A DNA stretch of 64,000 nt from Dentipellis sp. KUC8613 (Eukaryota > Basidiomycota > Agaricomycetes > Russulales > Hericiaceae). Each line of letters starts with the position of its first letter. Position 1 is the first letter of the stretch. The stretch spans positions 27,919-91,918 of the forward strand of contig NSJX01000065.1 of NCBI GenBank assembly GCA_002286715.1, in the 5' to 3' direction. A program made the translations under genes and the position numbers. Of this stretch, positions 1 to 64,000 are shown one piece after another. The notes below the pieces were generated by a model that was not told the origin of the DNA, ran no database searches, and worked only from the letters and a program-made list of their open reading frames with translations.

Positions 1-219
1 CATCGACCAGTACTATCTCACTATACTGCCCTATAACTATAGGCTGTAGTAAATACTACATTTCACTATTTCACTAATCTTGCCTATAGTTATAGCACAT
101 AGTGAATTAATACTACCTACAGCAGCTACAGCATCTAGTAAAAACACGTCTCTTACAGCCATTTTACTATAGTAAAACCCTATAAAGTTATAGCTATAAA
201 CTGTACTAAGCTTTCCTTA
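1..219. repeat. AT-rich stretch with short inverted repeats
   Basis: The stretch is much richer in A and T than the rest of the window and is built from variants of CTATAGTTATAG. One copy, CTATAACTATAG at 31-42, is the exact reverse complement of CTATAGTTATAG at 84-95. More degenerate versions occur near 170-205. No ORF crosses it. It directly precedes the ORF at 220 and probably belongs to the same mobile element as the LTR-like sequence downstream; that link is inference. Confidence 0.4.
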
Positions 220-936
220 ATGTTACAGCATTTTACTTTACAAAGAAAGTCACCACGGCTCGCGGATTTCATCACGGACGACTGGCACATCACCCCGGCC
301 CCTGTACGCACGTACAAGGCCATCCATCTCCCTCTGCCGCCGACAGTCATAGACGAGACTGTTGGTCGGTTCCTTGCCGAGCGAGGCATCACCCCGCTGA
401 TCGCAAAGCGATTCCAAGTGTTCAGCCGTGAATGGCTGCACGGCTGGTATCACTTGCCAAAGCAACAGAAGGGGCATATTGCCGAAATCGCCTACAAGAT
501 GCTGCAGGTGCAAGACACTGTACCACAAACAGCTCCTGTCGCCCCAGCACCAACCGTAGCAGAGGAGTCGCACGAGGAGCCAACGTCATCGAGACCGATG
601 ACAGCGCCCTATGTCCACCACTGCCCATCATTCAGTGAGCCCACTGTCGAGAATCTGGAACTGGTGTCCAAGGTCACGAGCCACATACGCAGCATCTACG
701 GACTCCCCAACCCGGGCCCTCAGACAAGCGACCACATGGAGGTCGACAACGAGGGCAAGACGACCGAGGGCAAACCCACTGGCAAGGACAGTGTGACGGT
801 GTCCACCATGGGAGATGGCACCGCCCCGCCACTAGTGTCATCGTCCGACATGTCCAATCCTCCTCAGGCTGCCAAAGCAGCCCCCGCACTTGACAAGGCC
901 AAGCCTCAAGATATTCTGCTGCCCCCGTTGCCTTAA
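220..936 (+). CDS. Uncharacterised 238-residue protein, probably retroelement-associated
   Basis: This is an uninterrupted ATG-to-TAA frame of 238 codons. The first 100 residues are folded-looking and rich in Trp, His and aromatic residues (WHITP, FSREWLHGWYHLPK). The rest is low-complexity, rich in Pro, Ala, Thr and Ser, and looks disordered. I do not recognise a domain, and no reverse transcriptase, integrase or protease motif is visible. It lies about 250 bases upstream of a purine tract and an LTR-like sequence, so it may be an accessory or 3' ORF of a Gypsy-type element whose main part lies left of the window. It could also be an unrelated gene remnant. Confidence 0.35.
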   Translation: MLQHFTLQRKSPRLADFITDDWHITPAPVRTYKAIHLPLPPTVIDETVGRFLAERGITPLIAKRFQVFSREWLHGWYHLPKQQKGHIAEIAYKMLQVQDTVPQTAPVAPAPTVAEESHEEPTSSRPMTAPYVHHCPSFSEPTVENLELVSKVTSHIRSIYGLPNPGPQTSDHMEVDNEGKTTEGKPTGKDSVTVSTMGDGTAPPLVSSSDMSNPPQAAKAAPALDKAKPQDILLPPLP

Positions 937-1171
937 TGCATGATGGGATTCCATCATCATCACGCCTAACAACTCATCAAGAGTCCACGGCCAGGCATTC
1001 GCGAAAGCATATGTCCCTATCACTCGAGTCAAGCTAGCAGCTCCGACTCACGCAAACATCTGCGGGTGCACCTCAACGTGCACCCACCATTATTTCTTTA
1101 ATTTCTCATTACCATTACTTTACTTGTACGTTACTATATTACTGGTATCGATCCGGCTGTGAGCCTCCTCT

Positions 1172-1478
1172 GGAAGGGGCGAGTGTAACATCCACGCGTG
1201 TTAACGCGCCTCTGCTTATGTTACCAGTACTGTACATGGACCGAGTACAGTACACGGACCGGACACGGACATAACGGACTCCTGTACACTAATTACCAGC
1301 CATCAGATTATCTGATTGCCGAATACTATATAGTCGGCGGGCATGCCTCTGGCACGCTCGACCCTTTCTTGCCTGTACCTCGCACTATCTACCTCAGAGC
1401 TCAATAATAGCTAAGTCTGGTGTAGCGTGCACAGTGTGAGCAAGAGGTCATCCACTACCCCCTACTGCACCCTTTACA
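1172..1478 (+). mobile_element. Polypurine tract and candidate 3' LTR of a Gypsy-type retrotransposon
   Basis: A purine-rich tract (GGAAGGGGCGAG, 1172-1183) is followed directly by TGTAACATCC at 1184. This is the usual junction between the internal region and the 3' LTR of fungal Gypsy elements. The proposed LTR ends at TTTACA (1478), giving TGTAA...TTACA inverted ends and a length near 295 bases. A TATA-like CTATATAG sits near 1327. The 5' LTR, primer binding site and pol genes are not in the window, so the boundaries rest on terminal motifs alone and no target duplication can be checked. Confidence 0.5.
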
Positions 1479-2220
1479 TGCACGGACACTCATTTATCAT
1501 ACGGGGTCATGTTCGGTGCGGCAACATTGCAAAAGCACCGTGAACGACAAGTGGTGCCATGGCAGAGCAAACAGTGGAGAGATGTGGGGGAGAGCGACAA
1601 GACGGAGAGATGTCAAAGACTCGGACGTGGACCGGGATTGTCTCTCGGATGATGCAGCGCTGATGCTATTGGATGCACAGAAAAGCGCGGGAAAAATGAC
1701 GTCCCGGGTGGGTCTTTTGCCCTGTCCGTCGGACCGACCGAGCAAAAACATAGTAGTTTTGGAAAGTTGGTACCCCAAGACCCACTCCCTTCGGTAGCGG
1801 GAATAATAAAATCAAGAACTCATTAGTATTTGCTGAGATGAAATAACCCCCCTGGCTGAATCAGATCCTGCCACACATGTGACGGCCCACTCCCAACTAG
1901 TCTTGACACAGGTGGCATAGGTTGACTTTTTTTATACTTTTTTGGCTACAAAGAGACTTCAGAAAAGTTGTACATTTCCGTGTGCCTTTTCCCATGCTTT
2001 TCCGGGTTGGGAAATTCTGCACTTGTACACTGTGTGATCGAGCAGCGGCTGATGGCAAGAGAGAGCAATGCCACCGTCGCCACAATTGCGCCCTCGGCAT
2101 TAAATAAGAAACTTTGACCTAACTTTTTGACTCCTCATGCACATGCGCAATGTTTTGTCGCGAAGCCGCCTATTGATTTGTCAGCGGCGGTAAGTAGGCA
2201 CCATTAATGGGTGCTGTGAC
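1479..2220. other. No gene recognised between the LTR and the TIR element
   Basis: This 742-base interval carries only short overlapping frames on both strands (the longest is 93 codons, mirrored on the opposite strand). There is no recognisable protein, splice pattern or RNA gene. It is probably degraded repeat or simple intergenic sequence lying between two mobile elements. Confidence 0.5.
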
Positions 2221-3253
2221 TACAGTGCGTTGCATAAGAAACTGCAGTCGACGCGTCGAGATTCGTATTTGTTGTAGCCAAATAGTCACGTATGGTCACG
2301 TCCGGGCCGCAAGGCCACAGTCGCAACAGTCCTAAGCTTCAAATTTTTCTCAGTGCCAGTCTGATCGGCAAAGCGGCGTAGGTCTCGAATAAATGATATG
2401 TGAGGACTACTCCAAGGGTTGTATGGCTCCTCGTGGTCATTGTACTATTTGCAAACTACCTGTGCAATTGGTTACTACCGTGACTCTGTGTTTGAGCATG
2501 ACCCAAACACCAAGCACAGCATCGGATACGCTTCTTTGAGTGTATCACTACATTGAGAGGGATGTACATTCATGCGAGTTTTCAGCAACATGAGGCCATC
2601 TGCGGGAGCCCGCGTCAAGAGCGGGCAATCAGCAATGGAGCTCCAGCGAAGGTGCGGGTGCAAGTGAGCACGAAAGCGCTGTATCCCCAGCTGAGCTTCA
2701 AAGCACCTTCGGAGGACACCTTGCATCGCGTGGTGCCGTCGCTGAGTGAATTCGTCCATGCCGTGCTCCTTCGAATCCTTGTGCACTCGTGCATTTCTGT
2801 CAACGACACGGACATTGCGAGAGCCATGACAAAGTAGAGCACATGTGCCATAATGAGACATAAATGGGTGCATCGGAGACTCACAGAAATCACAGCTTGC
2901 TTGGCATCATCATAGAAAATGGAGTCGCGTAGTCAATACGTCTTCGATTCGACCCTAGAGCGTGAACTCGACCACTGACGCGCACGAGTGCTGCACGCAC
3001 AGTGTGGTCGGCAAACTGTCTGTAGCCGTGCAACTATTCGGCAAATGCAGTTAGAGAGCTCACCGCTATCCTTCGTAGCATTCGTCTGCTGCACCGAGCT
3101 GTTACCTACTCGAGGTTTTGAGCAAGTTGCATGGCGCTCATCGAGGGATCGCCCGGGCCACTGGGCATGTCGGACATTGAAGTTGTCACGCTTTGGCTGG
3201 AACAAACAACAATCTTGACGCGTCGACTGCAGTTTCTTATGCAACGCACTGTA
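2221..3253. mobile_element. Non-autonomous TIR DNA transposon (Tc1/mariner-like ends)
   Basis: The 37 bases at 2221-2257 (starting TACAGTGCGTTGCATAAGAA) are the exact reverse complement of 3217-3253. Similarity continues inward with a few mismatches to about 53 bases (2273 and 3201). Both outer ends start with TA followed by CAGT, which fits the TA target duplication and termini of Tc1/mariner/pogo elements; this family assignment is inferred from the ends only. The 1,033-base body has no transposase: the longest frames (132, 119 and 94 codons) overlap one another on opposite strands and show no DDE/D signature. The element ends about 120 bases upstream of the DNA2 start codon, so it may contribute to that promoter. 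Confidence 0.8.
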
Positions 3254-3371
3254 AGGAACGGTGGTAATTGGCGAAAAGACGCGTAGCGTCACATATTCGT
3301 GATCCGTGACAAGTTGTTAACGTCGCGTGCGCCTGCGTGTGTTTGTGACGAGCGTGGCCCAGGAGGGTTTC

Positions 3372-6300
3372 ATGTCTCGCTTCATTCACACAGACGAAGA
3401 GGAGGATCGCTTCCTCCAAGACCTTCTCTCCGGGTTCGATTCACCCGTATTCGCCGACCCTGCCCACAAAGTTGTCCGTCCTGTCAAGCCAGGTCCTCAC
3501 CCAGCCCTCAGACGCGACGCCGAAACGCCACCGAGGGCCCGTTCGACGGCTGGAATTCTGGAAAATTCTGCACCGAATATCGATTCTTGGGACTGGGATG
3601 CCCTGTCCGACTACGTGCCTACTCCACAGAAGCCAAAGCGAGCCGACGCGAAAGTTAGCGAAGAGCGGGTACGAATAGAGCTTTGAACATTCATAATGTG
3701 CTCACGCGCCAGGCGAGAAGATAGAATCTCTAATCGATCCGACATTCACACCAGAGGCAGTTACACGCTGCTATATCACACACATAGAGGAGAAACGAAT
3801 CAGAAACCGAGCTCAGAAGGTACGCAGGCCGTCGACCAAATTCTTCAGGCAACTCAGTGTTTGTTAAGCGTATCAGCGTGCGGATAAATGCTGCGCAGGA
3901 ATCTCGTATCGTTGTGCTAGAGGACGATTGGGTTGATGCACCCGTCCGAATAGGTACGCTAGTGCAGTTTACAATATTCCGTGTGGCATCTAACCTACCC
4001 CGCTTCCAGGCGATGTCGTCAACGTCATCGGCTCCTTTCCGTCCGACGACGGCTCAGGAGGACCCCCCACTATTCATATCAATAAGTCTCAGAATCTCCT
4101 CATCCACCACCCAGACCTCCTTTTGACCCCCACCGCTCTGTCTTCCGCGCCTCATTGCACACGCCGTCCGATTCTAACATCCCTGCTCCGTTCCTCTCCC
4201 TCATCGTCTGCGCCCGCGAACGCGACGCCGTCTTTGATCTACGGCAATGTGCTCCACGATGTGTTCCAAAGGTGTCTTCGACAGGGCGTGTGGGATGCAG
4301 CGACCGTGGAATCGTGGATTGACGGTGTCTTGAGGACTCGACAGATCCTAGGCGAGTTGGTTCGAGTGGGTATTGGTATCGAGGAAGCTAAAAGGGAGGT
4401 GTTGCAAAGAGCAAGAGGCGTGTTTGGATTCGGAAGCAGGTATATCGGGCACGTGCCTAAGGTTAGTCTCAGCCGTCTCCTTCTCGTCGGTTCCTCATAT
4501 TTTATATCTTCAGCCGGATGCTATTCTAGTGAATACGCGTGCTGAGAAGGGCGAGACTTCGTTACTAGCCATCAGCGACCTATACGACGTGGAAGAAGAC
4601 ATCTGGGCGCCTGAATACGGCCTCAAGGGCAAACTCGATGCCTCCGTTCAAGCCGTGGTCGTTAGAAAGTCACCTCAATCGAACACTCGAGGCAAATATT
4701 TCAAAAAGCCACAACCACCTCCGCCAGGCTCCACATCTTCCTTCCCCGCACCACTGGAGATCAAAACCGGTCGCGCCGTTGCAGGGATGGAGCACCGTGC
4801 TCAGACGATGCTATACACACTCCTGATGCGCTCACGTTATAGTGCCCCTGTCGAAGAAGGGCTGCTGTACTACACTCAAAGCGAGGAAGTCATCAGCGTG
4901 CCGGCTGCGCGCAATGAAATTCGGGGCCTGATTGGTGTCAGGAATGAGATAGCGGAGTGGATGATGAGCCGGTTCAGACGAGACGAAAACGAGCCACACA
5001 AACGTCAGTTCCTCCCGGAGACCATAGACGACGAAAGGATCTGCGGAAGATGCTTTGCACTTGACGCGTGTATGGTGTATAGAAAGGTAAGTGGCGAAAT
5101 TCGTTCCCGATTATTATGCTGATGTTCTCGTTCACCAGGCCATAGATGAAGTGGTGGACACGTCCTCCCCCATTGCCGATATTTATGATCAAAAGACTGG
5201 ACACCTAACAGCAGCCCAAGCCGCGTTCTTCAAGCATTGGGAACATCTTATTGCTTTAGAAGAACATGATCTTATTCGATTCAAGAAAGAACTATGGACG
5301 CTCGGTGCCAAGGAACGCGAAGCCAGGGGCAGGTGCTTCGCAGGTATGGTTCTGGATCCTACCTTCTCCACAGACGACATCTCTCCACGTGCTGAGCGCA
5401 AAGCGATCCATCAGGCTACGTATAAATTCATCAGGCGAGCAGATGATGAATTCAGCGATGAAGACCAAGAGAGTCTGCTCAATGGCCACATGAACGTTGG
5501 GGATGCCATCACTGTGTCTGCTGAACCAGGCCTGCTTGCGCTGGCATCCGGGTATATCTTGGACCTCACGCCGACGAGCGTCATAGTGGGTGTTGGACAC
5601 GTCCTGGATCTGACAGTCATCGAGAGTCGTATCAGTGCGAAAAGGCGAGCATTGCATATGAATCAACCTAGCATTTTCGATGAAAGAGAGGTGATATTTC
5701 GCATCGACCGAGACGAGTTAAGCGGTGGCATGGGGAGGATTAGGGACAATCTCGCTGGGTTGTTCTTCGCCGGAGGTGACAGTGCACGCCTCCGGCTCGT
5801 GGTCGACCTTGCACCGCCCAAGTTCACCATCCCAGATCCAACAAGCTCTCCTCACGATTTTCCGAAGTGCCAGTCTCACATGGCCAAGCTCAATTCCAAC
5901 CAGGTCGACGCCATTGAGAAGGTGCTGTCTACCGAGGACTACGCTTTGGTGCTGGGAATGCCGGGGACCGGTAAGACAACGCTGGTTGCTGCTCTTATCC
6001 GGGTGCTGGTGGATCTCGGAAAGACCGTTCTCTTGAGCGCATATACCCATTCCGCGGTCGATACCATTCTAGCCAAGCTGCAAGATGCTGACTTCGGTAT
6101 ATTGAGATTGGGGAACGTCGACAAGGTAAATGCCGTTCACGTAGAATTTTTCCGTGCCAGAATACTGATGACTCGGTGGATAGGTTCATCCAGACATACG
6201 ACACCTCACTCTGGCAGCGAGACGAGAGCCCCAAACTGTGGAAGAACTTGAACGACAGTTGATGACGCCCCCAGTCGTAGCGACTACAGCCCTCTCCATT

Positions 6301-7621
6301 GATCAGTGAGCTTGTAATAGGTCATTCCTTCTGCGTGGCGCTCAATGGCTCTATAGTGAACTGTTCTCTCGCCGACGATTTGATTTTTGCATCGTGGACG
6401 AAGCATCCCAGATTACTCTGCCCACTTGTCTCGGACCTCTCCGTTTCGCAGATAAATTTGTTCTGGTTGGAGACCATTATCAATTGCCACCATTGGTACG
6501 AAGCGTTCTCCTTTTTTCGACCGAGCTTCGGGTACCTAGCATATTAACCCGTCCGATAGGTTCGCAGTCGCGAAGCACGCAAGGGCGGGCTGGACATGTC
6601 ACTTTTCCGCCGCCTCTCTGAAGCTCACCCCTCCGCTGTCGTCGACCTCACACACCAATACCGGATGAACGCCGACATCATGCTCCTCTCGAACAGGCTC
6701 ATCTACGACGATAGGCTGCGCTGCGGATCGGAAGAGGTGGCACAACAGAGTCTAGTCATCCCCGACAGGGCATTCTTGGGTAAGCTGCACATCAATCCGA
6801 ATGTCAAGGGTCAATGCGGGGAACGAACCAGATGCTGGCTCGACAAGCTCATGGACGAAGAGTAAGACCTCTTCGTATTATTTCCTGATTCAACGCCTAA
6901 CATCTCCCGTCAGCTGTAAAGCTATGTTTGTCGATACGGACACCGTCCCTGCCCCCGAGTCCCGCGCAGGCGATCTTGTCCAAAACGAAATTGAAGCCGC
7001 ATTGGTCCAGCAGGTCGTGGAAACGCTGCTCCGAAGCGGCGTGAACGAATCGCAGATCGGTGTGATTACACCGTACCGACAGCAAATCAAGCTGCTGGCC
7101 CATCTGCTTCAGGCTCATCCTGGTGTAGAGATCCTCACGGCCGACCGCAGCCAGGGACGCGACAAGGACTGTGTCGTGTTGTCGATGGTTCGCTCCAACG
7201 AAGAGGGCTACGTACGTCCTTTCCCGTCTTCCGAAAGTTGTTAGTGATGTTAAAAACCGAAACATTCCAGGTTGGCGATCTGGTCAGAGACTGGCGCAGA
7301 CTGAACGTCGCGTTTACCCGCGCGTCGCGAAAGCTGATCGTGCTAGGTTCTCGAAAGACACTCGCGCACGCCCCGATGCTTGAAGAATTCCTGCAACTGA
7401 TGGAGTCGCGGAACTGGATTCTGCAGCTCCCGGTGGACGCCCACTTGGTTCATGCCGCTCTGTTGACTTCCGTGGACGCCGGCGCCGAGATATCTGGCAA
7501 GCGAGCTAGAGGTGGCGAGCAGACAAGCTCGATGAAGAGGACCAAGGTTGGACATGATGCTGCTGGAGCCATCATCAAAACCCGCCCTATCCTGAAGGAC
7601 TTGTTCAACGAGAGTTTGTGA
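3372..7621 (+). CDS. DNA2: DNA2-type replication helicase/nuclease
   Basis: DNA2 cleaves long Okazaki flaps and resects DNA ends, using a RecB-like nuclease coupled to a 5'-3' SF1B helicase. From the N terminus, the sequence shows a variable region; a basic/OB-like segment (KRISVRI...IVVLEDDW); a nuclease domain with GKLDAS and PLEIKTGR; and the iron-sulfur cysteines of [13 protein letters not shown]. The helicase follows with GMPGTGKT (5955-5978), DEAS (6397-6408), [22 protein letters not shown] and NVAFTRA. At least nine short introns are needed, for example about 3953-4010, 4462-4513, 5086-5139 and 6496-6559. The ATG at 3372 is chosen because the same frame only extends upstream to a GTG. 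The basic C-terminal tail (KRARGG...KRTKVG) may be nuclear targeting. All helicase motifs look intact. Confidence 0.95.
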
Positions 7622-7950
7622 AGCTTGAACTGCGCCGCCTAGAATCCAGATGGACAAAGACTTTGTCTAGAGATGTAGCATATACCCTTTCGTGTCTCGA
7701 TGTCGATTGATACCTTCCTTGTCTTATACCAGTAGGTTATTCTGTATAGTAAGAAAGACGCATCATTGAGTTCCGATTCATCTGATCCAAACACATTCGC
7801 CAAAGGACGCACACATAAACCGTAAGGCACATGATTTACACGTGTCAAGTATTATACAGGCAAAGAGACACTTCTATGAGCTTGCTGCCCTTGCCACTCC
7901 AGTAATAATTCTGTCATACACCCCGCGGTGGAGTATCGAGCATTGCTGAA
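7622..7950. other. Convergent 3' intergenic region
   Basis: These 329 bases separate the stop codons of DNA2 and the minus-strand ULA1 gene, so they hold the 3' ends of both transcripts. I see no coding frame or repeat worth naming. No clear polyadenylation motif was assigned. Confidence 0.6.
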
Positions 7951-10031
7951 CTAAGCAGGGGTGCCGATGACACCCGTCCAAGTGTCCACCAGGTCGACCA
8001 CGCAGTATCCGTTGATTGGGACGTACTGCTTCGTGATCATCTTAATCGCCTCTTGAGCAACAAGCCCGCCCAGGAATGCGGCGACGTTGGGCAGATCGGA
8101 GGTTGGAGCTCGTGCACTTCAAAACAGCAAGAAGGTCACGAAGGCGTAAGATACAGAGGATACGTGACTTACAGCTCGCCGATCGCGTCAGTCAGCTCTT
8201 TCTCGGGAAGCTCAATTCCGGGGCCAACGATGCGCTGTACTTCAGCGAGAAGCACATCGGCAGTTGGCGGAACGGTGCCGCTTGAAGTCAGATTGAACAA
8301 GGCGGACAGTGCAAGGTGCGAGGCCGTTTCGCGAGGATAGCCCGCGACCGCAGAAGCTGGATGCGAGCAACCAATTAGTATCGCAGGTGCAGCTGCAAAG
8401 AAAGTCACGAACCTATGGCCTCCTTGTCCGCGTCAAATTCGCCCCACCTCCGACCACGCAGCACACGGATCGCATGTGCGTTTTTCACGAATGTCTCGAC
8501 CACACCCTTGTCAATATCGGGGTTCTTTCCCAGCAGGTCGAAAAAGATGGCGCGTTCCTCGTCGGCACGGATCTTGTACAACGTCTGGAGGTGCACATAC
8601 GAGCTAGTGTCGGCCTTCATATCCGGAAGAGTCGATGACAATGGGAGGACGTGCGGCGGATCGTCGAGCTCCGTGAACTTCTGCAACGCACGCAGGAGCG
8701 TATGGAAGGTACTGCTGGGGGTCGAACTCTCTGCGGTGGTAGGAAGAAGTGTGAAAAGCTGGGCGACATCGGATGGAACACCGGTCGTTGTCCAAGCGCG
8801 GTAGGCCTGCGCTTCAGCCTCGTCGAAGTTCTCCTCATCTGGTTTTCGCTTGAGATCACGTAGCGCAGCTTTGAAGGCTTGCTTTTCGGCATAAGTTTGT
8901 GGAAGGAGACCATTGTGCTGCATAGAACGTAATGTCAGCCCGTGAGGTCTCTTCGCCTATGAAACGGCTGACCGAGCGCTTCCAATCTTCCAATACGCGG
9001 ACGAGGATGACAACGTAGGGAATGTGGCCGTGGTCCGTGATGTCCATATTGGGGAGGTCTAGGGAGAGAGCGTGTTCCAGAAGAGAGGGGAAGGGTTTGT
9101 CTATGCGTAATGATGGTGCAGTTTCGGTATGCGACTCGATGACTGCGATCGACTGAGATCAGCATAATGATATCAAAGATGGGTAACTGAAGTCAAGTCC
9201 TAGTATGAAAGACTAATTGAAGATGAGCGCGTACGATGTCGTCTCAATCAAGGTGCACTCGGCCCCCTGCGCATGCCCCACCTGAACTCCCAATACATAT
9301 TGGACGGAAGGGAGGCAACAAAGCAAGGACCTCTTTTCCCCCGGAGCAGCCTGCGGAAGAATTGAAGACTACTCACTGTCATGTTCGTGGAATTGGATAT
9401 AAAAGTCCGCAAGGAAACCCGCCGATCGGACAACGATCAGCATCGGACTGAGTGGATCCGTCCACAAGAGGTGAGAAAGTTTCTCGACAGTCGGCGAATC
9501 GAGATTATGTGAGATCACAAGGGAAAACGACTTGAAGTACGCCGGGTCGCTCTCCAGCACGTCGTGCACACTCCGAACATCGGCTGAACCCTCAACCCCG
9601 TCATTCAGCTCGCCAAGTAACGTCACAGCTTCCTGCGCACGATGCTTGCCAACACTGTCTGGGCCTGCGAGAAAGAAATTGTTTCCGGCGTCGCGAGCGG
9701 TGGTGATTGTGGAGTCCAGAAGGGTGAAGTGACCTATACCAGGCAGCACGAGGTTCTTCATGATAGATGTTGCGGTAGCAGAAGAAGACAAAACCAAGAT
9801 CCGGGATGTTTCTAGCGCATGCTGACCAGTCGCAGCCCATAAACTGTTGCAATGAGCAATACTCGAGGAAACGAAGTGCATAACCTTACCGAAGCTGGCG
9901 GTCATAGCGCCGTGTTTTGTTGTCTGGCTGGGCACTAGGGCAACATAAGCGATTAGGTTGATGGTGATTATTCGCACGTACTGGATAGCAGTAGTTACTA
10001 CTTCAATGTCTTGGGATTCTCCTGGAGCCAT
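7951..10031 (-). CDS. ULA1: NEDD8-activating enzyme E1 regulatory subunit (ULA1/APPBP1/NAE1)
   Basis: ULA1 pairs with UBA3 to activate NEDD8 for cullin neddylation. The start is MAPGESQDIEVV, followed by an intron. The next short exon gives RRYDRQLR, which splices to LWAATGQHALE, the hallmark opening of E1 adenylation folds. KNLVLPGIGHFTLLDS and GNNFFL follow as in APPBP1. The middle exons (IESH...LRIDKPFP, then DITDHGHIPYVVIL) and the helical segment at 8405-8923 match the regulatory subunit. The C terminus (NVAAFLGGLVAQEAIKMIT, then KQYVPINGY) closes the fold, with the stop at 7951-7953. Like other regulatory subunits it shows no catalytic cysteine domain. It is divergent from PSF1, with 101 bases between the start codons. 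Confidence 0.92.
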
Positions 10032-10132
10032 TGCAATGAGGCGAGGGTGCTGAGTGAGAGCAGACGTGACAGGCGCCCTAACGAGACTGGTGGGGTCACG
10101 CGTGACATTACGCGTCTTTGTAGTCGACCGCG
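10032..10132. promoter_or_regulatory. Shared divergent promoter of ULA1 and PSF1
   Basis: Only 101 bases separate the two start codons, so both core promoters must lie here or overlap the 5' ends of the genes. No TATA box is visible. Two near copies of CACGCGTGAC/TTACGCGTC-type sequence around 10095-10115 contain an MluI-like ACGCGT core. In yeasts that core (MCB) marks DNA-replication genes bound by MBF; applying this to PSF1 here is inference. Confidence 0.45.
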
Positions 10133-10741
10133 ATGAACAACTCCTCGACGCGCCAATTCGGCGACCTCGCGACCCAGCTCGTCCTCGAATCCCGACGCTC
10201 TACCCAGACAGACACCCTTATTAAATACAATGACACACTCGTACGCGCGGTCATCCGCGAGCAGCGCGACCTCGAAAAACTTATAGAGGCAGACGTGGAA
10301 AGTGGCCATGCCAACGACGCCCCAACGGCGGCACTACTTGTCTACCAGACGGCCGTCCTGCGCAACAAGCGATGTCTCCTTGCATACCACGAGCACCGAC
10401 TTGACTTCCTTCGGACCCTTTTTTGGTCGTCGGGCGCATCCCTGCCCTATATCCTCTCACCAGAATATCGCTCTCGCCTATCACCGCAGGAGGTCGACTA
10501 TCTTCGCAGCTACAATACGGCGCTTCTTGCGTATCGGTCAGCATTTAGCGCGGAACTCGACCTAACCGCGCAAATCACCCATCCCCCCAAAGATCTCCAC
10601 GCGCTCGTGCGAGTAATCAAAGATTGCGGAGTAATTCAAACAGAAAGCGGGGCGATTGATTTTAGGCGGGGCCAAAGATTCATGGTGCGTCGGGCGGATG
10701 TCGAACATCTCATCGTACAAGGCTATCTGGAGGAGGTTTAA
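10133..10741 (+). CDS. PSF1: GINS complex subunit PSF1
   Basis: PSF1 is one of four GINS subunits, which join Cdc45 and Mcm2-7 to form the replicative CMG helicase. The gene is a single uninterrupted 202-codon frame, about the usual family length. It has the typical N-terminal helical half (QFGDLATQLVLES near residue 7, NKRCLLAYHEHRLDFLRTL near residue 85, LSPQEVDYLRSYN near residue 120). It also has the conserved C-terminal B domain (PPKDLHALVRVIKDCG, ending VRRADVEHLIVQGYLEEV). The absence of introns is unusual compared with its intron-rich neighbours. Assignment is by recognised family pattern and is strong. Confidence 0.93.
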   Translation: MNNSSTRQFGDLATQLVLESRRSTQTDTLIKYNDTLVRAVIREQRDLEKLIEADVESGHANDAPTAALLVYQTAVLRNKRCLLAYHEHRLDFLRTLFWSSGASLPYILSPEYRSRLSPQEVDYLRSYNTALLAYRSAFSAELDLTAQITHPPKDLHALVRVIKDCGVIQTESGAIDFRRGQRFMVRRADVEHLIVQGYLEEV

Positions 10742-11079
10742 CTGAGCATCGGCTTCAGGTAAGATGTCCATCATTTCTATCAGAATACCTTCCCTGATTA
10801 TTCTTGAAAGCTTGTAATTCTAGTACCATCGGCTGTATACCATTCATGCTTCCAATATTTGTGGGCTTGTTTACACAACAAGCTGCATGTAGAATCGGTT
10901 CCGAGGGCCGAACGGTGGAAATGAAAACCGCGTGACAGGACAAAGTCGTGGCGAAAGATTCGCCAGAAGAGGTAGCCCAACGTTGGCCCATCGAACTTCT
11001 TCCCACACGCCGACACGACTCTCGGTGACCCGCTCAGCCTAAGATCTACGCATACGTCGGCCTTTATCCTCCACAGACA
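10742..11079. other. Intergenic region with an unexplained minus-strand ORF
   Basis: These 338 bases lie between PSF1 and the proposed start of the OrsD-domain gene. A 119-codon minus-strand frame (10798-11157) spans it and runs into the proposed first exon of the OrsD gene. Its protein is rich in Trp, Cys and His but matches nothing I know, and it has no clear splice partners. I regard it as probably non-coding. Confidence 0.4.
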
Positions 11080-14000
11080 ATGGGAACCGTGAAGACCGAG
11101 CCTCTTGAAGACTTGATAGCTCCAGAGTGGGTCACGCCATTTGGGATCCCGCGACATCAGCTTATAATCTTCTCAGGACGATGGTCCAGATCAAACACCT
11201 CGAAGATCAACTGCTTGCGCAAGGACTGTGTAGCCTCACCGTTATCACGAGGCAGAGCGACAGCGATACCGTGTTCATGTACGCCCATATTATTTATCGT
11301 GTCTCAGTCTTGAGATCCGAAGTCTCGGGCACCCACGCGGCTCAGTTTACAGAACGCTCCCTTCGATATCGCGGCCTGTCTAGACAAAGCATTACATCAA
11401 GTTCAAAGTACGCTCATGACGAGTAGGGCTTTCCGCCTAGAACCTGTGTCATATCTCATGAGGTTATTCAGGCCACGACACCATCAGGGACACCGCCGAG
11501 GATGACCGCTATCTCGCCCTCGAAGAGTATCTCGACATTGAGGACGCCGATAACGAGGAAATAGAAGATGATAAGACCGGTGAGCGGAAATGTTTCAAGG
11601 AGGATATCCCGCTCAATGACCAGGTTCAACATGCAGGAGTCATCTTGAACCGGAATGACCCCGAAAGTGCAGGCATGGGTTTGGACGTCAAGCCACTGAT
11701 AGATTCCGCTGGTGCAGGTGAGTAGCAAAAACCAAGGCTGACGACCAACCTGGCTCACACTCACCATTCAAGACACCGGCGGGCGGAGCTTACGACCACG
11801 GAAGAACACCAAGGCATCGCTAACTTCGAACGTCAAGTACGTCTTTGTCGTGTACTTTGTTATGCTCACCTCACCCTTTTTCAGAGATGATCCAGTTTCT
11901 AAGCCATCGAAACCCACAAATCTTGAGCTTTCGGAAGAACTTCTCCAGTCTCCTCTCCTTGCCAGATACAACCTGCTCTACAATGTGCGATATGATGTTG
12001 TCATTTGTGCCTTGTGCTCTTCTGCTGTTCCACTGGATCGTCTCCCTAGCCACCTGGATGACAGAGCTTTAAAGAAAAGAACTACTAAGGGCAGGGCCCT
12101 CCATGGATATCATCTACCAGTGGATCTTGTTGATCAGATCTTGGACATCTATCCAGATGCAGTTTATGACACTGCAGATCTGAAGGCTCTGAGGCCTCTA
12201 GTGCAGCAGAAAGGACCTATTGCTGGTCTTGCTGTTCATCATGGCCATGTCTGTCTTGATTGCACCAGCAATGGTGATTTGCATCCTTACTGCTGCAGAA
12301 CCCATAATACTGCTATTGCCCATAGCAAGTGTCACAGAGATGACTTCAGCATCAAGGCAGAGACATCTGTGAAGAAGAAGTATGTGCCTAAAGAAAGAAG
12401 AAATTTTGATGACAGATGGAGGTCCACTGTTGTGCAAACTTTCTCAGCTGATACTGGGGTGAACTTGTTCTTTGAAGTGAAACACCCTGCTTTGTTCAGG
12501 CTCTCTTTTGGTCAGGAAGATATCCAAAGTCTAGACTCAATATTAGATATGCATATGCATATGCTCACTGGACATGACTCTTCAGTAAAAATAGAAGAAG
12601 AGATCAGACAGATTGATCCTTTCTATAAAGCCAATGGTGCTTGGGCTTTTGTAGAGATGCACAAGCCTGAGGATCTCCTGCAGATGATAGAATTTCCATC
12701 TAATGATGGGGACAAGGTTCTCTTGCTATTGAAAGATGTTGTGATTGCATGGTATTTAGAAGAATGTAACAAGATTGAAAATGGCAACACTGCAATTAGA
12801 AAGATGCTTGTGTCCTGCAATATGTGAGTTTGCATCATGAAACTGATCTTCCCTTTGTATTGATTTGATGATCAGAGGTTATGCAAGTCTTCTGCCTTTC
12901 AATGCCCCACAGCTTCTGAAGACAAGAAAAGGATATGCTAAAGAACTAGTAAAGCTGTTATGTCTGACATTCAGAATGTATTGGGCAAGAAGCCATTCAA
13001 ACATGAAGAAGGACAAAACAAAAGACAAGCACTACTACCTGCTAGCTGAATTATATCTCACAAGTGAACAATATGGAGGGGTGAAACTTTTGGAGGGACT
13101 ATTGATGTCTCAATCTACAGACAGAAAAGAGATACATAAATCTCTGCTATCATTATTGATCTCCATCTTTATGCCTTCAAATACATTGGCAATGGTGAAT
13201 AATGGCTATGCATCACCTGTTGTAGTCTATATGTGCATCAGAAATCTTTTGATTGATGGTAGATTTTCTGATGCTAAGCATGCAACTCCAACCTTATCAG
13301 CTATACAATTTAGCATGAGACTTGTAGGGTGGAGTCATATTCAAAGCATTATAAAACAATATGAGACTAGGGATACAAAAAGCAAAGTGTCTAAAAGAAA
13401 AGTTACGGTTCATGTTGAGGATACTATTGAAAATGCAGAGTGGTTTGAGTAAGTACCAGTGATACTCAAAGATTGATCTTTATATATATGTACTGAATTT
13501 GTCTTTTAGTTCAATTGAGAAACTCTGTCACAGATGGTTCACAGAACTGCAAGTGTCACCTTTTGCTACTCTAAGGGACTGGATGCATCAGTTAACCAGA
13601 ATTGCCAAAAACACACCTACACAAGGCTTTGTGATGTGGCCTGAGCCTAATGTTATTGAACTAGATGGGCACAAAATTCCACTAGCTAAGTTTCAAAAAT
13701 TGATGCATACTACTTTGGATGAAATTCAGAGCATCTTAAAACATGACATATTGATAGACATTGATTTGGCAGAACTTGGTATCAAATATCCAGCTAAAGA
13801 TGATACCACTTTTGACAACTCAGATGAATCTACTGTAGGATATGGCCCTTTCTCAGATATATCTGCTGAGTGTACCTCATTCTGGAAAGCTATGCTGCTT
13901 AAAACAGACAGCCCTGTCTATCTGAAAGACTCCGAAGTATTCTGGAAGAAGAAAGAATCTATGAAATGGCTTGGTGCAGTGCACCTTGTGTGGGAGAAGC

Positions 14001-14694
14001 TATTTTGCCTGATCCACACAACCTCTGGTCTTCCAGGAAGAGGTACAGAGGAGGCAATGTTTCAAGTTACAAATACTCAGCATGGTAGAAGACATGTATT
14101 CATTATCAAGGGACTGATTGCCACCATATCCAATTATCACAAAGGTGTTCAAGCCACTGGCTTATATAAAAATATTTTGAGACTCATGCCTTATGAAGTC
14201 TCTGACATTGCCTATATTCTTCTCAAGATTGTCAGACCACTGGAGATATTCCCTATTCTGCAATTCATGACCAAGTCAGGTGCAGAAGAAACACAAAGGG
14301 TTATTTCCCTGTACAAAACAAGCCTCTATGTTGCCTCTGGCAAGCCCTTGTCCAGCAGCAAGCTTTCCCAGATTCTTGGCAGGTGGTTCGAGAATGGCCT
14401 GGGGTTTGAGATGGGTTTACACTATTACAGACATTTTGCAATTGCCTTGCAAAGAAGATACCTAACAGACATCTTCAACAAAGATGACAGCAAAACAGAA
14501 AACTTACTGGCCCTGGCAGCAGACTTACAGGCTGGACACACTCCAGAAGTTGCTGAGAATCACTATGCAAGAATTGCATCTGACCCTAGCCATCCACTAA
14601 GCATGAGAGAGCTTCAGTCCAAGATCAGCACTGAATGGCATAGACTGCTTGGGTTTGATACTTACCCTGTACAAGAGAAAGTGAAGAAAGTTTG
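11080..14694 (+). CDS. OrsD-domain protein with tyrosine-recombinase-like C terminus
   Basis: Exons were joined by frame. They run from MGTVKTEPLEDLI at 11080 through short acidic exons (11356-11396, 11470-11716, 11773-11836, approximate) to three long exons at about 11886-12820, 12873-13450 and 13510-14694, giving roughly 1,070 residues. The OrsD (DUF3505, PF12013) region starts at YNLLYNVRYDVVICALC and holds two zinc-finger-like halves: C-x2-C...H, then CLDC...H.....H. The C-terminal part carries PGRGTEE, HYYRHFAIAL, LQAGHTPEVA and NHYA. These fit the R...HxxR...H...Y layout of tyrosine recombinases, and the same block is known to me from fungal telomere-linked RecQ-type genes. No helicase motif is present here. 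From about 12045 onward the sequence is almost free of CpG, unlike its own 5' exons and its neighbours. The 5' exons are the least certain part. Confidence 0.65.
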
Positions 14695-14847
14695 ACCACA
14701 TTAGCACATACATACCACAATAGAGATATCCTTGTTTGGACTTTGCCGCAAAATAGGAGCATCCTTAAGGTGTGTGAAAGGTTGGCTCCGTGTGTTTATT
14801 GCAACAGCGTAGCCATAGCATGGAACCACAGCGGAAAGTAGATACTA

Positions 14848-17054
14848 TCATGATGGCCGCTTGAAGCGATCCAACGCGGCGGATTTTGGTTCTTGGGATG
14901 CGCCCTTCTCAGCATCCCTCGCCTTTTGTCTTGCTTCTCGCTCCTTCGCCAACTTCTCGCGTATCGCAACCTGAAAAATATGGCATCAGTAGGATCTCTC
15001 GAATAAAGCACTGTAAACATACAGCCTTAGGGTCGATGACATTCTTGCGCTGTTTACGCAGGTACCTATGTCACACAATGTCAGGAGGCATGAATCAGGG
15101 AAAATTGATGGAACGTACCTCTTCAGGCTCTTGCCCTTACCGCGCATTTTCCTCTTTTCCCTTTCTTCCCTATCCACCTTCTTCCCGCCTGCTTCTTCAT
15201 CGCCTTCCGCATCACTGACAAGTTCTGTCTCGTCAGCCTTGCCCTGCACCTGCAAGCGCTGCAGACGCGGCAGACGCGCGAATGGAATCTCCTCTCCTGG
15301 CGTGAGTTTGCTTGGCGGTGCCATCGAGCCAACGAATTCAGGATTCAGAGTGATCATATCAGGTTGAATCTGCGAGAAGTACATCCATCAGACCGGATCG
15401 TACACGATTTACCTCGACGAGGAACACGCACCTTGTCAAGCAGAGCCTTGACCTCACGCTCGCGCCGCGCCTTACTGTTCTCGAATGGATCTGCCTCGGC
15501 GCTATCGAAGTTCGGCTCGCCAGCACCCGGCACAAGGATGCTCGACAGGCCTGAAGAGTGGCCAATTGTGAGGATATCCTGGTACGGGCAGAAGCGGACG
15601 GATGACAGCGGTCTATGGGGTATCGGATGCGTCAGATATAGGGGTGGTTGCGCTGGTGCTGCAAATGGTGTGTGAATTGAGGGTTTTGAGTATACCTATA
15701 TTATACGTATGTGAGCTGCTATAGATAGCGGGATATATGCGCCACTCACGTTGACAGTTCCGCCGGATGCGACACCCAAGAACCCTCGCTGACTCCAGTC
15801 AAGCTCCGCGGTGCCGCCTCTCGCAGCCCACTCTCTCACTGCACCTTTCCAATTCCTACAGTCCCACACCTTCACGATCCCATCTTCGCCCGCGGTCGCC
15901 ATGTATCGCCCACCAGTGCTTGGGTCAACAGATACGCTGCTGACGGGCCCCATATGAGCAAGAAGCTGCACGGCGGGATGAGGAAGATTGGGAGTCCAAA
16001 GGGTTACGGTGCCGTTCTGGTGTCCGAGGTGAATGACGGCGTTGTGTTGGTTTTGTGTCATGGTTTTACATGCGCCGAGTTTAGTGCGGTGCTCGATGAC
16101 GAGCTGCCCTGTGGAGGTGTCTTGGTATTTGAGGTAGCCTGGGTTTCCCTATGGCATAGCTCGTTAGCTCGACAATACGAATGAGAACGATACAAGAATC
16201 AACTTACTACGCTGACGAGAAGCCAGTGGTATGGTAGGAACTCTAGTCGGGTAGGTTCAATGTGGGATTTTAGGCGATGGAGTTCCACACCGTCTCGGTC
16301 ATATATGAAGACGTATTTCTTTTGCGCGACGGCGTAGTGTGAATGATCCTGGAGGAATCTGAAGGGCGGGTAAGCGACCAGTCGGGAGCAGATGCGCCTG
16401 CAACCCACGTAATGTCTCGACATGTCTCCCGCAGTTGCAATTCAGAGTGCATAGTCCCTGTCTGCCAGTCAAAGGTTGCGACATGGCCATTCCGCCCAAC
16501 GATTGCCATATGCCTATAGATCCATGGAGTGCGCATGAGATCTTAACAATAGCAATGTTTCCAGGGTAAACACAGATCGTATAGATCTTAACTTACCTTC
16601 CATTACGCGTATATCTTGAGCGGTATGGCCCACCGTCCAGGACCATCTCCCTGCGGCCCTTCGCAGCTTCAACGCCCACCTGCTTGGCAATCTCGTCCTG
16701 CCCTATTCTCCATGTCCTCTCCATCTCACCCTCCACCTCCATCTTCCCCGCATCCTCGTTCAATAGGAGTTCCGCATCCTTCAGCAATGCCTTCGACCTT
16801 GCCGCATGCGCAGACTGCCGATTCAGCTCTGAACGAAGCTTCTTGTTCGCGATATGTGAGTACGTCTTGGTTCCTTCTGGAAGAGGCGAGCTCGCGCGAA
16901 GAGATTTTGGTAAGGTCGTGTGCGATGCGATGGAGTTCACTACGGGATCATGGGTGTTATGCTCGGTTTTCGGTTTCTTGTGTGGTGGAGGACCCTTCGA
17001 GCGCTTTTTCTGCAGCGGCCGAATGGCGTCTGCTTTTGCTATGAGCCTGTCCAT
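14848..17054 (-). CDS. UTP7: U3 snoRNP / small-subunit processome protein UTP7 (WDR46)
   Basis: UTP7 is a nucleolar WD40 protein of the small-subunit processome needed for 18S rRNA maturation. The N-terminal exon (MDRLIAKADAIRPLQKKR) is basic, then helical (RSELNRQSAHAARSKALL), and ends GPYRSRYTRNGR, a family hallmark. Propeller exons follow: GRNGHVATFDWQTG, VAQKKYVFIYDRDGVELHRL, HIEPTRLEFLPYHWLL, NAVIHLGHQNGTVTLW and MGPVSSVSVDPSTGGRYMA. The C-terminal BING4CT region is present (REREVKALLDK, then IQPDMITLNPEFVGS), followed by a charged tail ending ALDRFKRPS. Start and stop both fit the frame. It is divergent from MRF1, with 137 bases between start codons, and convergent with the OrsD-domain gene. 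Confidence 0.93.
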
Positions 17055-17191
17055 ACCTTAGTCTTCGCAAGCCAGGTGTGTAAAGAGGAACCAGGCGGAA
17101 GTAAGGTAAAGCGTAGGGGAGGACGCGGTAGAGGCGAAAGGAGTGAAATATTGAGTTTCCTTTTCGGTCGCCAAATTCTTCGACGCGGCCA
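17055..17191. promoter_or_regulatory. Shared divergent promoter of UTP7 and MRF1
   Basis: 137 bases separate the start codons of two ribosome-related genes, one nucleolar and one mitochondrial. No TATA box is visible. Co-regulation of the pair is possible but is inference from geometry only. Confidence 0.4.
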
Positions 17192-18683
17192 ATGCTTTCT
17201 TTCCTCCGTCCATGGCTGCACGCTCAATCCCGCCTTGCACCCACTAGACATGCTGCTGCACAGTGCAGAAGAGCGTCAAACTTGAAGAAGCCGGCACAGT
17301 GGGAAGAATTGAAAAACTTTGAGCGTTTGCAGCAAGATCAAGCGCGTTTACTTCGGGTAGTTCAGAAGAAAGCTGAACTCGCTAAAGCCGGTGCAGATGA
17401 GGTGTGTACGCCATTCAGTATATGGAATTTACGCCATTAACATGATCTCAGCCAGATCCTACTGGAAAGACTCATGGGACCAAAGTCAAGAACGGGAAAC
17501 CGCTTCTTGAAGCATGGGCACGCTGGCAACATATGAAAGAGGTCAGTCCCCCTTCTCTATAAACCCAGCACACCCTCAATGAACACAGTAGGTCTTGAAT
17601 ACCACTCTTCCTCTCCTCGAAGACCCAGAGATGCGTGATCTCGCCAAGGACGAATCCGCAGGCATCATCTCCGAACTCACACACCAGCTCACTCATGTCT
17701 TCCCATCCCTCCTCACCCCGCCCTCAGAAACGGAGGAACTCTCCGCGCTCATTGAGCTTAAGTCCGGCGTCGGTGGATCGGAGTCTTCTTTATTCCTCAC
17801 GGACATCCTACGAATGTACGAACGCTTCGCACGCAACAAGCGTTGGCATCCGACCATACTCGCAAGCAACGAGAGCGACAACGGCGGCATGAAGGATGCT
17901 ATTCTTGAAGTGAAGGGCGAGGGCGCGTACGATGCTTTCCGGTGGGAAAGCGGAGTCCACCGCGTACAGCGGGTGCCTGCGACGGAATCCAGCGGACGCG
18001 TACATACGAGCACGGTCGCAGTCGTGGTACTACCGCTGGTGGAGGACCCACCGTCTGATGGGAAGGAGGACTTGTTCGACATGGAGGACGTGAAGATCGA
18101 AGTCATGCGTGCACGAGGTGCCGGTGGACAGGTGTGTCCTACTGGCCCTCTACTCTGGACTGTGCTCATTTTTCGTACAGCACGTCAACAAAACAGAATC
18201 AGCTGTTCGATTGACCCACGTACCGACGGGTATCACTGTGTCCATGCAAGACGAGCGCAGTCAGCATCAGGTACGAGTTGTCTATCATCATTCAGAAATT
18301 CCGTCCGACCGCTCGATATACAGAACAAACGCCGTGCATTTCAAGTGCTCCGTGCCCGCCTCTTGGACCAGAAACTCATTCGCGATCAGGCAGTGCGCCG
18401 CGCCGCACGTCGCGATCTCGTCCGCACTGCTGATCGCAGCGAGAAGATCCGCACGTACAATTATCCCCAAGTATGTTCTTATATCTTGCTGCTGCTCACT
18501 CTGTACCTTACTTCTCGCCATTAGGATCGCGTGACAGATCATCGACTCGGCAAGGGCAACATGTCTTGGGACGACATGTTCGAGGGCGACGGGCTGCAAA
18601 TTCTCGTAGACGAGCTGAAGGAGAAGAACGCTATGGATGCCCTGGAGGACACTATGAAGGATCTAGAGTCTGCGGAATCATAG
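17192..18683 (+). CDS. MRF1: Mitochondrial peptide chain release factor 1
   Basis: The protein terminates mitochondrial translation at UAA/UAG. The first exon ([17 protein letters not shown]) is rich in Arg and Ala with no acids, as expected for a mitochondrial presequence. Later exons give the class I release factor core: [14 protein letters not shown], then [21 protein letters not shown] and [10 protein letters not shown]. The peptidyl-transferase GGQ motif is encoded at 18123-18131, right before an intron, and continues [18 protein letters not shown]. The C terminus gives [16 protein letters not shown] and ends DLESAES at 18683. There are about five short introns. The GGQ is intact, so the copy looks functional. 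Confidence 0.94.
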
Positions 18684-18912
18684 ACGCCTAACATGCTACA
18701 TATTATCCCCACACCTGCCCACTTCACTACTAATACTTAATACATCTACACGTTCCATGATCAGGATGAAAGGGTATAACATTCCGCACGTCCTATAAGG
18801 TAACCAAACACAAACGAAAGGATTACATGAGAGTTCAATGATCTACCTAGATGTACTGATATCCATCCATTAAGCTCACCAGCTACACAACCGTAAAGCT
18901 CGAAGCCAAACC

Positions 18913-21900
18913 CTACGTCTCCCTCTCCCTCGCCGGAAACGCCCCCGGAATCGTCTGCCGCCTGCGCTCCGGATGATGATAATAAGTCCCATACCTCGTC
19001 TTCCCCGGCGTCGTATGCACCTCCGAGCCCGCCTGACTCGCCGCATCCGCACCCGCACCCGCACCCGCCCCATTCTCCGCCTCGCCCACCACCGACGTGA
19101 CACTGCGCTCGAGCCCATTCGTCGACCCATACTCCTCCTCCGAGTCGCTCTCCCCGCCATCATCCAGCCACTCCTCGTCGTCCGGGAGCACAATCACGCC
19201 GGAGCCGAAGTCATAGCTCAGCCGATGGCTCAGGCCGCTCGACCCGGTCGTCTGCGCGCGGCGCGACGGGCCCGGACGCGCTGCGGTGTCCTCCCAGGGG
19301 TTGGTCGTCGTGTCGGGCGGGAGTGTGGCTGCACGCGCGGGGCCCTCTGCGGCGCCGTTGTCTGTATGCCCGCGCGCCGTAAGGAGGTCGCCGATGACTG
19401 CACGGCTGCCGGCTGCGAGCTGCCGCGCGCCGCGTCGTACGATGCTGTACCGTTTGCGCAGGGTGAGGACGACGGCTTGGTCCGATTTGGCACCGGGCTT
19501 GCTAGTCGTGCGAGAATTTACAAGTGTCTGGCCTTTCTTAAGTGGGAGCCAGGGCTGAGGAAGTACACCTGTAAGGGCTGGGTGCCCGTAGCGACGCTTG
19601 CCCGTGCTGAAAGCGCGTGAGCAACGATGTCCAGTCAAAAAGTTCGGTGATGGAGCCTACTTGAGTACGCCGCTGTACCAATTTGCCATCGGGGGTTGTG
19701 ACTGGAGAGGTATTAGAAGGCGAAATCCAGCTGAAAGAAACATGCGACTCACGTAGTCTGTACGATCGTCCTCCGGTGCAACATACAGCGTCTCATCGTT
19801 CTGCGCATACCGTCTCCGGTTTAAGTTGCTGTAGAATGCTTAGCACGTATCTTCCAAAATGTGCAAAAGGACAGCTCACCTCTGCGACCATGTCACCGGA
19901 TGGCCAGCCCGCAGCCGCATAACATCCTCCGTCTCCTCTCCACGCTCGACCTCGAACACCGAGCTCAAGCTTACATGATCACTGAGCGGGCGGAACGCGC
20001 GGTCGATATACCACGACCACGCCACCGTCCCTAGAATAAGAGGCGCGACCAAGGAAGACAGTATAAAGCCTCTGTTCAGGATGAAGTTACCAGTCATGAA
20101 GACGAGGAAGATGACGACGCCCCAGATGAGGCGCGTGAATGTGATAGGCCATGCTTGTCCCTGCGACTCGTACGGCTTGTAGAACACTACATATAACCGC
20201 TGAGAACAATCATGCAGGAGAAGTAGAGGGCGTGCTCACCGAAGAGAAGCTTATACTTGTAGACAACATACGCGTTGCCAAAGTATAGCGCGCCGAAGAT
20301 GAGGATGAGGGGCTGCGAGATGCTGTACAGGAGCGTGATCACGAAGATGAGGATGGCCTGGGGGTATACAACGCCGTAGTTGATCATCGGCGGTGCGTTC
20401 AGTTCCGCAAAATCTGCTGAGTGTTAGTAAGGTTGGCCTTCGCGAGTACACTGATATTCACCTCGCGGCGTTCTTGTGACGAACAACCTGAGGAACATGC
20501 GTGGAATGATAATCCCCAAATTCAACAACTGCAATGGCATGATGCCCAGTCCTACAGCAGGCATCAGACGATTGTCTTTCAGTGATGAAGGATTTACTTA
20601 CCTTGGAGAATTACGTAGGAGAGGAAGAAATGCCTGGCACGACCGCGCTGCAATGCCTGCGCGAGCTTCTCCGGAATTTTCGCGGGCGAATTCGCAAGGT
20701 CGCGGACGAGCTGCCAATACGTACTCGCAAACAGGAAGATGAAGACGACGTTGACGAGCAGGAACAGGAAATACCTATCACCGCAAATCAGTGACGCGCC
20801 CCATCAACAAGACTCAGGTCCAACATACTTCTTCATCAACGAATATTCAATCCAGCTTCTTGCTCGATAACCCTGCAGATACGTGAGTCCTACAAGCCAT
20901 AGTCAGTTCTATTAAACACCTATAAAAAAGCCTCAGCCTATCCACCTTCAAGCAAAAACGGCAACGTCGCATTCAGCGTGATCATCGCGACCGACGGCAG
21001 CGAATTCTGCACAAACGCCCTAATCTTATCATTCTTGTCAATGATGCGCGCCAGCCACGGCAACGTGCGCTTGATCTCCTTGTAGCTGAGCAGACCAGCA
21101 AGCCCGGTGGTCGGGAAGATCCAGAAGAAGAACAGGAACGTGATGGCGCTCAGGACGATGCATTCGCGCACGATACTCGAGTTGCGCGAGTGCGTCATGT
21201 TGGCCCAGACGATGTCGCGCGGCTCGGGCGCGGGGCGCGTGTATAGCTGGAACGGCGCAGGCGCGTGCACAGTTTGCGTGGCGACTTGCTAGCTCTCGCG
21301 CGTCAGCAGGGTGCCCGGCACTGACGACAGGCGGGAATGGTAGCTCACCGCACTGGACATCTTCTCGAAAGTCACGAACGCGACGTCCGTAGCCTTGAAT
21401 TTGCCCGTCTTCCGTCTCTTCTTCACGAGGTCGTCGGCCTCCTGGAACTGTTTCTCGAGGTACTCGAGTGCGTCAACGCGACGCTTGAACCACCCAGGTC
21501 TGATTGTCGGCCGCTTGCGGTGGGGTACTACGACACGGTTCGTCGTCCCTGCCTCAGCCGCCGCTCCATCGCCGTCGGCCAACATCGCATGGTCCGAGGG
21601 GTCGTACGACTCCACGGTGCTCGGGTTGCCTACATACTTGACCCATGCGTTCTCAAGCTCAAGCAGCGCATGCGTGCGCTTGTCAATGAGGGCCTTGATA
21701 CCGCCTACCTCGCGGCACACGCTCACGCTCTCAACGCTCAAGTTCATATTCTCAAAATGCTCCGCGATCGCGCGCTCGCTGCGGAGCTGCGGGGGGAGGT
21801 CGGTGACCATGACCGTGCGCGCGGCGATGGAGTGGACGAGCTCGAGCGAGAAGAGCTGGCGCGCGCGGATGAAGCGCTTGTAGTTCTTGTAGATGAAGCG

Positions 21901-22692
21901 GAGTGCGAGCAGGGTGAAGAGGTACGTGAAGAGGAGGTGCACGGAGAGGTAGGAGTTCGCGTCGGAGATGAGGTCGAGCCAGTCGCGGTCCTTGGGCATT
22001 TTGGGCTTCTCCGGGTCGAGTTTCGACCAGTCGTCGTCTTCGCCGGTCTCATCACCGATGCCGATGTTGCTCTAGGGGATGTCAGACGCGTCGAGCTAAC
22101 GGAATTATCGGACGCACCTTGAGATTGATGGGCATCAAGACGCAAACGGCGCATATTGAGCATACGGAGAACAGGTAGAATGACATCTTGAAGAAGTTGA
22201 GTAGCTGTGGAGGTGTCAATAGCATGCACGGATTGACATGCGCGTACGCACGCACCACAGCAGCATCCAGTCCGACGATCTGCAATACAGCATATTCGGA
22301 CGTCCGAATAGTTGGCAATATCCACCCAAAGAACGCCTGGTGCGCATGCGCTTCTGATGGCGAGAACCCTGTACGTGACGGAACCTGTCAGGACACATCC
22401 GAACGAAAGCAATAACATCCGGTGCGCACCTTTTAGCTTCGTCCTGGGCGCGAACAAGATCGGCCATCGACTCCGGCAGTAGCAGAACACCAGAAACGAT
22501 GTCAACCCAATCGCAGTTGATAATGTCGCCTGAGTCGTGAACCATGGCCCCTCGAACTTCACTGCCAAACGGATGTAATGTCTAAATCGCGTGAACGTCT
22601 GCGCAAACAATGCGATACGTACTGGTGGGCGGCGAGCCAGGGGGTAGCCCCGGCTCTTCCCAATCGTCGCCATTGAAAGGGTATACACCCAT
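18913..22692 (-). CDS. CSC1/OSCA/TMEM63-like membrane channel (DUF221 family)
   Basis: Family members are osmotically or mechanically gated cation channels of the plasma membrane. The start was placed at 22690-22692 because MGVYPFNGDDWEEPGLPPGS splices over a short intron to MKFEGPWFTTQATLSTAIGL, a normal N terminus for the family. The transmembrane N terminus is followed by LLFTYLFTLLALRFIYKNYK and a cytoplasmic domain starting TVMVTDLPPQLRSE (21.9-21.35 kb). The pore region follows (RECIVLSAITFLFFFWIF at 21.15 kb), with further hydrophobic exons to about 19.9 kb. The C-terminal tail from 19.6 kb is long, acidic and low-complexity (DDEEWLDDGG, GAGAGAGADAA). The tail is GC-rich and makes misleading long antisense frames. 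Which yeast paralog it matches best (CSC1, RSN1 or PHM7) cannot be told by eye. Confidence 0.88.
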
Positions 22693-22960
22693 GGTCAAGG
22701 GTTGGAGGAAGAACAGACTCTTGCCAAAGCTCTGAAGCTTTCACGCGGAGGATGGCCGACTGGATGCAGGCTCAGTGGCGCCAACACCGAACCTCGGCGC
22801 GGGTACCCGGCCCGCCACTCCCGCTTCGTCATTCCTCGAGCGCGGCGACGCGTCCTCCCTTCATCTTCATCTTCATTCTTCTCAAGCCGATTCACGCGAT
22901 TTTTGCTTCAAACAACAGCCTGGACACACACAATATCTATCATATTCCCGCCTTTGAAAA
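22693..22960. promoter_or_regulatory. Divergent promoter of the CSC1-like and chaperone genes
   Basis: 268 bases lie between the two start codons. A pyrimidine-rich stretch (TTCATCTTCATCTTCATTC, near 22860-22880) is visible, a common core-promoter feature in fungi. No TATA box was identified. Confidence 0.35.
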
Positions 22961-24201
22961 ATGGTGCGAGACAACTCTACTGGCATCGAGAAACTGCTGA
23001 TATACCACCCGGACAGGACACAGACCCTCTGAGCGAGACCACTGCGCCCCGCTACGCAGTAGAATCCGATGACGAGGAGGACGAATTCAACCCTCTCCCC
23101 CATCGAGAGTCTTCTTCTGCCTCGACGCAGCTTAGCATCGTGTTCAAAGGCCTCCCAGAGTCCGAGAAGCCGGGAGGCAGTCTTGTCGTAGCGAGCGGCG
23201 ATGCGGGGAGGCACTGGGCGAAAGGCGCAGAGCTGGGAGAACAAATAGGCGCTGTCTTTGTGAACGAGACCCAGGTATGTTGGTGTATTGGTTACGGTAA
23301 TCACGCGATGCGATGATGGATCGCAAGGACAGGTAGGAATGGCGTTCAAGCCGTCCTGGACGAATGCGACCGTGTTGGTATCGGAAGTGACAACGAGCCT
23401 TCCGGTCTGGGCGATGCACGACTATGCAAAGACCGTGTTAGACCACCTCAAGCCTGTCGAGTACGTTTCTCAGTTCCATGTTTTCTTCGTATCTCACAGA
23501 AAACCCAGAATCGCCCTGCTTGATACGTACTCAGTCCCTGTGTACATCACCCCCGAGCCCGTCCCTTATTACCAGGCACCCGTGCGATACCTGCGTACGG
23601 GTGGGTCATCCGCCCCCGTGAGGTGCTTATTTCTCCTCACCTTCGCAACATTAACACAAGTGTCCCAGAACCCGCGCTTCCAGCCATTTTCGCCGCCAAA
23701 TCTCCTTCAATCTACGACCGCCTCCTTCATGTCCCTCGTATACGTATCCACCGCGACCTCTCAGTCCCTCTCCGCCACCTCGCCACCTCTGGTATCCGCA
23801 ACCGCCATTCTCCTACCTTCCCCGCGCATTCCGCGTCCCCGGCCTTCAGAGCTTCAGCCCTCGAATGTCAGTCTCATCTACGAGGAAGACGAGGCGGCCG
23901 CAGAATGGGATGCCGGTACCATGCAGGAGGTACAGCGTGCCGCGTTTGAGGTTGTCGGAGAGCAACCTAAGGTAGAGTGGGACGCGTCGAAGGCCGAGAG
24001 AAGAGGCGGTGGAGGCAAGAGAAGGAGAGGAGATGTGGGCGAGGGAAGTATGTATATTTGATCAACGAAATGAAGTCGAGAAATGTATGTTGTATGTTTA
24101 CATGCCCCCAGGTCGCTGGTGTTGCAACTCTGATCTTCAAGAATGCAGAAAATATCAATCAGTCCATCCAGGTACCTGCTGCGAAGAAAATCGCCTTGTA
24201 A
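22961..24201 (+). CDS. Probable proteasome assembly chaperone 1 (PAC1/PSMG1-like)
   Basis: The start codon is read as an ATG at 22961-22963 followed at once by an intron ending at GGACAG (about 23014), because the joined product MDTDPLSETTAPRYAVES continues into the open frame while the unspliced ATG frame stops. Following exons give an acidic stretch (ESDDEEDEFNPL), LGEQIGAVFVNETQ, SEVTTSLPVWAMHDYAK and LDTYSVPVYITPEPVP. PFSPPNLLQSTTASFMSL comes next and resembles PAC1-type chaperones that help pair alpha subunits of the 20S core. Two ends are possible: a stop at 24061 or splicing to a last exon (VAGVATLIFKNAENINQSIQ) ending at 24201. The family call is by resemblance and is moderate. Confidence 0.5.
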
Positions 24202-26172
24202 TGTGTTGGCCACTTGCGTGACCATTCTATGGCCCCACAAATCGACACAACCACACGCTTGATGTTGCGGTAAGTAGAGCGCCATCGTGCCGGAGAACCA
24301 TACTGTGCGGGCGGCTTTTGCCGATGGCCTCTTCAATCGACTCTCGACTTGTCCTCAATCCACGACACGCACTAGACTATCGATTTCCACTGGTGTATTC
24401 TGAATATCGAGTATCACTCTCACCTCATCTCACGTCTCCGTAAGTCCAACGTGAAGCATTTCTGAGTTATTTATGGGTGTTCTGCCGAGATAGCCCTCTT
24501 TAGTCCTCCTTCAAAGCGGCATGCCAAATTGCCAATTCAGTCTGGTGAGCAAACGTCGACAGGACTCGTTCAAGCGATTGTCTTTCGAGTCGTGGTATCG
24601 CGAACACCTCTGCGTAGTATGAGAGACTGAAGCTATGATGCGACGTAGCAACGGTGCCGTCGCTCAACGTGGCCTAGGAGGTGAGTGCTTGCAATAGTAG
24701 CTCACGTGCAAACAAGATTTCTCTGACCCCATTTCCCGTCTAGATACTATCAGACATTCCAAATCCTTGCAGGTGTAAATTGATGTACCCGCTCAATTCT
24801 CAATGGACCCCAGTGCGTGACCAGCTCTAGGAATTCAAACGACCCCGTCATGTATTCCTCCTCCTGGGAAACACTGTATGTCACGGTTCAAAAGCTCTCT
24901 CCGCCGCCCATCCAATGTTCATTCCCTTCCTCTCCGACGCACGACACTCTTCCTCGCTCCACGTACTCTCCGCCCTCATCATCATGATCCTCTTGACACT
25001 ACTTTCACTCATTCTAGATCTGACTGTTCTAATCCATCGGTTTACTCTCGGAAACAGCTTTCCCGGAGTGCAGAGCATTCAAGGCCGACAGACTGAATCA
25101 GCTTCGGTGTGGATCCCTTCGATCCAGTCAATGGACGCCGTTCATAGGCAGGTGCTAGTCCTTGGACAAGTAGAGGCCACAGACCTAGGCGGCGAGATAG
25201 CCTTCATGACAGTATGCTCAGGTATTTCTGTGATAGTTTCTCGTATGGACACCAACGGCACGCGATAACATTGAACATCCTTTGCAGTGCAGGAGGATGT
25301 CAGGCAGAGTTGGCTAGGATCAGGGACCGATAGGGTCACATGCCTTACTCCAGGGGTCCAGCTACAAGATTCGTCGAGGGAGCAAGCTCTATGGCATCCA
25401 GTATTCACAGGTGAACACCCTTTCCCTTCTCTCGGCAGAGTGTATCTGATAACCGATTGCTCCTCAGCCCTGACTGCTCTGCATTTCATGCTCAGTGGAT
25501 GTTGGAACGACTCGAAACCGGCCGGGTCCCTTCTATCGGGCGTGTCTTTTCTCGAGATGCCACATTGGCCATCTGAAAGCCCGCTGAGCGATGTGTCACA
25601 CTCACAAGGCTTGCACCTCGAGAGCCCGAGCTTGATGTTCCACTCCGGAACCTCACCAGCTCTGACGGCTGATTGCCTGCGTTACCGCGTGAAACACCCA
25701 TCGTACGCCACCAGTGTTCTGTTTCTGCCCATCTTGCCCTTCTCGTCCCACCAGAGTAACAACATGATGCTTCTTCGAACTTGCTTTCCCCTGTGTTACA
25801 TGCCGGCTTTTGTACTGCTGTACATTCCAGTTATATCCAACTCCGAGTCAGCAGTGTCGCGCGTACCATACACTTACCGTTACTTTCTGCCTGTCTTCTC
25901 CGCTCCCACTATGTACTCTCATCCTGGTCATTTCCTCAATCACGAGCTTCGTTTTCTTCCAATTGTGAGAGTATTGCTATACAGTTGGCATGGCAGCGAG
26001 AGCCCGAACAACGAATATCGCCGCCTCAGCACGCCGCGCGTCGAGATCACGTGGGAGCGCAACGCCAATCACGCCTGATTACCCTTTCCGGCGACCCAGC
26101 GATTCGCATCTGCAGTTCCGCCTCAACCAACCACTGCTCCATCCCCACCATCCTCCTTCACGACCCCCTACC
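24202..26172 (+). other. Unresolved region, possibly a spliced plus-strand gene of unknown function
   Basis: The interval contains several plausible plus-strand exon/intron pairs, for example donor GTGAGTGC at about 24680 with acceptor near 24740, and donor GTATTTCTG at about 25222 with acceptor TTTGCAG near 25287. One candidate exon (about 24830-25221) encodes a hydrophobic run (LSALIIMILLTLLSLILDL) that could be a membrane segment. Another runs QEDVRQSWLGSGTDRV at about 25289-25400. Frames after 25.5 kb are open in more than one phase and low in complexity. I cannot join the pieces into one convincing protein and do not recognise a family. It may be a fast-evolving or decayed gene. Confidence 0.3.
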
Positions 26173-26922
26173 ATGGTACGCACCTCCTCTTCCTCTCCCA
26201 AATTCCCTCTCGCTGATCTTCTAATGTTTGCAGAGTGACAACGCCGGTACGTCCGCAGATATCGCGCTGCCAGACGCACGCCTGAGCTTGAACTGGTTGC
26301 AGAATACAAGGAAGCCTTCGCCCTTTTCGACAAGAAGGGCACGGGCGCCGTCCCGCGCGAGACCATTGGCGACCTCCTGCGCGCGCTGGGGCAGAACCCG
26401 ACGCAGGCCGAGGTGGCCGACATCGTTGCCGCTGCGCCGCGTGACGGTATGTCCATCCATCCATTCATCCATCCTGCCTGCCCTTTTCATGTCCCATCCT
26501 AACATTCAACCTCATATAGTTGACTACAAGACCTTCCTTACGATTTTAAACAGGCCAGACGGGTTCAAGCCCGCAGGCACACCAGGTGCGTTCGCCGTTT
26601 GTCTATCGTATTTCATTTGCTGGAGAGCAGACGAACTGATGCGGCGTGGCGCACAGAGGAGTTCATCCGCGGCTTCCAAGTGTTCGACAAGGAGGGCAAC
26701 GGGTTCATCGGTGCCGGTGAGCTGCGGTACGTGCTGACGCAGCTCGGCGAGAAAATGTCGGACGAGGAGGTCGACGAGCTGCTCAAGGGCGTGCAGGTTG
26801 GCGCGTAAGTCCCCGTCCCAATTCCCCATTGCTTACTTCAAACTTACTGACCGGTGTATGTGCGCTGCAGAGACGGAAACGTCAACTACGAGTCGTTCGT
26901 GCGCACGATCCTGAGCCAGTGA
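26173..26922 (+). CDS. cdc4: Cdc4-like essential myosin light chain
   Basis: This EF-hand protein is the light chain of the contractile-ring myosin and acts in cytokinesis. The ATG at 26173 is followed directly by an intron (26176-26233). Exon 2 encodes only SDNA and part of a Glu codon (26234-26246). Exon 3 starts at 26303 with [18 protein letters not shown]. Later exons give [53 protein letters not shown] and [18 protein letters not shown], ending [13 protein letters not shown]. Total length is about 140 residues with four degenerate EF-hands, very close in length and pattern to fission yeast Cdc4. The gene is split into six exons despite its small size. Confidence 0.92.
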
Positions 26923-27101
26923 TAGCGATCGTCGCGCCAGCCCAGTGCTCGCTGTGTCTTTATTCCGGGGATATATCCATATCATACGCTGTATACCTAC
27001 CTGCCCACCACACGAATGCAAACCCGCCTTTCTAGCCTGCCTGCTGCAGCCTGCATATATGTTTAAATAAGCACCCACAACTCACAAACCTAAGACCACT
27101 T

Positions 27102-28658
27102 CTACTCGCTCTCCTCAGTATCGTACCCATCGCCGTCTCCGCTCACACTCGCATTCGCGCTATCCCGCTGACTGGCCATCTCGACGACGAGCTGCCCACC
27201 GCGCTCGAGCCCGTCGACATTGGACAGCGCCACGCCCGCTATCCACGCAATCTCGCGGCGAGGATACGCAGTGTACAGCTTGAACCCCCACCACGCATCC
27301 GCATCTCCAAACTCACGCACCAGCTCCGCGAGCCCGGCCTCACCTTCACCCTCTACATCCCCACCAGCCTCTCCACCCTCCGCCTCCGGCGCCAAATGCG
27401 CATCCACGAACGCATAAAGACTCGACACCGTCTCGCCCCTCGCAAACGCGCGCACCAGTCGCTGCCCATCAGGCAGCCTCACGCCGATCCTCATCCCGCC
27501 CTCCCTCTCCGGGCCAACAAACGTCCCCCTCACGCCCCTCTTCCACCGTGCCCTCCGCTCCTCCTTCTCCCTCCTCACGCGCTCCCTCTCCGCGCTCTCC
27601 CTCTCCTCCCTCTCCCTCAGCTCGCGCTCCTCCCTCTCCTTGCGCTCCCGCGCGCGCCGCTTCTCCAAATCGCGCTCCATCGCGCGCCGGAACGCCTCGT
27701 CCTGCTCCGCGCGCAGCGCGCGCTCGACCTCGCGCTCGCGCGCCTGCGCGCGGAGGCGCGCGAGGAACGGCGCGACGCGCGGGAGGAGCTGCTGCTCGAT
27801 GTGCGCGGTGAGCGCGGCCGCGGCCGTCGGCGTGAGGCCCTGGTGCCGCGAGAGCACGGTCAGTGCGGGGCTGGCGGTGCTGTTGGAGGAGGAGGAGCCG
27901 CCGGTGAAGGTGGACGAGCGCGGGGGCTGGAGTGCGACGAAGGCGACGAAGGGGTAGGTTGTCGCTTGTAGTTTCTGTGCGGCTGTGTGTAGGGTAAAGA
28001 TGAGCGAGATGGGTGGAAAGGACGAGAGGCGGGAAGGGGCGCACCGCTCCAGGGCTCGCGGTCGCGGACGTCGCCGCCCCAGACGACAAAGTCGTTCGCG
28101 TGGAGCACCTCGACGAAATGCGTGTCCGTGAGCGTTTTCCTACCGAACCGTCGCATCAGCCGCGCACTTCTCGCAGGACGCAATACAACACCCCACGCAC
28201 CGCTTGAACTCGGCCGTATCATCGTGCTCCTCGCTCACAAGCACAATACACCCCACGCGCAGCTCGCGCTGGCACGTCCTCAACGCCTCCTCATAGCTCC
28301 CCAGCACAAAATCCGGGAGCACGCGCCCGCCCGTGCCCATGCTGCCATACCGGCTCCGCAGCGCCGGCGCAGCGCTCGACGGGCCCGCGCCCGCGCCGAC
28401 ACCAGTAGCACTATCCACACGCGCCCGCGAGAGGCACAGTGCGCCGGTCTCGTCCTCGAGCGCGCGGACCCAGCGGTCGGCGACGGTGTACGGGTCGCGC
28501 GCGGGCGGGCGCGGCTGGCCCTGGCCGGTGAAGCGGGCGTAGATGTTGAGCAGGCTGAGGCGGAGCGCGGGAAGCGGGAAGCGTAGGCCGGTGAGGACGA
28601 AGCGGATAAGGCTTGCAAGGAGGTGCAGCGGGAAGGTGACGATGCTGAGTAGCGACAT
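27102..28658 (-). CDS. UBX-domain protein of the FAF2/UBXD8 (Ubx2-like) type
   Basis: Relatives sit in the ER and lipid-droplet membrane and recruit Cdc48/p97 for ER-associated degradation. The start MSLLSIVTFPLHLLASLIRF is a hydrophobic hairpin (residues 1-45). It is followed by DPYTVADRWVRALEDETGAL and a thioredoxin-like UAS domain (GSYEEALRTCQRELRVGCIV, then LTDTHFVEVLHANDFVVWGG and QATTYPFVAFVAL). A long Arg/Glu coiled coil covers about 27.75-27.55 kb. The C-terminal UBX domain is MRIGVRLPDGQRLVRAFARG...WWGFKLYTAYPRREI. The usual N-terminal UBA domain is not seen, either in this model or just upstream; it may be in an exon I missed or absent. The very GC-rich coiled coil creates long false frames on the other strand. 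Confidence 0.85.
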
Positions 28659-29077
28659 GGTGGGCGCTGGGGTGCCGGTGGCGAGTTGTCAGCGGAAGGA
28701 ATGCAGGGTGATTCTGGTCTTCGGGGTATGGTCAGTTGGTCGTGAGCTTGAAGCCGTGGACTAGTATTGCTAAGAGTCGATACGTGGAGTTGTAGTGAGA
28801 ACACGAAGATAGGCGCACCTTGTTTTCTATGTTCTTCGTGCCACCGTACCCGCAAAACCAGTACTAGTCGTAGTTGGGGGCGCTGCACACCGTCTCGTTC
28901 GGACTTGAACAAGTATTGGCTGAGCGTCAGCTTAGCGCCCGCACACGAGCCGAAGCCGGCTGTACGGGTGCGTAGCCATTCTCACGCTTCTTAGAGAACG
29001 ACCTCCATCATGATAAGTATTCGCTTCCACGACCAGATATTGTTCAATATCACTCTTGACTTGACCCTTCATCGTTG
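28659..29077. other. Divergent intergenic region between UBX and F-box-like genes
   Basis: 419 bases separate the two start codons. I found no coding frame with a family signature and no TATA box. It was searched for a UBA-encoding exon of the UBX gene and none was seen. Confidence 0.5.
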
Positions 29078-30531
29078 ATGGACGCAGAGGTATCGGTGCG
29101 GGCCCTGTTTACCTTGCCATACGAGCTCGTAGACCACGTCGCGTTCTTCATCGACACCTGCGCGGACCTCGTATCCTTCGCGTTGACATGCAGGACATGC
29201 AGAGACATGGTGATCCCGCGACACCTCGACTGGCGCTACATCTGCATATCCCCCCTCGCCGACCGCGCAATGCCCCTCTGGAAGCATCTGCTGGCGCACC
29301 CGAACCATGCGACTCATGTGCGCCATCTCTTTCTGAAGTCAGAGCAAGTGATGGCAATCGCCGACCGCTTGCCCGCGACGTTCATGTCCGCAGAGACTCC
29401 GCCGGAGAGCGTTGACGATGCGGACGGAGAGATGCCGCTCTGGGAGAAGGAAGCCTTGTTTATACAGGCGTTTCGGTCCATGTCGCGTCTCCACAGAATA
29501 ACGGTGGACAAAGGGTCCTCTTATTCGCCTACATTTCGCGATGATACCCTCGGTCAGCTCTGGCCCATCCTCGCTCGGCTCTCTTCGTTCGAGCATCTTT
29601 GTGTCGCGGGCGAGTCGGATGCGCAATGCGACTATGTGAGTTCCGCTTAGCACCGCCCAACCCGATGCACGACTATGCCTTATAATAATGCCAGCTAGAC
29701 ATGCTCACGGAGCTGAAGACCGTCCAAATCCACGGCATCCATCTGGACCAAATGTGGGACACGTTCCACCCCCTCCTACACCGCTGTTCCAATTTACAGG
29801 TGCGCCGCCCCCGCACCCCCTCACAGCCAGCCATGCCCATTCTAAAGCAACCTACGCGCCCGCGCAGGACCTCCTCATCTCACAAATAACCAACACGCCC
29901 GAGGGCCTCACCACCGCCTCCACGCTCTCCGACTGCCGCTTCCCCCGGCTCACCCGTCTCGTCCTCGCGCAAACCACCGCCTACCACCCCTCCACCACGC
30001 ACTACCTCTCGCGCTTCCTCGAGGCCCACCCAAGCCTCACATCCGTCTCCTGGCGCTCGCCCAGCTCGCGCCCGCTCCTCGCACACGCGCTGCCGCACCT
30101 GCACATCCTCGCCGACTGCCACCCGCGCTTCGTCGAGGGCCTCCTGGCCGAGCGGCGCGCGCTGCGCCTCGCCGCGCTCGGCGCGGTGCGCCTCACGCAC
30201 GACACGCTGCCCCTCCTCGCGCGTGTCGATGCGCACGCGCTGCGCGCGCTGACCGTCGCGCACGCGCACCCGGGCCTGCTCGCGCGCGTCGCGGCGCGCT
30301 TCCCGGGCCTGCGCGAGCTCGAGCTGCCGCACTGCGCGCTCGCGACGGGGCGCGGGGCGGACGGGCGCGGGGCGGAGATCCGGCGCGTGAGTTTTTGTGC
30401 ATTGCTGTGGGCGTGCGTGCTGATGCGGGTTTGTTTTGCGTTGGATGGGTGGGCAGGAGCCGTTCACGCGCGCGGAGGTGATGGCGCTGTTTCCGAATCT
30501 GAAGCGCATGCCGAGGAGTGTGCACGACTGA
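29078..30531 (+). CDS. F-box-like protein
   Basis: F-box proteins are substrate adaptors of SCF ubiquitin ligases. The first exon opens MDAEVSVRALFTLPYELVDH and continues to the F-box-like ALTCRTCRDMVIPRHLDWRYICIS (residues 8-60). It then resembles the variable leucine-rich part of agaricomycete F-box proteins. Introns are read at about 29636-29696 (CDY to LDMLTEL), 29800-29868 (NLQ to DLLISQ) and 30388-30457. The third exon is GC-rich with repeated Leu, Ala and Arg (HALRALTVAHAHPG, FPGLRELELPHC). The frame then ends MPRSVHD at 30531. An alternative model would splice onward into 30.79-31.02 kb. Such proteins evolve fast, and the substrate is unknown. Confidence 0.55.
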
Positions 30532-31331
30532 CTTCAACGTGCATACGAGGCCCGGATATTACGGCTAGGCCCGCCGCCCCTTTGCAAGATGGGCCCTCCG
30601 CTCCTTTTCCGAATGTTATACTGCACACCCCGCATTCGACACCGCGAATAGGTCTTCGACCGACCGACCGATGGCTGGGAATTGGAGGGCACAGCGCCGT
30701 GTCTAGCTGGAGGGTGGGAGACGGAGTGCTCCGTGTCGAGGTCCGGACGCGACTTCCCGCGGGCGGTAATATTGTGTAGGCCATGTCAATCAGGCGGTAT
30801 ATGGTTCAGTGATGTCCGTTGGTCGTTCGACATGGACGTGGGGCTACCGGAGGAATTCAAGCGTCTGAAGCTCATGAGGTCGGTGTGTTTTCGGTGGGAT
30901 ATACCAGCCTGGATGGCAACAATATCAATACTTACCGAGCATATGCCACTGGCAGCGCGAATTTGAACGAATCGCGCTCAGACTTGGATATCTTGGATGT
31001 CCAACTAAAAAGATAAAACCTCCTACAAGCACCGGTACCTCCCATTCAAAAAATACACATCCAACTACCGACTCCATGCGTAAGAGTACCGACCAGAACA
31101 CCAAGTATGTACGTATACAGGGGGGGTGTCAATCAAGAACCAAGCTCAAGAACCAAGTACCATGACCGACCGGCAGCCTCTCCTCCTCCTCCTCCTCTCT
31201 CCTCATCACCAAACGAGACAGGCGAATAAACACGAAATAAACACATGAGCAGTCGGTGGGTATATCCAGGACCAAGCGCGGGGACAGTCCTGGTGGTTGT
31301 AGTTGTTGGAATAGCGGTGGTGCGCCTAGCC
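30532..31331. other. Intergenic region after the F-box-like gene
   Basis: 800 bases between the proposed stop of the F-box-like gene and the stop of the minus-strand LysM gene. A short open plus-strand segment (FDMDVGLPEEFKRLKLMR, near 30828-30880) could be a last exon of the F-box-like gene. Otherwise I see nothing coding. A simple repeat of CTCCTC lies near 31180-31200. Confidence 0.4.
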
Positions 31332-32437
31332 CTAGTCGTCGATCTCGTCGCAGAAGGGCAGGTCTTCGTCGTCGCCGTTGACGGTGGGCGACGCGGGCTG
31401 GGCGGACGCGGGGATGGTCGTCGCGGGGATCTGGCCGTTCGCGGGCGCGGGGGGCACGAGCACGCTGTTCGCGGTGCACAGGACCTGCAATCGCCCCAAA
31501 CACGCATCAGCACCTCATCCCCATCCCCATTCCTTTCCACCACAAGCACAAACGCAGGGGGGGGGCTGAAACGAGATCTGAAAAAGGCACGCACCTCGCC
31601 GATGTACAAATTCGCGCACTGCGCGTCGATCTGGGGGTTGTTCGCGTAGAGGATGGTCGAGTTGATGGCGTGCGCCTGCATGACGGCGTCGCACGTGTCG
31701 TCGGGCTGGACGACGTACGTCGTGCTGCAGTCCTCGCCCTGCGTGCCGAGGCAGAGGTTCTGGCCCGGCTGCAGGTTCGTGCACTCGGCGTTGACCGCGT
31801 CTGCGTTGACGACCGCGAGCTGGTACCTGGCAGGGCGGAGAGTGTTAGTGTCGTTCGGCGGTGAGTGTCAGGATCGTTCGGCGGTAGGTATTAGGATCGT
31901 TTGGCGGTTGGTATCGTTTGAATACAGTTGGGAAGGGGTGGATATACTCGGGGAGGGGTGGATGTGGGTAATAAATTGGGATCGATCGGGGGCGGTACGG
32001 GCGACGGGCGTGATGGGAACGGGGAACGGCGAATGGAGGGGGGAAGGGAAAAGGACGTACGTGGAGACGTTCTTAGCGGCAGAGATGAGGTCGCAGTACT
32101 CGCCGGCCTGGACGGTGTAGTTGCNNNNNNNNNNNNNNNNNNNNNNNNNNNNNNNNNNNNNNNNNNNNNNNNNNNNNNNNNNNNNNNNNNNNNNNNNNNN
32201 NNNNNNNNNNNNNNNNNNNNNNNNNNNNNNNNNNNNNNNNNNNNNNNNNNNNNNNNNNNNNNNNNNNNNNNNNNNNNNNNNNNNNNNNNNNNNNNNNNNN
32301 NNNNNNNNNNNNNNNNNNNNNNNNNNNNNNNNNNNNNNNACAGAAAAACCTGTCAGCGCAAATTCTAGCGAGGCGCACGTCGGGCGGTGCTTACAGCTAG
32401 CAAACGCAAGCGCGACGAGGGCAGAGGCAGCGAGCAT
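31332..32437 (-). CDS. Secreted LysM-domain protein (effector-like), interrupted by an assembly gap
   Basis: LysM modules bind chitin or related glycans, and secreted fungal LysM proteins shield hyphae or mask chitin. The start MLAASALVALAFAS is a signal peptide core. The next exon is lost in a 215-N gap (32125-32339). The frame resumes at NYTVQAGEYCDLISAAKNVS, then LAVVNADAVNAECTNLQPGQ and NLCLG, one LysM. A second module follows: YVVQPDDTCDAVMQAHAINS...ILYANNPQIDAQCANLYIGE. The last exon (VLCTANSVLVPPAPANGQIP) ends with an acidic Cys-containing tail (DLPFCDEIDD) at 31332. At least two LysM modules are visible and another may be in the gap. Six or more cysteines suggest disulfides. Confidence 0.85.
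32125..32339. other. Assembly gap (N run)
   Basis: 215 undetermined bases fall inside the LysM gene, hiding its second exon and flanking splice sites. Any frames reported across it are artefacts. Confidence 1.
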
Positions 32438-32445
32438 CTTGATAT

Positions 32446-32480
32446 GTAGTGTGGTGTAGTGTGGTGTGGTGTGGTGTGTG
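32446..32480. repeat. Pentanucleotide microsatellite (GTGGT)n
   Basis: Seven units of GTGGT with single-base variants lie just upstream of the LysM start codon on that gene's 5' side, so they are probably in its 5' untranslated region or core promoter. On the transcribed strand the repeat is rich in ACCAC. Confidence 0.75.
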
Positions 32481-34449
32481 TACGGCTAGAAGTACTTGTC
32501 CTTGTACGGGGGGTATAGACTGCGTGCGCGCGGGGGCAAAAGAGCGGCTTTTAAACAAACGAAGGAGGGGGGAGGCGGCGCAGCGGGGACGGGATGGGTA
32601 TGCGGAGCAAAAAGAGGCGAGGGTGCAGCGGCAAGGGACGGGCGTTGATATACACTGGCAGGGCGAGCACGTGCTGCCGCCGCGGTGTTGCCCTGGTTAC
32701 TCGCCTTGGCATTGGCGGGCGCGATCATCGATATCTGCGAGCTCGAGCTCGTCGTGTTGGACGGTGTCGAGCGGGTTGAGGGGGGCGAGGAGGGGGCAGG
32801 ACGCCCACAGAGCGAGTCTATTATAAAAGAAGAGGATAACGCCGATCGGTTACGTCGAGGCCTTCATCTGCGGCGTCCGTACGCCTTGTCGTCATTCCTT
32901 CACAGGCTTGCTTCAACTAAGTACTCCAATGCGCGCTTGTACACCTTCTACTTCAACACCATCTCATCAAGTACTGTTCAACCCCGACTTGCATGCTTCT
33001 ACCCTACGTATTTGCTGGACTTTTGGCTTCGCACTTCGCGTCAAACCCAGGCCTCTTGACTACGACTTCGCTAGAGATGTCAGCGTGCTTCAAAAGTAGC
33101 AGCAATCGCAGCTTTCTCGTCCTCCGTGATCATCTTGTTGGTCGCCGCGGCCAGCTGTCGCTTGTCAGACGCACCGCTCGCATCCGATGCCGTCTGTCTT
33201 CAAGCACCTCGCCCTCTGGACACCCTAGGATCCTCCAACATCTCAGGACAATTTCGTACGCGCAATATCCTCAAGGCGTCGCTCCACAACGTTTGATCAT
33301 CGCCGCGCACCCGCCAACATCGACACCAACCCCAACACCTCTGCCCGCATCGTCGAACAGTGTCAGAGGCTGAGCAGCCCCCCGCTTCGGATTCGACCCA
33401 ACCACGCGTTCGCCTCTGGATCCACCCCGGTGCCCTTCATGTATCGATCGATGCCGCGGCTTGGGCTTCCATTCTGCCAGGATTTGGGGTGCCCCCGCGG
33501 TGCCGCTGCGTGCGCGCCGTCACCACGATGACTGTGCGTCTGCTGCCGATGCTCGAGGCCTCGTCTCGGTCGCTTCGAACGCCAGCGCGGCGAACCTCCA
33601 TGGGGCTTCGCGGTCCACGCAATATACGAGTACATATTGTCCCGCATCGGACTGTCCACGCCGACGACGCAGTTCTGCTGTATGTTTCAACTTTGCACAC
33701 CGACATCGACTAGCAACTGCACCTGCAACGGCCACGGCCACGTCCACGTCTTCTCTCGCCACCGACCATCGCCGCACCCTGCCAGTCCACTGTCCACCCA
33801 ATGCCCAGGCGTGCATTCGCATTACGCGCGGGTGACACACCGGGGGCCGAAAATGAACGGAACGCGTGCGGCCTCGAATCACGTACAGGACGCGTCAGGC
33901 GGCGATCCGGGCACAGCCCCGCGAAGCGTCTCGCGCTCTTCACATCGCAGCCTCGAGCCTGAGCAAGCACCGTGCCACTAGAGAGTGATCTGTGACGCGC
34001 CGCGTGCGGGTGTCGTCTAAGCTTCGCGCCGGCTGCTTAGGCTTCCTGCGGCTCGTCTACTTAGCTTGTCAGATGTCTCGCCGCGACCCGAGCCGGCGCG
34101 GTGGACTGCGGAGCCAGGTCTGGGGTTCGCAGCGCGCACTCGCTCGTGGTGGTGGTGGCTGCTCGACGGGTACTTACTGACTCTGGTCTTACTGATACTA
34201 CTGACGTGAAATACACCTGTTTCCCAAGGACGAGGACGGCATGCGCGGGGACGGGGCAGGCGTTACGACACGCAGACAGCCGGGTGCAGGGGACCGCCAA
34301 GGCGAGACGCCCGCCTGGCGGATTCAGACGGGGACGCGCACGTAGATCGGACGACGGCCGCTCGCCTGGCGTGCGCCGGACGCCGGAACCGCACCCCGTC
34401 GCCCTCGCACACTGTCACCCACCCTCGCCTCGAGGTCCATCCTTCCCGG
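32481..34449. other. Long GC-rich region without a recognised gene
   Basis: About 2 kb between the LysM gene and the promoter of the next secreted-protein gene. Plus-strand frames at 32993-33373, 33360-33713 and 33461-33835 overlap in different phases and start from non-ATG codons. The best one (33360-33713, with RLWIHPGALHVSIDAAAWAS) matches no family I know. A 39-codon minus-strand frame near 33095-33215 looks protein-like but is too short to call. It may hold an undescribed small gene or decayed sequence. Confidence 0.35.
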
Positions 34450-34457
34450 TATATAAA
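34450..34457 (+). promoter_or_regulatory. TATA box of the secreted CGC protein gene
   Basis: TATATAAA lies 130 bases before the start codon and is followed by a long pyrimidine-rich leader (CTCTCTCTTCCTTCTCCTTC) and CCAACAATG. This is the clearest TATA-type core promoter in the window and fits a strongly or conditionally expressed secreted protein. Confidence 0.7.
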
Positions 34458-34586
34458 CCCTACCCTGCTATCCCATTTTCGCCATCCTCTCAGGACCTCA
34501 GCCTCGTTCTCTCTCTTCCTTCTCCTTCTCAGCTTCTCGCACCCACCCTTCCAATCCTTACCCCCCACACTCCTTCCAGCCCAACA

Positions 34587-35327
34587 ATGTTCTCCTTCGC
34601 CAAGATCGCCTCCCTCGCCGCCGTCGCGTTCACCGCGTTCGGCGCCGTCTCGGCCGCGCCCACGACCAAGGACGTCGCGCTCGTGCCCCGCTGCGGCTGC
34701 AACACCGTGCCGACCGTGCTCGTCGACCTCCAGGTCCGCCTCGAGCCCGTCGTCTACGAGCTCAGTGCGTCCTCCCCTCTCCCTCTCTCCCTCTTCCCAT
34801 CCTCGTTATACTCACCAACCGCCCAAAAACGCAGGCTGCCTCAAGCCCGCGAACGCGACCAAGGAGGTCATCTCGCCCCTCGTGTCGGAGATCACCGTGA
34901 TCATCCACGACTCCGTGACGCTCCTCAACGGCCTCGTCGGCCGCCCCGTCGAGGAGATCCTCGTCGCCGTCGACGGCACCGCGCAGATCGCCGTCGGCGA
35001 CCTCGCCGCGCTCGTCGGTGGCATCCTGAACCTCCTCTTCAGCGCGTGCGGTGGCCTCATCGGCCTCGTTGGCATCGATGTTGCGCTCGTCATCAGCCTG
35101 CTCGCTCCCATCGGGTATGCACATCTCCACCGCTTCTGACTGGGTTGTAGGAGTTAATTTACTTGACGCATAGCTCCGCCATCGGCCTCCTCCTCGAGAT
35201 CGTCCTCAAGCTCGTCGGTGACGTCCTCGGCGACATCGTCGGCGCGATCCTCGCCCTCATCGGCGACATCGTCCCCATCATCCTCAAGCTCAGCGTCTCC
35301 GTCTGCATCTCCATCTTCGGCCTCTAA
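34587..35327 (+). CDS. Small secreted hydrophobic protein with CGC motif
   Basis: Three exons join cleanly (VVYEL|SCLKP over an intron at about 34766-34833; LAPIG|SAIGLLL over about 35115-35173), giving about 204 residues. The first 24 residues (MFSFAKIASLAAVAFTAFGA) form a signal peptide ending near VSAAP. Next comes RCGCNTVP, a motif I associate with a family of secreted proteins common in wood-decay basidiomycetes. The mature part is a series of hydrophobic amphipathic helices rich in Val, Ile, Leu and Gly (VGGILNLLFSACGG, KLVGDVLGDIVGAIL), ending VCISIFGL. It is not a hydrophobin: there is no eight-cysteine pattern. Function is unknown; a surface-active or cell-wall role is a guess. Confidence 0.75.
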
Positions 35328-35961
35328 GGTCCGCTTCGTCTCTCTTCCTTTCCTTCGATTCTCAACTAATCCGGCGCAATCGGGCAATAGCTGACGACTG
35401 GACCTGTTACGGCACGACGCGCTTGTTTTCCTTTTGACGACTCTGGCATGGACATTCATCTGGGTTTTGCTTTTGCCTCGTCTAATTAGCTATATCTACC
35501 TACTATCGGCGTATTGACGAGTAATACAAGCGTTTCGAAGCTATCTGCGGTGTGAGAGTGCTTTTGAGTTTGAAGCTTATTCGGTTAAGAGCCTGTTCGT
35601 CTCTTGAGGCCTGAAGCCAAAATAGTTTGACATCGCTTATTTTCGTTTGATAGCGTGGACGGAAGGTTACGACAATTTCGTGTTGTCGAAGCTTCATGTA
35701 CATGTGAAGCTTTGAAATTTGACGTTGTGCCTGTATAGTGTATACATTCATTAGTTCATAGAGTGCTAGTCTAGCGTGAAAGGGCGACCCTAACCCGGAC
35801 TCGGGCTACATCGGGGCGCACACCGCGCGTACCGTTCCAGTGTCCGCAAATAGCGCGCCCTCGATTTACTTCCGGCCCACAGTCACCGCCCGTACGTAGG
35901 TGACCCTCCTCCTCGCCGCCGCCGTCGTTGTCCAGAACAGAGGACATCACCGCCGCCGACG
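35328..35961. other. Intergenic region, no gene recognised
   Basis: 634 bases between the CGC secreted-protein gene and the next plus-strand gene. It is AT-richer than its flanks near 35480-35760, holds only short frames on both strands, and shows no repeat or RNA signature. Confidence 0.5.
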
Positions 35962-37117
35962 ATGAGCAGAGCCCTCCAGCGCACCCTCGCGCGCGCGCAA
36001 GCCCAAACGCGGCGATACACCGACGCCCGCCTCCTGCCCTCCTCCCCGGCACCTTCGACGTCAACGTCAAAGCTGTTATCCTCCGCGCACCCCGGCACCT
36101 CTCCAGACCTGCGCATACCGCGCACGGCGAACTTCGCACCGTCACCCGCCCCCCAGCAGCAGCATAGCACCGACTCGCGCACGCAGCCTTCAATCTCAGA
36201 CCACGAATGGAACCTCCGCTTCGGTACTTCCTCTCTCTCCTCTCTCCCTCTCGTTTCAGCTAGCCTAGCATCGATCCTGACACCGCGCTGCACACTCACA
36301 GGCCGCGCAGTAGACACGCTCACCACGACGCTGCCGCACTTCTTCACCGCGGGGCTCGTCACGCACCCCGTGTCCTCCCCCGCGATCCCCGACGACGGCG
36401 GCATCGGCACGGACCTCGCGCGCGACCGCATCCCCGCGCCCGCGAAGGGGAAGCAGAAGGCCTCGGGCGACGCGGGAGGTGATGGAGCAGACGGGGATGG
36501 GGATGAAGAGCTCGAGTCGATCTACGCGCCGCGCATCCGGCTGTCGTACACCCCGCCCACGGCGCTGCCTGCGCCGCTCCCGCGCACGCTGACCGTCGAA
36601 GGTCCGTCACGCTCTTACCCTTCTCTGCACCTACCATCTTCGCGACTTACCATGCATCCACGCGCACCCAGGCCTCCCGCTCTACCTCGCCTCGGCGCTC
36701 TTCATCCGGCACACGCTCAACGCGCTCTACACCGACCTCACGCTCACCATCCTCTCGCTCAGCGTGCTCCCCGCGTCCTCGTCGCCGCTCACCTCCCCGC
36801 ACCTCCCCGCGTCCGCGCCGCCCGCGCGCGACAAAGCCCTGCACGTGCGCTTCGCCGTCGCGGGGCGCAGCCGCGTGGCCGGCGCGCGCGCCGAGTGGGA
36901 CGTCGCGGCCGCGTACGTGTTCGCGCCGCGCGACGCGCGCGTGTGCGCGCACGTCATCGCGTCCGTGCACCCCGCGCCGCATGCGCAGGTGTGGGACCTC
37001 ATGCGCGCGGCGCTCGCGCGGCTGCGGGGCGAGAGTGGGCCGGAGGGCGGGGTGGAAGGTGGACAGGTGGGCGGGATGGGGGTGTGTTCGGCGAGCGCGG
37101 GCGCGAGGGGGAGGTAG
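35962..37117 (+). CDS. Conserved fungal protein of unknown function, possibly mitochondrial
   Basis: Three exons join by frame: MSRALQRTLARAQAQTRRYT...HEWNLRFG; then RAVDTLTTTLPHFFTAGLVT...IYAPRIRLSYTPP...RTLTVE; then GLPLYLASALFIRHTLNALY, which continues TDLTLTILSLSVLP to the stop at 37115-37117. The N terminus is rich in Arg and Ser with no acidic residue in the first 20, as in a mitochondrial presequence. The core (LPHFFTAGLV, YAPRIRLSYTPP, VEGLPLYLASALFIRHTLNA) looks strongly conserved, but I cannot name the family. The last exon becomes very GC-rich, and the stop codon lies inside the first unit of a 27-base tandem repeat. A continuous 415-codon read-through of the introns is not the real product. 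Confidence 0.65.
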
Positions 37118-37181
37118 GTGCGTGCGAGCGCGAGGGGGCGGTAGGTGCGTGCGTGCGCGAGGGGGCGGTAGGTGCGTGCGT
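37101..37181. repeat. 27-base minisatellite, three units
   Basis: Three consecutive units of GCGCGAGGGGGCGGTAGGTG plus CGTGCGT occupy 37101-37127, 37128-37154 and 37155-37181. Unit 1 differs from the others at two positions and contains the stop codon of the upstream gene. Because 27 is a multiple of three, unit gain or loss would keep the reading phase. G-runs in each unit (GGGGG, GG, GG) suggest possible G-quadruplex formation. Confidence 0.85.
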
Positions 37182-38501
37182 GAAGTGCGGTGGGTGGGTG
37201 GGTGGTTAGATGGACTTGGGCTTGGGGTTGGACCGCCGTGCAGCTTCGTCAATATTCGATGCGCCGCTCCCCGCTCTGCAGATACTGCGACTCGCTTCGC
37301 GCGATACGCATAAATGTACGGTAGCTATAGCATTCCCTAATGTATTTTACTGCAGCCGCTAACCCCGGCGTGTGGCGTGTGTGCCGGAGGCGGGATGGGG
37401 AGGACGGGACACTGCTTGGTATCGGTGCGTGTTGTTTCGGTGCTATACGAGCGGATGGTCGGGCGGATATATGCGTACTGAATCCGCCGACGGAGTTTGC
37501 AGTTCGTTCTACTGGTGTAGTTGGCAAAGTGCGTCTTCCCACCTGCGCCTCCTCGGCTTCACGCACCGAAAAACTGTCCCAGACATCTAAATCTCCACGA
37601 GTTCACCCTCTCCACCAGATACGTATCCTGCACGCTAGTAGCGTACGAACGCTCACCAGCGACGTGTACCCCGAATCGTACGACAGTTATTTCGGAACCC
37701 AGGCGCAGGCAGGCCGAGACAGCGCGAGTCCGGGTCTGCCTCGAACGGCGTCGTCCCTCGAGGGCCAGTCGGACCTATTGTGTCCATGGGGTCGATTTTT
37801 TCCTTTTTTTTTGCGATTGATCCAGGCTCAAGTTGACAATATCAATACGCGACGCGGACGCGGAATCGAGAACTGCACACCCTGCTGTTCATAATTCAAC
37901 CACACCCACACCGCACAAACTCGAACGCAAGCCCGGAGCGCAAGTATAAGCTTCCGCGTCTCTCATCAGGGCTCCACGTCCACTCCCGTGCCGCTTGGAC
38001 TACTTACTTCGGAGGCACGTACAAGATACTGCCTCGCTACCCGCCGGATCCGGAGTCCATTACCTGCAATATGTGAAGTTGTTCCTCCGGTCCGCGTACA
38101 TCCGCGCGCCGAATCTAAGCTTCGGACGGTTCGATTGTCTGTTGTTCCATCTGAGCCCTCGGACTGCTCTGAACTTGACTGATGCTCTGTGGTGACGGTG
38201 GCCGAAGGTTGGGTCGACGTCTTGAGTGGAGGGTGCACTATATCACATTGTGGGTCCCTTATTTTATGTATGTTTTCCGCACCAACACTTGCCACTGATC
38301 ATGACTCGGGAAAATACATCTCGTATGCATGCTATTCAGCTACACTGGTACACGTGCTCTACTCGTACATGGCGACAAATCAACCGTTCACACTCGCGCG
38401 CCAACATCCTCTCGAACAAAAACTCCACCATCATCCTACAGTCTTCAGAAATTCACCGACACTCAACCGCAGGACAACAATCCGACCCTTCAATTCAGGA
38501 C
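37182..38501. other. Region without a recognised gene, before the paralog array
   Basis: About 1.3 kb with overlapping short frames on both strands (184 codons at 37340-37894 plus strand; 109 codons at 37966-38295 minus strand). None has a family signature or consistent splice signals. It contains a T-rich run near 37796-37812. It lies downstream of paralog A and probably includes its 3' untranslated region. Confidence 0.4.
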
Positions 38502-41500
38502 TCAACGCAACAGCGACCCGCGCGGCTTCCTCAACGTCTCCGCGATCGCCAAGAACGTCTCAGCAAGGTTGACCTGTCCACGAAAAGGAAACAAAGCACC
38601 ACCACCGTCAGTTCCCGCTTCCCCAGTCCACGTTTCAACGAAAGAACCCACAGTGCTAAGGGCCTGGTGGAACGCTGACGGCGTATACGTCCTGCCACTC
38701 TGGTCCACCGGCGCCTCGTTCTGCACCGCCAACGCGACCTGCGCCATCCTGCGCAACGAGCCCGACGCGCCGTCCGGGCCGAACGAGATGGTCTGCAGCG
38801 ACAGCGGCTTCCTGCAGCGCAAACACGGACGTAGCTCCGTCAGCGCTCATCAAGAATGGCCGCACATTCATTGAAAAAACCGAGATCCACTGACCCGCGT
38901 CGCAGGGCAGCCCGGCAGAGCCCTTCCACAGCTGTGTCCCGGAGGGCGCACTGGCCGTCGGACAAGAAGATGACGATTGGGTTGCTAGCAGGGGTGGGGG
39001 GAATTGACATCCAACTTAGACACCGGGTACACGAGCGGACAACGATGCCTCTCACCGGTCGGCGTTCCAGTGGCCCTCCATGACGACGCGCGCGGCGTGC
39101 AGCGCCACAGCGAAATTGGTGCGCCCATACGCCCGCGTGTTCAGAATCGCGCTCAGGAGATCGTCCGGCGAACTCGTGGTGTCGTCCACGACGGGGACGG
39201 TCGTGTTCTCGTCGAAGAACACGATGCTGTAGGCGTCCTGGCGGGCAGCAGGAGCGGCAGCGGGAGCGCCCTGCGTCGCGGCGGCGTTGCGGGCGGTCCA
39301 GAAGCTGTAGAGCGCCGAGAACACTGCGCCGAGTCGGTTGTTGCACGTCCGTCTTATGCGATCCGTGGCCGGCGCGTCTCGCAAAGGACGTCGGTCCTGG
39401 GAGGTCATAGATCCGGACCTGGTGAATGGACACGATTTTAGTTATCCACGCGCAAGCACGAAGCACCCACCTGTCAATGACAAAGATACTGCGAAAGCGG
39501 GTCTCATGAGCAGGAGCAACAGCATGCCTGGGTGAAGGTACATACACGTGCAGGGGGGCCGGCAGAAGGGCAGCCGGATTCTGGCAGGTAAAGTGGTGTC
39601 CGCCAATTGGTGAAACATACCCCACGTCAGGATGCCCATTTGCCTGAGCCGGATGGAACAGGGGAAGAGTGCAGTAAGACGGCTGAGTCGGGTTTGTCGC
39701 GTTGGCAGCGTGTTCGGAACCTATGCTCGAGCGTGACAGCAAGAGTTGAGCCTTCGCTCGTTCTATCTGTAGCAGAAGATTACCTGGACACATTGAGTCG
39801 CTGCCGCAGATCTCGAGTGTTAGCGTCGGGAGAGGGGGTAATGCCACAGGGAACACTCACCACTTCGCGAAATTCGTTTGCTCTTCTCGAGAGTATGGAT
39901 CTAGGGTGAATTCGCACTCAAGATCCACTCAATGGCTACTTGCAGATACCAAGTCCACAAACCTTTGAAGCCTAGAAAGTACGTGTCAGTATTGCGCTTG
40001 ATGCATCATCAAAGGACAACCTCACCTGTCCGTCGCCAATACAACCCATGTGTGATGTAATCCTTCGACCTGTTTGGCTCCGGGAGAAATTGTTCAGAAA
40101 TATGTTCCACCTCTGCACCCCCGCAGATTTCATCGGGTTCCGTGCGACACCAGTCAATGTGGACGTGTCTGCCCATCGAAGTGCATACCAGGTTGCACAT
40201 CATGGGGGCGCCATCGTCGTTTGTCGAGAACTTCCGCCCTTCATGTTCAACAGTGCCATCAGGGCTGTCAATTGCCCACCGAGCGTGGGCCATTGAGCCA
40301 TGCGAGGTCTCGTGTTCTCGTTGGGTGTGGCCTAACGAAAATGAATTGGGAAATTGAGGAGGAATATAGACGCTCTACAGACCTAAGCGCAGCGTGCAGT
40401 AATAACCGCAGTGGTCACAGCTACTCGACAGTCAGTGTCGACCCTCGCCTTAGTCAAGACCATCGTGTCGACACGCACCGAGATTCGCAGAAATGAAAAG
40501 GGCTTTCTTCGGAACTGTGGCAATGAGATCCATCGTGCTCCGTTTGGTCTGGAGGTATCCGCTTGATACAGTCAAGGCGCTTTGCAGCTAGGAGAATCTA
40601 GGTAAGGCAGTGTACAGAGCCGCGCAACGTGTTATTGGCTGACCTTGTGTGTACTTCGCAAACGCGTTTTTGTTAGTACATACTAGACGATTGAAAACCA
40701 CGAAGACTGAAATCCCTCACCTTCGTATATTGGAACGTCTCGTGTTTCCCGGTGAAAGTGGCCTCGATAGAATGAGGGTGCGTCTCAATTTGGCATATAC
40801 CCGGGTCTGCACACAAGGCGTTGCACGAGTGTTCTTGGCTGCAATACTGGTCAGAACTCTCATTTCCATGTACGGACTAGAAACAACACACGGACCCGCA
40901 TAAATGCTTGGCTCCCACCCCGAGCCCGTGCAAATGCTCCTCTTTGCAGAGCTGTTTGCAAAGCTGGCAAGTGACGGGACACAAGCGATCCTCGCACTTG
41001 TGGATTGTGTGTTCTTCGTGACTGAAGGCATGTCGGTATACCCATAAAAAGTGACCAGAATGAGCAAAAACTTTACCTAGGGGTGCAGCAAAATCCAGGA
41101 CACGACCATTTCTTCCCGTCGGGTAAGATGATTTCCGCAAGATCGCAAGGCTATACATGGGGTCCAAGATATCGTTCAAAGGAGGCAGGTGTGGGGATAA
41201 CGAAGGTTCTCTTACCTGGCCGCACATGTGGAGAGGCGCTGAACACATATGTATGTCGTCCTCATGGTTGAGAGCCTATAAGGAGCGGCCTTAGCATTAC
41301 ACTCCAAACTGCGGAAAGCGAATCTTTCACCTTCGTACACACTTCCAAGCATCCCCGCTTGTCGCCCATTTTGCAAGATTCTCCACAGAGATGCGACATA
41401 ACTGTGCATCTTTGATGGTGAACGGGTTAAAAGCACGTAAAGGGTGACGCTGAGTGGAATACGTACACGTGCTTTCCGGGATGTCCAGCACTGTTGCGGC

Positions 41501-44500
41501 ATTAGAATCATGAACGATAATTCAACTTCCAAACTTACGCCATGCCACAAGGTTTTTCGCCGCTGTCCTTGGCGCAGAAGCCGCAATCGTGGATACACTT
41601 GTGATTGGTCTTGCAGTTGTGTGCACCCTCATGAAGTCGCCCCTGGATACAGAGCAACTGGCACGAAGAGCACTGCGCTTTGCACAGTTGAACGCCGGCC
41701 TTTAGCTCGACGCAAGCATTATTGAACGCCCTTCGCAGGTCCTCGATGCTGGCATGACTTGCTTGAAATCTGGAAACGTTGACGGAGATCCATTCGCGAA
41801 CGTGGTCGATGCGCATATCGACCAGAGTATTCAAGTGCGATGCAAAGTCTTGAAGCCAGTCGCTATCCGGTCGATATTGGCGAAGAGAAGTGCCTTCCCA
41901 ACTTTCTTGCAACGCGACCAGCGTGGCCTCACGATTTGCCTCGTCGATTGTCCCTGGTACAAGTCCCATGATATTGAAGAGAGCGTCAGAATCAGACTTC
42001 TCTATGAGGAGGTCTGTATCTAGATTCTAAGCCAAGACGTCAGGCGGCATGTCGCGAAGGATACGATAGAGGTAAAGTTACTTTCAAAGGCTCTGCATCT
42101 GGCTGCATTTCAAACAGCCCGGCTTGCAAGGCATTCGGAAGGTGAGCAAGTAACGTCTGCGCTCGGTGCGCCGCCATTGTTTCTAAATCGCTTTGAGAGA
42201 CGAGACATCCAGGTCAGGCTCTAGGGGACTTACGGGAAAGAGCGCCCCAATCATTCGCCTATGGGTCAGGTCAGCGAACTTCCGTGGTACATGGCTATAC
42301 ATTCATACCTTGAGTTTAGCCATTAGCGTCTTCATCGTATGCAAGAATTCCCCTGCTGTGCGGTGTGTCGTCGGTTGATCGTCCAGAAGACTTCTGACTT
42401 TCGAGAAGAAGAGATAAAACTTGGCAGATTCAATCACAGGCCAGGGAATAATCTTTAGATTTCCGTGGTGAAGACGTGTGATGAAGTTGGATTTTTGTTC
42501 TTCTTGTACAATTCTTTGGATCTTCAACGAAAACCTATATTTTTTGGTAGGCTGATTAACAACATACTTACAAGCCAAAAAGCCGAGCTTACTCTCGCGT
42601 GATATCCGATTTGTCCGTATCAACGACGTCCTTTTCATTGCCTGAGCACACAGTAGAGGCATAATGTAGTCCAGCGTACCTTAATAATAATGAGGAGTGT
42701 TGATTGGAACAATGTCGGGTTTGCCGCCGGATCGAGGATACTTGCGCTAGACTGGAAAGACTGGAAGAGGCCCGTGATGTCGCGGCTCAGGGCGAAATTG
42801 TTACGGAACAGAACCTAGATCGCACTCAGTACTCCAAGAATCCGAGCGTGAGGCCACATACAAGATTTGATATCGCCGTGTTAAAGAGTACCAGGAACGT
42901 GTCTTCTTGAGCGGATCGTTCAATGCTGTGAACACCTGCATTCTCTTCAAAATCGACTCGCCCAAATATTTCACAGTATCGCGAACCTTCGAAATCCAGT
43001 GCGACGATCAGATTTTTGGCAGTTGGCGTGACAGACAGCCAGACACCCTCTGCATAGTTACTTAAGTTCATTTTTCTCAATTCGCGAAGCAGATACTGAC
43101 CCGTAGTCCTCATGGCACTGCCAGCAAAAGACGTATCTGCAAGATGATTGAGCGCGAAGCTCTTCCCAACAGATTGCTCTCCCATCGAAGAAACGACCTT
43201 AACGGGCTACAGAGGTAGCTCAGGATTGGAGTCACATATGTGGGTAGAATTTTCGCACCTTTGAAGCCAAATACGACTGGAAAATTGACTCGTACCAGCC
43301 GAAGGACAGTTTGTCCACGATCCTGCCAACGTCGGCCCCCAGCAGACTCCGCTCGAGGTCTCCAGACTTTACGCCGTCTTTCAGTGGTATAAATCTATTT
43401 TCGCGGCATACGGCGATGTGAATTGGGATAAGACATAGGAGGCCTACGAGCCATTCTCCAACGCGTAGAGTGGAGGCGTTGATGAGGCCATCGAGGTCTG
43501 TTGGAAGTGATTCAGGAAGGGCGGAAATGATCTTCAGGTCGCTCAGCTCATTGCCGGTGGGCTTCCGTGTTTGCTTCTCGAAAGACTCGATCATGTGTTG
43601 AAAATAGGCAGGGAAAGGATAATCGTCGCGATCACTGACGAAGAGAAGGGCCTTCCGATGACGCAGAGGAGTTGTGGAGCTGAATCCATGTCCAATTGCG
43701 GGCTGGACAGGAAAGCGTGTCCACATTTCCGCATGACAATCGATAAGGCAATTATGGACGGTAAGACGACTACCATGACGTCCTTTCTTATCGTTGCCTT
43801 TGGACTCTGTAAATGCGAATTCCGTGACGTTGCTTGTGATGTCCAAGACCGCAGACCTGCAACTGCTGGAGGCTATGTCGAGACCTAGTACGTGAACGGT
43901 AGATCGGTTGACGAACGACGTTAGAACGACATCGTCGACAGGAAGATCGGGTAGGTCGAGGGTGATGCCGGCAGAAGAACCAAAGGTACTTGTGTGGTAG
44001 CCAGTCAAGGTCGATGCATTATCTTGAATGCTGAGCACGAGCAAGCAAGAACCATCCGGTGAGGACCAAACTTTTGCAGGGGAATTGTTGAGAAGTACCG
44101 AAGCGGGTCTAGTAAATAGGTCACAACATGTGCTAGTTTCATTCAAGAGTATCGAAGGCAACATACCGAAACTGCCGCGTTACGAAGGAGTAGATTCGTG
44201 TGCGATGGTGATTGTCGACAAGCGCTATCTCATCGGTGCCTGACACGAAGCAAGCGTGTTGAATCTTGACTTGATCGCGAGAGCTGTACTCCGTATACCA
44301 TTGAGTAAGATCGCCTTGGGTGGCAACAGCTTGTAATGTTCTGAAGGACTCGTCGAATGTATACAAGTGGAGTTGGAGCTGCATTATTGCTTTGTTAGTT
44401 GGTGACGCGACTCCATTCGAGAAATAGATCACCTTTGAAGTTCCACAGACGGCCAGGATACGCTTTGTTTCGTTGAATGCGAAGATAACACCATCGCCTA

Positions 44501-47500
44501 TCTTCGACACATGAAATTTCTTCTTGTGTCTTCTCCTGTCGATTGAATGTTTGATGGTGGCCGTGTCCTCTAGGTAAATCTCAATTTCTTCATCACTACC
44601 ACGGCCAATAAGAATGACTAGCACGCGATTGCTTTCGAGAAGTTGTGTATGCCTAGAGGACAATGTCAAAATGACGCGAAAGGAAGAAAGCGGGACTGAC
44701 ATGTTGGTGCATTGAGTAGGCACGTCAAATACAATTGCTTGCTTTGTATCTGCGATCGGTTTGGGGACAAAGTTAGAATTCAATTGCAATTCCTCTTTCT
44801 CGCCTGAAGGGAGGCTGAATGGGTAGATGGTACAGCGAAGTACGGGATCGTGGAGGTGATATTTTTTTCCAGTGAGCCAGTATACATCTGTGTGCCCTAT
44901 GTCAGCTCGAGTAGACTAGATTTATGAAATATAAGTATGTAATACACCTCGACTTCGATGATAGGCATTGCCAATTTCGAGACGATCGATAGTAACTTGC
45001 CTATTGTATGGATCAATAACCTGAATCTCCGGATCAACGCGCGGACTTACTGTCGAGCATGCACTGTAGACTCTTGGTTGACCTCTTTGATAAACGTTGA
45101 GCGCACCAAGGCCTTCGCTTGATCTTCCTCGTCCGCAATCTTCGACTGGAGTTGGCTTTGGCAATGGCCTAGCTGTATTGTGACGAGGCGATGGGGCAGT
45201 GAACGGAGCAGGAGAGAAATCTTGTCTTGAAGAACAGTTTCCGTAATCGTCTTGACCTTATTGACAAGAGCCTGCGAGGCAGTAGGATCTTTTGCATGAA
45301 ACTTGTTGAGGTCCCGAATGAATTTGGTGTCCTCGGTCGCACGTGCCAGTTTTTGAGCTTCCTCGACTATATGATCGCTTTCGGTGAGTAATCCATCACC
45401 GAACTGCCATACCTTGCCAATGACCCGCTTTCCATATTTGCCCACCTTCTCCCACACGCCTGCGTTTTCTGTTGAGTCCTGATCGTCCTCCCCAGGAAGA
45501 CTCTGAGCAAGAGCTGCTCTGATAAGGAATACATCTTTTGCTGCCAGGACGTTCTCTATCAATTCCAGGACTGCAGGGGCATCTAGGTCCCTAATTTGTA
45601 CGAGGGCCAGTTCTATGACGAGAAATCGTAGTTTCACAGCCCGGAACTCTGGAGCGATGAGGTGATCGAACCCAGCATTGGTGAATGCCTCGACGAATGA
45701 TTGTTCCATGTCCTTATATCGCGAGAAAAGGCTCGTAAGGTAGTCTGTGTCATGAGAATTTATTCAGTGGCCGAAATAACTAGCATAGAAAAAACTGTTC
45801 ACTTGATTCGTGAGGGTTTGTACCGTCAGCCTGAATGGAGCCTGGGGTTCCGAGAGAAAGACTCCTGTTCCAAGATACTGCATGAGACTCTTTATTGCGA
45901 TCGAATGAAGAGGGGGCATGCGTACGGATACATCTGAGCGACACGAGCAATCATGGCTTCTCGTAGACTATCAGTGAGTTGAGGCACGGACTTCGAGACC
46001 TCGTCGTTCATGATTTTTCCCTCTGCATCCCGCTTTGCTTGAGAATCTGCTTCTATGCGCCGCATACCTTCTTTCCATGCTTTGGACTGTTCGTGCCATC
46101 GGCGACTTGGTCTCAACTTTATTATGGTGTCCAATGCGATGTCGTCCAATTTCTCGGAAAGTACAACGGATTCCACAGACCTATGTAACAAGCGAAATTT
46201 ATCAGCGTGAAACCGATCGAAAAGATTTTACATACAAGAGATTGCTCAGGTGGGTTTTATTGCATTCGGTGCCAGCGCTGAACGTTTCGACCGCGTATGT
46301 GGATGGTGAGAATTCTACTGTCATGAAACCCTGTGAAGTTTCGCCTAACACCAGCTTTGGCTTGAACATGTCAACGGGAAAGGCTTGCTGTGCTGGCGGC
46401 TCTTTGCTTTTGATCCTGTTTGAGGTCAACTGATATAGAGATTGGTATCACACGATGCAACTGTACGAAACTCCTCTTACTATAAAACCAGGACGAGTAG
46501 TGACATTTTCCTCCTGTTCATTCGTCTCTGCGACCGTGAAGGTGAAGATTCTGTCATTGTCGGTGAAGTCTGATATATTGTCGATTGGTTCGTCATCCTC
46601 TTCGAGCCACACGATGTCGCGAACACATTCAGCAGAGATAAGTGCAATATTCTGATCACATATCTTCGTGAGGTATCTGATCACCCCATAAGTATGTGTC
46701 CGCGCCCATAAACCAGCTACTTACCGAATGAATGTCACTCTGTTGCGTGCCACGGCCGAAACAGCAGCATCATCCCAGGTCGTGGGCTCGGGCCAGTAAA
46801 CGACGTAGATCTTGTTTTCCGTATCAGAGAACTCCGGCGGCTTCACGAAATATAGCCCTGAGCTCAAAGTCGGCTCGGATACGCCGGATAGGTCATCTTC
46901 TGGTCGGCATAGCTTGCTTTTTCTAGTTGCTTCAAGTAAGTCATTGGGATCCTCAGCCAATCAGGTGTAAAGCTTACATAGCGTTGTCGATAGCTCCGAT
47001 TGATACAAGAAACTTTGCGATTTCCTCCCTGATGCCATAAACTCCGACGGGTCGTACACTCAGCTTGTCAAGCGCCTTGAAGTTAACTTTTGTCAAGGAC
47101 GTATAAGCGCCGGGATGCAGGGTCTCGACGAAATCTCGAAGGGAATCCTGGCAAATGACGATCTTCGCCACTGGTTTCCCATAAAGTAAGGCTATACCTA
47201 ACTCGCTAATGAAAAAGGCTGCCCACCTTGGCCACCACTTCCCTGATCGCTGATAAGATCCAGGACTCGGTATATCCCAGGCATCTTCTTCACCAAGTCC
47301 ATATCGTCTGCATAGGAGATCTGTGTGGGCGTAGATATTTCTTGTGTTGCTTGGCTGTCAGGTATGTTGAGTTCTTCGAGACGTTGTGTGAGTGAATCGT
47401 GAAACTGCTGATCGATTTCCGTTTTTGCATCACTCTGCATACGAGAACTGGTCAATACAACGAAGATCATCTATATGATGGATGCTACCTGAATGTTGGG

Positions 47501-47945
47501 GACTACTTCGATACCGGGAGCCATTTGTGTACTAGTTACATCGACTTCGCGTCTGGAAGGCGGCATGGAGACATAAGCATCTGAGTCAGAGTCGGTATCA
47601 GAAGGGGTGTGTTTCTCCTTTGAGCCAAGTGATTCATTATATCCCTGTGCTTCCTTGAGGACCAGCCTGGGTAGCACAGAAATACGCGAACGGCGTACCA
47701 CGGGAGCTCGATCGGAGGTATCGACGCCATGTTCGAGATCGGGTACTATACAGGGCAACACAATTGAGACTGCCTTCTTATCCCAGATGATTGTACGCAC
47801 CATCAACAGATATTGAGACAGTTTCTTCATCTTGATGCCCACCGCCTCCGGTATCTGGACCTAGTATCATTAGCCGTGATAACTACTTACGTCTGATACT
47901 GATAGATTGTAAGGAATTACCTCCAGCATGGTCATCCGCGTTCAT
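38502..47945 (-). CDS. Giant GBP/VLIG-like GTPase with Cys-rich and vWA domains, paralog A
   Basis: The start is read as ATG at 47943-47945 (MNADDHAG, spliced to DTGGGGHQDEETVSISVDG). Modules in order: acidic disordered N terminus with DTDSDSDAYVSMPPS (47.6 kb); PTQISYADDMDLVKKMPGIY and a folded region to 46.2 kb; helices (45.7-45.05 kb); a beta-rich region like a degenerate propeller (44.8-43.65 kb). The GTPase has P-loop GEQSVGKS (43159-43182), TTEGVWLS and LDFEG near 42990, then HSIERSAQEDTFLVLFNTAI. A helical linker follows (MKTLMAKLK). The Cys/His-rich region is CKAQCSSCQLLC...HKCIHDCGFC, HMCSAPLHMCG, CEDRLCPVTCQLCKQLC (41.75-40.8 kb). WRRTGFKDPYSREE leads to a vWA domain with FVIDRSGSMT (about 39.5-39.4 kb), GRTNF and FLSDG. 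It ends KPRGSLLR at 38502. More than 25 introns; about 2,500 residues. The function is unknown. GBP/VLIG relatives are immune GTPases in animals. Confidence 0.82.
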
Positions 47946-48970
47946 CCTGAATGTCGACTGTCTTTGATGGTGGGCCAGTGTGGGTAGGGGAGTGCAACTG
48001 GGAGACCCTGATGCAGATCGTCGTGGTCAGAAAGATAAGGGGGTTAAGGGTTGACGGAAAGGGTAGAGGAGACAGCCTGGGCGCCAGACGGCGACTGACC
48101 TTCATCGCGTGTCGCTCTCTTCTCGAACGGCACACTTCACACTTCCAGATGCGGTGAGGTTCCCTGGTGATCTACCGTCATGGCCGAACCAGAATCCGCA
48201 GCACTACCCTAATGGCCCTTTCGGCCCCTTGTTCCCATCCTACCAATTCGAGCCTCTGCGCGCTTCAATGATGAAGTTGCCATCCAGCGTCTCGGGATTT
48301 TGTCCAGGGCGGCCAGTTGCTCATTTGAAGTTGATCTACGGTGACTAGTCCTTCTGGACGACAGTCCAGTCACGAGTATATCAAAGCGGGTCCGAACGCT
48401 GAGAAGCACACGGTGAGTAGACTATCTCATATTAGCAGGTGCCCTGATGTTCGCTTCGATTGTCGATGGTACGAACGGCATCGACGCCTCTTGAGGACAT
48501 TGCGATAATGCAGAGCATTTCGAATGTTCTGATCGGCTTCAGAGTCCAGTCGATGCAGCCATGATGATGGTCATTTGAATGGAGTCGGTGACAAAGTCAT
48601 AGGTTTGCTCGGCTGGCGGGCTTCGCTGAGCGCATCGACATGCAGCGGCGGCGCGGCGGGTCCTAGCGGCGTTTGCCGCTCCCTCCGATGCGGCACAAGT
48701 ACTTCTCACTGGCGGACTTGGAGCTTAACTAAAGTTCTTGCCTCCTCCCTGCCTCTGACGCTATCCTAAATGATGCTGCCTATAATGCTTGTCCATTGCG
48801 ATAGAATACCCAATGTATTGGACACTTCGTAGACCGAGTCTAATTACGCCACTACACAAATACAACGCGAGCACATATTGAACATGTCCCTTCCCGCCAA
48901 GATCATACAAAAATCCACCTATCATCGATAACCATGTGAAGCAGGAAAACCACCAAGACGAACTCTTCTC
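47946..48970. other. Intergenic region between paralogs A and B
   Basis: About 1.0 kb holding the promoter of paralog A and the 3' end of paralog B. There is no frame longer than about 80 codons and no family match. No obvious sequence sharing with the B-C spacer was seen by eye. A short GC-rich stretch (GCGGCGGCGCGGCGGG) lies near 48640-48662. Confidence 0.45.
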
Positions 48971-51900
48971 TCAGCGAAGTAACGAGCCGCGCGGTTTCCT
49001 CATTGTCTCTGCAATTGCCAGGAATGTCTCCGCCAGACGAACCTTTCGAGCAAAAAGGTGAACGACAGCAACGAGAAGGACATGCTGGGGCACACTTACG
49101 GTATCAATGGCCTCGTGGAAAGAAGACGGGGTAGATCGATGACCATTTGGGTCTGGCAACGCTTGGTTTTGTACATCCAGAGCGAGTTCTGCCATACTCC
49201 GTAGAGTATCTGTCGCCGTTTGCTGACCAAACGAGATTGTTTGGATAGAAAGCGGTTTTCTGACGGGAATATTCGTGAGCACATACGAATATTTTCGGCT
49301 CAAATTTGAACAACTGACCCTCTTTGCGCAGCATCCTGGCACATCGCATCAACCGTGTTACTGAGGGTGTCATCATTGAACCAACTTTCGCCATCGGACA
49401 GAAATATAACAATGGTATCGCTGATGGAGTTTCTGTCAGAGAACGAAAGTTCACCCTCGGGGCTTACTTACCGATCATCACGCCAATTATTTACCATAAC
49501 GGCTTGAGCACACTGTATCGCCGCAGAGAAACTTGTCGCCCCAGAAGGCTCCGTGTCCAAAACCATGCCGAGTAGTTCATCGGGGGAACTAGTGACATCG
49601 TCTGCGAGCGACGTATATGCGTTATGATCGAAAAAGATGACACTATAAGCATCGCGGCGAGCTGGTGCATGAGTGATTCCTTGGCGCGCGGCGTTGAGAG
49701 TCACAGCTGCCTGGCGAGCTGTCCAAAAGCTATAGAGTGCGGAAAAGACTGCCCCGAGTCTGTTGTCACACCTTCTGGCGATGCGATTTGTGGCTGGAGC
49801 ATCCGGTAGCGGGCGCCGATCCTGTTCGGTCATAGATCCCGATCTAAGGAAATGATATTCAATCTGAAGGATGAGCGAAGTGATCAATCAAGCATACTTA
49901 TCGACAACAAAAATCCTAGAGAATGATATGGGGGTAAGGCCCAGGTTCCTTCGAGACAAAGGAACACATACACATGGAACGGCGGCGGGAGTGCGAAAGC
50001 TGGGTTTTGACAAGTGAAATGATGCCCGCCAATCGCCGAGACGTATCCTGGGCCGTTGGCGGCGAGCACCATGTGTTGGTTAGCATGAGCAGAGTGGAAC
50101 AGCGGCAGGGTACAGAAGGAAGGTTGCGCAGGATTTGTCGCGGTCGCGGAGTGCTCGGGACCTAGTTGCACAGCAAGCATGTTATATCAGTATTCTCTAA
50201 TCGTTTATTTAATCGTTCGTGTCACCTGCACACATTGTATCGCTGCCGGTCGTCGAACATGAGCACCAGGAAAATCTAGAGTGAAAAGAGCTCACCAGCT
50301 TGCAAAGTTCGTTTGTTCTTCTCTGGAGTATGGATCTGCAACAGACGGAATTTAAATCGAGATGCATCAGTAAATGGTATCACGCATCGACCCACCTTTG
50401 AAACCTGCACGGGCTGTTTAGTTGTTCAATCTACTCGTCAAGAAAAATCGTGCTCACCCGTTCGCCGCCAATATAACCCATGCGTGATATAGTCCTTGGG
50501 TCTCCCAGGCTCCGGCAAGAATGGCTGGAATATGTGCTCCATCTCGGCACCTTCACAATTTTCATCAGCCTCCGTACGGCACCAGTCAATATGCACATGT
50601 CTGCCAAGCGAAGTGCAGACAAGGTTACACATCATGGGTGCGCCATCGTCATTTGTCGAAAACTTGCGGCCTTCATGCTCGATACTCGTACCGTCGGGCC
50701 CATCTATCGCCCACCGCGCCCGCGACATGGATCCGTGTGAAGTCTCATGTTCTCGTTGCGTGTGACCTAGTGTAAGATGAGACTCAGCGCACGAGCACGA
50801 AGATCAAACACTAACCGAGCGGTAGCGTGCAATAATATCCGCAATGGTCGCATCTATATTTTCTGTAAGCGGTCAATGTTCGACAGTGGGAGATGCCACG
50901 GACGCACCGTGACTCGCAAAAATGGAATGGCCGCGGTTCTGAACTGTGACAATGAGGACCTCGATGCTCTGTTTGATCAGGAGGAATACGCTTGATGCAA
51001 TCGAGACGTCTTGCGGCTGGTAAATGGTGGATGAGACAAGGGAACATGACCATTTCACACACGATGACCGACCTTGTGTGTACTAAAAAGTCTTGTGAAC
51101 AAGTTTCAGGATATTCAATTAGATAAAGCACACACCTTCGTGTACTGGAAAGTCTCGTGTTTGCCAGTAAAGGTAGCCTCAATGGAGTGAGGGTGTGTCT
51201 CAATTTGACATATGCCTGCGTCTGCACACAGAGCGTTACACGAATGCTCTTGGCTACATCATTCGTTAGCAGGATCCTTTGTAGGATTGATTCAGTAAGA
51301 CGGACCCGCAAAGATGATTTTGCCCTTCTTCAAGCCCGTGCAAGTGCTCGTGTCTGCAAAGTTGTTTGCAGAGTTGACAAGCAACCGGACACAGCCGGTC
51401 ATCGCATTTGTGGATTGTGTGTTCTTCGTGGCTATAATGTCATGAATAAGTATTTCACATGGCGATAACGCAATGAAAGCGGACCTGGGAACACAGCAAG
51501 TTCCAGCACATGACCATCTCTTTCCACTGGGGAGCAGAATATCTGCAAGATCACAGGGCTGTATACATGTTCCGGGTTGAGATCAAGCATCCAGACGGAG
51601 ATCGATTTTGTTACCTTTCCGCACATATGGAGAGGTGCCGAGCACATATGAACACCGTCGACATGACCCAATGCCTGAGAGTTATCGTGTCAGTATCGAC
51701 CGTTCTCTGCAACAACTCTGTTACTGACCTTTGTGCACTCCCCCATGCAGCCTTGCTTGTCTCGAAGCTTACAGGGATCGCCGCAGAGATGCGACGTTAT
51801 ATTACATCTGGGACGGTGAAACATGAACGAGGAAGAACGACGCCTTAAGAGAGGTTTTGCAAACACTTACACGTGTTTTCCTGGATGTCCAGCGCTACTG

Positions 51901-54900
51901 CCTAGTCAGAATGGCGAATTATCGTCATCAAAAGCAAGACTTACGCCATTCCGCACGGCTTTTCAACATTAGCCTTAGCACAGAAACCACAGTCGTGGAT
52001 GCACTTATGGGCAGTCTTGCAATTATGTGCACCTTCGTGAAGACGACCTTGTATGCACAACAGCTGACATGTTGAGCACTGTGCCTTGCAGAGTTGGACG
52101 CTGGCCTTCAGTTCTACGCTTGCATTGTTGAAAGTCCGACGTAGATCTTCGACACTGGCATGATTCGCTTGAAATCTGGAGACATTCACCGATATCCATT
52201 CGCGGACATGGTCGATACGCATGTCTGCTAAAGCATTTAGGTGAGTTGCGAGCTCTTGAACCCACTCATTGTCAGACTGGTGCTGGCGAAGAGATGCCCT
52301 ATCCCAATTATCTTGCAACGTGGCAAGCACATCTTCGCGGTTCATCCCGTCACTTGAACCCAACAGCTCCGTAACACTGAAGAGTGCACCGGAATCAGGT
52401 TTATCGATCGGCAAATCTGTATCCAGGTTCTAAAGCCAGCAGTCAGCGCATCCATTACAATAATAAGTATGATATGGGGTGCTTGCCTTAAGAGGTTCCG
52501 CATCCGGCTGTATGTCGAAGAGCCCCGCGTGTAGTGCAATTGAAAGGTGTGAAAGTAGCGTCTGCGCACGATGGGTGGCCATTGTCTCTAATGAAATTTT
52601 CAGCAGACTCGATGTGAGGGAGTATTTTGGAGGACTCACGTGAAAGTGCACCCCAGTCGTTTGCCTATGATTGATGGTAAGTCAAACATTCCGAACAATA
52701 TGTCTGCCCCAGCTACGCGCCTTTAGCTTCGCCATCAAGGTTTTCATTGTGTGAAGGAACTCCCCGGCTGCACGGTGGGTCGTAGGCTGATCCTCCAAAA
52801 TGACTCGAACAGTATGGAATAACTGGTAGAACTCGTTGGATTCAATCACCGGCCACGGGATAATGTTCAGCTTTCCGGCATGAAGACGGGATATGAAGTT
52901 GGCATCACGTTCTTCATGGACGATTTTCTGGAACTTCAACGAGAATCTATGTTTCATAGGGTTAGAATCCCCGCCAGTAGGGAGAAATATAAAATATTCT
53001 CGGACATACTCTCGTGTGATATCAAATTTGTCCGTATCGACAACATCCTTCACGGGAGTTCGGTCAAATGACGAAGCCGATAACCTATACATTCAACATA
53101 CCTTGATGATGATGAGGAGTCTTGACTGGAATAAAGATGGATTTGCTGCCGGGTCTAGGATATTTGCGCTTGATTGGAAGGATTGAAATAGGCCCGTGAT
53201 GTCACGACTGAGAGCGAAATTGTTCCGGAAGAGAACCTGCTCTATGGCTCAGCACCCGTGCACGTTCGCGAAAGAAAATTCGTACAAGGTTTGATATTGC
53301 GGTATTGAATAGCACCAGAAAGGTGTCTTCTTGTGCGGACCGCTCGATGCTGTGAACGCCTACATGTTCTTGAGGATAAGTTTTCTACGAACTAAATGAA
53401 ATCACTAACCTTCAAAATCCAATGCGACGATCAAATTGTTAGCAGTCGGCGTGACGGACAGCCAAACGCCCTCTAAATGATGCTACGATCAGTTCTGATT
53501 CTGGGTCGCAGAGTGGGCACCGACCTGTAGTCCGCATAGCACTCCCGGCGAACGAAGTATCCGCCAAATGGTTGAGTGCGAAGCTCTTGCCGACAGACTG
53601 CTCTCCCATTGAGGAGACAACTTTCACCGGCTGCGAAAGTCATTAAATAAGAAATGTATTGTATTAGAAATTCGAGTTCCCTACCTTCGAGGCCAGATAT
53701 GACTGGAAAATGGATTCGTACCAGCCAAAAGACATGTTGTCCACGATGCGGCTGACATCGGCCCCGAGCAGATTTTTCTCCAGGTCTGCGGAGTATACGC
53801 CATCCTTCAGTGGTATGAACCTATTTTCACGGCAAACAGCAATATGGATTGGAATCAGGCAAAGTAGCCCAACAAGCCATTCTCCCACCCGCAAAACTGA
53901 GATGTCGAGAACAGTGTCGGTTTCCGCCAAAAGCCGTTCAGGAAGCGTTGAGAGTATTGACAATTTGCTCAGCTCGTCCCCAGTCGGCTTTCGAGTCTGC
54001 TTCTCGAAAGATTCGATCATATGTTGGAAGTAGGTAGGGAAAGGATAGTCGTCGCGATCGCAAACGAAAACAAGTGCTTTCTCACGACGCCAATTGGTGG
54101 ATGAAATGGTACTATGCCCGATGGCGGACTGCACGGGGAAGCGTGTCCACATTTCCGAGTGACAGTCAATGAGGCAATTGTGAGCCGTGGAATGATCGCC
54201 ATGATGACCTTTCTTCCCCTTGCCTCCGTATTCTGTGAACATGAATTCCGTCACGTTGCTCGTGATATCTAGTGCAACAGATTTGCAGGTATGAGAAGAC
54301 GCGTCGAGTGCCAGTAAGTGGACCGTCGATTTGTTGACGAATGACGTCAAGGTAACATCGTCGATTGGAAGGTCAGGCAAATCAAGCGAAAGCCCTGTAG
54401 ACGAGCCAAAGGTGCTCGTGTGGTAGCCTGTCAAAGTGGGAACAGAATCTTGATGAGTGAGCGCCAGTAAACAAGATCCATCTGGCGAGGACCAAACTTT
54501 CGAAGGACGGCTTTGGAGTGTGACAGAGGCAGGGCTATTGCAGGTTAAGACATGGCCTAGTGATGCACCATTATTTGAACAACTTACCGAAATTGTAACG
54601 TCACGAAAGAATAGATTCGTGCACGAAGGTGACTATCGATCAGCAGGATCTCTTCGGTTCCCGAGATGAAACAAGCATGGCAGATCGCGACCTCAGAACT
54701 GTACTCCTTGAACCACGGTGCAAGGTCTACTTTGGCGACTGCCTGTAGTGTTCTCAGGGACTCGTCGAATGCATACAAATGGAGTTGCAGCTGAGAATTG
54801 CAACATTAGCGCGAACAATCACCCAAGCATAAGGTTTGAAGCACCTTGGATGACCCGCATACAGCCAAATTACGCTTACTTTCATCAAATGCAAAGAGAA

Positions 54901-57900
54901 TCCCATCGCCAATTTTCTCCGTATGAAACTTCTTTTTGGCCTTTCCCTTGCTAATAGCGCTGTTGATGGAAGCCGGATCCTCCAGGTATATCTCAACCTC
55001 TCCCATACCATCACGAGTGATGAGTATTACAAGCACTCGGTTGTTCTCGAGGAACTGTACATGTCTGAGAATCCAAAGACGTAAGAAACGATATGATAGG
55101 GAACGCGGGATGCATGACTCACCTGACGACGCAATGAGTGCGTATCTCGAATTCAATAGCTTGTTTCGCATCTGCGATTGGCTTCGGAACAAACTTGCGG
55201 TCCAGTTGTAACTCATGTCTTTCCTCCGTCGACAAGCTAAACGGGAATATATTGCAACGAATCACGGGCTCGTGGAGGAAGTACTGGCAGCCAGAGATTC
55301 GGTAAGTATCTATAAGCCACGGATGAGTTGGGATGATGACGCAGCAACAGTTGTAGTTACCCAGATGGTAGATGCGTCTGACCTCGAGATGCTCGAAATG
55401 GATCCGTCTGAGCGAAAGATCAGAACGATAGTGGCTCTTCAAATTAGAGACTTACACTGGAGCTGAAGGCGGAGCCTCGCTGTTCACCCCGTTGATGAAA
55501 GCAGTACGCAAAAGTGACTTGGCACGCGCTTTCTCGCCGGCAAGTTCGAGCTTCAGCTGCTTCTTGCAAGTCACGTCCTGTATTGCCAGGATGCGATGAG
55601 GCAGCCGTTTAAGAATAGAGGATATTCTTGATCGAAGAACATCCGCTGCAACGCTCTTGATTTTTGCAACGAAGGATTGCAATGTTCTATTGTCGGCAGG
55701 GAATGTCTCGAGATCGATGAGGAACTTAGCGTCGACAGTGTCTTGCACAAGGGTCTTTGCGTCCTGAACTAGATCGCGATTGCGGGCTGATTGAGGTTCG
55801 TTAGACCCCGCTAGATAACCCCAGACCTTCTGTTGAACTTTAGTCAACAAACCGGCATTCTCCTCCGCACTTGGAGTGCGACTAGCTGAAGGTTTCGAAG
55901 AGATCGCTTCACGTATCTTGTCTTCTGTACTTGCGCGAAGAATCCTTCTAAGGAGCTCGTCGACACCAGAGGAGGCCAGAGCTTCGTCTTTGAGGGCGAG
56001 CTGTATAACGGCGAATTGCAGCTTTAGACGCCGGAACTCCGCGTTGTTCAGCTTCTCGAAATCAGCTTTGTTCAACTCGTCATTGTAAAGCTGCTGCATG
56101 CCGCTGTACATTGTGAAAAGGTTCGTGATGTACTCTGCAAGACATTGTGTCAACGCCAGGACGAAATAGCTCGAAGGATGCCGTTACCTTGTGCACCATG
56201 GGTCGGAGTATCTGCAGGCATAGGGCCAAGTGAAGAAGGAGAAAGAGTGCTACAGAAAAGCGACTCATTAATACAAGGATCCCATTCACATTACGAAGAT
56301 ACTCGTACGTACGGGTAAATGCGAGCAACATGCTTGATTACGGCTTCTCGCAAACTTTCTTCTAGCTGACGCAGGCTGCCATCGAGTTGTTCTTTCAGAT
56401 TTCGCTGCCTGTCTTCCGACTGCATTTGAAACCTTTTCTCCAAGTCCGAGTTTCCTGTCGCCCTCTCGACACATTGCGGGAGCCAGCGACCTTTGGGCTT
56501 TAGCTTCGTGATGATGTCCAACGCCTCATCGTCCAACGACTCGGAAAGAGTTACACACTCGACGCTCCTTCAGTCGTGAGGGTGATGAGCCGCAGGGAAC
56601 AGAAGTATTGCAAAGATAGGACTGACAGTAGGTCACGAAGGTGGGTCACATAAAATTCGCGTCTTATATCAAACACCTCGGTTGTTGTTTCGGGAGGTGA
56701 GAACTTCATCACCATGAACCCTTGCGAGGTTTCACCCTGTATCAACTTCGGCTTGAACATATCAATGTCAAGCGAGTCGGATCCCTCGGGCAATCTATGG
56801 GCTCTTATGTACTTCGAAGTCAACTGTCACAAACATGTGTCAGTGCTTCATAAAGAAAGCGATTGAATGATAATCTGCTACCGTAAAACCAGGATGAACA
56901 GTGATGTTTTCCTCTTGTTCGTTCATTGTTTCGACTTCAAAGGTGAAGACCCTGTCGGTGCTCGTGACGTTGGGCATTGCCACAGTTGATGTATCACCTT
57001 GGCCGTGCCATACAATGGTGCGAGCGCATTCAGCAGATATAAGCGCGACATTTTGGTCGCACAACTTTGTCAGGTACCTACCCGCCTTATGAGTATACAT
57101 TAACCACTCGCAGTACAATCACCTACCTCATGAACGTCACTCGATTACGCGCCACCGCGGATACAGCAGAATCGTCCCATGTCGTTGACTCAGGCCAATA
57201 GACAACATAGATCTTGTTTTCCGTGGCGGAGAACTCGGGAGGCTTGACGAAATACAACCCTGATCTAAGGACGGGCTCGGAAACGGACGACAAGTCATCT
57301 TCGGGCCGGCACATCCTGCTCATGCTAAGAAACAGAATAAACATTGACATGCGGCTCGGAATAGAAACTTGGCAGAACTCACATGTTCTCGTCAATGGCA
57401 CCAATCGACACCAGAAACCCTGCTATCTCCTCTCTGATCCCATATATCCCAACGGGCCGTACGTTCAACTTATCAAGAGCCTTGAAATCGACCTTGGTTA
57501 GCGATGTATAAGCTCCGGGGTACATGGATTCGACGAAGTCTCGTAAAGAGTCTTGGGAAATGACGATCTTGGCGACTACTTTCCGGGTCAGGTGATATCC
57601 AGCATTCTTGATACTAGAGAATGCCTACCAAGGCCTCCACTGCCTTGATCGCTGATGAGATCGAGGATACGATAAACACCTGGCATCATTTTCACGAGAT
57701 CCATGTCGCTCGTATATGATATCTGAGTAGGCGTGGCTGCCAAGTCGCGGGCTTCTTGCATGTCCATGTCCTGATTCGCGGGCGTTTCTAAAGCCCTGAG
57801 ACGTTGTGCGAGCGACTCGGGCAGACTCTGCACGTTGCTCGTCTCCGTAGTCATCTCTATATCAGGTAGCATTTCGGGGCCAGATGCCGTGGGGATGCTC

Positions 57901-58280
57901 TGGCCATCCGCCTCACCTCGAGACGGTGGCAATGACATGAAGACATCAGAGTCGGTGTCAGAGTCAATGCTGCTCTGATTCTGAACAGCACGGTTCATCT
58001 CACAGTCCAGGAAGAGGAGAAAGTAGCTAGAACTCACTGTGGAATCCTGGTTGTGGGTATCGACTTCAGTATCGGGTTCTGGCATTGAAATGACTTCGTT
58101 AAGAAGGTTCACGACGCACGACGTGAGACAACTGCTCGCACCATCAATGCTTATCATCGCAGTGTCTTCATCGTGATAGCCTTCAAGTCGGCCGCCTATT
58201 CCTGTCGCCGTCAGCTCAAGTCGCAGCTACAACGGCTCAGGCTGGAACAAAGGCACACCTGGATCGGCGGAACTTGTCAT
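48971..58280 (-). CDS. Giant GBP/VLIG-like GTPase with Cys-rich and vWA domains, paralog B
   Basis: The start at 58278-58280 gives MTSSADPG, spliced across an intron ending GGCGACAG to IGGRLEGYHDEDTAMISIDG, which matches the equivalent HQDEETVSISVDG of paralog A. Module order is the same: acidic N terminus (DTDSDVFMSLPPS near 57.95 kb), VKMMPGVYRILDLISDQGSG, helical exons (56.15-55.45 kb), beta-rich exons (55.4-54.05 kb), then the GTPase with GEQSVGKS (53583-53606). The linker is LHTMKTLMAKLKA. The Cys-rich block is CKAQCSTCQLLC...HKCIHDCGFC (52.1 kb). The vWA domain has FVVDKSGSMT (about 49.9-49.8 kb), TSFSAAIQCAQ and VIFLSDG (49.4 kb). It ends KPRGSLLR at 48971. All metal-site and P-loop residues are kept, so it looks functional. 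It is the complete paralog with the clearest start and stop. Confidence 0.83.
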
Positions 58281-59046
58281 TGCAGAGAAAGGGAACTCTG
58301 GGGCGGAATGATGGGGAAGCGAGAGATATAGAGGAGATACGGGGCACCTTTTGATAGAAGAGAAACCTTGTGGTAGAGGTTAGGGATGGGAGATAGGGTC
58401 GAGGGCTGACAAGACCAAGACGGCGACCCAACGGCGACCTGCCATACACGCGTCGCGTCGCGTGTCTCCAAAGTGGCTCACCGTGACCACGCCGGCGCGT
58501 GCACGAACAAAGGGACGTCCTGTTAAGTAGCCTGTCACCGAGTCCTTACTGTTATTCATCGAATTAGTCCTAGTACCCATCAGGTCTCTGGAGTCTGAGG
58601 TGATGCCATGGGTCATCAAGGATGCCCCGGGCCTCCTACTAGTAGTCATGGAATCCGATGCTGCTTGGTACCGATGCCAGACAGTTTTCGCCTATTCCGA
58701 ACGAGTGAGTTCCGCTACTGGTTTACGCTGTGTCAAAAGGCTGCACCGCTGGGCGTTCGAGCGCAGAGTGATTTGGATGGCTCGATGGTGGTGACGTGTG
58801 ACTAGCAGGCTCGATGCTTGGGCCGAAACGGGCCGACTCAACGCGACGACTGATCAATGCAACAATGTATCAACTGTTCAACCCTACGTGATGACTGAAC
58901 TTCTTCATTGAATCAGTCAAGTATTGGCCGCAATAGTCACTGGTACACCACGGTACGTGCGTCATAAATTTACACTATTCCTGCAAGGTTCCACGCTGAA
59001 CCTCCATGCATCAACACATCGCCTCGAATAAGATCATGACTAGTTT
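58281..59046. other. Intergenic region between paralogs B and C
   Basis: 766 bases containing the promoter of paralog B and the 3' end of paralog C. Only frames shorter than 90 codons occur, with no recognisable domain, repeat or RNA gene. Confidence 0.45.
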
Positions 59047-62000
59047 TCATAGAACAGCGACGGGAAGCAACGAGCCTCGTGGCTTCCTCAATGTCTCTGC
59101 GATTGCTAAGAATGTCTCTGCAAGATTGACCTTTGAAAGTATGAGTATGACTACCATTCACCCTGTATACAGGGCAGACTCCAGCGCTGGGGACTCACGG
59201 TACTGAGGGCCTCGTGAAAAGCCGAGGGAGTAGACGGACGGCCATTCGGGTCAGGCGGAACCTCGTTCTGGATCTCTAAAGCGACTTGCGCCATTCTCTG
59301 CAGCGTTCCAGAGGACATGCGAGGCCCAAATGAGATTGTCTGCAGGGACATTGGTTTCCTGCGACATTCACGCTCAGATTGAATTTCCGTCCAAAGAAGT
59401 GTCAATTTGGCGCCAACCTTCGTTGCAGAGCAAACCGGCACAAGGCTTCAACGGTGCGATTGTTGACTCTGCATTCGCCATCAGACAAGAAGATCACGAT
59501 AGGATCCCTAGAAAAGACGCCATTCTCAAAAACTGCTCATAATGGTGTTGTACAGACCTGCTTACCGCTCGTCGTTCCAGTTCCTCTCCACAACAGCCTG
59601 AGCCCCCTGCAGTGCCGCAGTGAAATTAGTACCTCTAGAACTCCTCGTTTGTAAAAGTATATCCAGAAGCTCCGCAGGAGAGCTAGTAACGTCGTCCTCG
59701 ATGGGAATGGTCGTGTTACTATCGAAAAACACGACGCTGTATGCATCTCGGCGAGCAGGGGGAGGTGCGCCTCTTGCTCGTGCTCCGCCCTGGGCTGTGG
59801 CAGCGGCACGAGCGGTCCAGAAGCTATAAAGTGCGGAATATACCGCGCCGAGCCGGTTATTGCAGTATCGAGCAATGCGATTCGTGGCTGGTGCATCTGG
59901 CAAGGGCCGACGATCTCGATAAGTCATTGAACTGGACCTGTTGTACGAAATTGAGAAACAAAGTTCGGCTGGTATCCGGCAGCAAACGTACCTATCAATA
60001 ACAAAGACCCTATAGCGACCACAGAGTAAGCAAGTAGAGCCGTTCACATGCATATATGTACCTACACATGGAATGGCGCTGGTAGCATGACGGCCGGATT
60101 CTGGCAAGAGAAATGGTGCCCGTCGGTTGCTGAGAAATATCCTAGACCGCCAACCAGAGCGTCTGCTTCGGGGACATGGAGTGGATGGAATAGCGGAAGG
60201 GTGCAGTATGAAGGCTGTGCAGGGTTCGTCTCGGTTGCAGAGTGTTCAGGACCTGGTTAGAAATTAAAAAGTTCACACATGTCGATAAGAAGGAAGAAAT
60301 AGTTTTGAAAACACCAGTCACTTACCTGGGCACATAGTATCACTTTTGGAACCCAGAATTAGCGATGAGTGATGTTGTTGATCGAGCATACTCACCATTT
60401 TGCGAAATTTGTACGTTCCTCTCGAGAGTAAGGATCTATAGTGAAAGTCGTGTCAAAATCGTAGAACTTTACCAGTATGATTCAACCGACCTTTGAAGCC
60501 TGGAAGTGATGGTCGAATCCTGCGTAAGTTTACGTCTTTCGGTAAGATTCTGCTCACCCTTTCGTCGCCAATACAGTTCATGTGTAATGAAATCCTTCGC
60601 CCGGTCAGGGTCCGGCTGCATCCTCCGAGAGATGTGTTCTACATCTGTGCCTTCGCAAGGTTGCCCGGCCTCCGTGCGGCACCAGTCAATATGAACGTGT
60701 CTTCCAAGTGAAGCGCACACGAGATTGCACATCATAGGTGCGCCGTCATCATTGGTCGAGAACCTGCGTCCTTCATGTTCGATAATTGTATCATCTGTGC
60801 CATCTATCGCCCAACGAGCGCGTGACATCGAGCCATGAGATGTCTCATGCTCTGGCTGTGCATGGCCTGACGCGGACTGTTCAGCAGCACTTATACTATT
60901 CAAATTACAACACTGACCTAGGGGCAGCGTGCAGTAATACCCACAGTGGTCGCAGCTACCCATTCGTCAATACCTATTACTGTGAAAGAAGGGATATACG
61001 CGTACCGGATCTCACAGAAATGGAATCGGTGTGCTTCTGAGCTATGTGAATGAGAGCCGTCGTGTTCTGTTTGATCAGGAGGGATACTTTTGACGCAGTC
61101 GAGCCGTCTTGCGACTAGTACACCATGAGTGAGTGAAGTTTGTACTCTTGTGGCGCGCATCGGCTAACCTTGTGTGTACTTCAAAAACGGTCAGTCAGAG
61201 CGTCACTAGTCGTTTCCACAAAAAGCTCACCTTTGTGTATTGAAATGTCTCATGATTGCCTGTAAAAGTGGCCTCAATGGAATGAGGGTGTGTCTCAATT
61301 TGACATACGCCTGGGTCAGCACACAATGCACTACACGAGTGCTCTTGACTATGACCCTTGTCAAAGAAACACGTAACAAAAAGAAACAGATGAACGGACC
61401 CGCAGAGATGCTTTGCCCCTGCTTCAAGCCCGTGTAAATGATCTTCTTTGCATAGCTGCTGGCAAAGTTGACACGTTATGGGGCACAGTCGGTCCTCACA
61501 CTTGTGAATTGTATGTTCCTCGTGACTAAGTATACGGATAAGCGACCACCCAGAGAGGGTATGTACAGAAGGTTTACCTGGGAACACAGCACAGGCCGGG
61601 GCATGACCATCTCTTTCCGTCAGGTAATATGATCCCCGCAAGATCGCAGGGCTATACACAATTTTCGGATTGTCAAGAAGAATACCCGCAAAAAAAAACG
61701 GCATTGTTACCTCGCCGCACATGTGGAGGGGTGCGGAACACATATGCGTGCCATCTTCATGGTTTAACGGCTGCAGTAGACCAACTTAGTATCGCATTTG
61801 ACTAGAAGAGTCATTAATGTTACCTTTATACATTCTTCCATACATCCTTCCTTGTCGCGAAGCTCACAAGGTTCCCCGCAGAGGTGCCAAGTAACTGCAC
61901 ATCTTTTATCATATGATCTCAGCCGGAGAGCAGTATGTGTAGAAGAATCACTTACACATGCTTCCCCGGGTGTCCGGCACTGTAGCGTCGTCAGGATACA

Positions 62001-64000
62001 TGACTAACGTTGTACGAGCTCAAGCAAAACATACACCATGCCGCAGGGCTTTTCTATACCATCCTTGGCACAGAAGCCACAGTCGTGTATGCACTTGTGA
62101 GTCGTTTTGCAATCATGCGGGCCTTCGTGAAGGCGACCTTGAACGCAGAAAAGCTGGCATGTGGCGCACTGGGCTTTACACAATTTCACGCTAGCTTTTA
62201 ACTCTACGCAGGCATTGTTGAAGGTCCTTCGTAGGTCCTCGATACTAGCATGACCCGTTTGAAATCGAGCCACATTGACAGAAATCCACTCGCGAACGCG
62301 ATCAATTCGGAGATCAACCAGAGAATCTAGATGCAATATCAGCTCATGAAGCCATTCACCATCGGGTTTGTGCTGGCGGAGAGAAGCGCCATGCCATTCC
62401 GTTCGAAGCGTGACCAGGGCAACATCACGATCACTGAGTGAGCCTAGTGACCCTTCGACGAAGAACATAGCGTCTGAATCCGGCTTCTCCGTAGGGAGGT
62501 CTGTATCCAGATTCTAATGGAGATATTACTACCCGTCTTGGCAGGAGGTTAAATGATAAGACTCGCCTTCAAATGCTCTGCATCCGGGTGTATTTCAAAT
62601 AGTCCGGCTTGCAGGGCATTGGGCAGATGAGCTAGTAACGTCTGAGCCCGGTGCGCTGCCATTGTTTCTACACACATTGACTTAACGGCAGACTCCAGAG
62701 TAGACTCAGACGGGCTTACGAGATAGGGCGCCCCAGTCATTTGCCTATACAAATGCACGATAAGTGACGACGATTCTTGCATGTAAGTTCATGCATACTT
62801 TAAGCTTAGCCATTAGGGTCTTCATCATGTGAAGAAACTCTCCCGCCGCATGATGCGTTGTGGGCTGCTTGTCCAAGAGTGTTCTTACCGTGTGGAATAA
62901 ACGGTAAAACTCGGCAGACTCGATCACAGGCCACGGGATGATATTTAGTTTTCCAGCATGAAGACGAGATATGAAATTTGCGTCTCGCTCTTCATGAACA
63001 ATCTTCTGGAATTTCAAGGAAAATCTGTGTGAATCCTCGATCAGCTACCAAATTACACTCAAGACATGCGGATACTCACTCTCGCGTGATGTCTGATTTA
63101 TCCGTGTCGACAACGTCCTTTTTGAAGGTGAATCAGAGTGATACAGAAACGGGATATTGCTCCAACTCACCTTGATAATAATGAGGAGCGTAGATTGGAA
63201 CAAAGATGGATTTGCCGCAGGATCAAGGATGTTCGCGCTGGATTGAAACGACTGAAAAAGGCCCGTGATGTCACGGCTCAGAGCAAAGTTATTGCGGAAC
63301 AGGACCTGGTCGACAATGTTCAAGACTCCAAAAACCTGAGCACAAAGCCACATACAAGATTCGAAATCGCCGTGTTGAAGAGTACCAGGAACGTGTCTTC
63401 TTGAGCAGATCGTTCTATGCTGTGGACACCTGCATTACTTTCAGGCTCCGGTTCATCTGAGATTCTGTATACCCCGTTCTATAACGAACCTTCAAAATCC
63501 AGTGCGACGATCAGATTTTTGGCAGTTGGCGTGACAGACAGCCAGACTCCCTCTAACAAGTTGCTTCAGGTCAGCCGCTCGATGAGCAAAGAAAATACTG
63601 ACCAGTAGTCCTCATGGCACTTCCGGCGAAGGAGGTATCTGCGAGATGATTAAGCGCGAAGCTCTTCCCAACAGACTGCTCCCCCATCGAGGAAACGACC
63701 TTGACGGGCTATATAGATAGCTCAACATTGAGGTTACATGAATAGACGGAATTCTCTCACCTTCGAGGCCAAATACGACTGGAAGATTGATTCGTACCAG
63801 CCGAAAGATAGATGATCTACGATTCGGGTAACATCAGCCCCTAGCAGGCTTCGCTCAAGGTCTCCAGAGTATCTCCCATCCTTCAGTGGTATAAACCTGT
63901 TCTCCCGACAGACAGCGATGTGGATGGGTATAAGGCAGAGGAGGCCCACAAGCCATTCACCCATTGGGAAGATGGATACGTCCAGATTACCGTCAAGGCT
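59047..64000 (-). CDS. Giant GBP/VLIG-like GTPase with Cys-rich and vWA domains, paralog C (N terminus outside window)
   Basis: The visible part starts within the exon GEWLVGLLCLIPIHIAVCRE, just before the GTPase; everything N-terminal lies beyond 64000. P-loop GEQSVGKS is at 63661-63684, and LDFEG joins VHSIERSAQEDTF over an intron that is longer than in A. Next come LFRNNFALSRDITGLFQSFQ, FISRLHAGKLNIIPWPVIES and the Cys/His-rich region (CKAQCATCQLFC...HKCIHDCGFC at 62.15 kb; CEDRLCPITCQLCQQLC at 61.5 kb; EHSCSALCADPGVCQ at 61.3 kb). WRRKGFKDPYSREER leads to a vWA domain with FVIDRSSSMT (60.0-59.93 kb), RGTNF and VIFLSDG. The protein ends KPRGSLLPVAVL at 59047, five residues past the usual KPRGSLLR end, because the codon after LL differs and the stop is shifted. 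Confidence 0.8.

What the first reader, a model, noticed from the sequence alone, without database searches (positions are those of the whole stretch)
38502..64000. Tandem array of giant GTPase / zinc-rich / vWA proteins: candidate undescribed system
Three paralogs in a row each join a dynamin-superfamily GTPase of the GBP/VLIG/Sey1 type (GEQSVGKS, TTEGVWLS, LDFEG...ERSAQEDT) to a long Cys/His-rich region and a C-terminal vWA domain. I know of no characterised protein with this order. GBP and VLIG GTPases act in animal cell-autonomous immunity, and tandem expansion with divergence is common in fungal self/non-self and defence loci. An immune or quality-control role is inference. The intact P-loops and metal sites in all three copies argue against decay.
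Basis: partly seen in the sequence, partly recalled or inferred. Interest (0 to 1): 0.88.

Follow-up and report, generated by a model that had tools for sequence, protein, structure and literature searches.

The report
Three giant fungal GTPase genes
Three neighbouring genes of a fungus each encode a giant protein that joins a GTP-powered switch, a large probably metal-binding region and a vWA domain; relatives with the same plan occur in very distant fungi, and no function for them was found here.

Summary
Three minus-strand paralogs stand head to tail (38.5-47.9, 48.97-58.28, 59.05-68.5 kb; the third runs past the window end) in Dentipellis sp. KUC8613. Each is one intron-rich gene (36-43 predicted exons) for about 2,300-2,400 aa: acidic tail, alpha/beta domain, beta-propeller split by a fast-evolving helical module, dynamin-superfamily G domain, Cys/His region (69 conserved Cys/His, all in all three copies) and vWA domain with MIDAS motif. 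A search of the 34-Mb genome found no other copy. It is not a local oddity: full-length relatives with GTPase, Cys/His region and vWA occur in Agaricomycetes, Glomeromycotina, Mucoromycotina, Basidiobolus and a chytrid, filed as 'hypothetical' or 'VWFA domain-containing' and often apparently clustered. The G domain lies between GBP, Sey1/RHD3 and VLIG/URGCP and passes no membership test cleanly; the genome has its own Sey1-like gene. The rows listed by ten paper searches describe no such family. The pattern of change (frozen GTPase, constant Cys/His, diverging helical module) fits a GTP-driven sensor/scaffold; an immune role is inference (whole mechanism about 0.4). New variant of a known kind; interest 0.62.

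The parts
38502..47935 (-). copy 1, whole gene (P0005 = DENSPDRAFT_787266); 36 exons predicted; start uncertain, possibly up to about 48283
38502..39553 (-). copy 1 vWA domain (DRSGSM, LSDG)
39554..41693 (-). copy 1 Cys/His region, 69 of 69 conserved Cys/His
42256..43206 (-). copy 1 GTPase core (GEQSVGKS, TTEG, DFEG, IIIKD)
43760..46555 (-). copy 1 beta-propeller split by the helical insert (insert 45074-46249)
   Evidence: boundaries carried over from copy 3
48971..58280 (-). copy 2, whole gene (P0001 = DENSPDRAFT_625472, whose deposited model stops about 129 aa before the C-terminus found here); 40 exons predicted
48971..49979 (-). copy 2 vWA domain (DKSGSM, LSDG)
49980..52099 (-). copy 2 Cys/His region, 69 of 69 conserved Cys/His
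52100..52661 (-). copy 2 helical segment after the GTPase
52662..53630 (-). copy 2 GTPase core
53685..54185 (-). copy 2 segment before the GTPase, with the conserved hydrophobic GEWLVGLLCLIPIHIAV stretch
54186..55478 (-). copy 2 second part of the beta-propeller
   Evidence: boundaries carried over from copy 3
55479..56640 (-). copy 2 fast-evolving helical module inserted in the propeller
56641..56956 (-). copy 2 first strands of the propeller
56957..57731 (-). copy 2 conserved N-terminal alpha/beta domain, fold not assigned
57732..58280 (-). copy 2 acidic, poorly conserved N-terminal tail
59047..64000 (-). copy 3, part inside the window (vWA, Cys/His region, GTPase and some sequence before it); P0004 starts at about 68519 in window numbering = C134:96437
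59050..60073 (-). copy 3 vWA domain (DRSSSM, LSDG)
60074..62189 (-). copy 3 Cys/His region, 69 of 69 conserved Cys/His
62742..63708 (-). copy 3 GTPase core

Best explanation
What it is (shown): each gene encodes one multidomain dynamin-superfamily GTPase of about 2,300 aa, a member of an ancient fungal family with the order alpha/beta - propeller with helical insert - GTPase - Cys/His - vWA. How it most likely works (inferred): a GTP-driven sensor/scaffold, probably cytosolic. The helical module on the propeller, which diverges fastest, binds a target. GTP binding makes the nearly invariant G domains dimerise and assemble, as in GBPs. The Cys/His region, whose Cys/His are constant, and the MIDAS-bearing vWA domain then recruit or mark a partner, perhaps through the ubiquitin system. 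Diverging tandem copies would carry different target specificities. The most likely setting is cell-autonomous defence or intracellular quality control.
Against: No expression, phenotype, partner or biochemical data. The GTPase (pLDDT mostly 25-45) and much of the Cys/His region were modelled badly, so neither fold is confirmed by structure. dS is saturated or above 1.2 between the copies, so positive selection in the helical module could not be tested; relaxed constraint explains its divergence as well. In one ortholog pair the Cys/His region is as divergent as the helical module (0.77 each), perhaps through a gene-model error. The vWA domain is only 57-69% identical between copies (partly retained introns in my models). 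Families in trafficking and development also expand in tandem (recalled). A ubiquitin link has no catalytic motif behind it.
Confidence: 0.4

Rival explanations
1. Membrane remodelling or trafficking factor. The GTPase tethers or shapes an internal membrane as atlastin/Sey1 does, with propeller and vWA as coat or adaptor parts.
For: The P-loop GxQSxGKS is of the Sey1 type and SEY1 is among the best PDB matches; RHD3_GTPase matches 19 of 20 family members at E <= 0.1. A conserved hydrophobic stretch lies just before the G domain (best 19-residue window of P0004, mean hydropathy 1.88 at 1245; 1.38-2.01 at the same place in the other 8 proteins checked).
Against: The genome has a separate gene over the RHD3_GTPase cut-off on contig C27, while P0004 scores below it (34.1 against 42.4). 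The next separate windows of P0004 reach only 1.27 and 1.24, and no window after the G domain in the printed top three of the 9 proteins checked exceeds 1.35, so there is no sign of a Sey1-like hairpin there. The very uneven rates of change fit poorly with a housekeeping role.
Confidence: 0.22
2. Allorecognition or somatic incompatibility proteins whose variable helical module separates self from non-self after hyphal fusion.
For: Clustered, diverged copies; a fast-evolving module in a frozen frame; presence in filamentous Agaricomycetes and Glomeromycotina.
Against: Relatives occur in chytrids and Basidiobolus, where hyphal fusion is not the rule (recalled). No population data were available.
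Confidence: 0.15
3. Ubiquitin- or proteasome-linked quality-control factor (works like RNF213 in spirit, by another route), the Cys/His region acting as ligase or ubiquitin reader.
For: The closest vWA folds include proteasome subunit Rpn10 and TFIIH p44; 69 conserved Cys/His could hold many metal sites (inference).
Against: No RING, RBR or other ligase model matched in Pfam; the only zinc-type match is a weak B-box-like one in 1 of 20 members (ANCHR-like_BBOX, E 0.012). vWA folds resemble one another widely: integrin and pilin domains score within 2 Z units.
Confidence: 0.15
4. Artefact: three separate genes, or decaying copies, that only look joined.
Against: Database models, own splicing and relatives join the modules. 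Protein-level constraint is strong, with dN far below saturated dS.
Confidence: 0.02

Closest known systems
Guanylate-binding proteins (GBP1/2/5)
   Same: G1-G3 segment matches by profile (GBP2 1.4e-6); Pfam GBP passed by 7 of 7 members with printed bits (P0001, P0004, P0007, P0241, P0317, P0348, P0341)
   Different: P-loop GEQSVGKS against GBP2 GLYRTGKS; G domain in the middle of about 2,300 aa, not N-terminal; C-termini KPRGSLLR or KPRGSLLPVAVL, not CaaX; propeller, Cys/His and vWA regions added
Sey1/RHD3/atlastin ER-fusion GTPases
   Same: GxQSxGKS P-loop; profile match to SEY1 4.1e-6
   Different: RHD3_GTPase below cut-off in 7 of 7 members whose bits were printed; no hydrophobic hairpin seen after the G domain; the genome has its own Sey1-like gene
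VLIG/URGCP very large GTPases of animals
   Same: Giant size; URGCP_GTPase matches 19 of 20 family members at E <= 0.1; UniRef calls some relatives 'VLIG-type G domain-containing protein'
   Different: Highest score printed is 41.6 bits against a cut-off of 55; split among many introns; Cys/His and vWA regions added. That animal VLIGs lack these is recalled, not tested
Intracellular vWA proteins (Rpn10, TFIIH p44/Ssl1)
   Different: 11-18% identity; no GTPase in those proteins (recalled)
NFX1-type zinc fingers
   Same: H-x-C-x3-C spacing (resemblance recalled)
   Different: No NFX1 model in the Pfam tables; longer units C-x3-C...H...H-x-C...[HC]-x-C-x3-C

Membership tests
GBP | Pfam GBP model above its gathering score | tested here: met
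   P0004 22.3, P0007 22.9, P0001 22.6, P0241 28.9, P0317 25.5, P0348 21.5, P0341 28.5 against 21.1 bits; 14 of 20 relatives match at E <= 0.1
GBP | GBP-type P-loop with Arg (catalytic role recalled) | tested here: not met
   GxQSxGKS in 15 of 15 members checked against GLYRTGKS of GBP2 in the alignment
GBP | N-terminal G domain followed by an extended helical domain (PMC8565484, passages) | tested here: not met
   G domain at about residues 1313-1528 of 2368, followed by a helical segment and then Cys/His and vWA
GBP | CaaX box (in 3 of 7 human GBPs, PMC8565484) | tested here: not met
   C-termini KPRGSLLR (copies 1 and 2) and KPRGSLLPVAVL (copy 3)
Sey1/RHD3 | RHD3_GTPase above its gathering score | tested here: not met
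   34.1, 31.6, 32.5 and 23.2, 32.9, 30.0, 31.6 against 42.4
Sey1/RHD3 | Transmembrane hairpin after the G domain (recalled) | tested here: not met
   The top three separate hydropathy windows of P0004 are before or inside the G domain (1.88 at 1245, 1.27 at 885, 1.24 at 1419); crude Kyte-Doolittle test
VLIG/URGCP | URGCP_GTPase above its gathering score | tested here: not met
   15.3-18.1 bits in three Agaricomycete members, 34.5-41.6 in four others, cut-off 55
Dynamin superfamily | G1-G4 motifs of a large GTPase | tested here: met
   GxQSxGKS, TEG and DFEG in 15 of 15 members checked; I[IV]KDV in 10 of 15 by a strict pattern; Dynamin_N itself matches only 4 of 20, best E 0.028
Dynamin superfamily | Nucleotide-dependent self-assembly | not testable with these tools
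   Needs biochemistry
vWA | Pfam vWA model above its gathering score | tested here: met
   VWA_2 42.2 (P0004), 39.8 (P0007), 28.3 (P0001, truncated) against 27 bits; 18 of 20 relatives at E <= 0.1
vWA | Rossmann-like vWA fold | tested here: met
vWA | MIDAS DxSxS ... T ... D | tested here: met
   DRSGSM / DKSGSM / DRSSSM with T and LSDG in copies 1-3. A strict pattern found DxSxSM in 8 of 15 members, P0004 included; D2133, S2135 and S2137 are at least 90% conserved in the 30-row alignment
NFX1-type zinc finger | Pfam zf-NF-X1 match | tested here: not met
   Absent from the tables (E <= 10) and 84 and from the 14 families

The most novel reading that the evidence does not exclude
A pan-fungal intracellular receptor family with its own logic: a frozen GTPase engine and a conserved metal-rich and vWA output, aimed by an interchangeable helical sensor set in a beta-propeller, and multiplied in tandem. 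It would be a fungal counterpart of GBP/VLIG defence, older than the split of chytrids, Glomeromycotina and mushrooms.
Probability: 0.25. Interest if true: 0.88.

Novelty: new variant of a known kind. Interest (0 to 1): 0.62.

Why it matters
Fungal cell-autonomous defence is known mainly from ascomycete incompatibility genes (recalled). Here is a giant GTPase family, found from chytrids to mushrooms and arbuscular mycorrhizal fungi and apparently often clustered, for which the searches made here found no described function. Its Cys/His region matches no Pfam family over a cut-off, yet keeps 69 Cys/His across phyla. If it senses intruders or damage, the question of what fungi use in place of animal GBPs and NLRs becomes testable. 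If it is a housekeeping machine, a major conserved fungal protein has gone unstudied.

Tried and rejected
Separate genes: rejected, since database models, own splicing and relatives join the modules. Decay: rejected. Bacterial or viral origin: pattern scans of genome contigs (66 stretches matched) and viral contigs (33) gave no relative by tblastn; no phage record matched; 4 proteins matched no PADLOC model at E <= 0.01 and no NCBIfam model over its cut-off. The contig scans use two short peptides each, so none of this proves absence. Sey1 ortholog: rejected. The first genome search with the GBP family found nothing, but its control rang nowhere either, so it says nothing; the control also rang nowhere.

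The N-terminal alpha/beta fold was not searched alone, as the propeller filled the lists; families missing from those lists are not excluded. Positive selection could not be tested because dS is saturated. Presence outside fungi is open: each protein search lists only the best 120 of 695, 835 and 225 hits and limits candidate length. I saw no ascomycete among the listed rows that bear an organism name (taxonomy recalled; many rows bear none), which does not prove absence. An acidic N-terminal motif seen in the Dentipellis proteins was not found by pattern in the other members checked and was dropped. Two chytrid members (P0341, P0353) lack the Cys/His region in the alignment, their precomputed domain lists have no vWA, and P0341 has none; truncated models or another architecture, not resolved. 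Most papers were seen only as listings with the start of the abstract; of PMC8565484 I saw passages.
Full report
WHAT IS THERE. The window is part of contig C134 (27919-91918) of a 34.1-Mb genome; database hits on a contig of C134's length (129414 bp) name it Dentipellis sp. KUC8613. Between 38.5 kb and the window end, direct repeats recur at 10.1-10.4 kb spacing. The sequence beyond the window was fetched. A dynamic-programming splice model trained on long open frames gave one long minus-strand gene per copy. Guided by the database proteins, the final models have 36, 40 and 43 exons with median introns of 54-56 nt, and recover 2142 of 2149, 2201 of 2201 and 2368 of 2368 residues of P0005 (copy 1), P0001 (copy 2) and P0004 (copy 3). 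My models keep some probable introns as coding, and the extreme N-termini are unsure. P0001 stops about 129 residues short of the C-terminus found here. In a search of the whole genome all 68 scored matches to P0004 lie on C134:66423-96437, that is, on the array; 20 of 27 first-look candidates were scored.

G DOMAIN. Pfam: GBP just above its cut-off (22.3 against 21.1 bits), RHD3_GTPase below (34.1 against 42.4), URGCP_GTPase far below (15.3 against 55) for P0004. Of 20 chosen fungal relatives, 19 match URGCP_GTPase, 19 RHD3_GTPase, 14 GBP and 4 Dynamin_N at E <= 0.1. A profile of 30 relatives finds GBP2 (1.4e-6), GBP1 (2.8e-6) and SEY1 (4.1e-6) in the PDB over the G1-G3 part. The P-loop is GxQSxGKS in 15 of 15 members checked, like Sey1 GSQSTGKS and unlike GBP2 GLYRTGKS in the same alignments. 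The domain therefore belongs to the GBP/Sey1/VLIG part of the dynamin superfamily, but I file it under none of the three. A separate gene over the RHD3 cut-off sits on contig C27, so the array is not the fungus's Sey1.

CYS/HIS REGION. 69 Cys/His are at least 90% conserved among the rows with a letter in an alignment of 30 chosen relatives. Copies 1, 2 and 3 have 69 of 69 each (copy 1 checked in the 26-row alignment A1). Of the 30 rows, 27 keep 65 or more, P0059 keeps 62 with 6 gaps, and P0341 and P0353 (chytrids) lack the region. The unit C-x3-C ... H ... H-x-C ... [HC]-x-C-x3-C occurs twice, and its core four times, in P0004; none of 5,000 shuffles of the region reached either count. Pfam shows nothing there over a cut-off in the proteins with printed tables; one weak B-box-like match turned up in 1 of 20 members.

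HOW WIDESPREAD. A search with residues 1000-2000 of copy 2 found 695 proteins (120 listed); the listed rows that bear an organism name are Agaricomycetes (taxonomy recalled), six rows bear none. A GTPase-only search limited to short proteins (835 hits, 120 listed) added Tilletiopsis, Rhizophagus, Racocetra and Dentiscutata. A probe built from arbuscular-mycorrhizal partial proteins (225 hits, 120 listed) found full-length proteins with GTPase and vWA in Rhizophagus, Funneliformis, Diversispora, Geosiphon, Ambispora, Endogone, Basidiobolus and the chytrid Phlyctochytrium; those of them put in the 30-row alignment also keep the Cys/His. Names given are mostly 'hypothetical' or 'VWFA domain-containing protein'; a few look misnamed. 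In one search, 21 contig lengths (own contig included) are shared by two or more listed members of one species (read by eye), which suggests recurrent clustering but does not prove adjacency.

EVOLUTION OF THE ARRAY. In a 26-row tree, copy 1 pairs with D. fragilis g2356 and copy 2 with g2357 (both SH-aLRT 100); copy 3 stands beside them without a D. fragilis partner among the rows used. At least the copy 1/copy 2 duplication thus predates the split of the two fungi. Between copies dS is 1.2 to saturated in every domain, while dN is 0.03-0.07 in the GTPase, 0.12-0.13 in the Cys/His region, 0.22-0.34 in the vWA domain and 0.51-0.70 in the helical insert. The copies are old and constrained. Over 26 relatives, 40-residue bins are 0.92-0.97 conserved at 1321-1440 and 0.80-0.82 in the rest of the GTPase, 0.64-0.81 in the Cys/His region and 0.30-0.45 in the helical insert. 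Between copies 1 and 2 and their D. fragilis orthologs the GTPase identity is 1.00 to two decimals in both pairs, the helical insert 0.66 and 0.77. Against a clean reading: in the copy 2 pair the Cys/His region is also only 0.77 identical, and in the Imleria pair a propeller scrap of 2 residues scored below the helical insert.

MECHANISM. Shown: the domain order in single gene models, intact motifs, the distribution and the pattern of change. Inferred from a known family: GTP-dependent dimerisation and assembly, as for GBPs (PMC8565484, passages seen). Inferred with no direct evidence: that the helical module recognises a target, that the Cys/His and vWA parts pass the signal on, and that the setting is defence or quality control. 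I put the whole mechanism at 0.4, membrane remodelling at 0.22, allorecognition at 0.15, a ubiquitin-linked factor at 0.15.

NOVELTY. Ten full-text searches listed no paper that describes the family. Searches found no paper and one unrelated paper; searches matched 35-231 papers each, of which 10-20 were listed, so papers below the listing were not seen. The library holds only open-licence PMC papers. None of this is proof. The GTPase and vWA are known kinds; the architecture, the Cys/His region and the propeller with its insert make it a new variant of a known kind.

Noticed in passing
G000:C27:234124-235231 (-): A gene over the RHD3_GTPase cut-off, probably the fungus's true Sey1.
   Followed up: partly
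window 11742-14695: AT-rich stretch (GC 0.398 at 12001-14000) with open frames, one matching OrsD (PF12013); looks like a mobile-element-type stretch (inference).
   Followed up: no
window 31868-32485: Run of unread residues inside an open frame: an assembly gap or withheld stretch; 215 N in the joined sequence.
   Followed up: no
window 5091-28139: Neighbouring frames match AAA_11/AAA_30 (5091-6251), ThiF (9369-10199, below cut-off), PCRF/RF-1 (17592-18524), PHM7_cyt (21289-22071) and UBX (27102-28139): mixed, housekeeping-like context.
   Followed up: partly
P0341 (Chytriomyces), P0353 (Dinochytrium): Family members whose models lack the Cys/His region and show no vWA although they keep the GTPase: truncated models or an alternative architecture.
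   Followed up: no
P0158, P0169, P0159, P0170, P0347: Relatives deposited under unlikely names (VPS13A, cytochrome P450, trip12 ligase), perhaps fused gene models.
   Followed up: no
P0001 (DENSPDRAFT_625472): The deposited model of copy 2 ends inside the vWA domain; the remaining residues (about 129 in my model) are encoded downstream at 48971-49420.
   Followed up: yes
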